From positions 1-59,123 of the forward strand of contig CADCGD010000037.1 in assembly GCA_902800925.1 (NCBI GenBank): a stretch of DNA of 59,123 bases. The letters run 5' to 3'. Origin of the DNA: an uncultured Bacteroidales bacterium (GTDB lineage: Bacteria > Bacteroidota > Bacteroidia > Bacteroidales > Bacteroidaceae). The translations under genes and the position numbers were made by a program. Within the stretch, counting starts at the first letter, position 1; every line of letters starts with the position of its first letter. A model generated the notes under the pieces. The model saw only the letters and a program-made list of their open reading frames with translations. It was not told the origin of the DNA and searched no databases. Shown piece by piece: positions 1 to 59,123 of the stretch.

Positions 1-627
1 CAGAGCCATAGAGTCAGCACCACCACCAGCAGACAGAGCCTGGAACGATCCGATCATACCGAGCACAGTACCGAACAGAGCGGTCAGGGTACCCAGAGAA
101 ACGATAGTAGCAACCATCGGCATGTTCATCTGCAGGGTAGGCATCTCCAGCTGAGTAGCCTCCTCGTGAGCCTGCTGAATCTTAGCAATCTTAGCAGCCT
201 TCTTCAGGTTGGTCTCGTTCTCTACAGCCTGATACATGTTAATAGAAGCCAAAACAACATTAGCTACAGAACCCTGCATCTTGTCGCAGAGAGCCTTAGC
301 CTCGTCAAACTTCTGAGCCTTAACAGCTGTCTTCACCTGAGCGGTGAACTTAGCGAGGTTCATCTTACCAGATGCAGCCTTAATACCGAAGAAACGCTCG
401 AAACCGAGGCAGATAACGGTGAACAACAGGGTGAGGATCAGACCTACAACGAAACCACCCTTATAAACGGTACCCAGCAGGTTAGCGGGATGGCCAGTGC
501 GGTCGCCACCGATGAAGTTGTCGGGGTTACCCATTACGAAATACCAAACACTGTAACCGGCGATAGCGCAAATAACGAGGATGATCCATGCGTCTTTAAT
601 AGCGATTTTCAATGTACTATTTGCCAA
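1..627 (-). CDS. exbB: ExbB/TolQ/MotA-family proton channel protein, partial
   Basis: The gene runs off the left edge, so its C-terminus is missing. About 208 residues are visible. A hydrophobic N-terminal segment (AWIILVICAIAGYSVWYFV) is followed by a second membrane segment (GGFVVGLILTLLFTVICLGF). A cytoplasmic helical stretch leads to the family's third segment, MPMVATIVSLGTLTALFGTV, with the GMIGSF motif after it. Proteins of this family form the proton-conducting stator that energises TonB- or Tol-dependent outer-membrane transport with ExbD/TolR; the partner genes would lie beyond the window. No ATG is in frame between the stop at 655-657 and the first membrane helix. The best start is TTG at 625-627, giving MANSTLKIAIKDAW; a second TTG lies five codons further in. 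It follows the aminotransferase stop by 32 bases on the same strand and may be cotranscribed with it. Confidence 0.85.
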   Translation of the reverse strand, partial: MANSTLKIAIKDAWIILVICAIAGYSVWYFVMGNPDNFIGGDRTGHPANLLGTVYKGGFVVGLILTLLFTVICLGFERFFGIKAASGKMNLAKFTAQVKTAVKAQKFDEAKALCDKMQGSVANVVLASINMYQAVENETNLKKAAKIAKIQQAHEEATQLEMPTLQMNMPMVATIVSLGTLTALFGTVLGMIGSFQALSAGGGADSMAL

Positions 628-659
628 ATTAAGAACTTTTAACTCAATATTGCCTTAAA

Positions 660-1856
660 TTATTGTAATTTGGCCAGTGTTTCCTTGATACGACGCATAG
701 CTTCGACGATATTTTCGTCACTTGTAGCATAGCTCATGCGGAAACATTGAGGGTCGCCGAAGGCATCGCCGCCTACAGTAGCAACATGTCCTGTCTCCAG
801 CAGATACATGGCCAAGTCGGTAGAGTTCTCGATGGTCTTGCCCTCAGGTGTCTTCTTGCCATAGAACGACGAACACTTGGGGAACAGGTAGAATGCGCCC
901 TCTGGTACGTTGACTTCCAATCCAGGAATGTCCTTTGCCAGTTTGACGATGAGGTCGCGACGGCGCTCAAAGGCCTGACGCATGTCCTCCACGCACTGCT
1001 GACTGCTGATATATGCAAACTCAGCGGCCTTTTGACTGACGGAGCATGGTCCGCTAGTGTACTGTCCCTGCAGTTTGTTGCAGCCCTTGACAATCCATTC
1101 GGGTGCCGCAATGTAACCAATGCGCCAGCCCGTCATAGCGTATGCCTTTGATACACCGTTGACGATGATGGCACGCTCCTTCATGCCCTCAAACTGGGCG
1201 ATGGACTCGTGCTTGCCGATATAGTTGATGTGCTCGTAGATTTCGTCTGCGAGTACAAACAGATCGTCATGTTTCAGAATGACGTCAGCCAGAGCTTTCA
1301 GCTCCTCCTTATTATATACGCTACCCGTAGGATTGCTGGGTGAGCAGAGGATAATCATGCGGGTCTTCGGTGTGATGGCAGCTTCCAGCTGTGCGGCAGT
1401 CATCTTGAAGTTCTGTTCGAAACCAGCCTCTACGAAGACGGGCTTACCGCCTGCCAGCAGTACCATCTGTGGGTAGCTGACCCAGTAAGGGGTGGGGATG
1501 ATAACCTCTTCGCCGTCGTTGACCAGTGCCATCACGGTGTTGCAGACGCTCTGCTTGGCACCGTTCGACACCAGAATCTCTGAGGGCTGGTAGTGCAGGT
1601 GGTTCTCACGCTCCAGTTTGCGGGCGATGGCCTGGCGCAGGTCGGGGTAGCCGGGAACGGGCGAATAGCGAGAGTAGTTCTCGTCGATAGCCATCTTGGC
1701 GGCCTGTTTGATGTGGTCGGGGGTATTGAAGTCGGGCTCGCCCACACTCATGTTAATCACGTCAATGCCCTGGGCTTTCATCTCAGAGCTCTTCTGCGAC
1801 ATGGCCAGCGTTGCTGACGGTGCCAGTCGTTGCAAACGGTCGGATAATTGTGCCAT
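660..1856 (-). CDS. Class I/II PLP-dependent aminotransferase (aspartate aminotransferase type)
   Basis: This 398-residue enzyme transfers amino groups between amino acids and 2-oxo acids with pyridoxal phosphate, and is probably an aspartate aminotransferase of the Bacteroidota type. Visible motifs are SVGEPDF near residue 38, the Asn of SPSNPTG (about 175), the Asp of ADEIYE (about 204) that binds the pyridine nitrogen, and the Schiff-base lysine in GVSKAYAMTGWRIGY (about 237). An upstream in-frame ATG at 1898 would add 14 residues, but it lies upstream of the promoter element at 1885-1893. The ATG at 1856, giving MAQLSDRLQ, is therefore the start. The exact substrate cannot be read from sequence. 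Confidence 0.9.
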   Translation of the reverse strand: MAQLSDRLQRLAPSATLAMSQKSSEMKAQGIDVINMSVGEPDFNTPDHIKQAAKMAIDENYSRYSPVPGYPDLRQAIARKLERENHLHYQPSEILVSNGAKQSVCNTVMALVNDGEEVIIPTPYWVSYPQMVLLAGGKPVFVEAGFEQNFKMTAAQLEAAITPKTRMIILCSPSNPTGSVYNKEELKALADVILKHDDLFVLADEIYEHINYIGKHESIAQFEGMKERAIIVNGVSKAYAMTGWRIGYIAAPEWIVKGCNKLQGQYTSGPCSVSQKAAEFAYISSQQCVEDMRQAFERRRDLIVKLAKDIPGLEVNVPEGAFYLFPKCSSFYGKKTPEGKTIENSTDLAMYLLETGHVATVGGDAFGDPQCFRMSYATSDENIVEAMRRIKETLAKLQ

Positions 1857-1884
1857 ATTGTTACGCTTTGCTTTATTGTAGTGT

Positions 1885-1893
1885 GCAAAGGTA
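1885..1893 (-). promoter_or_regulatory. Bacteroides-type -7 promoter element for the aminotransferase
   Basis: On the minus strand the sequence is TACCTTTGC, an exact TAnnTTTG. Transcription would begin near 1878, about 20 bases before the ATG at 1856. The longer ORF start at 1898 would lie upstream of the promoter, so this site decides the start codon. Confidence 0.75.
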
Positions 1894-1997
1894 ATCATTT
1901 ATTTTTATTTAGCGACATATTTCCACCTTTTTTTATATATATTAATAAGCCAGCAGCAGAAACAACTAAGCCGGCGGTGGGAACAGAGTCACAGAAT

Positions 1998-3209
1998 CTA
2001 TTTCAGGTGCAGCGTATGACCCATGCGCTCCTGCTTGGTCTTCAGGTAGCGGTAGTCGTATTCGTTGGGAGTGACCTCGATGGGCACGTTTTCGACGATT
2101 TCCAGACCGTAGGCCTCCAAGCCGACACGCTTGGTGGGGTTGTTCGTCATCAGACGCATCTTGTGGATGCCGAGGTGGCGCAGCATCTGTGCGCCACAGC
2201 CGTAGTCGCGCTCGTCAGGCTTGAAGCCGAGGTGCACGTTGGCCTCGACCGTATCCATGCCCTGTTCCTGCAGTTTGTAGGCAGCAATCTTGTTCATCAG
2301 ACCGATGCCGCGGCCTTCCTGTGACATGTAGATGATGACGCCCTTGCCCTCCTGTTCAATCATCTCCATGGCTTTGTGCAGCTGTTCGCCGCAGTCGCAA
2401 CGCATGCTGCCGAGGATGTCACCCGTGGCGCAGCTGGAGTGGACGCGTACCAGTACGGGTTCGTCATCGCCCCACTCACCCTTGATGAGCGCCATGTGTT
2501 CCAGGCCGTTTGACTTCTGGCGGAACGGCACCAGACGGAAGTGGCCCCACTTGGTGGGCAGGTCGGCACTGCTGCCAATCTCGATGAGCGATTCCTTCTT
2601 CAGTCGGTAGGCGATGAGGTCCTTGATGGTGATAATCTTCAGGTCGTGCTCCTTGGCAAATACCTGTAGCTCAGGCATGCGGGCCATGGTGCCGTCCTCG
2701 TTCATAATCTCGATGAGAGCACCTGCAGGCTGCATGTCGCAGAGCTTACAGAGATCAATGGCGGCCTCCGTATGGCCCGAACGGCGCAAGACACCATTGT
2801 CCTGGGCGTAAAGCGGGTTTACGTGTCCAGGGCGTCCGAATGTTTCGGCTTTCGATGTGGGGTCGGCCAGTGCACGGATGGTAGCACAGCGGTCATGGGC
2901 AGAGACACCGGTGGTGCAGCCCTCTATCTTATCGACAGTAACGGTGAACGGCGTGCCCAACAGTGACGTGTTGTCCTGCACCTGATGGGGCAGACACAGC
3001 TCTTCGGCACGGCTGATGGTCAGTGGGGCACAGAGCACGCCACGCGCCTTCTTTAGCATGAAGTTAACCATCTCTGGCGTAATCATCTCTGCGGCACAAA
3101 TCAGGTCGCCCTCGTTTTCACGGTCTTCATCATCTACCACGATGACGAACTTGCCTGCCTTGAAGTCGACGAGAGCTTCGTCAATCGTATTAAGTTTCAG
3201 TGGTTCCAT
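1998..3209 (-). CDS. ribBA: Bifunctional 3,4-dihydroxy-2-butanone-4-phosphate synthase / GTP cyclohydrolase II
   Basis: This 403-residue fusion makes both precursors of riboflavin. The N-terminal half (about 1-200) is the DHBP synthase that acts on ribulose 5-phosphate; its acidic loop [11 protein letters not shown] and the TGVSAHDR motif are present. The C-terminal half (about 205-400) is GTP cyclohydrolase II. It carries the zinc site [17 protein letters not shown], with three cysteines, and the GRGIGL and [12 protein letters not shown] motifs. The gene lies 22 bases downstream of lptF with no promoter motif between them, so the two are probably one transcript. No FMN riboswitch was seen in the spacer. 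The gene ends about 100 bases before the aminotransferase promoter. Confidence 0.97.
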
Positions 3210-3231
3210 ATCTTAGTTGTTTGTTTAATGC

Positions 3232-5136
3232 CTATTTATTTTTTAGCTCGCTGATGCGGGCAATGAGTTTGTCGTTGGTGCGCAGGATGTGCTGCAAGTC
3301 TTTGTACAGACGGAAGCGGAAGCGAATCATGCGAACATAGAAGAAGACACCCGTTGGCAGGAATAATCCTGTGATGATGTTCAGCCACTTGCGATGGAAA
3401 GGCCGTGTGTGCGCATTAGGCGCAATAACCGGATAGCGGTTCAGCAATAAGATGATGCGCTTGTCGCGGGTGTACGACAGGTCCTCAATGGTAGTCTCCA
3501 GTTCGTCGTAGAGTGTGGCTATCTCCTGGTCATTGCCCGGACGGAAGAATACCACTATCGGGTTGGGCCAACGCAACAGGTTGTGAGCTTCCATATAGCG
3601 TTTTGTCTCTTCGCTGATAGTTGCCAGTTTGTTGCTGTCTTCCTGATAGTGTGGATCTTCGATGATGACCTCCTTTTTCATGATGCTACGCTTAGTGCGC
3701 AGGCCCAGCAGGCGCATCATGAGGGTACGATACATATCGACGTTGAAAACCGTAGAGTCCTTGTTGGCCTTGTATGTGAAGAACATGGCGATGGGCGACA
3801 GGACAACCGTGCCCAGCAGTTTGCCGAACCATACCGTCCACTCGTCGATACGCGCCATGCGCATGCCCGTGTTGTCCAGGATGTAGAACACGATGAATAC
3901 AATCACTGAGATGATGACTGGTACGCCAAGGCCTCCCTTGCGGATGATGGCACCTAGTGGAGCCCCGATGAAAAAGAAGATGATGCACGACAGTGACAGT
4001 GTGAACTTGTTGATGGCCTCCATCATGTGCATGCGCTCTTCGCGGTATAGCCAGTGCGACCATTCTGCCTTGTAGTCCAGGTTAGTCAGAGTCATCTGTA
4101 CATCGTTGGCAGCCTGCGTCAGGATGCGCTGCTTCTGTTCGGCACTCTGCTTCTGGTAGAGCGAGTCGTACATTTCGTTGCGTCCTGCTGTTTCTCTAAT
4201 GATCTTTGTGGAATCGTCCTTGGAAAGGACTGAACGTGTGTAGGTAATCTGCTGTGCTTCGCGGTAGTTCTGATGACCCACGGAGTCGTTGTATTCGCGA
4301 ATGGAGTCGAGGTCGTGGACAATGCGGCTGAGGCCTTTGGAACGTGCATCTGCAGAGATACCGCCCATCTCCGTCAGGTTAAAGCCTCCGTCAAAGTCGA
4401 GTAGGATTTTCTTTGTTCCGAAGGTCTCACGGCGATAGGGAACGTTGGCATTTACACCCATGCCCGACTGACGCATGTTCTCAAACCACTCGCCGCTATA
4501 GAGCGTGAGCAGCAGGTGCTTCTTCTCAGCAGTAGCCTGAATGCGGCCGGAGTCGGCCAGAATGACGGCGGCATCTTCGTAGTTGCCGTTCATGCGGTAG
4601 ATCATAATGCCATACAGCACGCCACGCTCCAGGTCTTTCTTCTGGACGTAGAGGTTCGAGCCAGGAATACCGTCGTAGAAGATACCTTCAGGAATCTCCA
4701 CCTCTGGGTTTTTCTGCTGCATGGAGATGAGCAACTGTTGGAATGAGATGAAGGCCTTGGGTCCGATGACTTCTTGGAAGTAGAACGAGATGCAGGCAAT
4801 GGTGATGGTGATGGCAGTGAGCGACCTCATGGCCTGTCTCAGTGAGATACCTGCGGCTTTGATGGCGGTGAGCTCGCTGCTCTCACCTAAGTTACCAAAG
4901 GTGATGAGTGATGACAGCAGGATGGCCAGCGGGAATGCCTGGGGCATGAGCATGATGCCCATGTACCAGAAAAACTGGATCAGGACATCCATTGACAGGC
5001 CCTTGCCAATGAGTTCGTCAACGTAGCGCCATAGGAACTGCATCATCAGCACGAACTGGCAGATGACGAAGGCGGCAAGAAACAGTAATCCGAACTGTTT
5101 GGCAATAAATATGTCTAACTTCTTTATACGAAACAT
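3232..5136 (-). CDS. lptF: LptF/LptG family permease (LPS export)
   Basis: This is a 634-residue inner-membrane protein of the YjgP/YjgQ family. These proteins form the permease of the ABC machine that extracts lipopolysaccharide from the inner membrane and passes it to the periplasmic bridge. The start MFRIKKLDIFIAKQFGLLF is typical. Three N-terminal membrane segments are followed by a large periplasmic region (about 150-370) and three more segments (HMMEAINKFTLSLSCIIFFF onward, to about 460). The tail of roughly 170 residues includes another hydrophobic stretch (WLNIITGLFLPTGVFFYV) and makes the protein much longer than the roughly 360 residues of proteobacterial LptF; long tails are usual in Bacteroidota. 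It is the first gene of the lptF-ribBA unit, behind the promoter at 5147-5155. Confidence 0.9.
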   Translation of the reverse strand: MFRIKKLDIFIAKQFGLLFLAAFVICQFVLMMQFLWRYVDELIGKGLSMDVLIQFFWYMGIMLMPQAFPLAILLSSLITFGNLGESSELTAIKAAGISLRQAMRSLTAITITIACISFYFQEVIGPKAFISFQQLLISMQQKNPEVEIPEGIFYDGIPGSNLYVQKKDLERGVLYGIMIYRMNGNYEDAAVILADSGRIQATAEKKHLLLTLYSGEWFENMRQSGMGVNANVPYRRETFGTKKILLDFDGGFNLTEMGGISADARSKGLSRIVHDLDSIREYNDSVGHQNYREAQQITYTRSVLSKDDSTKIIRETAGRNEMYDSLYQKQSAEQKQRILTQAANDVQMTLTNLDYKAEWSHWLYREERMHMMEAINKFTLSLSCIIFFFIGAPLGAIIRKGGLGVPVIISVIVFIVFYILDNTGMRMARIDEWTVWFGKLLGTVVLSPIAMFFTYKANKDSTVFNVDMYRTLMMRLLGLRTKRSIMKKEVIIEDPHYQEDSNKLATISEETKRYMEAHNLLRWPNPIVVFFRPGNDQEIATLYDELETTIEDLSYTRDKRIILLLNRYPVIAPNAHTRPFHRKWLNIITGLFLPTGVFFYVRMIRFRFRLYKDLQHILRTNDKLIARISELKNK

Positions 5137-5146
5137 GTTTCAGGCT

Positions 5147-5155
5147 GCAAAGGTA
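5147..5155 (-). promoter_or_regulatory. -7 promoter element for lptF-ribBA
   Basis: Minus-strand TACCTTTGC, followed by AG, about 10 bases before the lptF ATG. The untranslated leader would be only a few bases long. A heptad array starts immediately upstream at 5165. Confidence 0.7.
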
Positions 5156-5164
5156 ATCATTTTA

Positions 5165-5275
5165 AGTGAAAAGTGAATAGTGAAAAGTGAAAAATTTGCT
5201 GCCGCCATTCTTTATTGTCTATATTTCTTGCTGTGCGGTAGCCAATTATTCACTTTTCACTATTCACTTTTCACT
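5165..5275. repeat. Inverted pair of four-heptad arrays
   Basis: Four 7-base units (AGTGAAA, AGTGAAT and variants) occupy 5165-5192. Four units of the same family occupy 5248-5275 in inverted orientation. The two 28-base arms match at 27 of 28 positions, with about 55 bases between them. The left arm continues into AATTTGCTGCCGCC, which is also found after the heptads in front of sufB (31875-31917). The element lies between lptF and the START-like gene. Confidence 0.85.
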
Positions 5276-5276
5276 A

Positions 5277-5298
5277 GCTTCAGCGCCAGCGCTGAAGC
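5277..5298. terminator. Strong hairpin after the START-like gene
   Basis: A near-perfect 22-base palindrome (arms GCTTCAGCGC and GCGCTGAAGC) lies three bases past the START-like stop codon. There is no T-run beyond it on the minus strand, so it may stabilise or pause the transcript rather than act as a classical intrinsic terminator. Confidence 0.5.
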
Positions 5299-5301
5299 GC
5301 C

Positions 5302-5703
5302 TTAGAGTCCGCTGACGCGGTGCAGGCGTTCTAGGTTGTCGTCCCAGATGCCACGCAGGTCAGCTGCTTCGTCGTCATCGGCAGCATAGTCGGTAATCAG
5401 CAGGCTCAGATGGCCCGTCTCTTTGCTCTGGGCTATGCGCAACTCCCAATAAGCCTCTGGGGTGTCCTCGTGGTAGTCCCACATCAGACGGATATGGTCG
5501 AACTTCTCCTTGTTTAGTATGCGTGACTGTTTGGTGTCGCGTTCAGTCCAGGGCTGACCCCATGTGAAGGTCATGACCTCATCGTTCTCTTCTACCACTT
5601 TGTCTGCCAGCCACATCTGCATGCCAGCAGCATTGCTAATCATATCCCATACTATCTTGATGGAGTTTGTTGCCAGGGGGTATTCAATCGTCAGTTTTTG
5701 CAT
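5302..5703 (-). CDS. START-like domain protein
   Basis: A soluble 133-residue protein with no signal peptide or membrane segment. The opening (MQKLTIEYPLATNSIKIVWDMISNAAGMQMWLADKV), the FTWGQPW segment, the DHIRLMWDY strand and the closing helix with GIWDDNLERLH match the START-like/SRPBCC fold proteins of Bacteroidota. The ligand is unknown. It stands alone, with its own promoter at 5746-5754, and ends at a hairpin and the inverted heptad element. Confidence 0.75.
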   Translation of the reverse strand: MQKLTIEYPLATNSIKIVWDMISNAAGMQMWLADKVVEENDEVMTFTWGQPWTERDTKQSRILNKEKFDHIRLMWDYHEDTPEAYWELRIAQSKETGHLSLLITDYAADDDEAADLRGIWDDNLERLHRVSGL

Positions 5704-5745
5704 GTTTTCATCTGTTTTAGGTCAATAATCCTACAGTATGACACT

Positions 5746-5754
5746 GCAAAAGTA
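5746..5754 (-). promoter_or_regulatory. -7 promoter element for the START-like gene
   Basis: Minus-strand TACTTTTGC (TAnnTTTG) followed by AG, about 45 bases upstream of the ATG at 5703. Confidence 0.7.
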
Positions 5755-5794
5755 CAAAAAAAAATAGAATTACGAAGATTTTTTCAGAAAAATT

Positions 5795-5824
5795 TTGGTA
5801 ATTCGAAATAAATGTCTACCTTTG
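5795..5824 (+). promoter_or_regulatory. -33/-7 promoter in front of the truncated tRNA gene
   Basis: TTTG at 5795-5798 and TACCTTTG at 5817-5824, separated by 18 bases, form a complete Bacteroides-type promoter. Transcription would start near 5829, about 17 bases before the tRNA-like sequence. No other TAnnTTTG lies between here and the DUF4421 start at 5950, so the same promoter may serve that gene. Confidence 0.75.
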
Positions 5825-5845
5825 CAGCCGCTTAACAGCAATGAT

Positions 5846-5870
5846 GGCGGGATAGCTCAGCTGGTTAGAG
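5846..5870 (+). pseudogene. Truncated tRNA gene (5' acceptor strand and D-arm only)
   Basis: The 25 bases read as the 5' end of a tRNA: a 7-base acceptor strand GGCGGGA, T8, A9, D-stem GCTC, D-loop AGCTGGTTA and the start of the second D-stem strand, GAG. The match stops there. No anticodon arm, T-arm or complementary TCCCGCC acceptor strand follows in the next 80 bases. A normal promoter precedes it and a terminator hairpin follows three bases later, so it looks like a tRNA gene with an internal deletion. The missing anticodon means its identity cannot be named. It could still yield a short RNA or act as a 5' leader of the DUF4421 gene. Confidence 0.7.
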
Positions 5871-5872
5871 TC

Positions 5873-5902
5873 AACGAGTTACAGAGATGTAGCTCGTTTT
5901 TG
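5873..5902 (+). terminator. Intrinsic terminator after the tRNA fragment
   Basis: The arms AACGAGTTAC and GTAGCTCGTT form a 10-bp stem (one G-T pair) with loop AGAGAT and a run of five T at 5897-5901. It is placed as expected for the end of a tRNA transcript. Confidence 0.7.
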
Positions 5903-5949
5903 CTTTTGGCTCGGTAAAAATCAAGTGAAGAGATGAAGTAATAATCATA

Positions 5950-7167
5950 ATGATAGGAAAAATAATCACCTGCTGCCTGCTATTCTCCTTGAATGCAGCA
6001 GCACAGGAACAAGAAACTATAGACAGCGTAAGTACGTCGGATGGTAAGTCGAACCTGATGGTATGGCTTCATCGGGTACAGCAATACTTAGACGCCAAAG
6101 CCAAGAAGAAGGTAGATCTCCACTACATTGAGGTACCCGACAAACCCTGGAGGGTGGTGCTGCGCTATAAGGAAAGCGTGTTCGATGTGGACTACAGCAA
6201 CACTGTAGGCAACCCGTCGGCAGGTGATGGTATGGACTGGCAAATGTGCTTTGAGCCACCAATGTCGCCTTCTATTGGCGTTTGGGCTGGCTATCGTGGT
6301 ACGGGAATAGCTGTAGCCAAGAGTCTTGGTAAAAAGAAGGAAACAATGTTCGCCTTCAGCACCACTGGTGCTAAGTACGGAGCTAACCTCCGCCTGCATA
6401 GTTTTGATGTTACCGAAGGTACTTTCGCCTCAACCGTCTACGAAAACGGCAAGGTTATTCCTCTAAATGGTGATGCTCGACTACTGGCTCCCGTAAGCAT
6501 TGCCTCTCTCTATCTGAATGGCTATTACGTGTTCAACGGCCGACGATACTCACAGGCTGCAGCCTACAATCAGTCTGTCATCCAGCGTTGCTCAGCAGGC
6601 TCCTTGCTTTTAGGAGCCACCTTGTATATGGCGGGTATAGATTTGTCAGACGACAAAAACTCATCGTTGATACTCCTTAGTAGTAACGTTGGCCGAATCA
6701 AAATGCACCAAGGCAACATCGGTATTGGCTACGGCTACAACTGGGTACCGTTCCGTGGCTTTGTTGTCAACGCGATGGCCATGCCAACCATCTGTTTCTA
6801 TAACCGCGTGAAGGTTTACAAGTACGACTGCAACTATGAACTGGTAGAGGCTAAAGGGTCGACTGCCGACTACGGGCAATGGAACCCAGAAACGCACACC
6901 TGGGCTAATGGAAAGACGCATAGGCCCATTCCCAGTGGCAATGACACTTCGTGGTATGACGAAGTTGACAGCTGGGAAGTGGGTTCTGAGACCGACTATA
7001 GCTTGCTCAGGTTCAACGTTGACCTGCGTCTTGGCATAGCCTACAACTGGAGCAATTACTTCATCGGTGCTCAGGCGCAGTTCAACAATTTCTCCTTTAA
7101 GAAAGACCAATGTAAGGTCAATCTCTTCGATGCATACGCCCGTATGTCATTTGGCGTGAGACTATAG
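5950..7167 (+). CDS. DUF4421 family outer-membrane protein
   Basis: This 405-residue protein has an N-terminal signal peptide (MIGKIITCCLLFSLNAAAQ). The rest alternates aromatic and polar residues in the manner of an outer-membrane beta-barrel and ends in an aromatic/hydrophobic residue pattern (ARMSFGVRL). The block VDLHYIEVPDKPWRVVLRYK, the SIGVWAGYRGTGIAVAKSLG strand pair, the Y-Y-FNGRRYSQAAAYNQS motif and the GIGYGYNWVPFRGFVVNAMA strands are shared with the protein at 8683-9849. Function is unknown. The gene is convergent with the FadL-type gene, with only 20 bases between stops. It has no clear promoter of its own; the nearest is the one before the tRNA fragment, with a terminator between them. 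Confidence 0.8.
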   Translation: MIGKIITCCLLFSLNAAAQEQETIDSVSTSDGKSNLMVWLHRVQQYLDAKAKKKVDLHYIEVPDKPWRVVLRYKESVFDVDYSNTVGNPSAGDGMDWQMCFEPPMSPSIGVWAGYRGTGIAVAKSLGKKKETMFAFSTTGAKYGANLRLHSFDVTEGTFASTVYENGKVIPLNGDARLLAPVSIASLYLNGYYVFNGRRYSQAAAYNQSVIQRCSAGSLLLGATLYMAGIDLSDDKNSSLILLSSNVGRIKMHQGNIGIGYGYNWVPFRGFVVNAMAMPTICFYNRVKVYKYDCNYELVEAKGSTADYGQWNPETHTWANGKTHRPIPSGNDTSWYDEVDSWEVGSETDYSLLRFNVDLRLGIAYNWSNYFIGAQAQFNNFSFKKDQCKVNLFDAYARMSFGVRL

Positions 7168-7187
7168 AGGAGTATATTTGGCAAATC

Positions 7188-8603
7188 TTAGAACTTATAG
7201 TCTACGCCGACACCTATTACGTGATTCGTGCGTGAGTAGGTCTCCTTACCGTAAGAGACTACCTTCTCGTAGTCGCTGTAGAGGCTGCAGAAATAGCTGG
7301 CGTTCAGGCGTATCTTTTCATTGATATTCCAGGCACCACCCAGACCTATTGACCAGCTGTCGCAGGCAAACGACGTGTTTTGTTGGTAACCATCGGATAG
7401 ACCGTAGTCGGTACGCTGACCACCACAACTGACTGTGAACTTCTTGTTGATGTCCCATTCCACACCGGCCAGGAATTCGTGGGTGCCATGGGTCAACTCC
7501 TCCTGGCGGTCGTTGGCCATCTTTGCATTCTTGTCGTCGAAGAAGTGGTACTCAACAGTGGCGCGTAGTGCGGGTGTAAACTCATAGCCTGCAGCCACGG
7601 TGAGCAATGCTGGCATGTCGTAGCGGGTGCGGGCACCATCCTCATAGGGAGCAGTATAGTCACTGAAGCCACCACCCAGTTGCTGTTGGATGCCTTGTCC
7701 GATGGCTTGTGCTTGAGCAGGAGTGATAGCGCCAGCCACCACTAATTGTGTTAACGGCTCTGTTACCATCTTTGTGGTGTTGAGGTCTGCGTCCAAAACG
7801 TTGGTGTCATTCTTGGTACTAATCTTCGTACGGAACTCATAGCGGGCAGTCAGCGTGAGTGGCCCCTGATGGTAGGCCAGACTGATGATAGGTGTAAAGC
7901 CCCATCCTTTCTGGTCTACATCAAGCAGCAGACTAGCCAACTTTCCTTTTGTGGCATGATTGTCTGCAATGACGTGTCCGCGATAGTAGCCGTCATAGTA
8001 GTTGGCACGAAAACCTACTGCTGCAGCCAGATAGTCCGTAATCTTATAGCTGAAGTTCAACTGTCCACCATAGATATATTGTTTGCCCTTCATCTCCGAG
8101 TCTAGCGTATATTGGTCGGGGGTAATGGGTGGAATGGCTCCTTGGGTTGCATCAGAGAGACCTTTGGTCAGTTTGGTGATAGTGCTGTTTAGCAACACGT
8201 TGAACATGGGTACACCGTCGTCATATTGAACGAAACCACCACTACCCACGATACCAATCATACCGCTGACAGCCCAGCGGTCCTTCTTGTACGAAGCAAA
8301 CAATGCTGGTACGATGGGTGCCGAAGCCTTGCCCTCATACTTGGTTTTTGCGTCGTTTGCTGCCGTCAACTCTATGTCGCGGTTCTGCCAGGGCTTCTGG
8401 AAGTTCAGTGAAAACTGCCAACCTTCGTGTCCCCATGCCAATCCGGCAGGGTTCGAGAACGTTGCGTCAATCTCGGTGCTGGCACCGCGGGCGAACATAC
8501 GGTCAAAAGCAATGTGGTAATTTGTGTTAGTCATCAATCCACCGGCCCATGTGGCGGTGGCGAGCATGGCTGTCGCAGCCATCATAACAATCTTTTTTCT
8601 CAT
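7188..8603 (-). CDS. OmpP1/FadL-type outer-membrane transporter
   Basis: This 471-residue beta-barrel protein has a signal peptide (MRKKIVMMAATAMLATATWAGG). It shows the FadL-family N-terminal plug signature, with NTNYHIAFDRMFARGASTEIDATFSNPAGLAW containing the conserved NPAG. It ends in a barrel strand closing in KF (VIGVGVDYKF). Members of the family let hydrophobic compounds such as long-chain fatty acids or aromatics cross the outer membrane; the substrate here is not known. The gene has its own promoter at 8633-8641 and is bracketed by two DUF4421 proteins, which suggests, but does not prove, a shared envelope role. Confidence 0.85.
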   Translation of the reverse strand: MRKKIVMMAATAMLATATWAGGLMTNTNYHIAFDRMFARGASTEIDATFSNPAGLAWGHEGWQFSLNFQKPWQNRDIELTAANDAKTKYEGKASAPIVPALFASYKKDRWAVSGMIGIVGSGGFVQYDDGVPMFNVLLNSTITKLTKGLSDATQGAIPPITPDQYTLDSEMKGKQYIYGGQLNFSYKITDYLAAAVGFRANYYDGYYRGHVIADNHATKGKLASLLLDVDQKGWGFTPIISLAYHQGPLTLTARYEFRTKISTKNDTNVLDADLNTTKMVTEPLTQLVVAGAITPAQAQAIGQGIQQQLGGGFSDYTAPYEDGARTRYDMPALLTVAAGYEFTPALRATVEYHFFDDKNAKMANDRQEELTHGTHEFLAGVEWDINKKFTVSCGGQRTDYGLSDGYQQNTSFACDSWSIGLGGAWNINEKIRLNASYFCSLYSDYEKVVSYGKETYSRTNHVIGVGVDYKF

Positions 8604-8632
8604 TTGGAATTAATTTGGTCAAATTTGCGGCT

Positions 8633-8641
8633 GCAAAGGTA
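8633..8641 (-). promoter_or_regulatory. -7 promoter element for the FadL-type gene
   Basis: Minus-strand TACCTTTGC followed by AG, about 30 bases before the ATG. A TTTG at 8658-8661 may be the upstream element, although the 16-base spacing is short. Confidence 0.7.
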
Positions 8642-8682
8642 CAAATTAATTTTCAAACAAACGAAAAAACAGCCAATTTTCT

Positions 8683-9849
8683 TCAAAATCTGACACCTAT
8701 TGAGGCGTTGACGTACCAATCGAGGAGGGTGCCCTTCACGCAGCCTTCCTTGAAATGAAAACGGCTGAATTGCCCGTAGGCATTAATAAAGAGCCAGTTC
8801 CACTGGTAGGTCAGCGACAGGCGGGTGTCGAAATTGAGCGCTATAGGACTATGACTATCAGTAACGGAGAGCGGCACCTCCTTTAGGCGGTAGTCACTCT
8901 CAATGAGTTCGTCTTCGTTGTAGAGGACATTGTTAATGGCCTGATCGCGGAGATTGGAATCGTAACGCCACGTTTTATGACGGTCATAGACAGTGAGCAT
9001 GGGCATAAACATGGCGTTGATGAGTAGCCCGCGGCAAGGTACAAGATTGTAGGCATAGCCTGCGCCGATGCTGAGCTGCCACTGCTTGATGCGTCCGATA
9101 TCGTCCATGAGCAGAATGAAGGCGGCATTCTCGTCGTTGGCGTAGTTGATGTGCGAATAGTAGTACATGGCACCCACCATGAACGACCCTGCGGAACGCT
9201 TTTGGATAACCGACTGGTCGTAGGCTGCAGCATAAGAGAAACGCTTGCCATTGAACATATAGTAGGCGTCGAGCATCAGTGTGCGTGTCTTAATGGGACT
9301 GGCCAGAGGGTTGCTTTCCGTGCCCGAGATGGTTTCCGTATTGTTGCCATAGGTGAAGATTCCCTTATAATACACCTCTGGATTGTCGCTACTGAAAGAA
9401 TGGATGCGTAGGTTGACACCATAGGAACCGCCCGTAGCACCAAAGGTGAGGAAGCTACCATCGTTGTCCCCGACATTCCAGGAGTAGCCGAGGCCATAGC
9501 CTCGATAGCCTGCCCACACGCCAGCATAGGTGGATGGTGTGGTTTTGATGGTGGGTTCCCACACCAGGTCGCTCGCGACCTCGCCGAAGATGGTGCTGCC
9601 GTCAATGGTCGATTTCATTTTCAGTTCTGACTGGCTGACATTGCCCTTCACGATGACCTGCCAGGGGCGCTTGGGCGCTACGATATAGTGAGGGTCGACA
9701 CCCTTTACGGCCAATGTATCGATCAGCCTACCCAGTCGGCTAAAAAAGCGCACAACACCCTTCGGCTCTTTGTTGGTTTGAGCCACTAGTGTGAGCGATA
9801 ATGCGAGGGTCAGTAGGGTGAGAATGAACAGACGTTTCATACGTGTCAT
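8683..9849 (-). CDS. DUF4421 family outer-membrane protein (paralogue)
   Basis: This 388-residue protein has a signal peptide (MKRLFILTLLTLALSLTLVAQ). It shares with the protein at 5950-7167 the block VDPHYIVAPKRPWQVIVKG, the YAGVWAGYRGYGLGYSWN strands, the FNGKRFSYAAAYDQSVIQKRSAGS motif and a barrel-type terminus (NASIGVRF). The common pattern RRYS/KRFS-AAAYxQSVIQxxSAGS makes them clear paralogues. The ATG at 9840 (MKRLF) is an equally likely start, because both lie downstream of the promoter at 9866-9874. Function is unknown; an outer-membrane location is inferred. Confidence 0.8.
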   Translation of the reverse strand: MTRMKRLFILTLLTLALSLTLVAQTNKEPKGVVRFFSRLGRLIDTLAVKGVDPHYIVAPKRPWQVIVKGNVSQSELKMKSTIDGSTIFGEVASDLVWEPTIKTTPSTYAGVWAGYRGYGLGYSWNVGDNDGSFLTFGATGGSYGVNLRIHSFSSDNPEVYYKGIFTYGNNTETISGTESNPLASPIKTRTLMLDAYYMFNGKRFSYAAAYDQSVIQKRSAGSFMVGAMYYYSHINYANDENAAFILLMDDIGRIKQWQLSIGAGYAYNLVPCRGLLINAMFMPMLTVYDRHKTWRYDSNLRDQAINNVLYNEDELIESDYRLKEVPLSVTDSHSPIALNFDTRLSLTYQWNWLFINAYGQFSRFHFKEGCVKGTLLDWYVNASIGVRF

Positions 9850-9865
9850 TTTTGCTTTTGCGGGT

Positions 9866-9874
9866 GCAAAAGTA
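9866..9874 (-). promoter_or_regulatory. -7 promoter element for the second DUF4421 gene
   Basis: Minus-strand TACTTTTGC (TAnnTTTG), 17 bases before the ATG at 9849. Confidence 0.7.
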
Positions 9875-9937
9875 CAATTTTTTCTGCAGAATACGACATT
9901 TCTACGGGTAAAGATGATAATTGTGACAAAAAATAGC

Positions 9938-9945
9938 TAATTTTG
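9938..9945 (+). promoter_or_regulatory. -7 promoter element for the first TPR histidine kinase
   Basis: TAATTTTG followed by CAG, 21 bases before the ATG at 9967. Confidence 0.7.
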
Positions 9946-9966
9946 CAGCAGATTATTTGATGGTTC

Positions 9967-12045
9967 ATGAAGTACCTTCACAAAATATATATTATCAGCA
10001 TGGTGCTGGCACTGATGGTAGTGGCTGGCTGCACCAATTGTCAGCGTTCGACGGGCGCTGAAGGCAATGCAGACGTTGATGGCTATAACAGTGCCGACTC
10101 GCTGGTGTCAGCACTGGGCGACGCGCGCGACTATCCACGCCTAATAATGGTGACAGACAGTTTGGAACATAAAGGTAAACTGCCATTGGTAAGGGCAATC
10201 TTCTATCGCACCATTGCCTATAATCTGATGGGTCAGCAGCGTAAGTCGCTCAGCCAGTATTACCTGTTGACCAACATGGACGTTAAGAAACTGAAGGTTA
10301 GGGCTGATATTGAATGCTACATCTATTCTTATAAAGACTATGTGCGACTGCTCTGTGATATGCGGCGCTACGATAGAGCCCTGCGGGAGGCCTATAATGC
10401 AGACCGAAAATTAAGGGCTGCAGGTCAAGGGTCGTTTGTCGACCATCATGATATTGCGCAGATTATCGGTGAGAGTCAGCTCTGCTTGGGGCAAGATGCT
10501 GAGGCAGAGAAGAGTTTCCAGAAATCGCTGCAGAGCATCAAGGCGCGACTGGCAACCCATCATGGTTCACTCGACCTCCGCGAGTGCCAGAAGACAATGA
10601 ATGCAATTGCTACTGTCTATATGCGTCGTCGGATGGTTGACAAGGCTACTCCTTGGATAGCCAGAGAGGATTCCTTGTATGCTGAAGCACAGAAAATCCC
10701 TTATCCCGACTCCGTCTATCTTGACGAGATGAAGGCTGAGATAACCTATTGTCGTGCGATGTGGGCCTATGCACAAGGGCATTCTGCTGATGCAGAGAAA
10801 GCTTTTGCTGAGTATCTATCGACACAAACAGCTAAGCAATTGGGGAGTATTATCAATAGTTGCCGATACCTGATGGCTACAGGTCGTTATGAGGAGGCTA
10901 CACGCAATATGACACAATTGGATGCCTTTATGGGTGAGAACGGTTACCAGCCCGATTTAGAGAATATCGGTCGCTTTATGATACCCAAATTCCAAGTCAA
11001 CTTATTGGCTGGTCATCGAGACTCTGCCTTGCATGTGGCTAACCAGATAGCTGCAGCTTACGAAGACGCCTTGTCGAGTCAAAAGAAAATAGATGCAGAC
11101 CTGATTTCGACCATTTATGATACTGAGGGCAAGGAACGTCAGATAGCTGAACAACGTGCCAAGCTGTCACAACAGCGACTGATATGGACTGCTGTCGTCA
11201 TGTTCATCATCTTGGTATTCTTCCATGTCTATGCTGTCCAACGAAAGAAGGCCTATCGCAAACTAGATGCAAAGAACCGTGAGTTGGATGCAACCAATCG
11301 CGAACTGCTATTGGCTAATGAACGTGCTGAGGAGTCGTCACGTATGAAGACACAGTTCATTCAGCAGATATCCCACGAGGTGCGCACCCCGTTGAATGTA
11401 CTGTCGGGATTCAGTCAGGTGTTGGCTACTCCTGATATGAAGCTTGGTAGTGACCAGTTGCAGGACATCAGTAAGAAGATTGTTGAGAACAACGAGCGCA
11501 TTACCCATCTGGTGGATAAGATGCTGGATTTGAGCATGATCAACAGCAATGCAGACATCGAGTGTCTGGATACCGTAACTCCTGCCGAGATAGTTAGGGA
11601 GGCTGTTGAACAGAGTGGCATCAAGAAGGCACGCCACCTTGATTTCCAGTTACAGGTGTCGCCAGAGGCTGAGGACTGTGTGTTCAAGACTAATAGGAAA
11701 TCTGCTGTCAAGGCATTGGTCCTGCTGCTTGATAATGCCATCAAGTTCACCCATCCCGTGGCATTCCAGCGTCGTCATGTTAGGCTCCAGAAGGCACATG
11801 CTACCTTGAGCGTCAGTGCTAGTCAGCAACAGGTCATCTTTGTCATAGAGGATACCGGCATAGGCATTCCTCCTGAGCAAGCCGAGAATATCTTTAATGA
11901 GTTCGTACAGTTGGACGAATATTCTGATGGTACAGGCATAGGTCTTTCTATTGCCCGCTCGTTTGCCCGGCACATGAATGGTGATGTCATCCTCGACACC
12001 TCCTATGCTGGTGGCTCCCGTTTCGTTATGACATTGGGGTTGTAA
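9967..12045 (+). CDS. TPR-containing lipoprotein-type sensor histidine kinase
   Basis: This 692-residue membrane sensor kinase opens with a lipobox-like signal (ALMVVAGC). An all-helical, TPR-like sensor region covers about residues 30-385. One membrane helix follows (RLIWTAVVMFIILVFFHVYA, about 404-423), then a short coiled coil, and the kinase core. The phosphoacceptor is His470 in QISHEVRTPLN. The ATPase domain has the N box DNAIKF, G1 box DTGIGI and G2 box GTGIGLSIAR. There is no receiver or DNA-binding domain, so it is not a hybrid kinase. No response regulator is nearby. It resembles the kinases at 36515-38503 and 44045-45856, closest to the former. The signal it senses is unknown. Confidence 0.88.
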   Translation: MKYLHKIYIISMVLALMVVAGCTNCQRSTGAEGNADVDGYNSADSLVSALGDARDYPRLIMVTDSLEHKGKLPLVRAIFYRTIAYNLMGQQRKSLSQYYLLTNMDVKKLKVRADIECYIYSYKDYVRLLCDMRRYDRALREAYNADRKLRAAGQGSFVDHHDIAQIIGESQLCLGQDAEAEKSFQKSLQSIKARLATHHGSLDLRECQKTMNAIATVYMRRRMVDKATPWIAREDSLYAEAQKIPYPDSVYLDEMKAEITYCRAMWAYAQGHSADAEKAFAEYLSTQTAKQLGSIINSCRYLMATGRYEEATRNMTQLDAFMGENGYQPDLENIGRFMIPKFQVNLLAGHRDSALHVANQIAAAYEDALSSQKKIDADLISTIYDTEGKERQIAEQRAKLSQQRLIWTAVVMFIILVFFHVYAVQRKKAYRKLDAKNRELDATNRELLLANERAEESSRMKTQFIQQISHEVRTPLNVLSGFSQVLATPDMKLGSDQLQDISKKIVENNERITHLVDKMLDLSMINSNADIECLDTVTPAEIVREAVEQSGIKKARHLDFQLQVSPEAEDCVFKTNRKSAVKALVLLLDNAIKFTHPVAFQRRHVRLQKAHATLSVSASQQQVIFVIEDTGIGIPPEQAENIFNEFVQLDEYSDGTGIGLSIARSFARHMNGDVILDTSYAGGSRFVMTLGL

Positions 12046-12047
12046 TC

Positions 12048-12081
12048 TGTCTTCAAATTGATTTAAGACATTATTTTTATA
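12048..12081 (+). terminator. Possible weak terminator after the histidine kinase
   Basis: A 6-bp stem (TGTCTT with AAGACA) and an 11-base loop are followed by TTATTTTTAT, starting just after the stop codon. The stem is short, so this is tentative. Confidence 0.35.
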
Positions 12082-12131
12082 ATAAGGTGAAAATTTTGCA
12101 GTAAAGGTTGTGTTGTATGCTGATTTTTTTG

Positions 12132-12139
12132 TAATTTTG
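12132..12139 (+). promoter_or_regulatory. -7 promoter element for the purH(N)-mreBCD-mrdA-rodA unit
   Basis: TAATTTTG followed by CAG. The in-frame ATG at 12110 lies upstream of it, which supports the start at 12176 (MADTKK). No further TAnnTTTG motif was noticed before 18691, so the downstream cell-shape genes probably depend on it. Confidence 0.7.
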
Positions 12140-12175
12140 CAGCCCGAATTCGAATATAACGTTATATTATTTTTT

Positions 12176-12769
12176 ATGGCAGACACAAAGAAAATTAAGA
12201 CTGCGCTCATCTCTGTATTCCATAAGGATGGGTTGGAAGAGTTGTTGAAGAAGTTGAATGATGAGGGTGTAAAGTTCTTGTCGACAGGCGGTACGCAGAC
12301 TTTCATCGAGTCGCTGGGTTACGAGTGTCAGAAGGTAGAGGACGTGACGACATATCCTTCTATCCTTGGTGGTCGTGTGAAGACCCTGCATCCGAAGGTG
12401 TTTGGAGGTATTCTGGCTCGTCGCGACAATGAAGGTGACCGCCAGCAGATGGCTCAGTACGATATTCCTGAGATTGACTTGGTTATCGTTGACCTGTACC
12501 CCTTCGAACAGACTGTTGCCAGCGGTGCCAGTGAGGAAGATATCATCGAGAAGATTGATATCGGCGGTATCTCACTGATTCGTGCCGGTGCCAAGAACTT
12601 TAACGATGTCGTCATTGTGCCCTCAAAGGCTGAGTATAGCGTTTTGCTTGATATCTTGAACAAGCAGGGCGCAGAGACCACGAAGGCCCAGCGCCGCATG
12701 TTCGCAACTCGTGCCTTCGGTGTTAGCAGCCATTACGACACTGCTATCCATGCTTGGTTTGAAAAGTAG
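12176..12769 (+). CDS. purH: IMP cyclohydrolase (stand-alone N-terminal domain of PurH)
   Basis: This 197-residue protein corresponds to the first domain of the bifunctional PurH, the MGS-like fold that closes FAICAR to IMP. Typical blocks are TALISVFHKDGLEELLKKL, FLSTGGTQTFIES, VEDVTTYPSILGGRVKTLHPKV, VDLYPFEQTV and DIGGISLIRAGAKN. It ends with SSHYDTAIHAWFEK, where a full-length PurH would continue into the AICAR transformylase domain; a normal stop codon and a 38-base spacer to mreB come instead. The transformylase is encoded separately at 55546-56733. PurH next to mreB is, as I recall, a common Bacteroidales arrangement, which suggests the second domain was lost here. Confidence 0.92.
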   Translation: MADTKKIKTALISVFHKDGLEELLKKLNDEGVKFLSTGGTQTFIESLGYECQKVEDVTTYPSILGGRVKTLHPKVFGGILARRDNEGDRQQMAQYDIPEIDLVIVDLYPFEQTVASGASEEDIIEKIDIGGISLIRAGAKNFNDVVIVPSKAEYSVLLDILNKQGAETTKAQRRMFATRAFGVSSHYDTAIHAWFEK

Positions 12770-12807
12770 AAGTTAAGAAGATATAGAAGTTAAAGTAGTT
12801 AAGAAGA

Positions 12808-13797
12808 ATGGGATTTTTTAGTTTTGTCCAAGAGATAGCTATGGACCTTGGAACGGCTAACACAATTATTATCAGTGATGATAAGATTGTGGTTGACGAG
12901 CCGTCAGTAGTAGCCCTCGACCGCCATACCGACAAGATGATTGCCGTAGGTTCGCGGGCTAAGATGATGTATGAAAAGACACATGACAACATTCGTACCG
13001 TTCGCCCTTTGCGTGATGGTGTGATTGCTGATTTCTCTGCCTGTGAGCAGATGATGCGTGGTCTCATTAAGATGGTTCACACAGGTAGCCGTTTGTTTTC
13101 GCCCTCACTACGTATGGTGATTGGCGTGCCCTCAGGTTCTACTGAGGTGGAGTTGCGTGCCGTACGTGATAGTGCGGAGCATGCCGACGGCCGTGACGTA
13201 TATCTGATTTTCGAACCGATGGCTGCAGCTATTGGTATCGGTATTGACGTGGAGGCTCCTGAGGGTAACATGATTGTTGATATCGGTGGTGGTTCTACCG
13301 AGATTGCCGTTATCTCGTTGGGTGGTATCGTTAGCAACAATTCTATCCGTACCGCTGGTGACGACCTTACAGCTGATATCCAGGAATATATGTCTCGTCA
13401 GCACAACGTGAAGGTTTCTGAGCGTATGGCCGAGCGTATCAAGATTGCTGTAGGTTCTGCACTGACCGACCTGGGCGATGAGGCTCCTGAGGATTATGTC
13501 GTTCACGGTCCTAACCGTATCACAGCGCTGCCTATGGAGGTACCCGTATGCTATCAGGAGATTGCCCACTGTCTCGACAAGACCGTTGCCAAGATTGAGA
13601 ATGCTGTGCTCTCTGCTTTGGAGAATACTCCTCCTGAGCTGTATGCCGACATCGTGAAGAACGGTATCTGGTTGGCTGGCGGTGGTGCTCTGCTGCGTGG
13701 CTTGGATCGTCGTCTGGAGGCAAAGATCAATATTCCTTTCCATATCGCAGCGATAGTGGTTTGGGCTATTAGCCAACAGCTAACAGCTATAGTATGA
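12808..13797 (+). CDS. mreB: Rod shape-determining protein MreB with an aberrant C-terminus
   Basis: This is the bacterial actin that forms membrane-associated filaments guiding lateral wall synthesis. The actin-fold motifs are seen in order: phosphate-1 DLGTANT (13-19), VIGVPSG, EPMAAAIG, phosphate-2 DIGGGSTEIAVIS and the adenosine motif IWLAGGGALLRGL. The normal ending after NIPFHIA would be a segment like AEDPLxxVAxGTGxAL, the connect-2 helix. Here it is absent and replaced by 15 unrelated residues, AIVVWAISQQLTAIV. The last of those codons fall in a heptad array (13764-13791). The stop overlaps the mreC start as ATGA. There is no room for the missing helix in another frame, so a simple frameshift does not explain it. 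It may be a real deletion or an assembly error; whether the protein works is uncertain. Confidence 0.93.
   Translation: MGFFSFVQEIAMDLGTANTIIISDDKIVVDEPSVVALDRHTDKMIAVGSRAKMMYEKTHDNIRTVRPLRDGVIADFSACEQMMRGLIKMVHTGSRLFSPSLRMVIGVPSGSTEVELRAVRDSAEHADGRDVYLIFEPMAAAIGIGIDVEAPEGNMIVDIGGGSTEIAVISLGGIVSNNSIRTAGDDLTADIQEYMSRQHNVKVSERMAERIKIAVGSALTDLGDEAPEDYVVHGPNRITALPMEVPVCYQEIAHCLDKTVAKIENAVLSALENTPPELYADIVKNGIWLAGGGALLRGLDRRLEAKINIPFHIAAIVVWAISQQLTAIV
13764..13791 (+). repeat. Heptad array forming the mreB 3' end
   Basis: Four 7-base units, GGCTATT, AGCCAAC, AGCTAAC and AGCTATA, run directly up to the mreC start. They encode the last part of the abnormal MreB tail. Confidence 0.6.
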
Positions 13798-14663
13798 AGA
13801 ATCTTCTAGAGTTCCTCGGACGACACTACCACTGGCTGATCTTCGTATTTCTGGAGGCGGTGAGCCTAACGTTGCTGTTCAGCTATAACAGCTATCACAA
13901 CAGCGTATGGTTCTCGTCAGCGAATGCGGTGGCTGGCCGTTTCTATCAGTGGACATCAGCAGTGGAGTCGTATTTCTCATTGACGAAAGTGAATGAGGAC
14001 TTGACGCTTCGTAACTATTATCTGGAGCGTCAGGTCACTCAGTTGCGTCGTCTGTATGGAGAGGCTACTCAGAAGAATGATTCTAAAGAACAACAAGGTC
14101 TCGACTCGCTGAGTCGTTACCAACTCATTACTGCCAAGGTGGTGAGCAACGAGTTGGGCAAGCTAGATAACCTGATGACCATCGACAAGGGTAAGGACGA
14201 TGGTGTGGAAGTAGGTATGGGTGTAGCCTGTGGTCGTGGCGTGGTAGGTGTCACCTACTTGGTGTCCGACCATTATAGTGTTGTTATCCCTGTGTTGAAC
14301 AGTCATTCGTCGCGCATTAGCTGTGCCATCCGTGGCTATGGATACTTTGGTGTGCTTCGCTGGTATGGTGAGGATGCAGCCTACGCCTATGTCGAGGATA
14401 TTCCCCGTCATGCGCGTTTCAAGCGAGGCGACTGGGTGGAGACAAACGGATATTCGAGCATCTTCCCGCCAGGAGTACTCATCGGTCAGATCGTGGAGGT
14501 CTATAATGCCCGTGATGGCCTGTCGTATAAGTTGAAGGTGCGGTTGACGACAGACTTCGGCAACCTGCGCGATGTGGTGGTCATCAGTGACCGCTCTATT
14601 GCTGTGCGTATGCGTATGATGCAGGCTGCCCGCGACTCGCTGAAACTGAATGTACATGAATAA
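13794..14663 (+). CDS. mreC: Rod shape-determining protein MreC
   Basis: This 289-residue bitopic protein links cytoplasmic MreB filaments to the periplasmic wall synthases. One membrane helix (HYHWLIFVFLEAVSLTLLFS, about 11-30) is followed by a coiled-coil-like stretch (about 60-95). The periplasmic beta-barrel domain then begins near ITAKVVSNELGKLDNLMTIDKGKDDGVEVGMGV and includes VVGVTYLVSDHYSVVIPVLN and GVLIGQIVEVYN. Its ATG overlaps the mreB stop (ATGA), so translation is probably coupled. A six-unit heptad array separates it from mreD. Confidence 0.95.
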   Translation: MKNLLEFLGRHYHWLIFVFLEAVSLTLLFSYNSYHNSVWFSSANAVAGRFYQWTSAVESYFSLTKVNEDLTLRNYYLERQVTQLRRLYGEATQKNDSKEQQGLDSLSRYQLITAKVVSNELGKLDNLMTIDKGKDDGVEVGMGVACGRGVVGVTYLVSDHYSVVIPVLNSHSSRISCAIRGYGYFGVLRWYGEDAAYAYVEDIPRHARFKRGDWVETNGYSSIFPPGVLIGQIVEVYNARDGLSYKLKVRLTTDFGNLRDVVVISDRSIAVRMRMMQAARDSLKLNVHE

Positions 14664-14677
14664 ACGGGCAGAGCCCT

Positions 14678-14719
14678 AGTGAAAAGTGAATAGTGAAAAG
14701 TGAATAGTGAATAGTGAAA
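14678..14719 (+). repeat. Six-unit heptad array between mreC and mreD
   Basis: Six exact 7-base units of the AGTGAAA/AGTGAAT type fill 42 of the 66 bases between the mreC stop and the mreD start. It is the same family as the arrays at 5165-5275 and 31875-31902. Confidence 0.9.
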
Positions 14720-14729
14720 AGAGATAAGG

Positions 14730-15233
14730 ATGTCTGCTGATTTCTTTAAACGGCTAGGGTGGTTTGCGGTGTTTTTCCTGGCACAAGTGATTGTGTTTGG
14801 ACGTATCCATCTGCTGCATTATGCCACGCCGCTGTTCTATGTGTATTTTGTAGCGACGTTCCCACGAAATCAGGAGAAGTGGGCTGGGTTAGCATGGGGC
14901 TTTTCCTTGGGACTGGTCATCGATATTTTCTCGAATACGCCTGGACTGGCTGCAACATCGCTGACTATCATAGCTGCCATTCAACCATACTATCTGGAGC
15001 TCTATGTGCCGCGTGATTCTGCCGACAACCTGACTGCGTCGATAAAGACACTTGGTCCACTGAAGTATGCCTATTACATTGTACCGATGGTGTTACTTTA
15101 TTGTCTGCTGTTCTATACTCTGGAGATGTTTACCTTCTTCAATGGTCTCTATTGGCTGATGTGTGTAGCAGGCAGCAGTCTTTTAACGCTGGTGCTGATA
15201 TTCGCTTTCGAGATGGGTAAGGGTAATCGTTGA
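14730..15233 (+). CDS. mreD: Rod shape-determining protein MreD
   Basis: This 167-residue, very hydrophobic protein has about five membrane segments, among them LGWFAVFFLAQVIVFGRI and YIVPMVLLYCLLFYTLEMF. MreD is an inner-membrane component of the elongasome that works with MreC. Identification rests on size, topology, the FSLGLVIDIFSNTPGLAA motif and its place between mreC and mrdA. The mrdA start follows 19 bases after the stop. Confidence 0.93.
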   Translation: MSADFFKRLGWFAVFFLAQVIVFGRIHLLHYATPLFYVYFVATFPRNQEKWAGLAWGFSLGLVIDIFSNTPGLAATSLTIIAAIQPYYLELYVPRDSADNLTASIKTLGPLKYAYYIVPMVLLYCLLFYTLEMFTFFNGLYWLMCVAGSSLLTLVLIFAFEMGKGNR

Positions 15234-15252
15234 TACTGGAGGAGGGTGTACT

Positions 15253-17106
15253 ATGAAGGACTACTCGTTAGACTACAGGCACTATGTGATTGGTGGTGTG
15301 GCATTGCTCATTGTGGTGGTGTACATGATCCGTCTCTTCATGCTCCAGATTACGAGTGATGACTACAAGAGGAGTGCGGATTCGAATGCCTTCCTAAAGA
15401 AGATTGAGTACCCCTCGCGTGGTGGTATCTACGACCGTAACGGCAAGTTGCTGGTGTACAACCAGCCTGCCTATGACATCATGGTAGTGATGAATGAAGC
15501 GAAGGATCACCTGGATACTCTTGATTTTTGTGAAGCACTGAACATCTCGCGTGAGGACTTTGACCACCGCATGGAGACCATCAAGGACGGTTCGAAGAAT
15601 CCGGGGTATTCTCGCTTTACGGAACAGTTGTTCATGAGTCAGCTGTCAGAGGCAGACTTCAGTGTCTTCCAAGAGAAGATGTTCCGCTTCCCTGGCTTCT
15701 ATATCCAGCGCCGTAGTATCCGACAGTACCGCTATCCTTTTGCTGCGCATGTGCTGGGCGATGTGGCTGAGGTGTCACCTGCGGATATTGAGGAGGACGA
15801 CTACTATCAGCCAGGCGACTATATTGGTAAGTTGGGCGTGGAGCGTAGCTATGAGAAGCAGCTGCGTGGTGAGAAGGGTATGCAGATTCTGTTGCGTGAC
15901 GCTCATGGCCGAGTGCAGGGCCGTTACCAGAACGGTCGTTTTGACCGTCGTGCGGTGGCGGGCAAGAACTTAACGCTGGGACTGGATGCTGACTTGCAGG
16001 CTCTGGGTGAACGGTTGATGGAAGGAAAGATAGGCTCTATCGTTGCCATCGAGCCGAAGACGGGTGAGGTGCTGTGTATGGTGTCGTCACCTAGCTACGA
16101 CCCTCGCATGATGGTGGGTCGACAGCGCTCGAAGAGTCACCGCCTGCTCAGCCAGAACGTGTGGAAGCCGCTGTTGAACCGCAGTATCATGGGACAGTAC
16201 CCGCCTGGTTCTACGTTTAAGACCACACAGGGGCTGACGTTCATGACGGAGGGTATCGTGCATCCTACGCAGACGGCCTATCCCTGTGGACATGGCTTCA
16301 ACTACAAAGGATTGCATGTGGGCTGTCACGGCCATGCTTCGCCACTAGCGCTGATTCCTGCCTTGTCGACATCGTGTAACGGCTACTTCTGCTGGGGTCT
16401 CTACTATATGATTGGTGCCAAGAACAAGTATGGCAGTGTGCAGAATGCCATGAATACGTGGCGCGACTATATGGTCAGCATGGGCTTTGGCTATAAGCTG
16501 GGCATCGACCTGCCTGGTGAGAAGCGTGGCCTCATTCCCAATGCGGAGTTCTATGACAAGGCGTACAAGGGCTCGTGGAACGGTCTGACGATCATCTCTA
16601 TTGCCATCGGTCAGGGTGAGGTCAACGCCACTCCGCTACAGATAGCAAACCTTGGCGCGACTATCGCTAACCGTGGCTGGTTTATCACACCGCACGTGGT
16701 GAAACGTATTCAGGGGGAGGTGATTGATTCGACGTACAGAGCACGTCGTCACACTATGGCGTCGAAGAATGCCTACGACTATGTTGTGCAGGGTATGCGT
16801 GCCTCGGCTACTGGTGGCACGTGTCATGAACTGGCGAAGTATGATTTCATGGCTTGTGGTAAGACGGGTACGGCGCAGAACCGTGGCCATGACCACTCTG
16901 TATTCATGGGTTTCGCTCCCATGGATAAGCCGAAGATTGCCGTTGCCGTCTATGTGGAGAATGGTGGATGGGGTGCCACCTATGGTGTACCTATCGGCGG
17001 ACTCATCATGGAACAGTATATCAATGGAAAACTCTCTGAGGCTTCCAAGAGGAAAGCGGAGGAGTTCCAGAACAGACATATCTCGTATGGTAGTACGAGC
17101 AGGTAA
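15253..17106 (+). CDS. mrdA: Penicillin-binding protein 2 (elongasome transpeptidase)
   Basis: This 617-residue class B penicillin-binding protein cross-links peptidoglycan during side-wall growth. One N-terminal anchor (YVIGGVALLIVVVYMIRLFML) is followed by a pedestal domain with SRGGIYDRNGKLLVYNQPAY, and then the transpeptidase domain. Active-site motifs are intact: SxxK at Ser320 (GSTFK), SxN at 374-376 (SCN) and KTG at 537 (KTGTAQN). It sits between mreD and rodA, its glycosyltransferase partner, 14 bases upstream of rodA. Confidence 0.96.
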   Translation: MKDYSLDYRHYVIGGVALLIVVVYMIRLFMLQITSDDYKRSADSNAFLKKIEYPSRGGIYDRNGKLLVYNQPAYDIMVVMNEAKDHLDTLDFCEALNISREDFDHRMETIKDGSKNPGYSRFTEQLFMSQLSEADFSVFQEKMFRFPGFYIQRRSIRQYRYPFAAHVLGDVAEVSPADIEEDDYYQPGDYIGKLGVERSYEKQLRGEKGMQILLRDAHGRVQGRYQNGRFDRRAVAGKNLTLGLDADLQALGERLMEGKIGSIVAIEPKTGEVLCMVSSPSYDPRMMVGRQRSKSHRLLSQNVWKPLLNRSIMGQYPPGSTFKTTQGLTFMTEGIVHPTQTAYPCGHGFNYKGLHVGCHGHASPLALIPALSTSCNGYFCWGLYYMIGAKNKYGSVQNAMNTWRDYMVSMGFGYKLGIDLPGEKRGLIPNAEFYDKAYKGSWNGLTIISIAIGQGEVNATPLQIANLGATIANRGWFITPHVVKRIQGEVIDSTYRARRHTMASKNAYDYVVQGMRASATGGTCHELAKYDFMACGKTGTAQNRGHDHSVFMGFAPMDKPKIAVAVYVENGGWGATYGVPIGGLIMEQYINGKLSEASKRKAEEFQNRHISYGSTSR

Positions 17107-17120
17107 GAAATCTAGATAGC

Positions 17121-18572
17121 ATGGCAGATAACAAGAGGGAACAAGGCGTGCTGCGCAACATCGACTGGTGGACGGTAATCATCTATATCGCCCTGCTGTC
17201 GTTTGGCTGGATCAGTGTCTGCGGAGCCAGCTACTCGTATGGTGAGACGGATATCTTCTCGCTGTCTACGCGTTCTGGCATGCAGATTGTCTGGATTGCC
17301 ACCAGTATCTTGCTGGGCATGGTGGTCTTGTTGCTGGACGATAGGATATACGATACCTTCTCTTATGTCATCTATGCGCTGTTATTGCTATTGCTCTTTG
17401 CCACCATCTTCAATCCGCATAGCATCAAAGGTTCCAGGTCGTGGTTGGTATTAGGACCATTGCGCTTGCAACCAGCTGAGTTTGCGAAGTTTGCCACCGC
17501 TTTAGCGCTTGCCAAGCTGATGTCCACCTATGGCTATAACATCCAGCAGTGGCGACATTTTGGTGCTGCTCTGATGGTTATCCTGTTGCCAATGTTGTGT
17601 ATTGTCCTGCAGCGTGAGACGGGGTCGGCACTGGTTTATCTCTCTTTCTTCCTGATGTTTTATCGCGAGGGTATGCCAGGTAGCATCCTCTTTACAGGTG
17701 TCGCTATGGTCATCTATTTCGTGGTGGGTATCCGCTATGCTGATGTTGCTATGGGCTCATCATCAACCATGGTAGGCCCTTTTTCCGTCATGGTGCTCAT
17801 CCAACTGTTCTCTATCGGTATGGTGTGGATTTATTGCCATCCTAAGTTGGCATGGCGCATGTCGCTGTGTGCAGTGGGCGTCACCATACTCTCATTACCT
17901 TTATTGGCCTTTGGTATCAATATCGTCTATATACAGGTAGCACAGGTCGTTGTACTGATAGGTTATCTGCTCTTCCAGGCACTTTCCTCTCGCATTCGGA
18001 ACTACTTCTTTATAGCGCTTTTTGCACTTGGTTCGGGACTCTTCTATTATGGTGCTGATTTTATCATGCAGAATGTGATGGAGCCTCACCAACGTTCACG
18101 TATTAACGTATTGTTGGGTCTTGACGAGGATTTGCGTGGTGCAGGATATAACGTTCACCAATCAGAGATTGCCATTGGATCTGGTGGTCTGCAGGGCAAA
18201 GGCTTCCTGAATGGAACTCAGACAAAACTGAAGTTCGTGCCTGAGCAGGATACTGACTTTATCTTCTGTACGGTTGGTGAAGAAGAGGGTTTTCTGGGCT
18301 CTGCAGGCGTATTGCTGCTGTTCCTGGCACTTATCTGGCGACTCATCTATTTGTCAGAGCGGCAACCTATGCGCTTTGGTAGGGTTTATGGCTATTGTGT
18401 GCTGAGTATCTTCCTGTTCCATGTCTTCATCAATGTGGGTATGGTGCTCGGACTGACGCCCGTTATCGGTATCCCGCTGCCATTCTTCAGCTATGGAGGC
18501 TCCTCGCTATGGGGCTTTACCCTGTTGCTGTTCATCTTCCTGAGGTTGGATGCCTCACGCCGCATATCGTAA
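17121..18572 (+). CDS. rodA: RodA, SEDS-family peptidoglycan glycosyltransferase
   Basis: This 483-residue polytopic membrane enzyme polymerises lipid II into glycan strands in complex with PBP2. Family signatures include RSWLVLGPLRLQPAEFAKFA, VLQRETGSALVYLSFF, the catalytic-region motif EQDTDFIFCTVGEEEGFLG with its conserved Asp, and the closing GLTPVIGIPLPFFSYGGSS. It is about 100 residues longer than E. coli RodA because of extra hydrophobic segments in the middle (about 195-300), a length I recall as common in Bacteroidota. It is the last gene of the mre operon; no clear hairpin terminator follows. Confidence 0.95.
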   Translation: MADNKREQGVLRNIDWWTVIIYIALLSFGWISVCGASYSYGETDIFSLSTRSGMQIVWIATSILLGMVVLLLDDRIYDTFSYVIYALLLLLLFATIFNPHSIKGSRSWLVLGPLRLQPAEFAKFATALALAKLMSTYGYNIQQWRHFGAALMVILLPMLCIVLQRETGSALVYLSFFLMFYREGMPGSILFTGVAMVIYFVVGIRYADVAMGSSSTMVGPFSVMVLIQLFSIGMVWIYCHPKLAWRMSLCAVGVTILSLPLLAFGINIVYIQVAQVVVLIGYLLFQALSSRIRNYFFIALFALGSGLFYYGADFIMQNVMEPHQRSRINVLLGLDEDLRGAGYNVHQSEIAIGSGGLQGKGFLNGTQTKLKFVPEQDTDFIFCTVGEEEGFLGSAGVLLLFLALIWRLIYLSERQPMRFGRVYGYCVLSIFLFHVFINVGMVLGLTPVIGIPLPFFSYGGSSLWGFTLLLFIFLRLDASRRIS

Positions 18573-18690
18573 AAATAAATCGATATCATTAGTGTTTCAT
18601 TCAAACAATTATTTTGAGGCAATTTTCGGTGAACTCATGTTATAATTATTAAAAGGTAAGGAGAAAGTGCGTGGTTTCAGAAAAAAGTAT

Positions 18691-18698
18691 TACCTTTG
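18691..18698 (+). promoter_or_regulatory. -7 promoter element for the GH3-to-helicase operon
   Basis: TACCTTTG followed by CAGG. An in-frame ATG at 18696 overlaps the element itself, so the real start is the ATG at 18720 (MSLTQIIGN). Confidence 0.75.
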
Positions 18699-18719
18699 CA
18701 GGCAAATATTTGTACGACC

Positions 18720-20213
18720 ATGAGTCTGACTCAGATAATAGGAAATGTGTTTAAGCCCCGTCAGAAGGCTTTGGAAAAGCATCTGAATGGGGGAGAGGCG
18801 CTGCAGCGGGCAGTGCTGGAGCATCTGATACATACTGCTAAGGATACAGAATACGGCAGGAATCATGCCTTTGACAACATCAAGGACTACGATCAGTTTG
18901 TCTCAATGGTGCCTGTCAATACCTACGAGGAGCTGAAGGGCGACATTGACCGCATGCGTCATGGAGAGCGCGATGTGCTGTGGCCAGGACGTGTCAGGTG
19001 GTATGCCAAGTCTTCAGGCACCACGAATGACAAGTCGAAGTTTATTCCTGTCAGCGACGAGGGTCTGCAGAAGATTCACTATGCTGGCGGGCGCGACTCG
19101 GTAGCGCTATACCTCCGTAACAATCCTAAGTCCAGGATGTTCGATGGCAAGGGCCTGATACTGGGTGGCAGTCATGCGCCTAACTATAATGTGGCAGGCT
19201 CGCTGGTGGGTGACCTCAGCGCTATCCTGATAGAGAATATCAATCCGCTGGTGAACCTGATACGTGTTCCCAAGAAGGAGACGGCATTGCTTTCCGACTT
19301 TGAGGTGAAGCGTGAGCGCATAGCCCGTGAGGCTATGAATAAGAACGTCACCAACATCAGTGGCGTCCCTTCGTGGATGCTCTCCGTGCTGAACTGTATG
19401 ATGGAGCTGACGGGTAAGACGCATCTTGAAGAGGTATGGCCCAACATTGAGGTGTTCTTTCATGGTGGCGTGGCCTTCACACCCTATCGCAAGCAGTATG
19501 AACAGCTTATCACCTCGCCCAACATGCACTATATGGAGACGTATAATGCAAGCGAGGGTTTCTTCGGACTGCAGGACGACCCAATGGACAAGGCCATGCT
19601 ATTGATGCTGGACTATGGGGTGTTTTATGAATTTCGACCCATTGACGGAGGCGACATCGTACCTTTGTGGGGTGTAGAGAAGGGCAAGAACTACGCGATG
19701 GTCATCTCTACCAGTTGTGGATTATGGCGCTACGAGATTGGCGACACAGTACAGTTTACATCTACCAACCCTTATAAGTTCATTATCTCTGGTCGTACGA
19801 AGCACTTCATCAATGCCTTTGGTGAAGAACTCATCGTGGATAATGCGGAGAAAGGTCTGGCCTACGCCTGCGAACAGACGGGTGCTGAGGTGCTGGAGTA
19901 CACTGCCGCTCCTGTCTTTATGGATGCGAATGCGAAGTGTCGTCACCAGTGGCTTATCGAGTTTTCCAAGTCACCAAACGACTTGGCACTGTTTGCTGAT
20001 CTGCTGGACAAGAGGCTGCAGGAGATCAACAGCGACTACGAGGCCAAGCGATATAAGGACATCACGCTGCAGCATCTGGAAATCATCGAGGCGCGAAAGG
20101 GCCTGTTTAACGACTGGCTGAAGATGAGGGGTAAGCTGGGTGGTCAGCACAAAGTACCTCGTCTGAGCAATTCACGTGAGCATATCGAACAGTTATTGAC
20201 GTTGAACGCATGA
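18720..20213 (+). CDS. GH3-fold acyl-adenylate-forming protein
   Basis: This 497-residue protein belongs to the GH3 family, whose plant members join amino acids to auxin or jasmonate through an acyl-adenylate. Recognisable blocks are the ATP-binding WYAKSSGTTNDKSKFIPVS (the SSGTT P-loop), VFFHGGVAFTPYRKQYEQL, METYNASEGFFGLQDD and WRYEIGDTVQFTS, with SGRTKHFINAFGEEL near the C-terminal hinge. The bacterial substrates are unknown, so no hormone role should be assumed. Its stop overlaps the next start as ATGA, and it leads an operon with an Ig-like lipoprotein, a DUF3108 protein and a helicase. Confidence 0.85.
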   Translation: MSLTQIIGNVFKPRQKALEKHLNGGEALQRAVLEHLIHTAKDTEYGRNHAFDNIKDYDQFVSMVPVNTYEELKGDIDRMRHGERDVLWPGRVRWYAKSSGTTNDKSKFIPVSDEGLQKIHYAGGRDSVALYLRNNPKSRMFDGKGLILGGSHAPNYNVAGSLVGDLSAILIENINPLVNLIRVPKKETALLSDFEVKRERIAREAMNKNVTNISGVPSWMLSVLNCMMELTGKTHLEEVWPNIEVFFHGGVAFTPYRKQYEQLITSPNMHYMETYNASEGFFGLQDDPMDKAMLLMLDYGVFYEFRPIDGGDIVPLWGVEKGKNYAMVISTSCGLWRYEIGDTVQFTSTNPYKFIISGRTKHFINAFGEELIVDNAEKGLAYACEQTGAEVLEYTAAPVFMDANAKCRHQWLIEFSKSPNDLALFADLLDKRLQEINSDYEAKRYKDITLQHLEIIEARKGLFNDWLKMRGKLGGQHKVPRLSNSREHIEQLLTLNA

Positions 20214-22153
20214 GAAGACTACTGTATTTCCTGTTGGCTTTTGGCTGTCTGCTATTGGCTGTCGGTTGTGCCCGCATGGGTTCACCCGATGGTGGATGGT
20301 ACGACGACGACCCTCCTGTTGTCTTGGGCAGTACGCCGGCAGACAAGGCTACGGGTGTGAAGACGAAGAAGATAAACATCTATTTCGACGAGTATATCAA
20401 ACTTGCCGACGCCACACAGAATGTTATCGTCTCGCCTCCTCAGTTGGAGATGCCAGACATACAGGCTAAGGGTAAGAAGATTGTCGTGGAATTGAAAGAT
20501 ACGCTGAAGCCCGATATGACGTATACGATTGACTTCAGCGATGCCATTAGCGACAATAACGAGGACAATCCGTTGGGCAACTATACCTTTACCTTCTCGA
20601 CGGGGCAGCAGACGGATACCCTCGAAGTGTCAGGTACGGTACTTAGTGCAGAGAATCTGGACCCGGTACCGAGTATTCTTGTTGGACTGTATGAAGATTT
20701 GTCAGACTCAGCCTTCCGTACCAAGCCACTACTGCGTGTGGCTCGTACCGATGCCAACGGTCACTTTGTTATTAAAGGCGTTGCCGAAGGCGAATACCGC
20801 ATCTATGCCCTGCAGGATGCTGATGGTAACTATAAGTTCACGCAGAAGAGCGAGATGATTGCCTTCTCGCACGAGATCTACAGGCCCTACGTGAAGCCAG
20901 ACATGCGCCAAGACACTATCTGGCGCGATACGCTGCACATCGACAGCATTGCACGGGTGCACTACATGCACTACTACCCTGACGATGTGGTACTGACGGC
21001 TTTCCAGGAAAAGCAGACAGACCGCTATCTGCTGAAGACAGAGCGTAAGGATGCTGACCGCATCAACATCTTCTTCAGCTATGGCCACGAGCAACTGCCT
21101 ATCATCCGTGGTCTGAACTTCAATAGCGACGATGCCTTCATTGTGGAGACTAATGCGAAGAAAGACTCCATCACCTACTGGTTGCGCGACACGCTGTTAG
21201 TGAACCAGGACACGCTGCGAATGGATCTTATTTATCAGATGACGGATTCGCTGGGTATGCTCGTTGAACATACGGACTCTGCCATTGAGGTTCTGGCTAA
21301 GACTCCTTATGAGAAGCGTGTAAAAGCCCAACAGAAAGAATACGAGACTTGGCAGAAACAGCAGGAGAAGAAGCGTAAGCGTGAAGAGCCTTACGACAGT
21401 ATCTATCCTGTCAAACCCTTGGAGCCCAAATACAATGTGCCGCAGTCAATGGACCCCAATCGCTCCATCTCTATTGAGATACCTACACCACCAGCAGTAC
21501 TGGATACGGCGGGCATCCATCTCTATACGAAGATTGATACGCTGTGGTATAATGCCAGCTATGAACTGCATCAGCGTGACAGTCTATTGCGCTACTATGA
21601 GTTGTTGGTCGACTGGAAACCTGGGGCCGAGTATAGCTTTGAGGTTGACAGTGCTGCTATCATTGATATCTATGGCAAGGCATGCAAATCTTATAAGCAG
21701 GGTATTAAGGTAAAGGCCCTCGACGACTATGCAACGCTATTCTTTGATATCAGTGGCTATACTGACAGCGCGGCTGTCGTCGTACAACTGCTTGATAAGA
21801 GTGACAAGCCTGTAGCTCAGAGCAAGATGGAGTCCGACCATACGGCACCGTTCTACTATGTAGCCCCTGGCATCTATTATGCACGAGCCTTTGTCGATGG
21901 TAATGGTAATGGCGTGTGGGATACGGGTGACTACGATGCTGATGAACAGGCAGAAACGGTCTACTACTATTCTCGTGAGATAGAGACGAAGGCAAAATTT
22001 GACATCACGCTGTCGTGGAATCTGACGCAACAGCCGCTGAACCAACAGAAGCCATCGGCCCTCGTTAAGAAGAAGTCAGACAAGAAGCGACAGAAGAGGA
22101 ACCGCAATGCCGATCGTGCTGCAAAGCTAGGCATACAATATATCAAAAAATAA
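20210..22153 (+). CDS. Ig-like (Big_5/SbsA type) domain lipoprotein
   Basis: This 647-residue envelope protein has a lipobox (LLLAVGC) in its signal peptide, followed by MGSPDGGWYDDDPPVV. An Ig-like domain of the Big_5 type covers about residues 35-135 (GSTPADKATGVKTKKINIYFDEYIKL to NYTFTFSTG). A carboxypeptidase-regulatory-like fold follows (VSGTVLSAENLDPVPSILVGLYED to EGEYRIYALQDADGNYKFT). A charged stretch lies around 380-405 (QKQQEKKRKREEPYD), and the tail is basic. It is conserved in this family type but of unknown function. Its start overlaps the GH3 stop. A heptad-like spacer separates it from the DUF3108 gene. Confidence 0.75.
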   Translation: MRRLLYFLLAFGCLLLAVGCARMGSPDGGWYDDDPPVVLGSTPADKATGVKTKKINIYFDEYIKLADATQNVIVSPPQLEMPDIQAKGKKIVVELKDTLKPDMTYTIDFSDAISDNNEDNPLGNYTFTFSTGQQTDTLEVSGTVLSAENLDPVPSILVGLYEDLSDSAFRTKPLLRVARTDANGHFVIKGVAEGEYRIYALQDADGNYKFTQKSEMIAFSHEIYRPYVKPDMRQDTIWRDTLHIDSIARVHYMHYYPDDVVLTAFQEKQTDRYLLKTERKDADRINIFFSYGHEQLPIIRGLNFNSDDAFIVETNAKKDSITYWLRDTLLVNQDTLRMDLIYQMTDSLGMLVEHTDSAIEVLAKTPYEKRVKAQQKEYETWQKQQEKKRKREEPYDSIYPVKPLEPKYNVPQSMDPNRSISIEIPTPPAVLDTAGIHLYTKIDTLWYNASYELHQRDSLLRYYELLVDWKPGAEYSFEVDSAAIIDIYGKACKSYKQGIKVKALDDYATLFFDISGYTDSAAVVVQLLDKSDKPVAQSKMESDHTAPFYYVAPGIYYARAFVDGNGNGVWDTGDYDADEQAETVYYYSREIETKAKFDITLSWNLTQQPLNQQKPSALVKKKSDKKRQKRNRNADRAAKLGIQYIKK

Positions 22154-22181
22154 TTAAGTGTTAAGAATCAAGTGATAACAG
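22154..22181 (+). repeat. Heptad-like spacer before the DUF3108 gene
   Basis: Four consecutive 7-base units (TTAAGTG, TTAAGAA, TCAAGTG, ATAACAG) begin directly after the stop codon of the Ig-like gene and end two bases before the ATG at 22184. The units are less exact than in other arrays. Confidence 0.5.
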
Positions 22182-22183
22182 AT

Positions 22184-22990
22184 ATGAAAAGATTCATCAT
22201 TTTATGGGTATTCAGCATGACGTTCCTGTCATCGTTTGCCCAGTGTGGTATTGAGAATAATGCCTTTAAATCAGGCGAGTTTGTTGGCTACGACCTCTAC
22301 TTCAACTGGAAGTTTGTATGGGTGAAGGTGGGCACTGCCTCTATGTCGACCGTCCAATCAACCTTTAAGGGACAGGATGCCTTCCGTTGCAGTCTTATCA
22401 CCCGTGGTAACAGTAAGCTGGACAACATGTTTGTCATGCGTGACACCTTGCTCAGCTACACAACGTTAGACCTGGAGCCGCTCTACTATCGTAAGGGTGC
22501 CCGTGAAGGCAACCGCTATTATGTCGATGAGCTGTGGTACACCTATCCCAAAGGGAACTGCCACCTGAAGCAGCACGAGATCAACAGTCGGGGTGAGCAC
22601 TACTGGAAAGAGTCGGAATACAAAGACTGCCTCTACGACATGATGAGTATTTATCTGCGTGCCCGTAACTTCGATGCCTCGAAGCTGAAGGTGGGCGACA
22701 AGATTCCCTTGCCCATTGCCGATGCATCAAGTGTTGCCAACTCGTGGCTGAAGTACAATGGTATTACTAACGTGAAGATGAAGAACAGCGATACAAAGTT
22801 CCGTTGTCTGGTATTCTCGTTTATCGAACGTGAGGATGGTAAGAACCACGAACTCATTCGCTTCTATATCACCGACGACAAGAACCATCTGCCTGTCCGT
22901 TTGGACATGTTTCTCTCTTTCGGCTCTGCCAAGGCTTATTTGACAGGCTACAAGGGACTGCGTAACCAGATGACGTCAAAGGTGGAGTAA
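22184..22990 (+). CDS. DUF3108 domain periplasmic protein
   Basis: A 268-residue protein with a signal peptide (MKRFIILWVFSMTFLSSFAQ). The mature part (GEFVGYDLYFNWKFVWVKVGTASMS, then SKLDNMFVMRDTLLSYTTLDLEPLYYRKGA) fits the DUF3108 family, a beta-rich periplasmic fold of unknown function. It closes with RLDMFLSFGSAKAYLTGYKG, typical of the family. I chose the ATG at 22184 over the one at 22172, because only the former gives a clean signal sequence and the latter lies in the heptad spacer. The helicase start follows after 6 bases. Confidence 0.8.
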   Translation: MKRFIILWVFSMTFLSSFAQCGIENNAFKSGEFVGYDLYFNWKFVWVKVGTASMSTVQSTFKGQDAFRCSLITRGNSKLDNMFVMRDTLLSYTTLDLEPLYYRKGAREGNRYYVDELWYTYPKGNCHLKQHEINSRGEHYWKESEYKDCLYDMMSIYLRARNFDASKLKVGDKIPLPIADASSVANSWLKYNGITNVKMKNSDTKFRCLVFSFIEREDGKNHELIRFYITDDKNHLPVRLDMFLSFGSAKAYLTGYKGLRNQMTSKVE

Positions 22991-22996
22991 ACTGCT

Positions 22997-25900
22997 GTGG
23001 AGGTTTCCGAACTCTATGACCGTTGTGTAGAACTCGCAACGCAGGAACCATCGGTAGCGTCGTTGCGCTTCATGCACGAGACACTGGTGCTGGCCTGTGG
23101 TGAGGCGTTGCACGACACACGTCAGGGATTCGGTAATGTTTTCTCGCAGGTTGATTACCTCTGTAAGCGTCATGGCATTGCCATGCGTCACCGCATCGCC
23201 ATTCAGCAGATGCGTGTGCATTCCAATGGACGGAAACTTCAGGATGCTGACGACTGGCTCTATGATATCCGGGCACTGGCGCTGTTCATCTCCGCTGTCT
23301 TTAAGGTCGCTATTCCCCATGAACTTCTGACGCGGCTGCCTGCGGACTCTCGTCCGTTTGTTGTCGGACACCAGCCCAAGCGGCACGTCCTGCGTTGTGT
23401 AGTTACCAGTTGGGATGCCAGCTATATCTATGCCACCACCACAGAAGGTGCAGTATGTATTGACTATGTTGACTCTTTCGACATAGATACTGCTGGCGAC
23501 CTGCTTACGGAAGGTATGCAGCTGAACTTGCTAGACTGTACCATCGATGGTACTACCGTTACCCCTTCGCTCATCGTTGTCGAACCCGACTTTCTGATAG
23601 ATATCTCTGCGATAGCTGCTTGTTTCCAGGACTATGGGCACCATCCGCTTAGCTATCTGCTCAACCGGCTGAAGCCACGTGCCAATAGCCAGCAAATCCT
23701 GTTGGGTAACTTTGCGGGTACAGCACTCGACGACCTCATCAATCAGCCTGATGCATCCTATGGCGATAGTCTGCGTACGAGTTTTCGTGAACAGGCATTG
23801 CAGTTTTGTACCTGTGCACCTTTCGATGGGCAGCGTTTCAAAGAAGAGAGTCGTCAGCAGGTAACAAACATCCAAGAGGCTGTCGACGTCCTGTTTAGTG
23901 ACTACGACCGTGAGCATGCCCTACTGGAACCCTCGTTTGTTTGTGAACAGTTGGGATTGCAGGGACGTGTCGACCTGATGACTGACGATATGCGGCTGTT
24001 GGTGGAGCAGAAGTCTGGCAAGAACTGGAACATCGAGTGTGGCGCCTCTCAGCAGCATAAGGAAGACCACTATGTACAGTTATTATTATACTATGGTGTG
24101 CTACGGGCGAACTTTGATCTGCCTCCCGACAAGGTAGATATTCGCCTGCTCTACTCCAAATATCCTGCACGTCAGGGACTTCTCGTCGTCAACTATTATC
24201 AGCAACTCTTTCGTGATGCTATCCGATTGCGCAACTGTATTGTAGCTCAAGAAATCAGTATTGCTCGGAGAGGGTTCTCAACGATTATTCCACAGTTGCG
24301 AGCCGATCTGCTGCTGGAGAATCAGGAGAAACGTACATTCTTCGATAAGTATATCCGTGATGGAGTGAATCAGATGCTCCAGCCGTTCCACCAATTGTCT
24401 GCCGACGAGCGTGACTATGTGGAGCGGATGCTTACCTTCGTCTATCGTGAACAGCTGGCACAGAAAGTGGGTGTGCAGGAAGGGCTGGGTGGCGCTACTA
24501 GCGACCTATGGAACATGCCACTTAGCGAGAAACTGGAGACGGGCAACATCCTGATGGGAACCATTACAGAAAAGTCGCCCGAAACCGTTGTACTCTCTGT
24601 AGATACTGCCGACGTGCTTCCCAATTTCCGTAGGGGCGATATGGTCTATCTTTATCGTTATGAGCAGAACCCAGATGTGCGTAATAGCATCTTGTATAAA
24701 GGAACCCTCGTTAGTCTTTCCGACCAAGAGACCATCATCCGCCTAAACGAACGTCAGCAGAATCCGCATCTCTTTGGCCAGGGATACTATGCTGTGGAAC
24801 ACGCCTCGTCAGACGTGGGTAGTACCTCCGCTCTGCGTGCCGTTTTCTCTTTCTGTTCAGCATCACCCAGTAAGCGTGCTTTATTGTTAGGCAAGCGCCC
24901 TCCTCGGAAAGACAGCACCATTACGTTGTCGCATGCCTATCATCCACACTACGACGAGATTATTCTCAAGGCGATGCAGGCTCAGGACTATTTCTTGCTG
25001 CAAGGTCCTCCAGGAACAGGCAAGACGTCTATGGCCCTCCGCTTCCTGGTAGAAGAGGAACTATCCTCTCACCCCTCACCCCTCACCTCTCACCTCTTAT
25101 TGAGCGCCTACACCCATCGTGCTGTCGATGAGATATGTGATATGCTAGTCAATGCGGGACAAGATTTCCTACGCATTGGCAACGAGGACTCCTGCGATCC
25201 ACGTTTTGCAGACCATTTGCTTGACCATCGGATGGGCGAACGGCCACAGCTCAGCGATATCCGTCAGCAACTCCAACAGATGCGTATCATCGTCGCTACG
25301 ACATCCACGCTACAGGCACGTCCTTTCCTCTTCCAGCTGAAACATTTCTCGCTGTGTATCGTCGATGAGGCTTCGCAGATTCTGGAACCAAGCATCATTG
25401 GCATACTCTTGTCAGAACAAGTGGACCGCTTTATCCTCGTTGGTGATCACAAACAACTTCCTGCCGTTGTTGTACAGCCTGACGATGAACCACGTCTTCA
25501 CGACTGTCGCCGTTCGCTTTTCGAACGTCTGCTACAGCAGGAGCGACAGGCAGGACGTACCGACTTCGTGGGACTGTTGCGCTTTCAGGGACGCATGCAT
25601 CCCGATATAGCACAGTTCCCCAATAATTTCTTCTATCATCGTGAACAGTTACAGCCCGTTCCCTTGCCTCATCAGAAGGAAGCTGCACTTGACTATGGTC
25701 AGCCTTCAGAAGATGCCCTCGACGACCTGCTGAAGCAACATCGCGTGCTTTTCTTCCCCAGTGATAGTTCTCTCACTTCTGGTATCACCCCTCACCCCTC
25801 ACCTCTCACCTCTGATAAAGTCAACGAGGCAGAGGCACATATTGTTGCCGACTTCCTGCGACGTCTCTATCGCCAGTATGGTGCTGACCATTTTGATCCG

Positions 25901-26245
25901 AACCGTACAGTTGGGGTCATCGTACCCTATCGTAACCAGATAGCGATGATACGGCGTGAAATAGCGCAATTGGGTATCCCCCAACTGGATCAGGTCAGTA
26001 TAGATACTGTTGAACGCTATCAAGGTAGTCAGCGCGATGTCATCATCTATTCGTTTACCGTTCAGCGTCCTTATCAACTTGACTTCCTGACGGCAAACTG
26101 CTTCCAGGAGGATGGATACAATATAGACCGCAAACTCAATGTCGCCATGACACGTGCACGCAAGCAACTTATCATGACGGGAAATGCAGCATTGTTGAAG
26201 CGTAATAAGATTTTTTCTGAACTTATCGCACGCTATTCCATATAA
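22997..26245 (+). CDS. DNA2-like superfamily 1 helicase with PD-(D/E)xK nuclease domain
   Basis: This 1082-residue protein starts with GTG six bases after the DUF3108 stop. An N-terminal region of unknown fold precedes a Cas4/RecB-like nuclease domain (about 295-400) with GRVDLMTDDMRLLVEQKSG, where an Asp and the ExK pair form the expected site. A DNA2/NAM7-type helicase follows: Walker A GPPGTGKT (670-677), THRAVDEIC, Walker B IVDEASQ (about 788), LVGDHKQLPAV, and the second RecA lobe with VGVIVPYRNQ, DTVERYQGSQRDVIIYS and NVAMTRARKQL. No Cys cluster like that of eukaryotic Dna2 was found. Two in-frame loops (about 692-702 and 929-940) are encoded by the same heptad repeat. It probably acts in DNA end processing or repair; the exact role is unknown. 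Confidence 0.85.
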   Translation: MEVSELYDRCVELATQEPSVASLRFMHETLVLACGEALHDTRQGFGNVFSQVDYLCKRHGIAMRHRIAIQQMRVHSNGRKLQDADDWLYDIRALALFISAVFKVAIPHELLTRLPADSRPFVVGHQPKRHVLRCVVTSWDASYIYATTTEGAVCIDYVDSFDIDTAGDLLTEGMQLNLLDCTIDGTTVTPSLIVVEPDFLIDISAIAACFQDYGHHPLSYLLNRLKPRANSQQILLGNFAGTALDDLINQPDASYGDSLRTSFREQALQFCTCAPFDGQRFKEESRQQVTNIQEAVDVLFSDYDREHALLEPSFVCEQLGLQGRVDLMTDDMRLLVEQKSGKNWNIECGASQQHKEDHYVQLLLYYGVLRANFDLPPDKVDIRLLYSKYPARQGLLVVNYYQQLFRDAIRLRNCIVAQEISIARRGFSTIIPQLRADLLLENQEKRTFFDKYIRDGVNQMLQPFHQLSADERDYVERMLTFVYREQLAQKVGVQEGLGGATSDLWNMPLSEKLETGNILMGTITEKSPETVVLSVDTADVLPNFRRGDMVYLYRYEQNPDVRNSILYKGTLVSLSDQETIIRLNERQQNPHLFGQGYYAVEHASSDVGSTSALRAVFSFCSASPSKRALLLGKRPPRKDSTITLSHAYHPHYDEIILKAMQAQDYFLLQGPPGTGKTSMALRFLVEEELSSHPSPLTSHLLLSAYTHRAVDEICDMLVNAGQDFLRIGNEDSCDPRFADHLLDHRMGERPQLSDIRQQLQQMRIIVATTSTLQARPFLFQLKHFSLCIVDEASQILEPSIIGILLSEQVDRFILVGDHKQLPAVVVQPDDEPRLHDCRRSLFERLLQQERQAGRTDFVGLLRFQGRMHPDIAQFPNNFFYHREQLQPVPLPHQKEAALDYGQPSEDALDDLLKQHRVLFFPSDSSLTSGITPHPSPLTSDKVNEAEAHIVADFLRRLYRQYGADHFDPNRTVGVIVPYRNQIAMIRREIAQLGIPQLDQVSIDTVERYQGSQRDVIIYSFTVQRPYQLDFLTANCFQEDGYNIDRKLNVAMTRARKQLIMTGNAALLKRNKIFSELIARYSI
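25069..25096 (+). repeat. Four-heptad array inside the helicase gene, copy 1
   Basis: Four 7-base units, TCACCCC twice then TCACCTC twice, lie in the coding sequence between Walker A and motif Ia. They encode the loop SHPSPLTSHL. An identical 28-base copy lies at 25785-25812. Confidence 0.9.
25785..25812 (+). repeat. Four-heptad array inside the helicase gene, copy 2
   Basis: This is the same 28 bases as 25069-25096, in a different reading frame relative to the units. Because 7 is one more than a multiple of 3, the array is read in all three frames and both copies encode HPSPLTS. It lies just before KVNEAEAHIVADF, at the start of the second helicase lobe. Confidence 0.9.
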
Positions 26246-26251
26246 AATATG

Positions 26252-26259
26252 TATCTTTG
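26252..26259 (+). promoter_or_regulatory. -7 promoter element for the FecE-like ATPase
   Basis: TATCTTTG followed by CACC, ending only four bases before the ATG at 26264. Transcription would start at or next to the start codon, which points to a leaderless or nearly leaderless mRNA. The in-frame ATG at 26249 is upstream of the promoter and is rejected. Confidence 0.65.
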
Positions 26260-26263
26260 CACC

Positions 26264-27043
26264 ATGAGGGAAACAGTCGTACTACAAGACCTAAGCATCG
26301 GATACACTATCAAAGGTGGAAAAAAGACCGTTGCTCATCAGCTAAACGCTACGATTCGCAGCGGTGAGCTAACTTGTCTGTTGGGTAGAAATGGTGTCGG
26401 TAAGTCGACGTTATTGCGTACCTTATCTGCTTTCCTTCCTGCACTGGATGGTGACATACTCCTGCAAGGCAAGCCCCTCACAGCCTATTCCGACCAAGAG
26501 CTTAGTCAACTGATAGGTGTGGTGCTGACAGAAAAGCCACATGTCAGGAATATGACTGTTGACGAGATGGTAGCCATGGGACGTACTCCCTATACAGGTT
26601 TTTGGGGTGTGATGTCGAAGGACGACAAGCGTATCGTCGACGAGTCTATCCAACTGGTCGGCATTGATGTATTACGTCATCGCTTGGTGCAGTCGCTCAG
26701 CGATGGAGAACGTCAAAAGGTGATGATAGCCAAGGCATTAGCCCAGCAGACACCCATCATCTATCTTGATGAGCCAACGGCATTCCTCGACTACCCCAGC
26801 AAGGTGGAACTACTACAGTTACTGAGACGTCTGGCACACGACGAGCAGAAAACTATCTTCCTGTCAACGCACGATGTAGAGATATCCCTGCAGTTAGCGG
26901 ATACCCTCTGGCTGATGACCTCGGAACAACTGTATGTCGGTACCCCTCGACAATTAGCAGACCAGATGGTGTTGTCAACATTCATCGAAAGCGATGGAAT
27001 AACCTTTGACCCACACCTGTTAACCATACATATCAAGAAATAG
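26264..27043 (+). CDS. FecE/BtuD-type ABC transporter ATP-binding protein, orphan
   Basis: This 259-residue ATPase is of the iron-siderophore, haem and cobalamin importer class. Motifs are Walker A GRNGVGKST, the Q-loop region VVLTEKPHVRNMTVDEMVAMGRTPYTGFWG, signature LSDGERQKVMIAKAL, Walker B IIYLDEPTAFLD and the H-loop STHDVEI. The sequence around VAMGRTPYTG is characteristic of the FecE/FepC group. No permease or binding-protein gene lies within the window on either side, so its partners must be elsewhere or lost. It has its own promoter and is followed by the rimP promoter. Confidence 0.85.
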   Translation: MRETVVLQDLSIGYTIKGGKKTVAHQLNATIRSGELTCLLGRNGVGKSTLLRTLSAFLPALDGDILLQGKPLTAYSDQELSQLIGVVLTEKPHVRNMTVDEMVAMGRTPYTGFWGVMSKDDKRIVDESIQLVGIDVLRHRLVQSLSDGERQKVMIAKALAQQTPIIYLDEPTAFLDYPSKVELLQLLRRLAHDEQKTIFLSTHDVEISLQLADTLWLMTSEQLYVGTPRQLADQMVLSTFIESDGITFDPHLLTIHIKK

Positions 27044-27104
27044 AAAAATATTGCGCAAGGAAAAGAAAAATAGCAAAATACTTGCAGTATTCGCAGATTT
27101 TTCG

Positions 27105-27112
27105 TACCTTTG
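27105..27112 (+). promoter_or_regulatory. -7 promoter element for the rimP-nusA-infB unit
   Basis: TACCTTTG followed by CACC. It is about 98 bases upstream of the rimP ATG, leaving an unusually long leader that contains two hairpins. Confidence 0.7.
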
Positions 27113-27125
27113 CACCCGTTCAGAG

Positions 27126-27175
27126 GAATGAGGGGTTCGCAAGAGCCTCTCATTCTTTGACTTTTAAGCCTTATG
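27126..27175 (+). promoter_or_regulatory. Structured leader of the rimP-nusA-infB unit
   Basis: The arms GAATGAGGGG (27126-27135) and CCTCTCATTC (27146-27155) form a 10-bp stem with one G-T pair and a 10-base loop. It is followed by TTTGACTTTT. A second small hairpin, AAGCC-TTAT-GGCTT, follows. The first resembles a leaky terminator or attenuator. In E. coli this operon is controlled through leader termination by NusA; a similar role here is only inferred. Confidence 0.45.
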
Positions 27176-27209
27176 GCTTTGCAATCTTGTTTTAATTAAC
27201 AACAAAAGT

Positions 27210-27680
27210 ATGATAGACAAAAACGTCGTTAAGACAGCAGTTGAGGAGTGGCTCGAGAAGGGCGACTATTATTTGGTAGATGTAGAGATGACTGGCGATG
27301 ACCGCATCGTCATTGAGATTGACCATGCCGATGGTGTATGGATTGAAGATTGTGCTGAGCTGAGCCGTTTCTTACAGGAGAAGCTTGGCGAGGAGCTTGG
27401 CGATTATGAATTAGAGGTAGGCTCTGCCGGTATCGGTCAGCCTTTTAAGGTATTGCAGCAGTACAAGAACCATATTGGCAAGGAGGTAGAGGTATTACAG
27501 AACGATGGTATCAAACTTCAGGGTGTGCTGAAGGCTGCCAACGACGACAATACGTTCGTGGTTACTGTTAAGGAAAAGCAGCACCAGGAAGGCAAGAAGC
27601 GCCCTGTGCTGGTAGAGGTCGACAAGACCTACAAGACCAGTGACGTGAAGTACTGTAAGTACCTGTTGAACTTTAAATGA
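27210..27680 (+). CDS. rimP: Ribosome maturation factor RimP
   Basis: This 156-residue protein helps assemble the 30S ribosomal subunit. Family blocks are YYLVDVEMTGDDRIVIEIDHADGVWIEDCAELSRFLQEKL in the N-terminal domain and YELEVGSAGIGQPFKVLQQYKNHIGKEVEV at the junction with the SH3-like C-terminal domain. The usual family motif is VSSPGxxRPL; here it reads VGSAGIGQPF, a variant I recall from other Bacteroidota. It heads the classical rimP-nusA-infB order, separated from nusA by a heptad/hairpin spacer. Confidence 0.95.
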   Translation: MIDKNVVKTAVEEWLEKGDYYLVDVEMTGDDRIVIEIDHADGVWIEDCAELSRFLQEKLGEELGDYELEVGSAGIGQPFKVLQQYKNHIGKEVEVLQNDGIKLQGVLKAANDDNTFVVTVKEKQHQEGKKRPVLVEVDKTYKTSDVKYCKYLLNFK

Positions 27681-27797
27681 GGAATGTGGAATGGTCGGCT
27701 TTGCCGATAATCAATGAAAAATTGAGAATTCTACATTAAAACATCGCAGCGAAGCGAGAATAATTCAACATTCATAATTCAAAAAACAAAATTCAAA
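27680..27797 (+). repeat. Composite heptad-hairpin element, copy A (rimP-nusA spacer)
   Basis: GGAATG-type heptads start at the rimP stop codon. Next come a 13-base hairpin (27695-27707, arms TCGGC/GCCGA), a TCAATGA segment, a 21-base sequence at 27741-27761 containing CGCAGCGAAGCG, and a run of ATTCAAN heptads to 27797. The same order of parts, in the opposite orientation, makes up 55411-55548; the 21-base segment is identical there. Confidence 0.75.
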
Positions 27798-27808
27798 AAT
27801 AATATATT

Positions 27809-29065
27809 ATGGCAGTAAAGAATGTGAAGGGCCCATCAATGATTGAGACCTTTCAGGAATTTAAAGAGACAAAGAACATTGACCGTACTACTTTGGTAAG
27901 CGTGCTGGAGGAAAGCTTCCGCAACGTGATCGCCAAGATGTTCGGTTCTGACGAGAACTACGACGTCATTGTGAACCCTGATAAGGGTGACTTTGAGATT
28001 CACCGTAACCGTATCGTGGTTGCCGATGGCGAGGTGCAGGACGAGAACAAGGAGATCTCACTCTCTGAGGCCCAGAAGATTGAGCCTGACTACGAGGTTG
28101 GTGAAGAGGTGTCTGAAGAGGTGGACTTCCAGAAGTTTGGCCGTCGTGCCATCTTGAATCTGCGTCAGACACTGGCTTCTAAGATTCTGGAACTGGAGCA
28201 CGACTCTCTGTACCAGAAGTACAAGGACAAGGTTGGTCAGGTGGTTAGTGCTGAGGTTTACCAGATGTGGAAGCGTGAGGTACTACTCATCGATGATGAG
28301 GGTAACGAGTTGCACCTGCCGAAGCAGGAGCAGATTCCTGCCGACAACTATCGCAAGGGTGAGACAGTTCGTGCTATCGTCAAGGAGGTGCAGAACGAAA
28401 ATAACAATCCTCGCATCATTCTTTCACGTACCAGCAATCAGTTTCTGGAGCGACTGCTCGAGGCTGAGGTTCCTGAGATTCAGGATGGTTTGATTACCAT
28501 TCGTCGCATTGCCCGTATGCCGGGTGAGCGTGCTAAGATAGCTGTTGAGAGCTATGACGACCGCATCGATCCAGTAGGTGCTTGCGTAGGTGTCAAGGGT
28601 AGCCGCGTTCATGGCATTGTCCGTGAGATGTGCAACGAGAACATCGACGTCATCAACTACTCTAGCAACACCCAGTTGTTCATTCAGCGTGCTTTGGCAC
28701 CTGCTAAGGTTACCAGCATCACACTGAATCCTGAAGAGCACAAGGCCGAGGTTTATCTGCAGCCTGAGGAGGTCTCTTTGGCAATCGGTAAGGGTGGTCT
28801 GAATATTAAGCTCGCCTCCATGTTGACAGAGTACACTATCGATGTCTTCCGTGTTGTCAACGAAGGTGAGGCCGACGAGGATATCTACCTCGATGAGTTC
28901 TCTGACGAGATCGACCAGTGGATTATCGATTCTATCAAGGCTATCGGTTTGGATACCGCCAAGGCTGTGTTGAACGCTCCCCGTGAGATGCTGATTGAGA
29001 AGGCTGACCTCGAGGAGGAGACCGTTGACCACGTCATTGAGGTACTGAAGGCCGAGTTCGAATAA
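27809..29065 (+). CDS. nusA: Transcription termination/antitermination factor NusA
   Basis: This 418-residue protein binds RNA polymerase and modulates pausing, termination and antitermination. The N-terminal polymerase-binding domain is followed by the S1 domain (about 140-200) and KH1/KH2, with VGACVGVKGSRVHGIVREM and EEVSLAIGKGGLNIKLAS carrying the GxxG loops. It lacks the two C-terminal acidic repeats of E. coli NusA, giving a length normal for Bacteroidota. It lies between rimP and infB with repeat-filled spacers on both sides. Confidence 0.96.
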   Translation: MAVKNVKGPSMIETFQEFKETKNIDRTTLVSVLEESFRNVIAKMFGSDENYDVIVNPDKGDFEIHRNRIVVADGEVQDENKEISLSEAQKIEPDYEVGEEVSEEVDFQKFGRRAILNLRQTLASKILELEHDSLYQKYKDKVGQVVSAEVYQMWKREVLLIDDEGNELHLPKQEQIPADNYRKGETVRAIVKEVQNENNNPRIILSRTSNQFLERLLEAEVPEIQDGLITIRRIARMPGERAKIAVESYDDRIDPVGACVGVKGSRVHGIVREMCNENIDVINYSSNTQLFIQRALAPAKVTSITLNPEEHKAEVYLQPEEVSLAIGKGGLNIKLASMLTEYTIDVFRVVNEGEADEDIYLDEFSDEIDQWIIDSIKAIGLDTAKAVLNAPREMLIEKADLEEETVDHVIEVLKAEFE

Positions 29066-29101
29066 ATAGTAAATTGTAAATAGTCAAATTGTAAATTGAT
29101 A
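29066..29101 (+). repeat. Heptad/octad array in the nusA-infB spacer
   Basis: Units ATAGTAA and ATTGTAA, with one 8-base unit ATAGTCAA, fill the whole spacer from the nusA stop to the infB start. The same unit family, including an octad ending in CAA, fills the pdxJ/DJ-1 spacer at 42298-42327. Confidence 0.8.
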
Positions 29102-29102
29102 G

Positions 29103-31874
29103 ATGGGTGTACGATTAAATAAAGTATTATCAGAACTGAATATAGGACTTCAGACGGCTGTTGACTTTCTGAAGAAGAAGAGCAGTCTGGGTGAGATCCG
29201 CGACGATGCTACCACCAATACCAAGATTTCTGATGAACAGTATCAGGCTTTGGTTGATGAGTTTAGCACCGACAAGGCCGTGAAGACTCAGGCTGATATG
29301 ATGTTTACCAAGAAAGTCAAGGAAAAGAAGGTCGAGAAGGCTGAGAAGGCCGAAAAAGCGGTTACCAAGACCGAGGAGATGCTGGAACAACGTGTCGGGC
29401 TGAAGACACTGGGCAAGATTGATCTCTCTCAGGTTGGCAAGCCTAAGGTTGCTCCAGCCCCGGTCTCGGAGCCCGTTCAAGAGAAAGAGCCAGTCAAAGA
29501 ACCGGAGATTGTTAAAGAACCAGAGCCAGAACCAGAAGTTCAGCCTCAGACTGTTGCTCAGGAGGTTGCCGAACAGCAACCCGTTGTTGAGAAAGAGGAT
29601 GAAGAAGTTTCAGTTGAGGCTCCTGCCGACAATGCAGAGCCGGAACTGGCCAAGACTCCAGGTGACTTCATGAAGCCTGCTACTCAGTTGAATGTGGTGG
29701 GTAAGATTGACCTCGACTCACTCAACCAGAGTACGCGTCCTAAGAAGAAGACGAAGGAAGAGCGTCGCAAGGAACGTGAGGAGAAGGCTGCTGGCGAGCG
29801 TAAGAAGCGTGAGCGCATCCGTACCGACAAGGTAGATATCGAGGCTGCAGCCAAGCAAGCTAGCCAGCAAAGTAAAAACAAGAATAATAATAAAGGCGGC
29901 AACAACAACCAACAGCAGGGTCAGGGCAAGAACAAGAACAAGAAGAACCGTCCTGTCAAGCCGTTGGAGGTAGATGATGAGGCAGTAGCACGTCAGGTCA
30001 AGGAGACGCTGGCTCGCCTGACCTCGAAGAACCAGAACAAGAAAGGTGCCAAGTATCGTCGTGAGAAGCGTGACGCTGTTGCTGAGCGCATGAGCGAGGA
30101 GATGGCAGCAGAGGCAGCACAGAGCAAGGTACTGAAGCTGACAGAGTTCGTGACGGTTTCTGAGTTGGCTACCATGATGAACGTGGGTGTCAATCAGGTC
30201 ATCGGAACCTGTATGTCTATTGGTATCATGGTGTCTATCAACCAGCGTTTGGATGCTGAGACCATCAACATTGTTGCTGACGAGTTTGGATTTACCACGG
30301 AATATGTTTCTGCCGAGGTACAGAACGCCATCACGGAGGAGGAGGACGACGAGAACGATCTCGTTACACGCGCTCCTATCGTTACCGTGATGGGTCACGT
30401 AGATCATGGTAAGACATCGCTGCTTGACCATATCCGCAATACCAACGTGATTGCTGGTGAGGCTGGTGGTATCACCCAGCACATCGGTGCCTACAACGTG
30501 ACGCTGAAGAATGGTCAGAGCATCACTTTCCTGGATACTCCTGGTCACGAGGCGTTTACGGCCATGCGTGCCCGTGGTGCTCAGGTGACGGATATCGCCA
30601 TCATCATCGTTGCTGCTGACGACAGCGTCATGCCTACTACCAAGGAGGCTATCGCCCATGCCCAGGCAGCCAATGTACCAATGGTATTCGCTATCAACAA
30701 GATTGATAAGCCCGGTGCTAACCCCGATAAGATTCGTGAGGACTTGGCTAATATGAACCTCTTGGTCGAAGACTGGGGCGGTAAGTACCAATGTCAGGAG
30801 ATTTCGGCCAAGAAGGGTATTGGTGTCTATGAACTGCTGGAGAAGGTGCTGTTGGAGGCTGAGATGCTCGACCTGAAGGCTAATCCTAACCGCAAAGCAA
30901 CGGGTTCTATCATTGAGTCATCACTCGACAAGGGTCGTGGTTATGTCTCTACCGTGCTCGTGTCGAATGGTACGCTGAAGGTGGGTGACGTTGTTATCGC
31001 AGGTACTGCCTGGGGTAAGGTCAAGGCTATGTTCAATGAACGTAACCAGCGCATTGAGAAGGCTGGTCCTGCTGAGCCCGCCATTATCCTGGGTCTGAAC
31101 GGTGCTCCTACTGCAGGTGACTCATTCCACGTGATGGAGTCAGAGCAGGAAGCCCGTGAAATTGCCAATAAGCGTATCCAGCTGCAGCGTGAACAGAGCC
31201 TGCGCACCACGACGAAGCTCGGTCTCGACGAGTTGTCACACCGTATCGCATTGGGTGAGTTCCACGAACTCAACATTATTGTTAAGGGTGATACCGACGG
31301 TTCTATCGAGGCACTGTCAGACTCGTTCATCAAGCTGTCTACCGAGAAGGTGCAGGTCAACGTCATCTCGAAGGCCGTAGGTCAGATTTCAGAGAACGAT
31401 GTCATGTTGGCTTCTGCTTCAGAAGCCATCATCATCGGTTTCCAGGTTCGTCCTTCTGCCGATGCTCGTCGTGCTGCTGAGCGTGAGGGTGTGGAGATCA
31501 ATACTTACTCTATCATCTACGATGCTCTCGACGATGTAAAGCAGACTATGCAGGGTATGCTTGACAAGGTGAAGAAGGAGATTGTCTCTGGTGAGATCGA
31601 AGTTAAGCAGGTCTTCAAGATTTCCAAGGTGGGTACTGTTGCCGGTGGTCTTGTTACCGAGGGTAAGGTACACAACAAGGATAAGGCCCGCGTTATCCGT
31701 GATGGTATTGTCATCCACACCGCTCCTATTGACGCTCTGAAGCGCTACAAGGACGATGCCAAGGAGGTCGCTACTGGTCTGGAGTGTGGTATCTCACTGG
31801 TTAACTTCAACGACATCCAGGTAGGCGATATCATCGAAACCTTCACGGAGATCGAGGTAGAACAGAAACTTTAA
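29103..31874 (+). CDS. infB: Translation initiation factor IF-2
   Basis: This 923-residue GTPase brings initiator tRNA to the 30S subunit. It has the N-terminal IF2_N helix ([24 protein letters not shown]), then a long charged and glutamate/lysine-rich linker to about residue 330 with an Asn/Gln-rich patch ([20 protein letters not shown]). The second IF2_N-like domain is followed by the GTPase with G1 [10 protein letters not shown]3 DTPGHEAF and G4 NKIDKP. EF-Tu-like domains complete it. The heptad array that precedes sufB begins directly at its stop codon. Confidence 0.97.
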
Positions 31875-31902
31875 AGTGAAGAGTGAAGAGTGAAAAGTGA
31901 AG
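31875..31902 (+). repeat. Four-heptad array overlapping the sufB start
   Basis: Four AGTGAAG/AGTGAAA units start at the base after the infB stop and run through the sufB GTG at 31890. The sequence continues into AATTTGCTTCCGC, matching the repeat flank at 5193-5206. The repeat therefore supplies the start codon and first codons of sufB. Confidence 0.85.
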
Positions 31903-33368
31903 AATTTGCTTCCGCTCAGAATGCAAGCAATGAGTTTGTACGTCAGGTAGCTGAACAGAAGTACGAGTTTGGATTCACTACTGATGTACATACTGAAATC
32001 ATAGAGAAAGGGCTGAACGAGGATGTCGTTCGGCTCATCTCTGCTAAGAAGGGGGAACCCGAGTGGATGCTCGAGTTCCGCCTCAAGGCATTCCGCTACT
32101 GGAAGGAGCAGACGGAGCCCACATGGGGCCACGTCCACGTGCCCCCTATCGACTATCAGGCCATCAGCTACTACGCCGATCCCACCGCGAAGAGTGTGCC
32201 CAGCAGTTCTGCTGCTGGGATAGATCCCGAACTGGAGAAAACCTTCGACAAGCTGGGCATCCCCTTGGAGGAACGCTTGGCCTTGAGCGGTAACACCGCC
32301 GTTGACGCCATCATGGATAGCGTCTCAGTGAAGACCACTTTCAAGGAGAAGCTGCGTGAGAAGGGGGTTATCTTCTGCTCTATTGGCGAGGCCATCAAGG
32401 AGCATGGCGATCTGGTTCGTCAGTACTTAGGTACGGTGGTTCCTTATCGCGATAACTTCTTTGCGGCCCTCAACAGCGCCGTGTTCAGCGACGGTTCATT
32501 TGTCTATATCCCCAAGGGAGTTCGGTGCCCCATGGAGCTCAGTTCGTATTTCCGCATCAACGCAAGGAATACGGGTCAGTTTGAACGTACCCTCATCATT
32601 GCTGACGACGATTCCTACGTCAGCTACTTAGAGGGCTGTACTGCCCCGATGCGCGATGAGAACCAGCTGCATGCCGCCATCGTTGAGATTATCGTGATGA
32701 ACCGTGCCGAGGTAAAATACTCGACCGTACAGAACTGGTATCCTGGCGACGAGAACGGTAAGGGCGGTGTGCTCAATCTCGTCACCAAGCGTGGCGACCT
32801 GCGTGGTGTTGACTCGAAGTTGTCGTGGACTCAGGTAGAGACCGGCTCTGCTATCACTTGGAAATACCCATCGTGCATCCTGCGTGGTGACAATAGTGTG
32901 GCGGAATTCTATTCTGTCGCCGTTACCAACAACTATCAGGAGGCGGATACGGGTACCAAGATGATACATATTGGTAAGAATACCAAGAGCACTATCATCT
33001 CAAAGGGTATCTCGGCCGGTCACTCACAGAACTCGTATCGTGGACTGGTACGTGCTGCCTCTACCGCAGACAACGCCCGTAACTACTCCAGCTGCGATTC
33101 GCTGCTGTTGGGCTCTGATTGTGGTGCGCATACCTTCCCCTATATGGATGTCCACAACGACACAGCCGTGTTTGAGCACGAGGCTACCACCTCGAAAATT
33201 TCGGAAGACCAGCTCTTCTATTGCAACCAGCGCGGCATCCCCACCGAGCAGGCTGTAGGCCTTATCGTCAACGGTTATGCCAAGGAGGTGCTGCAAAAGC
33301 TGCCCATGGAGTTTGCCGTTGAGGCCCAGAAACTGCTCAGCGTCTCGTTAGAAGGAACGGTCGGCTAA
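31890..33368 (+). CDS. sufB: Fe-S cluster assembly scaffold protein SufB
   Basis: This 492-residue protein forms the SufBC2D scaffold on which iron-sulfur clusters are built. Diagnostic blocks are YGFTT-like [86 protein letters not shown] and [26 protein letters not shown]. No ATG is available at the N-terminus; the first in-frame start after the stop at 31884-31886 is GTG at 31890, inside the heptad array, so about the first ten residues ([10 protein letters not shown]) are repeat-derived. The usual neighbours sufC, sufD and sufS are absent; a purine permease follows 13 bases later. Confidence 0.95.
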
Positions 33369-33381
33369 GGAAAAAAGAAAT

Positions 33382-34692
33382 ATGATGTTACAAAAACTTT
33401 TTGGATTCGATCCCTCCACCATGACTTTACGTAAGGAGGTGATCGGTGGTATTACCACCTTCCTGACGATGGCTTATATCTTAGCCGTCAACCCCAGCAT
33501 CCTTTCGGCTACCGGCATGGATGCTGGTGCTGTGTTTACCACTACTTGTATCTCGGCAGTTGTCGCCACCTTGGTAATGGCTGTCTATGCCAAGTTGCCC
33601 TTTGCTTTGGCGCCTGGTATGGGTTTGAATGCATTCTTTGCATTCACCGTAGTGCTTACCATGGGTTACACCTGGCAGTTTGCACTGACAGCCGTAATGA
33701 TAGAGGGACTGATATTCATCCTGCTAACTATTACGGGTTTGCGCCAACATATTGTTAACGCCATCCCTTTGATATTGCGCCGAGCTATCAGTCCTGGTAT
33801 CGGATTGTTTATCGCCTTTGTAGGCCTGAAGGGTGCAGGTATCGTTAGTGCCTCTGAGGCCACATTCATCACCTTAGGTAATCTGCACGACCCCGCTGTG
33901 CTGCTGGCCATCTTCGGTATTGTCCTGACTGCTGTTATGTTAGTAAGAAAGGTTACAGGCGCATTGCTTATTGGTATCCTAGTGACTACTATCGTAGGCA
34001 TTCCTCTGGGTGTTACCAACTATACGGGCATTATGTCTACGCCTCCCTCTATCAGCCCCATCTTCTGGCAGTTTGAGTGGTATAACATCTTTACGGTGGA
34101 TATGGTGGTAGTAGTACTCACCTTCCTGTTTATCGATATGTTCGACACCATTGGAACCTTGATAGGTGTATCTAACCGTGCAGGCATGGTGGATGATAAC
34201 GGTAATGTGAAGAATCTGAATCAGGCCTTTATGGCCGATGCTATCGGTACTACCGTTGGCGCTATGTTGGGAACATCTACAGTAACTACTTATGTTGAGA
34301 GTGCATCGGGCGTAAACGTTGGTGGTCGCTCTGGACTCACCAGTCTTACCACAGCCATCTGTTTTGCAGTAGCATTGCTCTTCGCACCGCTGTTCCTGGC
34401 TATCCCTGCTCAGGCCACAGCAGCAGCGCTCATTCTTGTGGGTGTGATGATGATGCACGACATCCGCAAGGTCGATTTCAGCGATTACGTGACAGCTATA
34501 CCTTGTTTCGTATGTATCGTGCTGATGCCACTTACCTATAGCATATCAGACGGTATCCTGATGGGTGTCATCTCATACGTGCTGATTCACCTGTTATCGG
34601 GTACCCTCAAAGATAAGGACGAGCGTAACAACATCAACTGGGCCACTATCCTACTGGCCGTATTGTTTGTTTGCCGCTACGCATTCCTGTAA
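33382..34692 (+). CDS. NCS2/AzgA-type purine (guanine/hypoxanthine) permease
   Basis: This 436-residue membrane protein has about 12-14 hydrophobic segments and belongs to the AzgA/PbuG branch of the NCS2 nucleobase transporters, which import purines with protons. Typical motifs are EVIGGITTFLTMAYILAVNP, LPFALAPGMGLNAFFAFTVV, RRAISPGIGLFIAFVGLKGAGIV, FLFIDMFDTIGTLIGVSNRAG and the GTSTVTTYVESASGV substrate-site segment. The start could also be the ATG one codon later. It lies 13 bases after sufB, so it is probably cotranscribed, and is followed by a strong terminator. Confidence 0.92.
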   Translation: MMLQKLFGFDPSTMTLRKEVIGGITTFLTMAYILAVNPSILSATGMDAGAVFTTTCISAVVATLVMAVYAKLPFALAPGMGLNAFFAFTVVLTMGYTWQFALTAVMIEGLIFILLTITGLRQHIVNAIPLILRRAISPGIGLFIAFVGLKGAGIVSASEATFITLGNLHDPAVLLAIFGIVLTAVMLVRKVTGALLIGILVTTIVGIPLGVTNYTGIMSTPPSISPIFWQFEWYNIFTVDMVVVVLTFLFIDMFDTIGTLIGVSNRAGMVDDNGNVKNLNQAFMADAIGTTVGAMLGTSTVTTYVESASGVNVGGRSGLTSLTTAICFAVALLFAPLFLAIPAQATAAALILVGVMMMHDIRKVDFSDYVTAIPCFVCIVLMPLTYSISDGILMGVISYVLIHLLSGTLKDKDERNNINWATILLAVLFVCRYAFL

Positions 34693-34711
34693 TTGTGGTA
34701 AGGGAACTATC

Positions 34712-34757
34712 ATACGAATCTGGGAAACATACTGCTATTTCCCAGATTCGTATTTTT
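34712..34757 (+). terminator. Intrinsic terminator after the purine permease
   Basis: A perfect 16-bp inverted repeat (arms 34712-34727 and 34738-34753) with a 10-base loop is followed by five T, 19 bases past the stop codon. Confidence 0.9.
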
Positions 34758-34769
34758 CGCGTATCTTCG

Positions 34770-34798
34770 GGACTCACGGGGACAGACCCCGTGAGTCC
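34770..34798. repeat. Perfect 12-bp hairpin
   Basis: The arms GGACTCACGGGG and CCCCGTGAGTCC pair completely around the loop ACAGA. There is no T-run, so it is not a typical terminator. Confidence 0.85.
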
Positions 34799-34808
34799 TT
34801 GGCGGGAC

Positions 34809-35056
34809 AGCTGTAGCGAGTGATGAGATAGGCTATCCCAGTGACGAGACAGGCTATCCCAGTGATGAGACAGCTGTAGCGGTGGAAAAGTGGTAGGGCT
34901 TTTGCAAAAGTGGTACGGCTTTTCAGAAAGTCGTACCACTTTTTCGTGTATTAGCTGTTCCCGCGTGCAGGAACAGCTGTCCCGCTGCTGGGACAAGCTA
35001 ATACAGCGATGGGATGAGCTAATACGGAGATGAGACAGGCTGATACAGAGGCGTGG
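34809..35056. repeat. Interrupted array of about nine 20-22-nt phased units
   Basis: Units begin with AGCT or AGGCT at 34809, 34830, 34851, 34872, then 34953, 34975, 34996, 35017 and 35037. The units at 34830 and 34851 differ at one of 21 positions. Several end in GTGATGAGA-like sequence. The array is broken by the hairpin at 34906-34944. There are no unique spacers between units, so it is not a CRISPR array. Confidence 0.7.
34906..34944. terminator. Terminator-like 17-bp hairpin
   Basis: AAAAGTGGTACG pairs with CGTACCACTTTT and the stem extends inward by five more pairs (one G-T) to a 4-base loop. Five T follow on the plus strand and A-runs flank it, so it could stop transcription in both directions. 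A direct copy of the left arm lies just before, at about 34886-34903. Confidence 0.6.
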
Positions 35057-35172
35057 TGCGCCGTCTCGCGCCCGTGCGCTCGCCTGCGCCGCGCGCGAGA
35101 AGTTTTCGAAAAATTGCTTTCACGTTTCACAGTCGCCTGTATGCTGGGCTTCAAGGCCATTTCCTTGTTTTT

Positions 35173-35222
35173 GACGTTTCACGAACGTTTCACCGATTTT
35201 GTGAAAGCATTGTTGAAACGTC
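35173..35222. repeat. Nested palindrome built from GTTTCA motifs
   Basis: The outer arms GACGTTTCA and TGAAACGTC (9 bp) enclose the inner arms TTTCAC and GTGAAA (6 bp). Further TTTCAC motifs lie at 35118 and 35124, so the motif is clustered in this region. Confidence 0.6.
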
Positions 35223-35256
35223 CGCAGCACTTCGCGCATGCATGAAACACGCGTGA

Positions 35257-35291
35257 ACCGCCTATATACAGGGCCTTCGTATATAGGCGGT
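35257..35291. repeat. Perfect 13-bp hairpin
   Basis: ACCGCCTATATAC pairs completely with GTATATAGGCGGT around a 9-base loop. Flanking GTGA sequences partly extend it. Confidence 0.8.
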
Positions 35292-35319
35292 GAAGGTGAA
35301 AGGAATTTTTTTAATAATG

Positions 35320-35353
35320 AAAAAGCGGACAACACAAAACAGTGCAGTCCGCT
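35320..35353 (-). terminator. Intrinsic terminator after the M23 peptidase
   Basis: On the minus strand AGCGGAC and GTCCGCT form a 7-bp stem with a 16-base loop, followed by a T-run, about 24 bases past the stop codon. Confidence 0.7.
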
Positions 35354-35376
35354 AATATTATTCGTTTGTTATTCTT

Positions 35377-36312
35377 TTAGTTGAACTTCAAGATCTGGCC
35401 TGGCTTCAACTTGGAAGACTTCTTCAGGTGGTTCAGCTTCATGATGGCATTGATTGTCGTGCCACGCTTGCGAGCGATAGAGTAAAGCGTCTCACCCTTG
35501 CGAACCTTGTGGAAACGAGACTCATGCTGATAGCTTGCTGCGGGGGCTGCTGAGGCCAATTCAACCACTTCGTCACCCTCACTAAAGCTGCCGCCACCAA
35601 CACCACGCAGACGGGTAGCAACGACTGACTCACGCTGGTAGGTATCCTTATGGAACATGTAAGAGTCGTCAATGACATCTTGATTACGGAAGTCGAACAT
35701 CAATGCAGGGTTCAGAGCCACACCACAGAGGCGAGTCTCAAAGTGTAGATGCGAACCTGTGCTACGACCGGTGTTACCACCTAATCCGATAACATCACCT
35801 GCACGTACCTCCTGATCCTCCTCTACCAACTGAGCTGACAAGTGGCCATAGATGGTCTCCAAACCGTTGTAGTGGCGGATGACGACATATTTACCATAAC
35901 CACGACGTTCATAACGCACGATGCGCACCTTACCAGAGAAGGCTGCACGGATGGTGTCGCCAATATAAACCTTGATGTCCAGACCCTTGTGCTGGCGTCC
36001 CCAACGGGCACCGAAGTTGCTGGTCAGCACACGACTGGTAGTAGGCATGCAGAAGTCTTTCAGTGAGATACGGAAAGAGTCGGGCAACGCCGTTTCCTGG
36101 TGTGCGTATTTGTTGCTCCAGTCCTCATAGAGGTCTTCGGCAGGAGAATCGTAATTTTCGGTGAATATCAGGCGCTGTAGTGCTACACTGTCTACAGTTT
36201 TCATTTTACGGTCTATGGGTGCTTGGCGTGCCAATAGGTCTTGTCCCATCATCGGGAGAGTACATATTGTCGTTATCGTCAGTATTGCAATTTTCTTGAT
36301 TTTCTGTATCAT
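35377..36312 (-). CDS. M23 family metallopeptidase with C-terminal LysM domain
   Basis: This 311-residue exported peptidoglycan hydrolase has a signal-like N-terminus (KIAILTITTICTLPMMGQ). The LytM/M23 domain spans about 95-210 and contains the zinc ligands His108 and Asp112 in HKGLD and His190 in SHLHFE, with His188 beside it. All catalytic positions are present, so it should be an active endopeptidase rather than an EnvC-like activator. A LysM domain at about 266-310 (HKVRKGETLYSIARKRGTTI) binds glycan. It is monocistronic, with a promoter at 36362-36370 and a terminator behind it. Confidence 0.92.
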   Translation of the reverse strand: MIQKIKKIAILTITTICTLPMMGQDLLARQAPIDRKMKTVDSVALQRLIFTENYDSPAEDLYEDWSNKYAHQETALPDSFRISLKDFCMPTTSRVLTSNFGARWGRQHKGLDIKVYIGDTIRAAFSGKVRIVRYERRGYGKYVVIRHYNGLETIYGHLSAQLVEEDQEVRAGDVIGLGGNTGRSTGSHLHFETRLCGVALNPALMFDFRNQDVIDDSYMFHKDTYQRESVVATRLRGVGGGSFSEGDEVVELASAAPAASYQHESRFHKVRKGETLYSIARKRGTTINAIMKLNHLKKSSKLKPGQILKFN

Positions 36313-36361
36313 AAATTTTTAGTTGTTGTTGATTTTCATCCTGTTACGGAAATAAAACGCT

Positions 36362-36370
36362 GCAAAGTTA
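36362..36370 (-). promoter_or_regulatory. -7 promoter element for the M23 peptidase
   Basis: Minus-strand TAACTTTGC followed by AG, about 50 bases before the ATG. The 144 bases beyond it, up to the kinase stop at 36515, are AT-rich and show nothing else clear. Confidence 0.7.
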
Positions 36371-36514
36371 GTAATAATTATTTAATAATGTATTTTTTAC
36401 AGCATTGGTTTAAGGTTATTTTGTGTGTTTTAACACTTTTAACTATTAAATACAGCAAAGAATGATGGTAAATGTCTGATAATTAACATAAAATGACAGA
36501 TAGTGCAAGAAACA

Positions 36515-38503
36515 CTAGATGGGCAATGACATGATAAAGCGGGCACCATCGGTATAGCTGGTGTCGAGGGAGATATCACCACCAAGGCGTCTTGCGATGG
36601 AGCGTGCTACGGTAAGACCAATGCCAGTACCATCGGTATAACTGTTAAGTTGCACGAAATCTTCAAAGATGTGGTCGGCCTCTTCTGTTGGTATACCGAT
36701 ACCAGTGTCTTCGACGATGAAGAGCATGCGACGTTTTTGTTGCTGCGACTCCGTGCTGATGCGCAGGGTAACACTGCCCTGCAGGGTGAATTTGCGGGCA
36801 TTGTCGAGCAGCAGTTCCAAGGCACGGACGGCTTGTTGCAGATTAGTGCGCAGGGTGGTTTTCTCTGCGTCGGTATCGGGCAGGATGTTAAAGGCGAGAT
36901 GGGTGGCAATGGCAATGCCTGAGTCTGCAGCAGCCTGTGCCGCAATCTCCAGTGCTGAGGTCTCGTCTAAGCGTTCAATAGTGACTTGACTGCCGGCATC
37001 GCTCAGCTCCAGCATTTTGTTGACCAGCTCTGTAATACGGTTGGTGTTGTCATAAATCTGGCTGTTGATGTTCCGGCGGGCATTATCGTCAAGTTCTATA
37101 CCACCAGAGGTAAGAACCTGCGTGAAACCAGATAGAATGTTGAGTGGCGTACGAATTTCGTGGGAGATCTGCTTGATGAAGTCAGACTTCATCTTCGATG
37201 TTTCGTTGGCACGTTCGTTGGCTAATTTCAGTTGTTCGTTCTTTTCGGCCAGTCGACGCATGGCTCTGCGACGGCTGAAGACGTAGATGACGAAGAAAAT
37301 GGAAATGAGTATGACAGCAGTTCCTGTAATAAGGTTGTGGCTTCGGTTGAGATCGGCTTTCTGCTGTTCTATGATGTGCTCTTTTTGGCGTGTGTCATAG
37401 ATGGTGGCCAGCTCGTCGGCATCACTGTTCTTCTGCCAAGTAATGGCCGAGTCAAGGGCATTGCATATCTGTCGTGCCACGGCATTGACCGTGTCGATAC
37501 GTCCTGCTCCCCGGTTCGCCTTGTATTTGTTGAGCATGTATTCTTGAATGTTGTCGAGTGTGAGCTTGTAGCCCCATGATTTCATCATGCGGTCCAGTTC
37601 TCGCAAGTTGTCGGCGGCCTCCTCATAGCGGTGGGCGGCAATAAGATATTCGCAGGCATCTGACATTCCGTCATCACTATGGGCATAGTCTGACTTCGTA
37701 AATGCCTCATACTCTGCTAGAGCCTCTTTACTGTGACCTGTATGTTGGAAGGCATAGGCCTTATAGATGTGTAGACGGGCATGGTATTCGTTGATGAACG
37801 ATTCCTCTGCAGAAGGGGTGGCAGCGTACTGGTTAAGCATCTTTTCAGTACGAATGAGCCACATAGTAGCAATGTCAAGCGACTGAGGATTCAGGAAACG
37901 AATGGCGATGTTTGCCGTATGGATGACGGCATTTTTCATCTTGATGCCTGAAGGGTCTGCTTTAGATGCTCGTAGATTACAGAGATATGCTCTTTCAAAA
38001 GTGTTTGATGCCTCATCGATATTTCCTAACTTCATCTGACAGCGTCCCACGCATGTCAGCAGCAAGGTCATGGCCTCATCAGTGCCATTGCCTTTCTCGT
38101 CCAGTTCCTCGACAACAGGTGTTGCCACTCGCAAGGATCCCTCGTAGTCATGCTTGATATACAGTAGGTCGGCAAGATAAGCTGCCGCATTTTGGTAGGC
38201 TGTCTCATCGGCAGGAGTATGTCTGTGGGATGTTATCACCTTTCTGTAATACTCTTCAGCTTTGGCGAGTCGTCTCATCTTGTGATAGGCCCATCCACGC
38301 TTCATGTCTGCCTCCATGTGCGTCATGTCGCCAGTATCTTCCAGGCTGTCTGCAATTATTAGTACATGTTCATAGTCCTTTTTATTTGCTGCTTCATTGA
38401 TGATGCTGTCGCCAACAGAGACCTTAGTTGGTATGGTGTTCTTGTGCTGACAGGCAGTCAACAGGAACAGTATAGTAAAACTGATAAATAATTGTCTTAT
38501 CAT
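36515..38503 (-). CDS. TPR-containing lipoprotein-type sensor histidine kinase
   Basis: This 662-residue protein starts with a lipoprotein signal (FLLTAC). A TPR-like periplasmic region follows (for example MKRGWAYHKMRRLAKAEEYY and AAHRYEEAADNLRELDRM), then a membrane helix (LITGTAVILISIFFVIYVFS). The kinase core has His448 in QISHEIRTPLN, N box LLDNARKFT, G1 box DTGIGIP and G2 box GTGIGLTVAR. It closely resembles the kinase at 9967-12045 in order and in phrases such as the QISHE-RTPLN-LSGF-QVL block and EDFVQL. It lacks receiver or output domains and has no response regulator nearby. It lies 27 bases downstream of recG and may share that operon; no TAnnTTTG is seen between. Confidence 0.88.
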   Translation of the reverse strand: MIRQLFISFTILFLLTACQHKNTIPTKVSVGDSIINEAANKKDYEHVLIIADSLEDTGDMTHMEADMKRGWAYHKMRRLAKAEEYYRKVITSHRHTPADETAYQNAAAYLADLLYIKHDYEGSLRVATPVVEELDEKGNGTDEAMTLLLTCVGRCQMKLGNIDEASNTFERAYLCNLRASKADPSGIKMKNAVIHTANIAIRFLNPQSLDIATMWLIRTEKMLNQYAATPSAEESFINEYHARLHIYKAYAFQHTGHSKEALAEYEAFTKSDYAHSDDGMSDACEYLIAAHRYEEAADNLRELDRMMKSWGYKLTLDNIQEYMLNKYKANRGAGRIDTVNAVARQICNALDSAITWQKNSDADELATIYDTRQKEHIIEQQKADLNRSHNLITGTAVILISIFFVIYVFSRRRAMRRLAEKNEQLKLANERANETSKMKSDFIKQISHEIRTPLNILSGFTQVLTSGGIELDDNARRNINSQIYDNTNRITELVNKMLELSDAGSQVTIERLDETSALEIAAQAAADSGIAIATHLAFNILPDTDAEKTTLRTNLQQAVRALELLLDNARKFTLQGSVTLRISTESQQQKRRMLFIVEDTGIGIPTEEADHIFEDFVQLNSYTDGTGIGLTVARSIARRLGGDISLDTSYTDGARFIMSLPI

Positions 38504-38530
38504 ATATATAATATTTCCTCTTTACACGGG

Positions 38531-40630
38531 TTATGAAATGACGCCCCAGTTGATGTTGGTCTTGCGTAGTTCCTTGAGGCGGCGCCAGAGCAGGGCATAG
38601 CGGTCGGAACAGCATAGCGGGTCTTCATCGATCACCAGCTGGGCCTCGTCGCGGGCCATCTGTACCAGCTGACCATCGCGGGCGATGTCGGCAATCTTCA
38701 AGTCGAAGGCCATACCACTCTGTTGGGTACCCTCCAGATCGCCAGGGCCACGCAACTTCAAGTCGGCTTCAGCAATGCGAAAACCGTCGTTGGTCTCACA
38801 CATGATGTCGATGCGCTTGCGTGTGTCGGCACTGAGCTCATAACAGGTGACGAGGATGCAGTATGACTGGTCGGCACCACGACCGACACGGCCACGGAGC
38901 TGGTGTAGCTGTGAGAGTCCGAAGCGCTGGGCTTCGAGGATGACCATCACGGAGGCGTTGGGCACATTGACACCTACCTCAATGACGGTGGTGGCAACGA
39001 GTATCTGTGTCTCGCCACTGACAAACTTCTGCATCTCAGCCTCCTTGTCGGCAGGTTTCATCTTGCCATGCACCTTGCTTAATCTAAACTCAGGGAAAAC
39101 CTGAGTTAATGTGGCAAAACCGTCTTCGAGGTTTTTCAGGTCTATCTTCTCGCTCTCCTCAATGAGGGGGAAGACGATATACACCTGACGCCCTTGGTGT
39201 ATCTGTTTCCGTATGCCGTCGTAGAGTGAGGGTAGCGAACGGTCGAAGACATGCTGGGTAACTACGGGCTTGCGACCTGGTGGCAACTCGTCGATAACGC
39301 TGACGTCAAGGTCGCCATAGAGTGTCATGGCCAACGTACGGGGAATGGGTGTTGCCGTCATGACGAGGACATGTGGTGGATTGACGCTCTTGCTCCACAA
39401 CTTGGCGCGCTGGGCCACACCGAAGCGGTGCTGTTCGTCGACAACAACCATCCCTAGGCGGGCAAACTGCACGGTATCCTCAATGACGGCATGGGTGCCG
39501 ACAAGAATCTGTACGGTACCGTCGAGTAGTCCGTCGAGAATCTCCTGACGGCGTTTACCCTTAACGATGCCTGTCAGCATGGCCACACGGATGGGCAATC
39601 CCTCCAGGAAGTCCATGATGGTCTGCAGGTGCTGCTCGGCAAGTATCTCCGTGGGTGCCATGATGCACGCCTGATAGCCGTTGTCCAGTGCGATGAGCAT
39701 GGACATCAGTGCTACAAGGGTCTTGCCAGAACCTACATCGCCCTGCAGCAGACGGTTCATCTGTCGTCCACTGCCCATGTCCTTACGGATCTCACGGATG
39801 ACGCGCTTCTGGGCCTCGGTGAGTGGGAAGGGCAGGTTCTCCTTATAGAAATTGTTGAAGTGGTCACCGACCTTGCTGAAGACATAGCCGCGATATTTGC
39901 GACGCTGGTCGCTCGCATACCTTAATATATTTAGCTGGACAAAGAACAACTCTTCGAACTTCAGACGCAGACGGGCCTGTTCCAGTTGTTTGGCATTCTG
40001 CGGATAGTGGATGCGACGTAGTGCCTCGTCGCGACTGATGAGGTGCAGTTTCTGGGTGATGAAGTCTGGAATCGTCTCAGGGATAGGCTCCTTTAGCGTG
40101 TCGAGAAGCGTCTTGGTGAGTTTCTCAATGGCACGACTGTTGAGGCTCGACTTCTTCATCTTCTCCGACGTGTTGTAGTAGGGCTGCATACCCATGGCAG
40201 ACAGTTCCAGCTTGTCGGCTTCCTCCATGTCGGGGTGTACCAGTTGGATGCGACCGTTGAAGACCTGCGGACGCCCGAATACCACGTACTCTGTACCGAT
40301 CTTATATTTCTTCAGGGCACTGTCGGCATAGTTGAACCAGGTGAGGTCCATCACCTTGCCATAGCCGTCGGTGAAGTGGGCGACGACACGCTTCTTGCGG
40401 GCACTCATCTTGAAAGTCTCGAAGCTGAGAATGTGGCCCTTCACCTGTACAAAGGGCATGTCGCCCGTGAGTTCACGGATGGTATAGAGTCTGCTGCGGT
40501 CGACATGCTTGTAGGGATAGTATTCCAACAAGTCGCCAAAGGTCTGGATGCCCAACTCGTCGCTAAGCATCTTGCGGCGGTTAGGACCTACGCCTGCCAG
40601 ATATTGGATGTCTTGTTGTAGGATAGTCAT
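38531..40630 (-). CDS. recG: ATP-dependent DNA helicase RecG
   Basis: This 699-residue helicase remodels stalled replication forks and Holliday junctions. The N-terminal wedge/OB region (YLAGVGPNRRKML, FVQVKGHILSFETFKM) precedes the helicase with Walker A LLQGDVGSGKT, motif II VVVDEQHRFGV, MTATPIPRTLAMTLYGDLDVS, and the RecG-specific QLRGRVGRGADQSYCIL. The C-terminal GPGDLEGTQQSG motif is present. The start overlaps the ispD stop (ATGA), which implies coupled translation. Confidence 0.97.
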   Translation of the reverse strand: MTILQQDIQYLAGVGPNRRKMLSDELGIQTFGDLLEYYPYKHVDRSRLYTIRELTGDMPFVQVKGHILSFETFKMSARKKRVVAHFTDGYGKVMDLTWFNYADSALKKYKIGTEYVVFGRPQVFNGRIQLVHPDMEEADKLELSAMGMQPYYNTSEKMKKSSLNSRAIEKLTKTLLDTLKEPIPETIPDFITQKLHLISRDEALRRIHYPQNAKQLEQARLRLKFEELFFVQLNILRYASDQRRKYRGYVFSKVGDHFNNFYKENLPFPLTEAQKRVIREIRKDMGSGRQMNRLLQGDVGSGKTLVALMSMLIALDNGYQACIMAPTEILAEQHLQTIMDFLEGLPIRVAMLTGIVKGKRRQEILDGLLDGTVQILVGTHAVIEDTVQFARLGMVVVDEQHRFGVAQRAKLWSKSVNPPHVLVMTATPIPRTLAMTLYGDLDVSVIDELPPGRKPVVTQHVFDRSLPSLYDGIRKQIHQGRQVYIVFPLIEESEKIDLKNLEDGFATLTQVFPEFRLSKVHGKMKPADKEAEMQKFVSGETQILVATTVIEVGVNVPNASVMVILEAQRFGLSQLHQLRGRVGRGADQSYCILVTCYELSADTRKRIDIMCETNDGFRIAEADLKLRGPGDLEGTQQSGMAFDLKIADIARDGQLVQMARDEAQLVIDEDPLCCSDRYALLWRRLKELRKTNINWGVIS

Positions 40631-41295
40631 CAGATAAGCACTTCTGCTATTTTGAGGTCGTAGGGGGTCGTAATCTTGATGTTCTCACGATTGCCCTCGA
40701 CGAGGGTGATGTCGAAGCCAAAAGCTTCGACCACACTGGCGTCATCGGTAAAGCCATTGTTGTAGGGCTGGCGGTTGGCAGCCTTTAACAACTGAATGTC
40801 AAAAGTTTGTGGCGTCTGCACCAGACGGTAGTCGCCACGGGGTACGGTGACAGATGTCTCGTCTTGCAGATGGCGCACCGTCTCTACGATGGGGATGACG
40901 GGGATAACGGCCTTCTTCTTGCGGGCTGTTTCGTAGCAGTTGCGAATGACGTCGATACTGGGGAAGGGACGCACACCGTCATGGACACCCACCACACCCT
41001 CAGCATCGTCGGGAATGAGTGCCAGTCCATGCTGTACAGAGTGGAAACGGGTCTCGCCACCGTCAGTCATCTGGTACTCCACCTTGAAGTCGTACTCTTG
41101 GCACAATTCCTGCCAATAGTCTTGTTGAGCTTTGGGCAGTACCAGAATAATCTGCAGGTCTGCCGAGTATTCGCGGAACCGCTCCAGCGTCCGCATCAGT
41201 ACTGGCTTGCCGCCAATAGGCAGAAACTGCTTGGGAATATCTGTTCCCATGCGCAGTCCCTTACCGCCTGCTACGATAATGATATAATCTGTCAT
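40630..41295 (-). CDS. ispD: 2-C-methyl-D-erythritol 4-phosphate cytidylyltransferase
   Basis: This 221-residue enzyme of the MEP isoprenoid pathway joins MEP to CTP. The nucleotide-binding start [29 protein letters not shown] is diagnostic, as is [15 protein letters not shown]; the conserved RxxxPKQ motif reads RMGTDIPKQ. The C-terminal segment has [14 protein letters not shown] and [23 protein letters not shown]. It overlaps recG by one base pair set (ATGA). A GxxExxY gene between inverted repeats lies immediately upstream. Confidence 0.95.
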
Positions 41296-41307
41296 GTTTT
41301 CTTTTGC

Positions 41308-41725
41308 AAGGACTACAGGACTACAAGGACTTAGGCTTTTAGACAGATACGTTTATAGTCTCTTCCTTCACCAAAGTTTAACAATAGTCCTACTTGATGT
41401 TGTGTTATTGTTAAGTAATTAATAAGTTGTGCGCTATGAGCAGGTACTAATCTTGCAACAGCCTTCAGTTCTAAAATGATTTTATCGTCTACGATGATAT
41501 CTGCAATGAAATCTCCGATGTTTTCCCCCTTGTATGTGATTGTAAGGTGTTCCTGCCTAGAATAAGGGATGTTAAGTTCGTCTAATTCAATGCACATAGC
41601 ATTCTCGTATACTGATTCAAGGAGTCCTGTTCCTAGATTCCGTAGAACGGTAAAGTATGCCTTGAGAATCTTTTCTGATAAATCTTCGTATAACATAAAG
41701 TCCTGTTAGTCCTGTAGTCCTTGCT
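41308..41725. mobile_element. Putative miniature element: GxxExxY gene between 27-bp inverted repeats
   Basis: The sequence GCAAGGACTACAGGACTA begins near 41307 on the plus strand, and the same sequence begins near 41726 on the minus strand. The full arms are 27 bases with two mismatches, and each is made of GGACTA repeats. The left arm touches the stop codon of the enclosed gene and the right arm ends at its start codon, so nothing but one ORF lies between them. No target-site duplication was recognised. This is an inference from structure; no transposase is present. Confidence 0.5.
41331..41696 (-). CDS. GxxExxY family protein (PD-(D/E)xK nuclease-like)
   Basis: This 121-residue protein carries the family's namesake motif at Gly24-x-x-Glu27-x-x-Tyr30 (GLLESVY). 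The segment [17 protein letters not shown] has an acidic residue followed by an ExK pair (E76, K78), the PD-(D/E)xK arrangement, with Q90 in SAQLINYL after it. The family is widespread and its function is unknown; nuclease activity is only predicted. The gene is flanked by inverted repeats and interrupts an otherwise compact minus-strand series pdxJ, DJ-1, ispD, recG. Confidence 0.9.
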
Positions 41726-41730
41726 AAAAA

Positions 41731-42297
41731 TTACTTCTGCATCAGGTGTTTGAAGCGCATGCCTTCGGCTATCTGGTCTGAAGTCTTCTTGTCTACCAGC
41801 TGGGCTAGGAGTTCATAGGCAAAGGGGAAGGCAGCGGCAGGACCTTCGGCAGTTGTGACGTTGCCATCGACAGTGACAAGGTCGGCAGTATAGGTGGCAC
41901 CGTCAAGCATCTGCTCGAAACCAGGATAGCAGGTGGCTTTCTTGCCTTCAAGGATTCCCAGCTGTCCTAAGACGACGCCAGGAGCGGCACAGATGGCAGC
42001 CACTTTCTTACCTGCGGCAAACTGGTCGACAACAACCTTGCAGACACCTTTGTGGTCGAAGAGGTTGCTGGCACCAGGCATGCCACCAGGCAGGAAGATC
42101 AGGTCGGCATCAGAGAAGTCGCCCTGCTCAAACATGATGTCTGCCTCGATGTTCACTCCATGTGCTGAAGTTACCAAAGGAAAGTCGCTGATGCTAACTG
42201 TTGTGACGTCAACACCTCCGCGACGCAGCACGTCAACGGGAATGAGGGCCTCGACATCCTCGAAGCCGTCAGCTAAGAATACATAAACCTTCTTCAT
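41731..42297 (-). CDS. DJ-1/PfpI family protein
   Basis: This 188-residue cytoplasmic protein has the DJ-1 nucleophile elbow AAICAAPGVVLG with Cys103 and the conserved Glu16 (GFEDVEA) that contacts it. Human DJ-1 has the same pair (Glu18, Cys106). The family includes glyoxalase/deglycase-like and chaperone activities; which applies here cannot be told. The neighbouring pdxJ is 30 bases upstream and the spacer is a heptad array. Confidence 0.9.
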   Translation of the reverse strand: MKKVYVFLADGFEDVEALIPVDVLRRGGVDVTTVSISDFPLVTSAHGVNIEADIMFEQGDFSDADLIFLPGGMPGASNLFDHKGVCKVVVDQFAAGKKVAAICAAPGVVLGQLGILEGKKATCYPGFEQMLDGATYTADLVTVDGNVTTAEGPAAAFPFAYELLAQLVDKKTSDQIAEGMRFKHLMQK

Positions 42298-42327
42298 TTA
42301 CTATTTGACAATTTACGATTTTACAAT
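42298..42327 (-). repeat. Heptad/octad array between pdxJ and the DJ-1 gene
   Basis: On the minus strand, units of the type ATTGTAA, ATCGTAA and ATAGTAA, with an octad ATTGTCAA, fill the whole spacer between the pdxJ stop and the DJ-1 ATG. It is the same family as 29066-29101. Confidence 0.75.
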
Positions 42328-43041
42328 TTATTTCAGCGCATTCAAATACTGGCGGATGGTTTCCTGCAGTCCCAGGTAGAGGGCATCACAGATGAGGGCG
42401 TGACCAATGCTGACCTCGTCAGTCCAGGGAATCTGCTGATGGTAATAGGCCAGATTCTCCAGCGACAGGTCGTGACCAGCGTTGAGGCCCAGTCCTACTT
42501 CCTGCGCGGTCTTCGCTGCAGCAATGAAGGGTGCGATGGCTGCCTCACGGTTGGCGGCATAGCCTGAGGCATAGGGTTCTGTATAGAGCTCTACACGGTC
42601 GGCACCACACACCTTGGCACCTTCCACCATCTTGGGGTCGGCATCGACAAAGATGCTGGTGCGGATACCTGCTGCCTTGAAGGTCTTGCAGATATCTGTC
42701 AGGAAAGCCTTGTTCTCCAAGGTGTCCCATCCGTGATTACTGGTTATCTGATCGTGACCGTCTGGAACCAGTGTCACCTGTGTGGGTAGTACCTCTAATA
42801 CCAGTTCTGTGAACGAATCGATAGGATTGCCCTCGATATTAAACTCTGTGGTAATCTGTGGTCGCAGGTCGCGGACATCCTGATAACGGATGTGGCGCTC
42901 GTCGGGACGTGGATGTACGGTAATTCCTTGTCCACCAAATAGTTCTACATCACGAGCAACGGTCAGAACGTTGGGGTTATTGCCTCCTCTCGCATTGCGG
43001 AGTGTGGCAATCTTATTGATATTTACGCTTAGTTTTGTCAT
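42328..43041 (-). CDS. pdxJ: Pyridoxine 5'-phosphate synthase PdxJ
   Basis: This 237-residue TIM-barrel enzyme condenses 1-deoxyxylulose 5-phosphate with 3-amino-2-oxopropyl phosphate to make vitamin B6. Signature segments are [57 protein letters not shown] and LGLNAGHDL. It is divergent from nadK, sharing an overlapping palindromic promoter at 43081-43102. Confidence 0.96.
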
Positions 43042-43050
43042 ATTTTTCTC

Positions 43051-43078
43051 TTTTCACTATTCGTTTTTCACTTTTATT
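43051..43078. repeat. Heptad array in the pdxJ-nadK promoter region
   Basis: Four 7-base units (TTTTCAC, TATTCGT, TTTTCAC, TTTTATT) lie between the pdxJ start and the shared promoter. They fall in the pdxJ leader and in the -33 region of the nadK promoter. Confidence 0.6.
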
Positions 43079-43080
43079 TG

Positions 43081-43102
43081 TACCTTTGCACGTGCAAAGA
43101 TA
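43081..43102. promoter_or_regulatory. Palindromic face-to-face promoter pair for nadK and pdxJ
   Basis: TACCTTTG at 43081-43088 (plus) and TATCTTTG at 43102-43095 (minus) are the two ends of one 22-base palindrome that has a single mismatched pair. Each start point would fall in or beside the other promoter's -7 element. The two polymerases could therefore not sit at the same time. Confidence 0.7.
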
Positions 43103-43142
43103 CAAATTCTTTGCGAATAAACAGCTAAAAGAGCCAAAAAAT

Positions 43143-44030
43143 ATGACGTCACGCAAATTAAGGTTCGCTATTTTCGGCAATACTTACCAACCGAAGAAGT
43201 CGGTTTCCATCCAGAAACTGCTGGCATGTCTGTCTGCCAGACAGGCAGAAGTATATATAGAACGTGAGTTTTATACGTTCCTGACTAATGGTCAGCGTCT
43301 GCCTGTAGAAGGTGTGTCTATTTTTGACCAGTCCGACTTCTCAGCCGACTTCGTTGTATCAATGGGTGGTGATGGTACTTTCCTGCGTGCAGCCAGTTTG
43401 GTGGGTGCTAAGCAGATTCCCATCTTGGGTGTCAATACAGGTCGTTTGGGATTCCTTGCTGACGTAAAGGCGCAGGAGATAGAACGCACCATCGACGCCC
43501 TCTATGAGGGTGACTATGCTATAGATACGCGTGCGGTCATCAAAGTGGAGACGGATGGACAGCCGTTAAAGGGGTATTGCTGTGCCCTGAACGATGTGGC
43601 TATTCTGAAACGTGACAACGCTTCGATGATTACTATCCATGCAACGGTGAATGGTGACTATCTGACAACTTATCAGGCTGACGGACTGATTATGTCTACG
43701 CCGACAGGTTCTACGGCCTATTCGCTCTCCAATGGCGGTCCGATTATCGTCCCTGGAACGCATGTATTCTCGCTGACTGCTGTTGCTCCCCATTCGTTGA
43801 ACGTACGTCCTATTGTTTTTTCGGAAGATTGTGAAATAAAGCTTACCGTAGAGAGTAGAACGCAAAACTATTTGGTAGCACTGGACGGTCGTTCAGAGAA
43901 GTTGCCCGATACGACCCGTCTGACGCTACGTAAGGCTCCCTACCGTGTAAAAGTCATCAAGCGTGCAGGTACAAAGTACTTCCATACCCTGCGTGAGAAA
44001 ATGATGTGGGGCGCCGACCAACGCGGATAA
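43143..44030 (+). CDS. nadK: NAD kinase
   Basis: This 295-residue enzyme phosphorylates NAD to NADP. The catalytic GGDGT motif (75-79, in SMGGDGTFLRA) and the NTGRLGFLA and STPTGSTAYSLSNGGPI segments are present. A longer in-frame ORF begins at 43035, but it would cover the promoter at 43081-43102, so the start is the ATG at 43143 (MTSRKLRFAIFGNT). It converges on the third TPR kinase with 14 bases between stops. Confidence 0.95.
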   Translation: MTSRKLRFAIFGNTYQPKKSVSIQKLLACLSARQAEVYIEREFYTFLTNGQRLPVEGVSIFDQSDFSADFVVSMGGDGTFLRAASLVGAKQIPILGVNTGRLGFLADVKAQEIERTIDALYEGDYAIDTRAVIKVETDGQPLKGYCCALNDVAILKRDNASMITIHATVNGDYLTTYQADGLIMSTPTGSTAYSLSNGGPIIVPGTHVFSLTAVAPHSLNVRPIVFSEDCEIKLTVESRTQNYLVALDGRSEKLPDTTRLTLRKAPYRVKVIKRAGTKYFHTLREKMMWGADQRG

Positions 44031-44044
44031 TTTTTGCTTAATAA

Positions 44045-45856
44045 TTATTCCTTGGGCAGTTGCAGGATAAAGCGGCTGCCTTCTTTGTAGCGGGTGTCGA
44101 GGATGACATCACCACCTAATTGGCGGGCTACGCGTCGAGCGACGGACAGTCCGAGGCCAACCCCTTCTTTATAGATATTAGACTTATAGAAGTGTTCGAA
44201 AATCTTCTCTTCGTCACCCTCTTTAATGCCACAGCCAGTATCGGTAACGCTGAGACATACCATGTTATGGTTGAGTTTATGCTGGTAGCTGCGTAGTGTG
44301 ATGGTACCACCCTCAGGTGTGAACTTGATGGCGTTATCCATGAGGTGGTTGAGAATCTTCTGCACTTCCTTGCGGTTAATGATGATCTTACAGCTGTCCT
44401 TGAGTAACAGCTCCAGGCGCAGGTTGAACGGAGTCTCATTGTCCTGGTAAGGCTCTGCCAAGTGTCGAAGCAAGTCGTTACATGCCACCAAGTCGGACTT
44501 GTCGATGTAGTGGATGCTCTCCTTGCTGGAGAAATCAAGAATCTCGTCGACGATACGCACAATGGTATTCGTGCTGTGGCCAATACGTTTGGCAATGTCA
44601 GCACGTTCTGCATCACTGGTCAATGTGCGTGGGTCACTGATGATTTGTGCATAACCACTGATAATGTTCAACGGAGTGCGTATCTCGTGACTCATATTCT
44701 TCAGGAAGTTTATCTTCATGCGGTTAGCCTCCTGAGCCTTGTCGCGTGCAATAAGCAAATCGTGGTTCTGACGCTGCAGTTTGCGCAGATAGCGGTTCTT
44801 GTTCATACGGTAGATGACCATGCCTATCAACAGGAAGGTGAAGATGACAATGGTAATGGCGTATTGGAGCAACGTGTTGTGCCTTTCCATCGTCAGACTG
44901 CGTGCCTCCGCACTTTCCAGATCACTGGCGGTACCCATTATTTCTTCGCTCATGATGACGTTGTTGACAGAGTCTTTGATAGCCATGTAGTGCTTCTGTG
45001 TGTCGAAGGCACGTTGTGTGTCGCCCGACAACTCGTAGATTTCTGTCTGGAACTTGTATATATCGGTGGTATTAGTCAGGTTGTAGGTCAGCTGGATAGC
45101 GTCATCATAGTGTTTGTCTGCTACAGCCTTACAGATGAGTGCGTAATAATAATAGGTAGTACTGAAACCTTCTCCCAACTCTTCTCTCATGGTGATATAC
45201 TCATTGAAAGCCTTGTTGACAGCAGTCCAGTCACGCATGGCATATGACACGATGACTTTAAAACCGATAGCGTCGCTATAGTCGTAATTGATACCGTCCC
45301 CCTTGATAATCTCAATGGCGCAGTTGAGGTGCTTCATGGCATCTTCTGGTTGGGTGTCCATCTCAATATTGGCCAAGTCCATATAGATAGAGGCCAGGTT
45401 CTTGACCTGACTGTGGTCTACCTGTTCCAAGGCCTTCTCAAAATACTGATGGGCAAGGGGCATGTTGCCACGCAGAGAGTAGATGATGCCACGCAGTTGG
45501 GTCGTCTTGTAGAGCTCACCCATGTCGCCACGGCGCTCCATCTCGGCCTGCATCTTCATGGTCTTGCGCAGCGCACGATAGAAGTGGTTGTGGTTGACAT
45601 CATAGAGTACTTCGTTCTTCCAACAGAGGTAGTAACCGCTGATATTGTCTTCTCCCAAAAGGTAATTACGATATTGGGCATTGGCCTCATAGAACTTTTG
45701 TTCGTCATTTTGGTTAAAGGTGGTACGCACTTGTTGCAGCAGTTTTGCTGCAGTGGTGTCTTCCTGGCTTTTTGACTGTCCTGAGGTATTGGTGGTATAG
45801 AAGCATAAAGCCAATAATATGATGATGCCGTTAAGGTAACGATTGATTCTTTTCAT
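44045..45856 (-). CDS. TPR-containing sensor histidine kinase
   Basis: This 603-residue protein has an N-terminal hydrophobic signal (YLNGIIILLALCFYTTNTSGQ). A helical TPR-like sensor region (about 35-280) is followed by a membrane helix (LLQYAITIVIFTFLLIGMVIYRM), a coiled coil and the kinase core. The phosphoacceptor is His390 in NMSHEIRTPLN. The ATPase has N box MDNAIKFTPEGG, G1 DTGCGI and G2 GVGLGLSVARR. Unlike the other two kinases here it has a cleavable signal without a lipobox. The start is the ATG at 45856 (MKRINRYL); the upstream in-frame ATG at 45901 lies beyond the promoter at 45889-45897. No response regulator is nearby. Confidence 0.88.
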   Translation of the reverse strand: MKRINRYLNGIIILLALCFYTTNTSGQSKSQEDTTAAKLLQQVRTTFNQNDEQKFYEANAQYRNYLLGEDNISGYYLCWKNEVLYDVNHNHFYRALRKTMKMQAEMERRGDMGELYKTTQLRGIIYSLRGNMPLAHQYFEKALEQVDHSQVKNLASIYMDLANIEMDTQPEDAMKHLNCAIEIIKGDGINYDYSDAIGFKVIVSYAMRDWTAVNKAFNEYITMREELGEGFSTTYYYYALICKAVADKHYDDAIQLTYNLTNTTDIYKFQTEIYELSGDTQRAFDTQKHYMAIKDSVNNVIMSEEIMGTASDLESAEARSLTMERHNTLLQYAITIVIFTFLLIGMVIYRMNKNRYLRKLQRQNHDLLIARDKAQEANRMKINFLKNMSHEIRTPLNIISGYAQIISDPRTLTSDAERADIAKRIGHSTNTIVRIVDEILDFSSKESIHYIDKSDLVACNDLLRHLAEPYQDNETPFNLRLELLLKDSCKIIINRKEVQKILNHLMDNAIKFTPEGGTITLRSYQHKLNHNMVCLSVTDTGCGIKEGDEEKIFEHFYKSNIYKEGVGLGLSVARRVARQLGGDVILDTRYKEGSRFILQLPKE

Positions 45857-45888
45857 GTTCACAGGGTCCTTATTAGGGTTATGTGTAT

Positions 45889-45897
45889 GCAAAGGTA
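45889..45897 (-). promoter_or_regulatory. -7 promoter element for the third TPR kinase
   Basis: Minus-strand TACCTTTGC, 32 bases before the ATG at 45856. It excludes the longer ORF start at 45901. Confidence 0.7.
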
Positions 45898-46020
45898 GCA
45901 AGAATACACTTAAATAGCAAATGTTCTGTCTATTAATCTACGAACACCCGTTCTTTAACACTTGTTGATTATTCTTTAATTCTTAACGAAGGTTAAATAT
46001 TTCATTTTTCAACGAAAATA

Positions 46021-46053
46021 TTTGGAAGTTACATCATTTTTGCCTTACCTTTG
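46021..46053 (+). promoter_or_regulatory. -33/-7 promoter of the YtrA-type ABC operon
   Basis: TTTG at 46021-46024 and TACCTTTG at 46046-46053, with 21 bases between, are followed by CAG. Transcription would start near 46058, inside the operator at 46055-46078. Confidence 0.7.
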
Positions 46054-46054
46054 C

Positions 46055-46078
46055 AGTGTACTATTAAAGTGGTACACT
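46055..46078 (+). promoter_or_regulatory. Putative operator for the YtrA-type GntR regulator
   Basis: A perfect inverted repeat AGTGTAC-N10-GTACACT sits over the predicted transcription start. GntR-family YtrA regulators usually bind GTGTA-type palindromes, and such a regulator is encoded by the third gene of this operon (47787-48149). Binding here would block initiation, giving negative autoregulation; this is inferred. Confidence 0.65.
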
Positions 46079-46112
46079 AATACAGTATGATTATCAACTA
46101 ATAATACCTATT

Positions 46113-46943
46113 ATGATAGAAGTAAAGAACATCAGTTTCAAGTATGCCGGATCCAAGCATCTGGTATTCGATGATTTCAGTCTCAGACTGGAGGAAGACC
46201 GCATCTATGGTCTGTTAGGAAAGAATGGTACAGGTAAGAGCACGCTGCTCTATCTTCTCTCAGGACTGCTCCGCCCATCGCTGGGCACAGTTTGTTGCGA
46301 TGCCATCGCAACAAACAAGCGCCAGCCCGAAATTCTGCGCGACATCTTCCTCGTCACGGAGGAGTTCGAGATGCCTGCTATCCGTCTCTCTGAATATGTG
46401 AAGCTCTACAAGCCCTTCTATCCCAACTTCTCGGATGAAATCCTGCAGAGCTGTCTGGCTGATTTTGAACTTCCTGCTGATGTGCGTCTGGGTGAGCTCT
46501 CGATGGGTCAGCGTAAGAAGGCTTATATTGCCTTTGCTATGGCTACCAATACCAAATACTTGTTGATGGATGAGCCCACCAATGGCTTGGACATCCCCTC
46601 GAAGTCGCAGTTCCGTAAGGTCATTGCCCAGCACATGACGGAGGAGCGCACTGTGATAATCTCTACCCATCAGGTACACGACGTAGAGCAGATGCTTGAC
46701 CATATCTTGATTCTTGACCAGCACTCAGTATTGCTGAATGCCTCCATGCAGGAGATTCAGGATGCCTACACCTTCGAATATCGTACCCCACAGCAGATGG
46801 ACGATACTGTCCTTTATGCTGAGCCCACCCTGCAGGGTAATGCGGTCATTACCAAGCGAAATGAGGGTGAACCAGAGACACAGGTGAACCTCGAACTCCT
46901 GTTTAACTATAAGACAACGCAAAAGACAGGACCAGTACTGTAA
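46113..46943 (+). CDS. ABC transporter ATP-binding protein (YtrB/EcsA-like)
   Basis: This 276-residue ATPase has Walker A GLLGKNGTGKST, Q-loop region LVTEEFEMPAIRLSEYV, signature LSMGQRKKAYIAFAM, Walker B YLLMDEPTNGLD and the H-loop STHQVHD. It is followed by a membrane subunit and a YtrA-type GntR regulator, the arrangement of ytr-like operons that respond to cell-envelope stress in Firmicutes. The transported substance is unknown. Its promoter and operator are at 46021-46078. Confidence 0.88.
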   Translation: MIEVKNISFKYAGSKHLVFDDFSLRLEEDRIYGLLGKNGTGKSTLLYLLSGLLRPSLGTVCCDAIATNKRQPEILRDIFLVTEEFEMPAIRLSEYVKLYKPFYPNFSDEILQSCLADFELPADVRLGELSMGQRKKAYIAFAMATNTKYLLMDEPTNGLDIPSKSQFRKVIAQHMTEERTVIISTHQVHDVEQMLDHILILDQHSVLLNASMQEIQDAYTFEYRTPQQMDDTVLYAEPTLQGNAVITKRNEGEPETQVNLELLFNYKTTQKTGPVL

Positions 46944-46986
46944 ATTAATAAACCACGAATTTCTCAAATTAAACGAATATAAAATT

Positions 46987-47790
46987 ATGAGTACCTTTAA
47001 TATAAATAGATTCGCTCAGGCACTGAAGTGCCAGTTTCTAGTAATGCGCAAGATGTGGATTCGCCTTTTTGGTATCTTTACACTTGTTATGTTTATGGCA
47101 GGTCTGTTCTGGACCCGTGTGCAGGGAACAGGCTATGATTATATGGTAGAAAACTGGCCAGCAGAGGATGTATATAGGAATTATAACCATTATGTCGAGC
47201 AGACACTCGTCTTCAGCGTTATCTTCTTCTGCTTCTCTATGCTCTTCGGTGCCAGCTACCTGTTTTCCAGCATGAAGGAAACTCGCAAGCGTTCGGCCTT
47301 CCTGCTTTGGCCAGTGTCCAATCTGGAGAAATATGTCGTCAACCTGCTACTCTCCATTCTTTGGCTGGCCATCATTACGGTAGGCGCCTGTCTGTTGGCA
47401 GATACGCTGCGCGTTTTTGTGGACTGGGTTACGGGGCGTATTGTGATATGGGGATTCCCTAAGCTCGCTGAACCTTTTGTCAACAATGCTGCTTTCGAGC
47501 ATTGGCAGACCGCATGGATGTTCTTCACTTGGGTGTTCTATATCCATTCGCTCTATATCGTGGGAGGTACGCTGTTCCGTCGCCAGCAGTTCCTGCTGAC
47601 CAGCTGCACGATAGTTCTTGTCGCCATCTTGCTGACAATGCTTCTAAACCAGATAGACTGGAACAGCATGAACATCGAGTTCATCACGGGCACCTGGGAC
47701 GAGAAGACAGAAACCTATACGCATATTTTCCATCCCTTCTTCTATTTTACCCGTATGCAGGTTATTAACAATAAATGGTTGAACGTATGA
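46987..47790 (+). CDS. ABC transporter membrane subunit
   Basis: This 267-residue integral membrane protein has about six hydrophobic segments, among them LFGIFTLVMFMAGLFW, LVFSVIFFCFSMLFGASYLFS, YVVNLLLSILWLAIITVGACLLA and SLYIVGGTLFRRQQFLLTSCTIVLVAILLTMLL. It has the ETRKRSAFLLWPVSNLEKYVV cytoplasmic loop seen in this type of permease. No specific family name can be given beyond an ABC-2-like permease. It lies between the ATPase and the regulator; its stop overlaps the regulator start as ATGA. Confidence 0.8.
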   Translation: MSTFNINRFAQALKCQFLVMRKMWIRLFGIFTLVMFMAGLFWTRVQGTGYDYMVENWPAEDVYRNYNHYVEQTLVFSVIFFCFSMLFGASYLFSSMKETRKRSAFLLWPVSNLEKYVVNLLLSILWLAIITVGACLLADTLRVFVDWVTGRIVIWGFPKLAEPFVNNAAFEHWQTAWMFFTWVFYIHSLYIVGGTLFRRQQFLLTSCTIVLVAILLTMLLNQIDWNSMNIEFITGTWDEKTETYTHIFHPFFYFTRMQVINNKWLNV

Positions 47791-48149
47791 TTTTTACTAA
47801 CGATAAAGCGATATACATCCAGATGGCAGATCGTCTGTGCGACGAGATTCTCTCTGGCGTGTATAAGGACGACGACCGTATCCCGTCCGTCCGAGAGTAT
47901 GCCGTGCTGTTGGAGGTGAACACCAACACAGCCGTCAAAGCCTATGAGCAGTTGGCTCGTGAGGAGATTATCTATAACAAGCGTGGCTTAGGTTACTTCG
48001 TCACAAAGGGTGCTCGTAAGCAAATCTTGAAAGTGCGCAAGCAAGAGTTTATGAAGGAGCGTCTGCCAGAGCTCTTTCGTCAGATGAACCTCCTTGACAT
48101 CACTATTGAAGACGTTGCAGAAGCCTACAAAAAGCTTACAGAATGTTAA
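47787..48149 (+). CDS. GntR family transcriptional regulator, YtrA subfamily
   Basis: This 120-residue regulator has the N-terminal GntR winged helix (IYIQMADRLCDEIL, then IPSVREYAVLLEVNTNTAVKAYEQL and IIYNKRGLGYFVTKGAR) and only a short C-terminal helical tail, as in the YtrA subfamily. The start is taken at 47787, where ATGA overlaps the permease stop, rather than the ATG at 47775. It probably represses its own operon through the palindrome at 46055-46078. Confidence 0.88.
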   Translation: MIFTNDKAIYIQMADRLCDEILSGVYKDDDRIPSVREYAVLLEVNTNTAVKAYEQLAREEIIYNKRGLGYFVTKGARKQILKVRKQEFMKERLPELFRQMNLLDITIEDVAEAYKKLTEC

Positions 48150-48204
48150 AGTTTAGTCATACTTCTATTCATTCGTCACAAATGTATGCAGTTCGTCCCA
48201 TTTA

Positions 48205-48236
48205 TTTGGAGGGTAATGCAACTTTTCGTACTTTTG
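48205..48236 (+). promoter_or_regulatory. -33/-7 promoter of the efflux operon
   Basis: TTTG at 48205-48208 and TACTTTTG at 48229-48236, 20 bases apart, are followed by CAA. The ATG of the first gene is about 45 bases downstream. No palindrome comparable to the Ytr operator was seen. Confidence 0.7.
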
Positions 48237-48280
48237 CAACGTCTAACGAATAGAAAACTAAGGTAAAAAGAATTTAATAG

Positions 48281-48940
48281 ATGATTCACTTACAAGACAT
48301 TAACAAAACCTATCAGGGTGCCCAGCCGCTCCATGTGCTGAAGGGAATCTCACTTGATATTGCGAAGGGAGAATTCGTCAGTATCATGGGAGCATCGGGC
48401 TCGGGTAAGAGTACCTTATTAAATATATTAGGTATTCTGGACAACTACGACTCAGGAACCTACGAACTCGCAGGTGTTCCCATCTGGAACCTCTCCGAGA
48501 CCCGTGCTGCCGAGTATCGTAACAAAATGATTGGATTCATCTTCCAGTCATTCAACCTCATCTCTTTCAAGACAGCAGTAGAAAATGTGGAGTTGCCACT
48601 CTTTTACCAAGGGGTTTCCAGGCGCAAGCGTCATACGCTTGCCCTGGAGTATCTCGAACGCCTTGGGCTACTCGACTGGGCAGAACACTATCCCAACGAA
48701 CTCTCCGGTGGACAGAAACAGCGTGTGGCTATTGCCCGTGCACTCATCACCCGGCCACAGATTATCCTGGCTGACGAACCTACGGGTGCTCTCGACTCCA
48801 AGACCTCTGTCGAGGTGATGCAGTTGCTGAAGAAGCTCAATGAGGATGAGGGTATCACGCAGATTATCGTTACCCATGACCCAACGGTGGCTGAAAAAAC
48901 GAACCGTATCATACGTATCAAGGATGGAGTTATTGAATGA
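48281..48940 (+). CDS. MacB/LolD-type ABC transporter ATP-binding protein
   Basis: This 219-residue ATPase is typical of the MacB/LolD class: Walker A GASGSGKST, Q-loop FIFQSFNLISF, signature LSGGQKQRVAIARAL, Walker B IILADEPTGALD and H-loop VTHDPTV. It energises the two permeases that follow; unlike classic MacB, ATPase and permease are separate. Its 3' end overlaps the next gene by 17 bases. Confidence 0.92.
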   Translation: MIHLQDINKTYQGAQPLHVLKGISLDIAKGEFVSIMGASGSGKSTLLNILGILDNYDSGTYELAGVPIWNLSETRAAEYRNKMIGFIFQSFNLISFKTAVENVELPLFYQGVSRRKRHTLALEYLERLGLLDWAEHYPNELSGGQKQRVAIARALITRPQIILADEPTGALDSKTSVEVMQLLKKLNEDEGITQIIVTHDPTVAEKTNRIIRIKDGVIE

Positions 48941-50162
48941 AATATGGCAGACAGCACGGCGTAATAAGCTGCGCACGACACTGACAGGCTTTGCAGTGGC
49001 GTGGGGCATCTTTATGATCATCGTGCTGTTGGGTGCCGGCAACGGACTCATCAATGCCAACCTGAAGCAGAGCGATCGTTTCCTGTCGTCGTCAATGGTC
49101 GTCTATGGCGGATGGACGTCGAAACCCTATCAGGGACTGAAAGAAGGACGCGACATCCGTCTGCACGAGAGTGACATGAAGATTACTGAGCGTGAATTCT
49201 CTGAAAACGTTGATGAGGTAGGTGCTCAGTACAACACGTCAGCAACCATCAGTTTTGGCCAGCAGTATGTTTCAACAAGTATCAGCGGTGTCTATCCCAA
49301 CCACACGAAAATCAATAAAGTGGAAATCTTGCAAGGTCGTTTCATCAATGAAATTGATGTGAAGGAAAGCCGAAAAGTGCTGGTGTTAGGCAACAAGCAG
49401 GTCAAGGAACTGAAGTGTCGTGTCGGTGATTTCCTAAACGTTGGAAACTTTGCCTTCAAGGTGGTGGGTATCTATAAGGAGCAGGAGAATGGTCGCTCAG
49501 ACGCGTTCAGCAGCTATACGGCTATCAAGCGCATTTATGGTGCCAAGACCGATGATGCAGGACGTATAGAGTTTACGTTCCATGGACTGACGACAGAGGA
49601 GGCTAACGAGGCTTTTGAACGCAGCTATCGTCACCGACTGAATGCTGAACATCAGGCACATCCTGAAGACGAAGACGCTGTCTGGTTATGGAATCGTTTC
49701 ACGCAGAACCTGCAGATGGAACAAGGCATCGGTATTATCCGCACCGCTCTTTGGATAGTGGGATTGTTTACCCTGCTCTCTGGTATCGTAGGTGTATCGA
49801 ATATCATGCTCATTACCGTCAAAGAGCGTACCCATGAGTTTGGCATCCGGAAGGCTATCGGTGCTAAGCCCTGGACTGTGCTGAAGCTGATTATCACGGA
49901 GAGTGTTATTATCACGACTATCTTTGGCTATATCGGTATGCTGTTGGGTATTTTCGCCAATGAATATATGGACGCAACGATAGGTCATGAGACCATAGAT
50001 ACAGGATTGTTCAAGGCCACGATGTTCCTTGATCCGACTGTCGGACTGGATGTCTGTGTGGAGGCCACGCTGGTGATGATTATTGCAGGAACGATAGCAG
50101 GACTCATCCCGGCCTATAAAGCAAGTAGAATCCGTCCCATTGAGGCCCTAAGAGCAGATTAA
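48924..50162 (+). CDS. MacB-like ABC permease, first
   Basis: This 412-residue permease has one N-terminal membrane helix (LRTTLTGFAVAWGIFMIIVLLGAG), a periplasmic MacB_PCD domain (about 45-275) and three C-terminal FtsX-type helices (TALWIVGLFTLLSGIVGVSNIMLITV, TTIFGYIGMLLGIF and MIIAGTIAGLIPA). The motif ERTHEFGIRKAIGAKPW marks the coupling region. An ORF opens at 48840, but the start MELLNEIWQTARRNKLRT at 48924 matches the family and overlaps the ATPase end by 17 bases. The next gene starts three bases after its stop. Confidence 0.9.
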   Translation: MELLNEIWQTARRNKLRTTLTGFAVAWGIFMIIVLLGAGNGLINANLKQSDRFLSSSMVVYGGWTSKPYQGLKEGRDIRLHESDMKITEREFSENVDEVGAQYNTSATISFGQQYVSTSISGVYPNHTKINKVEILQGRFINEIDVKESRKVLVLGNKQVKELKCRVGDFLNVGNFAFKVVGIYKEQENGRSDAFSSYTAIKRIYGAKTDDAGRIEFTFHGLTTEEANEAFERSYRHRLNAEHQAHPEDEDAVWLWNRFTQNLQMEQGIGIIRTALWIVGLFTLLSGIVGVSNIMLITVKERTHEFGIRKAIGAKPWTVLKLIITESVIITTIFGYIGMLLGIFANEYMDATIGHETIDTGLFKATMFLDPTVGLDVCVEATLVMIIAGTIAGLIPAYKASRIRPIEALRAD

Positions 50163-50165
50163 GTT

Positions 50166-51413
50166 ATGAGAATAGATTTAGATACATATAGAGAAATCCT
50201 TGACACGCTGACACGTAACAAGTCGCGCTCGTTTCTTACGGGCTTCGGCGTCTTTTGGGGTGTGTTCATGCTTGTTGCACTGATGGGAGGCGGCAACGGA
50301 CTGAAGGAACTGCTACAGCAGAACTTTGCGGGTTTTGCCACCAACAGCGCTCTGGTGTGGGCACAACCTACAAGCAAGGCGTACAAGGGCTTTCGTAAAG
50401 GTCGCTATTGGCATATGGACTATAAGGATATAGACCGTTTACGCCATAGCGTTCCAGAACTTGACGTCGTCACGCCTCTGCTTTTTTCGAACGGTGGCAC
50501 AGCCTATTACGGAGACCGCAAAGCTACTATTGGCGTCAGTGGGGCTATGCCTGACTATCAGCGGGTCAACGAACCGAAGCTGTTTTACGGCAGATACATC
50601 GATGAGGCCGACATTCGCGACCATCGCAAAGTGTGCGTCATCCAGAAGAAAACCTATAAGGAACTGTTTCCTGGTGGTGGCGATCCCTGCGGCAAGCGCA
50701 TCCGCATCGACAATATCTACTATCAGATAGTAGGTGTCGACTACAATATGAGCGAGGGTGTTAATATCAGTGGAGAAAACGGAACGGGTGTCATCCTGCC
50801 GCTAACCTTTATGCAGCAGGCCTACAACCGTGGTAATGCCGTTGACCTGATTGCTGTTACCGGACGTCCGGGAGTGGTCATGTCGAAAGTAACCGACCGT
50901 ATCCGAGAGACCATCGCCAGAGCCCACACCATTGATCCTACCGACGAGCAGGGTGCTATGGTATTTAACACCGAGGTACTCTTCCAGATGCTCGACAACC
51001 TCTTCAAGGGTGTTAACTTCCTTATCTGGCTCGTAGGTCTTGGAACCTTGCTGGCAGGTGCCATCGGTGTATCGAATATCATGATGGTGACCGTGCGTGA
51101 GCGCACCACAGAGATAGGCATCCGTCGTGCCATTGGTGCTACGCCGAGGATGATACTGTCGCAGATCATCTCCGAGAGCATTGTGCTGACCCTCGTGGCA
51201 GGTATGAGTGGCATTCTCTTTGGCGTCATGATTCTCCAGATGCTTGAACTGGCTAATACGGAGGATGGCATCGTTGCTGCTCACTTCCAGATAGGTTTCT
51301 GGACAGCGCTCTTTGCCGCTCTTATGGTAAGCTCCATGGGCGTTCTCGCTGGTCTTGCCCCTGCTGCCCGTGCTATGAGCATCAAACCCGTCGACGCCAT
51401 GCGTGATGAATAA
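50166..51413 (+). CDS. MacB-like ABC permease, second
   Basis: This 415-residue protein has the same architecture as the preceding permease: an N-terminal helix (FLTGFGVFWGVFMLVALMGGG), a MacB periplasmic core and three FtsX helices. Its coupling motif is ERTTEIGIRRAIGATPRM. The two are diverged, which points to a heterodimeric transporter rather than a recent duplication. A hairpin and an A/C-rich spacer separate it from the adaptor gene. Confidence 0.9.
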   Translation: MRIDLDTYREILDTLTRNKSRSFLTGFGVFWGVFMLVALMGGGNGLKELLQQNFAGFATNSALVWAQPTSKAYKGFRKGRYWHMDYKDIDRLRHSVPELDVVTPLLFSNGGTAYYGDRKATIGVSGAMPDYQRVNEPKLFYGRYIDEADIRDHRKVCVIQKKTYKELFPGGGDPCGKRIRIDNIYYQIVGVDYNMSEGVNISGENGTGVILPLTFMQQAYNRGNAVDLIAVTGRPGVVMSKVTDRIRETIARAHTIDPTDEQGAMVFNTEVLFQMLDNLFKGVNFLIWLVGLGTLLAGAIGVSNIMMVTVRERTTEIGIRRAIGATPRMILSQIISESIVLTLVAGMSGILFGVMILQMLELANTEDGIVAAHFQIGFWTALFAALMVSSMGVLAGLAPAARAMSIKPVDAMRDE

Positions 51414-51420
51414 TAGTGTG

Positions 51421-51441
51421 GTCAGCGGTTTTCCCGCTGAC
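51421..51441 (+). other. Intercistronic hairpin in the efflux operon
   Basis: GTCAGCGG and CCGCTGAC pair (8 bp, 5-base loop) just after the second permease stop. There is no T-run. The spacer then becomes rich in A and C up to the adaptor ATG. It may protect or partly end the transcript. Confidence 0.45.
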
Positions 51442-51476
51442 ACCAAAACAAAGAAACAACAAAAACAACCAAGAAT

Positions 51477-52589
51477 ATGAAAAAGTACAGCAAACTGATT
51501 ATCGCCGTTATTATCGCGCTGATTTTCATCGGAACCTTCGTGTTCCTCTGGCAGAAAAGCCAACCCAAGGAAGTGGTTTACAACGAGTTTACCCCGCAAC
51601 AGGACAGCATCCAGAAAACCACCATTATCACAGGTAAGATAGAGCCTCGTAACGAGGTGAATATCAAGCCGCAGATCTCTGGTATCATCTCTGAACTGCT
51701 GAAGGAACCCGGCGACTATGTCAACGCCGGCGATGTGATTGCCAAGGTCAAGGTGATTCCTGACATGGCTCAGCTGTCGAGTGCTGAGATGCGTGTTCGT
51801 CTGGCAGATATCAACCTCAAGCAGGCTGAGACCGATTTCGAGCGTGTAGAGAACCTCTATAAACAGAAGTTGGTGAGTGCCGATGAGTTTGATAAGAGTA
51901 AGATGGCTTTGAACCAGGCTAAGCATGAGCGGCTGGCTGCTCAGGATGCCCTCGAGGTGGTACGCGATGGTGTGTCGAAGTCGAATGCCAAGGCATCGTC
52001 TACGCTCATCCGTTCTACCATCAGTGGCGTCATCCTCGATATCCCTGTCAAGGTCGGAAACTCTGTCATCCTCTCGAATACCTTCAACGATGGTACCACC
52101 ATTGCCACTGTGGCCAACATGAACGACCTCATCTTCCGTGGTAACATTGACGAAACAGAGGTGGGCCAGTTGACCATTGGCATGAATATGAAGATTAGTA
52201 TTGGCGCCCTGCAGGATCTCAGTTTCGATGCCGCTCTGGAGTATATCTCTCCGAAGGCTGTGGAGAGCAATGGTGCCAACCAGTTTGAAATCAAGGCTGC
52301 TGTGAAGCTCGCCAAGGACGGTAGCAAGATCCGCTCGGGCTATAGTGCCAATGCCGAGATTGTGTTGGCCAAGGCCGACAACGTGCTTACTGTTCCTGAG
52401 AGTGCTATCGAGTTCAGTGGCGACAGCACATTTGTCTATGTACTCACAGGCTCTGCCAACGAGAAGAACTATGAGCGTCGCGTTGTTGAAACTGGCCTCT
52501 CTGATGGTGTGAATATTGAGATTAAGAAGGGCCTGACAGCCAAGGATAAGGTTCGTGGCCCAGAGGTAATAACGGATGACAAAGACTAA
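51477..52589 (+). CDS. Periplasmic adaptor (MacA/HlyD-type membrane fusion) protein
   Basis: This 370-residue protein is anchored by an N-terminal helix (LIIAVIIALIFIGTFVFLW). A lipoyl/barrel-sandwich half follows (TGKIEPRNEVNIKPQISGIISELLKEPGDYVNAGDVIAKV), then a helical hairpin (about 95-165), the second lipoyl half, and the beta-barrel domain with IATVANMNDLIFRGNIDETEVGQLTIGM. It links the inner-membrane ABC permeases to the outer-membrane channel. Its place between permeases and TolC homologue is the canonical MacAB-TolC arrangement. Confidence 0.92.
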   Translation: MKKYSKLIIAVIIALIFIGTFVFLWQKSQPKEVVYNEFTPQQDSIQKTTIITGKIEPRNEVNIKPQISGIISELLKEPGDYVNAGDVIAKVKVIPDMAQLSSAEMRVRLADINLKQAETDFERVENLYKQKLVSADEFDKSKMALNQAKHERLAAQDALEVVRDGVSKSNAKASSTLIRSTISGVILDIPVKVGNSVILSNTFNDGTTIATVANMNDLIFRGNIDETEVGQLTIGMNMKISIGALQDLSFDAALEYISPKAVESNGANQFEIKAAVKLAKDGSKIRSGYSANAEIVLAKADNVLTVPESAIEFSGDSTFVYVLTGSANEKNYERRVVETGLSDGVNIEIKKGLTAKDKVRGPEVITDDKD

Positions 52590-52595
52590 CGGCTT

Positions 52596-53927
52596 ATGAA
52601 AAAGTGTTTAGTATGCTGCGGTCTTGCCGCAGCCCTCATCACTCTTCCTGCTTCTGCTCAATCGAAGCAATGGTCTCTTCGCGAGTGTTGCGACTATGCT
52701 GTAGCGCATAATGTCGGCATCAAGCAGCAGGAAAACCAGTGTCGCCAAAGGGAGATAGAACTGTCTACCTCTAGGAACTCCCGTCTGCCTGATCTGAGTG
52801 CTTCGGTAGGTCAGAACTTCTCGTTTGGTCGTGGCTTGACATCCGCAAATACCTATACCAACACGAATACTAGTAGTACCTCGCTGCAGTTGGGTGCCAG
52901 TATGCCACTGTTCACGGGTTTTCAGATTCCCAATCAGATCAAGTTGGACCAGCTGAACCTCGAGGCTGCTACGGCTGATTTGGAGAAGGCGAAGAATGAT
53001 ATCCGTATGCAGGTGGCCCAGGCTTATGTGCAGATACTCTATAATATGGAGATTGCCGATGTAGCACAGCGTCAGATAGCCATCGACTCTGCTCAGGTGG
53101 CTCGTCTACAGGCTTTCGTAGCGAATGGCAAGGCTAGTGAGGCAGAGCTCTCGCAGCAGAAAGCTACACTGGCAAACAGTCGATTGACGGCTACTCAGGC
53201 TGAGAATAACACCCGCCTTTCCGTCCTCACGCTGACACAGCTGCTGGAGTTGGCTTCCACCGATGGTTTCGCTATTGTGCGTCCTGCTTTAAGTGATGGT
53301 CTGCCCGTCGCCACCGCTCTTCCTGCTCCTGATGTCATCTATGCCGAGGCACTGGGCATTAAGCCTGAGATTCTCTCTCAACAGCTTCGTCTGCAGGGCA
53401 CCGAGCGTTCTATCAAGATAGCACGTGCTGGCTACTATCCTACGCTGTCACTGAATGGTGGACTGGGCACCAACTATTACACCACCTCTGGTATGAAAAC
53501 GGACAGTTGGAGTTCTCAGCTGAAGAACAACTTCTCGCAGTATATTGGCTTGAGCTTGAACGTTCCGATCTTCAATCGTTTCCAGACGCGCAACAGCATC
53601 CGTACTGCCAAGATATCACAGGAAACACAGCAGTTGCAACTCGACAATACGAAGAAGACGCTCTACAAGGAAATCCAGCAAGTGTATCTCAATGCGGTTA
53701 ATGCGCAGAGCAAGGAACGTAGCTCAGCTGAGGCTGTGCAGAGCTCGAAGGATGCTTTTGAACTGATGCAGGCTAAATACGAGAACGGCAAGGCAACCAT
53801 TACAGAGTTCAACGAGTCGAAGAACAACTATATGCGTGCTGAGTCCGACCTCGTGCAGGCCCGCTATGAGAACCTCTACCAGCATGCGCTGCTAGAGTTC
53901 TATCGAGGCAAAGAGCTGAACTTCTAA
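52596..53927 (+). CDS. TolC-family outer-membrane efflux protein
   Basis: This 443-residue protein has a signal peptide (CLVCCGLAAALITLPASAQ) and two OEP repeats. Phrases such as WSLRECCDYAVAHNVGIKQQENQ, SLNVPIFNRFQTRNSIRTAKI and LMQAKYENGKATITEFNESKNNYMRAESDLVQARYENLY are typical. It forms the trimeric exit duct of the tripartite pump and ends the operon at a bidirectional terminator. Confidence 0.93.
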   Translation: MKKCLVCCGLAAALITLPASAQSKQWSLRECCDYAVAHNVGIKQQENQCRQREIELSTSRNSRLPDLSASVGQNFSFGRGLTSANTYTNTNTSSTSLQLGASMPLFTGFQIPNQIKLDQLNLEAATADLEKAKNDIRMQVAQAYVQILYNMEIADVAQRQIAIDSAQVARLQAFVANGKASEAELSQQKATLANSRLTATQAENNTRLSVLTLTQLLELASTDGFAIVRPALSDGLPVATALPAPDVIYAEALGIKPEILSQQLRLQGTERSIKIARAGYYPTLSLNGGLGTNYYTTSGMKTDSWSSQLKNNFSQYIGLSLNVPIFNRFQTRNSIRTAKISQETQQLQLDNTKKTLYKEIQQVYLNAVNAQSKERSSAEAVQSSKDAFELMQAKYENGKATITEFNESKNNYMRAESDLVQARYENLYQHALLEFYRGKELNF

Positions 53928-53948
53928 GACTTTTGTGATAGTAATAGA

Positions 53949-53977
53949 AATAGTCCGCAATTAGCGGACTATTCTTT
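53949..53977. terminator. Bidirectional terminator between the efflux operon and GH53 gene
   Basis: AATAGTCCGC and GCGGACTATT form a perfect 10-bp stem with a 5-base loop, followed by CTTTTCT on the plus strand and TTTCTATT on the minus strand. The GH53 stop codon (53961-53963) lies in the loop, so the last codons of that gene form one arm. Confidence 0.8.
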
Positions 53978-55181
53978 TCTGGTTATTATTGATGTAGATA
54001 CCTTTCGCTTGCGGTGTACCTTCTATGCGTTGCCCATTGAGTGAATACCACGCACTGTCTCTATTGTCTGCACTTTTGACGCTTTGCAGTCCAGTACTTC
54101 CATCGTTGAAGTTCTTCAACTCGTAGAAGGCAGCATAGGGCTTTCCTGTACTGTGATTATAGAGAGCTGCATTCCACCAGCTGTTGGTCACACCCTTGTT
54201 ACCATTATCCTCTGGCCACCACCAGAAGAGTCCTTTGACGCTACTATGACTATTCAGTTTGGTAACTAAGTCAGCAGTAAACTGGCGCTGGCCTTCCTCA
54301 GTGTATGGATAGGTTCCCGTATAATCATATTCACCTCCAATGCTCCACGAATAGCTGTAACCTGTCTCGACAATCCAGATATCCTTGCCGTAGTTCTTGT
54401 TCTCCAAAGATGTTAACGCTGTCTCCAGTGTAGCCAGATTACCATGATGCTCTGGATAGTAGCTCAGTCCAATGATGTCATAGTCTATGCTTGCATTCTT
54501 CATGCGATCGAAGTAGTCTGTCAGTACGTTGGGCTTGGGCGTACGCTCACTATGAATGATAATCTTTGCATCGGGACACTCCTCACGACAGGCCTGACCA
54601 GCTTTCTTCAGCAGATTCATGAAGCGGTTCCAGTTGGCGCTGGAAGAGTTGGTGTAGCAGCGGTTGTCGTTAGTACCCTCCACACCCCACAGCATGCCAT
54701 AGCTGATTTCGTTGCCCGTCTGGATGAAGTCCGGAGCAGCGCCAGCGTCCTTCAACTGCTGCAGACAGTCCTTGGTATAGGTGTATATCTGCTCGCAGAG
54801 TTGTTCGTCGCTGAGGTCCTTCCAAGCATTAGGTGTCCATTGCTTGGCGGGGTCGGCCCATGTGTCGCTATAGTGGAAGTCAAGTAGGAAGGCCATTCCC
54901 TGGTCTTTGATGCGCTTACCCAAAACCTTGACGTAGTCCAGGTCTTGACAAACGGCCTTGTCGTTGTCCAGCGAGGGGTCAACGAACAGGCGAACGCGCA
55001 TAGCATTCAGTCCCTGTTCCTTAAAGAAAGTCAGGGGTTGTACTTGCTGACCGTTCTTGTCTTTATAGACTACACCTGCATTCTCATATTTGGTGAGCAT
55101 CGAGATGTCGCCACCGACATACTTCTGTCCGGCTGCAGTTATTGTTACAGCTAGAAGGATTGATAGAATTGTTGTTTTCAT
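53961..55181 (-). CDS. GH53 arabinogalactan endo-beta-1,4-galactanase, secreted
   Basis: This 406-residue glycoside hydrolase has a signal peptide (MKTTILSILLAVTITAAGQ) and a TIM-barrel domain. The acid/base is Glu158 in QTGNEISYG and the nucleophile Glu272 in WIVETGYSY, with MRVRLFVDP and FLLDFHYSDTWADP supporting the family. GH53 enzymes cut beta-1,4-galactan side chains of pectin. The tail after about residue 365 (SAWYSLNGQRIEGT to KGIYINNNQKRIVR) resembles the C-terminal sorting tails of type IX secretion cargo in Prevotella, so surface release is likely. No SusC/SusD pair or other pectinase lies near it. Confidence 0.92.
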   Translation of the reverse strand: MKTTILSILLAVTITAAGQKYVGGDISMLTKYENAGVVYKDKNGQQVQPLTFFKEQGLNAMRVRLFVDPSLDNDKAVCQDLDYVKVLGKRIKDQGMAFLLDFHYSDTWADPAKQWTPNAWKDLSDEQLCEQIYTYTKDCLQQLKDAGAAPDFIQTGNEISYGMLWGVEGTNDNRCYTNSSSANWNRFMNLLKKAGQACREECPDAKIIIHSERTPKPNVLTDYFDRMKNASIDYDIIGLSYYPEHHGNLATLETALTSLENKNYGKDIWIVETGYSYSWSIGGEYDYTGTYPYTEEGQRQFTADLVTKLNSHSSVKGLFWWWPEDNGNKGVTNSWWNAALYNHSTGKPYAAFYELKNFNDGSTGLQSVKSADNRDSAWYSLNGQRIEGTPQAKGIYINNNQKRIVR

Positions 55182-55202
55182 TAGTAGCTTGTTTTGTAGT
55201 TA

Positions 55203-55397
55203 TTACTTATGTCTGTTGGCTCGTTGCTCACGGTATTTGGCCTTCTGCTTTGCAGAGCCACTACCGTGAGCGCCAGTGATATACTTCTTTTTCTTGGCCT
55301 TGGTTTTTACCTTGTCGTCCTCCTTACGGGGACCACCACCGCGACCAAACGAAATGCCATTCTCCAGAATGCTCTGGAAATCACTCTCCTTACTCAT
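55203..55397 (-). CDS. Small basic protein of unknown function
   Basis: This 64-residue protein is rich in Lys, Arg and Gly (GRGGGPRKEDDKVKTKAKKK, then SGSAKQKAKYREQRANRHK) and has no signal or membrane segment. It is not recognised as a named family; the composition suggests nucleic-acid binding, but that is a guess. Its stop lies 21 bases upstream of the GH53 start, on the same strand. A composite heptad-hairpin element separates it from the AICAR transformylase gene, so it may be cotranscribed with that gene. Confidence 0.55.
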   Translation of the reverse strand: MSKESDFQSILENGISFGRGGGPRKEDDKVKTKAKKKKYITGAHGSGSAKQKAKYREQRANRHK

Positions 55398-55410
55398 ATT
55401 CTAAAAATGT

Positions 55411-55548
55411 TGAGTGTGGAATGTTGAATGTTGAATGATTCTCGCTTCGCTGCGATGTTTGAGTGTTGAATGAAAAATTCCACATCGTTCATTGACAATC
55501 GCTGCAAGCGAACATTCTTCATTCCTCATTCCACATTCCTAATTCTTA
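55411..55548 (-). repeat. Composite heptad-hairpin element, copy B
   Basis: Read on the minus strand from the AICAR transformylase stop, it has GGAATG-type heptads (five 7-base units at 55514-55548), a 13-base hairpin (55499-55511), a TCAATGAA segment, the 21-base sequence at 55438-55458 identical to 27741-27761, and heptads to 55411. The order of parts matches copy A at 27680-27797. Both begin at a gene's stop codon on its coding strand. Confidence 0.75.
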
Positions 55549-56733
55549 ATGATGGAATAAACGAACACCCGTGAATGCCATAGCAATACCGTACTTGTCA
55601 CAGGTCATGATGACATGGTCGTCACGGACAGAGCCGCCAGCCTGGGCAATGAATTCTACACCGCTCTTGTGGGCACGCTCAATGTTGTCGCCGAAGGGGA
55701 AGAAAGCATCAGAGCCTAAGGCTACCTTAGTGTTCTTGGCTATCCACTCCTTCTTCTCAGCCATGGTCAGCACCTCAGGCTGCTCGGTGAAGAACTGCTG
55801 CCAAGCACCGTCGCGCAGCACATCGTCGTGCTCGTCCTCAGAGATGTAGACATCGATGGTGTTGTCGCGGTCAGCACGACGGATACCCTCCTTGAAGGGC
55901 AGTGCCATCACCTTCGGATGCTGGCGCAACCACCAGATGTCAGCCTTGTTACCTGCCAAACGAGTACAGTGGATGCGGCTCTGCTGACCAGCACCAATAC
56001 CGATAGCCTGTCCGTCCTTCACGTAGCAGACACTGTTCGACTGGGTATATTTCAATGTAATCAATGCGATGATCAGGTCGCGCTTAGCCTCGGCTGTGAA
56101 CGTCTTATTCTGGGTGGGGATATTCTCGAAGAGGGCAGGGTCATCGAGCTTGATCTCGTTACGGCCCTGTTCAAAGGTCACACCAAAGCACTGCTTGGTC
56201 TCAATGGGAGCGGGCTTGTAGCTGGGGTCAATCTTGATGACGTTATACGTCCCCTTACGTTTGTCCTTCAGTATCTCGATGGCTTCAGCGGTGTAGTCGG
56301 GTGCAATGACGCCGTCGCTCACCTCGCGCTTCAAGAGTAGGGCAGTGGTGGCGTCGCAGGTGTCGCTGAGTGCCACGAAGTCACCATAGCTCGACATGCG
56401 GTCAGCACCACGGGCACGGGCGTAGGCACAGGCAATAGCACTGTCGTCCAGTCCTTTGATGTCGTCCACGAAGTAGATTTTCTTCAGCGTGTCGCTCAGG
56501 GGCAGACCAACAGCGGCACCGGCAGGACTTACGTGCTTGAACGATGCTGCAGCGGGCAGACCCGTAGCTGCTTTCAGCTCCTTCACCAACTGCCAGGCGT
56601 TCAGTGCGTCAAGGAAGTTGATGTAGCCAGGGCGGCCGTTAATAACTTCGATGGGTAACTCGCCCTCCGTCATAAAGATGCGTGAGGGCTTCTGGTTGGG
56701 ATTGCATCCGTACTTCAGTGCTAATTCTTTCAT
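55546..56733 (-). CDS. purH: Stand-alone AICAR transformylase (PurH C-terminal function)
   Basis: This 395-residue enzyme formylates AICAR to FAICAR using 10-formyl-tetrahydrofolate. It starts MKELALKYGCNPNQKPSRIF, a block characteristic of AICAR transformylases. Catalytic Lys-His is seen in AAASFKHVSPAGAAVG. Further motifs are SSYGDFVALSDTCD, GIGAGQQSRIHC and SDAFFPFGDNIERA. At about 395 residues it belongs to the single-domain class known from Firmicutes and Bacteroidota, not to a simply split PurH. It completes the pathway with the IMP cyclohydrolase at 12176-12769. Some annotations call it purH; the symbol is functional only. Confidence 0.93.
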   Translation of the reverse strand: MKELALKYGCNPNQKPSRIFMTEGELPIEVINGRPGYINFLDALNAWQLVKELKAATGLPAAASFKHVSPAGAAVGLPLSDTLKKIYFVDDIKGLDDSAIACAYARARGADRMSSYGDFVALSDTCDATTALLLKREVSDGVIAPDYTAEAIEILKDKRKGTYNVIKIDPSYKPAPIETKQCFGVTFEQGRNEIKLDDPALFENIPTQNKTFTAEAKRDLIIALITLKYTQSNSVCYVKDGQAIGIGAGQQSRIHCTRLAGNKADIWWLRQHPKVMALPFKEGIRRADRDNTIDVYISEDEHDDVLRDGAWQQFFTEQPEVLTMAEKKEWIAKNTKVALGSDAFFPFGDNIERAHKSGVEFIAQAGGSVRDDHVIMTCDKYGIAMAFTGVRLFHH

Positions 56734-56761
56734 TTTGATAACATTCTTTTAGAATCTGGTT

Positions 56762-56770
56762 GCAAAGTTA
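56762..56770 (-). promoter_or_regulatory. -7 promoter element for the AICAR transformylase gene
   Basis: Minus-strand TAACTTTGC followed by AA, about 29 bases before the ATG at 56733. Confidence 0.7.
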
Positions 56771-56797
56771 CGGATTTTTTTTCAAATACCACCAAGA

Positions 56798-58357
56798 TTA
56801 GAAAGGAAATCCTCCGTCTGAGGGCATATTTGGAAAACCTCCACCAGGGAAGCCGCCTTGGGGCATTCCTGGGAAGCTGTTGAACTGCATCTTTTTCTCG
56901 ACGGGCTCTTGGATGCGGGGTTCCCAGTCTTTGTCGAAGCGGTCAATGTTCTTGTCGAGGAAGGCGAGACGGTCTGCCAGCCATTTCTTCAATACCTTCA
57001 TCTCCTCGTCGAACGAACTGACGCGATAGTTGGCAAACATGGCTACGGGGTTGAACTGAGAACCGCCTTCGCCGTTCTCCAGCAACTCTGGGTACTCCTT
57101 GAAGTGACGGTCTATAGCCTGTGACACGAGTTTGGCGTGACGATCAATATATTCATACAGGTGCTTCGTGCTGAGGATGCCTTTGCGTAGTTCCTGATAG
57201 CGGGTCTTCACAGCCTTCCTGAAGGCCGGATCCTGCAACAGACGCTGCCAGAAGGCTGGGGTAGGGTTTGTATTGCCGCCCTCGAAGCACCATGCCTCGA
57301 TATTGTTGGCATTGCAGAAGTTACAGTTGCCATAGGCAAGGTTGTAGTCCCAAACGGGTCCAGCATGTATCTTGCCACCAGTGCCGTCCGCATGCAATTT
57401 CTCCTTATAGAAATACGCACTGCGCTTGTAGCCGTCGGCATTCAGACTGAGTTCCGTGTGGATGAAATAATCTACGAACGAGGGTACGTCGATATAGTGA
57501 GCGTACCCCTTCTCATAATCCATAAAGTAATCACTCTGGATGACGAGTTCCATAGAATCGACAAAGTTCTGGATATAGGCAAACTGCTCGGGTTGCAGGT
57601 TCTTTTTCTTTGGATAGATGCACGACCAGGTAATCTGACTCGTCATGATGCCATCGCCGATGCCTGGCACCTTCGATGTAAAGGTCGCATCGTCTTCATT
57701 ATAGGTGTCGATGCGCAGGATATAGCCACCCGTGAGGTCACGGCCCTTGACGTCCGACTTCTTTAGTTTGCTGACGTTGACACGTTCTGCGCCCCGCTTG
57801 ATAGCCTCGCAGAAGATGTAGATGCCGTGGTACTCGCCGTCCATCACCAGTTCCACCATCGTGGTGCGAGGACCCCAGTGCCCCATCTCGCGCCATAACT
57901 CAAAAGCCAGTGGGTCGCGCAGCATCGACACATCGTTGTAGGGTGCCAGCAGTACCCAATCGCTGTGAGCAGGCATCCCCAGCAGGGCGACATCTCGTTC
58001 CTTGCCGTTGTCTTCGCGCGTTTCAATGGTATATTTCTTCTGGTTGAAACTCAGCGAACTGTTACCCCTCAGTTTGATGCCGATAGGGCCGTCATAGCCT
58101 TCGCATTTCATGTGGGCGGTCACCTTCTTCTGGGCATTCAGGGCTGTCTCTGTGGTGATATAGATGATGGGCAGGTTCGACTTGAGATTATCTGCTTTGG
58201 TGTGCTTCACTGGTGGGAACATACTGCTCATATCGGGCATGCCGCCACCAAAGCCACCAAAACCGCCGAATCCTCCAAACTGGGCACATGCCTCCATCGA
58301 TGTCATGAGGAGTGCTGCCAATAATAACTGTAATTTACGGTTGTTTTTCTTTTTCAT
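56798..58357 (-). CDS. CotH kinase family protein, exported
   Basis: This 519-residue protein has a signal peptide (LQLLLAALLMTSMEACAQ). The core (about 60-470) is a CotH-type kinase with IGIKLRGNSSLSFNQKKYTIET, the LLAPYNDVSMLRDPLAFEL block, EYHGIYIFCEAIKRGAERVNVSKL and the metal-binding GPVWDYNLAYGN. CotH of Bacillus spores is a protein kinase; secreted bacterial homologues are largely unstudied. Gly/Phe-rich low-complexity tracts bracket the core (FGGFGGFGGFGGGMP near the N-terminus and GGFPGGGFP near the C-terminus). No clear TAnnTTTG precedes it. Confidence 0.85.
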   Translation of the reverse strand: MKKKNNRKLQLLLAALLMTSMEACAQFGGFGGFGGFGGGMPDMSSMFPPVKHTKADNLKSNLPIIYITTETALNAQKKVTAHMKCEGYDGPIGIKLRGNSSLSFNQKKYTIETREDNGKERDVALLGMPAHSDWVLLAPYNDVSMLRDPLAFELWREMGHWGPRTTMVELVMDGEYHGIYIFCEAIKRGAERVNVSKLKKSDVKGRDLTGGYILRIDTYNEDDATFTSKVPGIGDGIMTSQITWSCIYPKKKNLQPEQFAYIQNFVDSMELVIQSDYFMDYEKGYAHYIDVPSFVDYFIHTELSLNADGYKRSAYFYKEKLHADGTGGKIHAGPVWDYNLAYGNCNFCNANNIEAWCFEGGNTNPTPAFWQRLLQDPAFRKAVKTRYQELRKGILSTKHLYEYIDRHAKLVSQAIDRHFKEYPELLENGEGGSQFNPVAMFANYRVSSFDEEMKVLKKWLADRLAFLDKNIDRFDKDWEPRIQEPVEKKMQFNSFPGMPQGGFPGGGFPNMPSDGGFPF

Positions 58358-58422
58358 ACTATACTTTTAGATGACGAACAGGCTATTTGGTTTAAGGCCG
58401 GACACAAAAATTCAAAATAATT

Positions 58423-58450
58423 TTCAATTATCAATTGTCAATAATCAATT
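58423..58450. repeat. Heptad array upstream of a small gene
   Basis: Four 7-base units with core TCAAT (TTCAATT, ATCAATT, GTCAATA, ATCAATT) occupy the place where the -33 region of the promoter at 58457-58464 should be. Confidence 0.75.
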
Positions 58451-58456
58451 ATTTCG

Positions 58457-58464
58457 TAATTTTG
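58457..58464 (+). promoter_or_regulatory. -7 promoter element for the small gene at 58473
   Basis: TAATTTTG followed by CACC, ending eight bases before the ATG at 58473, so the leader is almost absent. The longer ORF from 58371 starts upstream of the promoter and is rejected. Confidence 0.7.
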
Positions 58465-58472
58465 CACCCGCT

Positions 58473-58721
58473 ATGGAGAAAAAGAGATATGCGCTGCGTA
58501 AACTGTTAGAGGCGGTAGAGAAAGAACTGTTGAAGAAACCCAACCAAAAGACGCTCGATAGGCTGTCGCTGTTGGCAGGCTTTCAGGATTGGGAGTCGTT
58601 CAAGGAAACCGTGCATGGCGACTTAGGTGGCGAAACCATTTATGGCGGACACCAGGAGATTAAAGATGAAAGATTAAAGATGAAAGATGGAAATAATAAA
58701 AAAGAGACACCTCATCAGTGA
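58473..58721 (+). CDS. Small conserved-looking hypothetical protein
   Basis: This 82-residue soluble, charged protein (MEKKRYALRKLLEAVEKELL, then TLDRLSLLAGFQDWESFKET) is probably helical. It is not recognised as a named family. The last third of the chain, including IKDERLKMKDG, is translated from a five-unit heptad array (58657-58691). Its stop codon lies in the loop of the terminator at 58699-58735. Both ends therefore seem to be set by repeat or terminator sequence. Confidence 0.6.
   Translation: MEKKRYALRKLLEAVEKELLKKPNQKTLDRLSLLAGFQDWESFKETVHGDLGGETIYGGHQEIKDERLKMKDGNNKKETPHQ
58657..58691 (+). repeat. Five-unit heptad array inside a coding sequence
   Basis: Five exact 7-base units (AGATTAA, AGATGAA, AGATTAA, AGATGAA, AGATGGA) encode the C-terminal tail of the small protein. 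Confidence 0.85.
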
Positions 58722-58735
58722 AGTGTCTCTTTTTA
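58699..58735. terminator. Bidirectional terminator shared with rplS
   Basis: AAAGAGACAC and GTGTCTCTTT form a 10-bp stem, extended by A-T pairs, with a 12-base loop; T-runs flank it on both strands. It lies between the convergent small gene and rplS. Confidence 0.85.
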
Positions 58736-58752
58736 TGTCATGAAGGGTTGGA

Positions 58753-59115
58753 TTACTCCTTGACAGCACCGCTACGCTTCTCCTTGATACGAGCAGCCTT
58801 ACCGGTGAGGTTGCGCAGGTAGTACAGCTTGGCGCGACGAACCTTACCAACCTTGTTGACCTCGATGCTCTCGATGTTGGGTGACTCCAGAGGGAAGATA
58901 CGCTCTACACCAACGGTGCCAGACATCTTGCGAACAGTGAAACGCTTCTTCTCCTGATGACCGTTGATCTTGATAACGACACCACGGAAGAGCTGGATAC
59001 GCTCCTTAGAACCCTCGATAATTTTGTAAGCGACAGTGATAGTATCACCAGCCTTGAAACTGGGATGCTGCTTGCCGGTTGCAAATGCTTCTTCAGCAAC
59101 TTTAATTAAATCCAT
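58753..59115 (-). CDS. rplS: 50S ribosomal protein L19
   Basis: This is a complete 120-residue L19, located at the interface of the two ribosomal subunits. Typical blocks are [60 protein letters not shown] and [20 protein letters not shown]. Only eight bases remain upstream in the window, so the promoter or preceding gene is not visible. It ends at the bidirectional terminator. Confidence 0.98.
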
Positions 59116-59123
59116 TGTTACTT

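Follow-up and report, generated by a model that had tools for sequence, protein, structure and literature searches.

The STRRs of cyanobacteria show a preference for a 7-base period. TAACTGA direct repeats are intergenic and sense-oriented near start codons, have stops in all frames and occur in some Bacteroidetes; as the accessible part of that paper places such heptamers near starts in five Bacteroidetes, the earlier note's statement that arrays so placed have no described counterpart here was too strong (MacGregor, 2015, PMC4679880). Rickettsia palindromic elements (RPEs) are, as outlined in the available text of a MITE review (PMC10969869), palindromes of about 150 bp that form several families, lie in frame in unrelated metabolic genes and carry a recurring peptide (Ogata et al., 2000, 2002). 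The BrickBuilt MITE of Porphyromonas gingivalis is described, in the part of PMC4596501 at hand, as a tandem repeat of a 23-base unit inside an inverted-repeat element that is always intergenic. Repeats of a heptamer unit have been described before, and so have palindromes lying in frame; their combination, the turnover or signal-peptide use of such elements, or any case in Prevotella was met in no report found in the open-licence literature.

In this work we analysed a window (a whole stretch of 59,123 nucleotides), the 2.72-Mb rumen Prevotella genome from which it comes, and related genomes. The heptamer arrays are probably the arms of small, modular, dispersed palindromic elements, a multi-copy family that proliferates in rumen-type Prevotella and has been partly co-opted; the best reading is that these elements resemble RPEs.

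Heptamer arrays in the genome and in the window

The scan took in the window together with 40 stretches, each of 20 kb, which amounts to 859 kb or 32% of the genome. Segments scoring at least 14 numbered 95 for period 7, compared with 0 for period 6, 13 for period 8 and 8 for period 9, and one order-3 Markov shuffle per sequence of this sample gave no segment at any period from 2 to 30. In this 32% sample tandem 7-base repetition exceeds chance, as in heptanucleotide LSSRs and STRRs, and the enrichment of period 7 over neighbouring periods on which the earlier note had staked its claim is upheld; arrays are also present in related genomes, and same-family arrays do recur at distant loci, as it had stated. 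Genome-wide, AGTGAANAGTGAANAGTGAA has 99 matches vs 12 for its reversed control. Arrays usually have four or five units; genome-wide, AGTGAAN runs of at least 3 units number 47, of which 30 consist of exactly 4. Three STRR units had no occurrence in the 859-kb sample, nor had TAACTGATAACTGA, so that the TAACTGA unit was not found there.

Clear period-7 arrays are present at nine of the 14 sites that had been listed in the window, the rest being weak, imperfect or unfound. Our own scan at score 10 recovered those at 5165-5275, 14678, 25069, 25785, 31875, 55411, 58423 and 58657, and the one at 29066 was seen by TRF only (score 49). The array at 13764 is weak (TRF score 31), 27680-27797 contains imperfect short pieces, 42298 has period 8/15 with indels by TRF, and neither TRF (score 30) nor our scan (score 10) found an array at 22154 or 43051. 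The period is seven as described, the units less exact, one position being often degenerate (AGTGAAN). That the arrays fill spacers is true for part of them only: those at 25069 and 25785 are in frame inside ORF 22997-26245, and those at 5165 and 55411 are inverted pairs.

A complete palindromic element lies at 5164..5275 between two minus-strand genes. It is composed of AGTGAAN x4, the core TTTGCTGCCGC (5195-5205), GCGGTAGC on the far side and TTCACTN x4, with 55 bp between the arrays, and its DNA fold reaches -37 kcal/mol (z -11.8). TTGAATG and CATTCCT arrays form another inverted pair (55408..55550), which has 21 bp in common, as reverse complement, with a degenerate composite on the plus strand, in the spacer upstream of nusA (27676..27798), made of GGAATG units, the hairpin GTCGGCTTTGCCGAT and TTCAANA units. 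A half-element on the plus strand (31875..31915) has AGTGAAR x4 directly after the infB stop, then the core TTTGCTTCCGC (31905-31915). Three plus-strand gene junctions also carry arrays. The weak AGCTAAC array (13764..13791) lies where mreB ends and mreC starts, a junction that bears a GCTAACN array in one relative (L171) and AGTGAA-type arrays in two others (L172, L173). At the mreC/mreD junction (14664..14728) the stem-loop GGGCAGAGCCC is directly followed by AGTGAAN x6-7, which ends 1 nt before the mreD start. The ATNGTAA array of the nusA/infB junction (29063..29101) starts within the nusA stop codon, and orthologous loci have other unit families or no array. Two arrays lie in frame in a plus-strand AAA_11/AAA_12 helicase gene with a PD-(D/E)XK match (22997..26245): a CTCACCC/CTCACCT array (25068..25097, plus strand), which encodes SSHPSPLTSHL shortly past the GPPGTGKT motif, and a second, 28-bp copy of it (25785..25813, plus strand), which encodes ITPHPSPLTS. 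Finally, an AATTGAN array (58419..58449) adjoining a promoter-like TAnnTTTGCA motif and a plus-strand AGATKAA array (58657..58689) lie within a doubtful 116-aa ORF, which is probably spurious. At gathering score, Rfam matched one tRNA only in the window and four loci.

Architecture and distribution of the elements

One arm comprises about four heptamers, often with a short GC stem-loop 5' and in some families with TTTGCTNCCGC 3'. Some arms stand alone, and others form inverted pairs with a spacing of mostly 15-100 bp. The core TTTGCTNCCGC has 15 matches in the own sample and 15 at loci of other genomes, and in each set 13 are directly 3' of an array; 30 scrambles of it gave none adjoining an array in the own sample. 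WTTGCTNCCGC occurs 65 times in the whole genome vs 10 for the reversed sequence. A stem-loop lies directly 5' of 20 of 46 leader arrays vs 9.3% of control windows, which are spacers without arrays. Array pairs at most 200 bp apart are inverted in 15 cases, direct in 5 and other in 5. Inverted arrays enclose inverted cores, with loops of 19-25 nt (one of 82), making elements of about 110-130 bp that are short palindromes, as RPEs are; three chosen elements fold with z of -7.4, -11.8 and -18.4.

Orthologous sites in related Prevotella carry different unit families, and one core, TTTGCTNCCGC, is joined to several of them, for which simple copying does not account. The elements would have spread by copying or insertion, their units may have changed by mutation and homogenisation, and selection may have retained copies that do no harm, as in junctions and loops, or that are of use, as in leaders and signal peptides. 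Of 36 genomes of the genus, ours among them, 12 contain AGTGAANANTTTGCTNCCGC, vs 0 of 24 from other families; the reversed control gave 0 in all. Paired cores were absent outside the genus in an order-wide search that included only two same-genus genomes besides our own. One relative (G034) has 171 AGTGAAN matches genome-wide, yet an array density of only 2.0 per 100 kb in sampled stretches, which, like those of G079, were on contigs picked for nusA or mreC and are non-random; the density of 21.0 in G031 is biased upward, its stretches being from contigs already known for AGTGAAN arrays.

Protein inserts, leaders and signal peptides

Besides the two arrays of the helicase gene, in-frame inserts are present in intact genes for AsnB, CarA, ArgS, CobT, CobU and, in a relative, RecG. 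The own genome has nine inverted core pairs: eight lie in long open frames of at least 205 aa that run through the element, and the ninth is in a doubtful frame. As with RPEs, insertion is in frame, RecG and ArgS having been compared with orthologs, and a peptide recurs: the ECRTESVEFATA...AVANSTLYTLNSKL type is found in nine host proteins. The insert peptide had 0 matches in NCBIfam, which may hold no RPE model. Among 249 genomes of the genus, 40 match an insert peptide of ArgS; the element-bearing ones are mostly of lower quality, with 6 of 107 high-quality genomes vs 34 of 142 others. One ArgS loop holds different repeat families in different species. The RecG site is 114 nt when filled vs 36 nt when native in the ortholog comparison; here the element replaces native sequence and is not a clean insertion.

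The earlier note's placement of arrays between co-directional genes is borne out: 61 of 142 arrays are there, at 12.0 per 10 kb vs 0.70 in called coding sequence. A further 53 of the 142 are called within coding sequence, some possibly miscalled, as gene calls were home-made (ORF length and codon log-odds) and starts are approximate. At junctions, arrays lie directly against start codons; they contain little C, and most have stops in every frame. Forty-six between co-directional genes, -14 to 31 nt from the start codon, have a C content of 3.6% vs 14.7% in 187 control leaders, and fold more weakly (-0.52 vs -1.51 kcal/mol); they are not less structured than their own shuffles. The stop-bearing (sense) orientation is found in 38 of the 46 (5 reversed, 3 tied), and is mostly explained by base composition, since sense stops exceed antisense stops in 78% of mono-nucleotide shuffles.

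Arrays act as leaders and also encode signal-peptide cores. At the N-termini of BamA, Skp/OmpH, PorU and GldN one arm forms the leader, and the core of the signal peptide, the latter judged by eye, is encoded by the complement of that arm. N-terminal coding arrays number 16 of 53 in the own genome vs 5.7 expected; at other loci they are hardly enriched (5 of 35 vs 3.5 expected). The two arms of BamA change together between species: ungapped complementarity between leader and signal-peptide arm is 14.3 within species vs 7.7 across species (0 of 20,000 permutations, phylogeny uncorrected). Since unit families are common to several species, no more than 5 of 27 rows have the own partner as the strict best. 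With a thermodynamic duplex score, used before the ungapped one replaced it, the own-pair mean was below all 10,000 permutations, but GC-rich stretches dominated and the own partner came first in just 2 of 27 rows.

As seven is not divisible by three, a perfect array encodes an identical cyclic peptide in all frames. The C-poor strand of the commonest families has stops in all three frames, and the opposite strand is open in all three. A palindrome of such arms reads stops, middle, open repeat in either orientation. We tentatively propose that a palindrome with heptamer arms works as a 'stop-start-signal peptide' cassette that is portable and independent of frame and orientation. Prevotella lineages would repeatedly re-create or swap such cassettes on essential export genes, with related palindromes lying in core-enzyme loops. 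The first arm would end upstream translation in all frames and supply a C-poor leader; the middle and second arm would give a start codon, then a hydrophobic repeat usable in any frame as a Sec signal-peptide core. The pattern behind this proposal was seen across species for bamA, and within the own genome likewise for skp/ompH, porU and gldN.

Alternative explanations and known systems

It is unlikely that the arrays are neutral heptanucleotide microsatellites, in which slippage favours 7-base units and spacer arrays survive unselected. Period 7 is dominant, beside a minority of periods 8 and 9, orthologous arrays show unit changes that resemble homogenisation, and in most genomes heptamers are the commonest long-simple-repeat class, for which slippage was proposed (Mrazek et al., 2007, as cited in the available part of MacGregor, 2015, PMC4679880). 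This reading is at odds with a unit number that peaks at 4 with no fall-off, one hexamer that recurs as runs of at least 3 units at 47 places, a 3' core common to arrays and the mostly inverted arrangement of neighbouring arrays. An artefact of metagenome assembly deserves hardly any credence: element-bearing genomes are mostly MAGs or of lower quality, but the same sites carry arrays in independent assemblies, open reading frames are maintained, and arrays are present in G079 (99% complete, 20 contigs) and in the non-MAG-labelled records MN60, Leyella stercorea An906 and Xylanibacter rodentium PROD.

Cis-regulation, through tandem sites for an RNA- or DNA-binding protein or through unstructured landing pads for ribosomes (Shine-Dalgarno sequences being largely absent from the phylum), would fit the C-poor, weakly folding arrays near 46 starts and a position like that of the TAACTGA repeats (accessible text of PMC4679880). 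We judge it rather improbable, as orthologous junctions have other units or none, 53 of 142 arrays are called in coding sequence, and palindromes and in-frame inserts are left unexplained. It seems very improbable that these are REP/BIME or MITE elements which a known transposase, for instance a RAYT (Y1), mobilises. GTAG REPs also form inverted dimers 20-100 bp apart, have intragenic copies and provide stops for flanking ORFs (PMC3733652, part available), and Y1_Tnp, the only transposase family searched, is present in 14 of 19 genomes rich in elements or arrays vs 8 of 17 others, which is at best a loose association. G032 (97%) and G035 (94%), both near-complete and element-bearing, gave no Y1_Tnp match at E <= 0.001, and the inverted repeat that flanks the own Y1 gene is a different one. 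RAYT/Y1 was accordingly rejected as mobiliser, no cognate Y1 transposase tracking the repeat as in REP/RAYT systems. No target-site duplication, transposase or mobilising partner was seen in an unsystematic search for duplications and a partner search confined to Y1_Tnp.

The palindromic-element reading links an old puzzle, why some bacteria accumulate heptanucleotide repeats, with a palindrome that looks mobile. It would add another group of bacteria to those whose proteins are invaded in frame by palindromes, and would indicate how signal peptides might originate from repeats; period-7 arithmetic yields clear, testable predictions of frame independence.

Compared with the known systems, as far as the consulted parts of the sources describe them, the elements share with TAACTGA repeats the sense orientation of heptamer arrays upstream of starts (38 of 46 here); one unit is found there and many here, and the palindromic core and signal peptides are not described in that part (PMC4679880). 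They differ from LSSRs (Mrazek et al., 2007, via the same text, PMC4679880) and STRRs in degenerate units, a four-unit peak, cores and inverted pairs. Like BrickBuilt, they are a Bacteroidales tandem repeat within an inverted-repeat element, unlike its 23-base, solely intergenic repeat (PMC4596501), and with GTAG REPs/BIMEs they share inverted dimers, intergenic and some intragenic positions and the supply of stop codons, heptamer arms being unmentioned in the portion available (PMC3733652). The likeness to RPEs, by description and not by sequence, extends to short palindromes, several families, in-frame positions in unrelated genes and a recurring peptide; heptamer-array arms with a TTTGCTNCCGC core, single arms, leader/signal-peptide cassettes and a Bacteroidota host set the Prevotella elements apart (PMC10969869).

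Period-7 arrays in the window, its genome and relatives

The window is contig 37 of an assembly of 2.72 Mb in 66 contigs and carries mreB, mreC, PBP2, nusA and infB. Its relatives are mainly rumen Prevotella MAGs with a few other assemblies, and over 314 matched residues its MreB shows 100% identity to records RUG14378, RUG062 and MN60; its genes and relatives assign it to Prevotella sensu lato. In 859 kb of this genome, comprising the window and 40 further stretches of 20 kb, run scoring at threshold 14 gave 95 segments of period 7, 13 of period 8, 8 of period 9 and none of period 6, and one order-3 Markov shuffle gave no segment. At threshold 10 the same sample holds 142 period-7 arrays, located in co-directional spacers (61), divergent spacers (15), convergent spacers (10), called coding sequence (53) and edges (3), with 12.0 arrays per 10 kb of co-directional spacer versus 0.70 per 10 kb of coding sequence. 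Tandem repeats with a longer unit (about 18–21 bp) lie at 34819–35090 of the window, behind a gene ending at 34692.

Of the 176 arrays found at threshold 8, 71 have about four units and 44 about five. The commonest unit, AGTGAAN, occurs in the sample as runs of one to six units in 339, 11, 4, 14, 1 and 1 cases respectively, and the 47 whole-genome runs of at least three units comprise 9 of three, 30 of four, 4 of five, 2 of six and 2 of seven. Slippage alone would not produce the second peak, at four units. Units may be homogenised. Three successive AGTGAAN units were found in 17 of the 36 same-genus genomes, the own one among them, and in 3 of 24 others. Per 100 kb, the own genome has 14.3 arrays, non-random stretches of genomes G079, G031 and G034 have 10.0, 21.0 and 2.0, and three single-contig relatives have 0.7, 0.7 and 0.

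Palindromic modules and gene junctions

Many of the arrays are probably arms of small palindromic elements. With a lenient array threshold of 7, the core TTTGCTNCCGC stands immediately 3' of an array for 13 of its 15 copies in the own sample and likewise for 13 of 15 in other genomes' loci, while none of 30 scrambles of it is so placed in the own sample. The variant ATTGCTNCCGC has this position in 7/8 occurrences in the own sample and 1/6 in the other loci; GTTGCT- and CTTGCT- variants never do (0/2 and 0/10). The paired core was found in none of 392 other genomes of an order-wide sample that includes only two further genus members. Array pairs at most 200 bp apart (threshold 8) are inverted in 15 cases, direct in 5, three of these from one tandem locus, and otherwise arranged in 5. 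Predicted DNA folds reach −37 kcal/mol (z −11.8) for the window element at 5164–5275, −64.9 (z −18.4) for a G034 element and −30.1 (z −7.4) for an AsnB element; the two half-elements at 14664 and 31872 are barely structured (z −2.6 and −0.3, respectively). A 49-bp block at 8960–9100 of locus L049 is present in three tandem copies, each with GCATTCGC, a TAAATGA-type array and TTGCTACCGC, and a 21-bp stretch, AACATCGCAGCGAAGCGAGAA, is common, as reverse complement, to composite sites at 27700–27790 and 55430–55460 of the window.

Forty-six arrays are close to a called start codon, at distances between 14 nt inside the gene and 31 nt upstream. A GC stem-loop ends at 20 of these leader arrays, versus 9.3% of 561 control windows, and stem-loops of four or more pairs are found at 16/46 versus 3.3%. 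Stops occur in all three frames in 40/46 leader arrays, compared with 31/187 among control leaders and 24% among mono-nucleotide shuffles, and C content is 3.6% versus 14.7% in controls. Stops are richer on the sense strand in 38 arrays, on the antisense strand in 5 and tied in 3; this orientation largely follows composition, because sense stops exceed antisense stops in 78% of the shuffles and control leaders tilt likewise (108 versus 48). In divergent spacers the arrays show no orientation bias (7 versus 7). ATAATTC- or AATTGAG-type arrays lie immediately 5' of promoter-like TAnnTTTGC boxes, mainly in divergent spacers (L041, L043, L052, L055, L063 and other loci).

Sites turn over among relatives. 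At the nusA/infB and mreC/mreD junctions, comparison of relatives (arrays of loci with a minus-strand match being read on the other strand) revealed either no units or other ones, among them AGTGAAA, AGAGGTA, AGTTGAC, AAAGTTC, ATTGTAA and TGCTTAA. Elements may have spread by copying or insertion, with selection possibly acting on their placement. By eye, 9-base units are also seen at some junctions.

Elements read in frame

A unit of seven moves the reading frame at every repeat, so that a perfect array encodes one cyclic heptapeptide in all three frames; if the unit contains a stop, every frame is closed, and if it contains none, every frame is open. Of the 53 coding arrays in the own sample, 16 are no more than 120 nt away from the called start (5.7 expected if uniform), and 12 of these resemble signal-peptide cores by eye; in other loci the count is 5/35 (3.5 expected), with 3 signal-like. 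Examples are GldN (MKKFIKRIMNNRWMVVALLFTIHCSLFTSEAFAQ), OmpH/Skp, PorU, a DUF6089 protein and a BamA-type protein with four POTRA matches (BamA model OM_YaeT, E 2e-79, below the curated cut-off). In all five, the signal-peptide array and an upstream array are inverted partners with the start codon between them.

The two arms co-vary. Thirty BamA orthologs were fetched and 27 of them could be parsed; among these 27, period-7 arrays flank the start on both sides in 10 and on at least one side in 15, and 2 have period 8 only. Families vary by species (TAATTGA, AATGAAG, AGTGAAT, AAATAAC, the 8-base AAAAGGTA and others), and L384, L401, L404, L405 and L409 have no array and an ordinary-looking signal peptide. 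The match between leader and signal-peptide region scores on average 14.3 within species versus 7.7 across species, a level reached by none of 20,000 permutations, and a shifted control region scores 6.7 (maximum 9); these statistics ignore kinship, and because several species share one family, the own partner outscores all others in 5/27 rows. Elements with 8-base units occupy the same positions as heptamer elements in L353, L396 and L400.

Paired GTGTAGA-family elements also lie within open frames: in the own genome in AsnB, CobT and CobU (Pfam support), ArgS and CarA (PDB matches and NCBIfam) and in a putative RND-type transporter, TPR-like protein and GH2-type enzyme, named from their sequences, and at locus L184 in RecG (Pfam support). 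Eight of nine inverted core pairs of the own genome are in long open frames and one is in a doubtful frame (contig C58); the CarA pair is a tenth, with a longer middle, and its two arms stand on either side of what seems, from the PDB alignment, to be a native segment. The insert peptides follow the pattern SVECRTESVEFATA-x6..9-AVANSTLYTLNSKL, with loops of 25, 22 or 19 nt (82 in CarA), and the heptamer that would bring TAG into frame is altered (ACTGAG, ACGGAG, GTGGAG). Two of ten G034 pairs read are within long frames that continue through the element; the others look intergenic. The RecG site has 36 native nucleotides in L182, L183, L186 and the window versus 114 in L184.

One ArgS loop carries differing repeats among 30 orthologs, not all of which were classified: GTGTAGA (L329, L330), AGTGAAG (L334, L348, degenerate in L347), an 8-base unit (L353), GGAGCAA (L333), a GC-rich palindrome (L337 and, by peptide, L351) and a TCACCTC type (L335 and, by peptide, L338 and L343); L336 and L344 show no evident repeat. 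The ArgS insert peptide is matched in 40/249 genus genomes. The helicase gene of the window has two TCACCYC arrays in frame. A further, GC-rich family, at L054 (AsnB), L337 and L351 (ArgS) and L408 (BamA), is read in frame as SPNPSPKGEG-type peptides, CCCCCGAGGGGG, or is sited around a start codon.

Relation to known repeats

A Y1_Tnp (RAYT-like) gene at 4035–4397 of own-genome locus L031 (contig C1), a 263-aa open frame lying between inverted copies of GGACTCAGGGGG..., seems to belong to a separate REP-type system. In the open-licence literature we found no report of heptamer-armed palindromes, of family swapping at fixed sites or of signal peptides from such palindromes. In-frame palindromes have been described in Rickettsia (PMC10969869), and Beggiatoaceae, cyanobacteria and a few Bacteroidetes are known to carry heptamer repeats close to start codons (PMC4679880).
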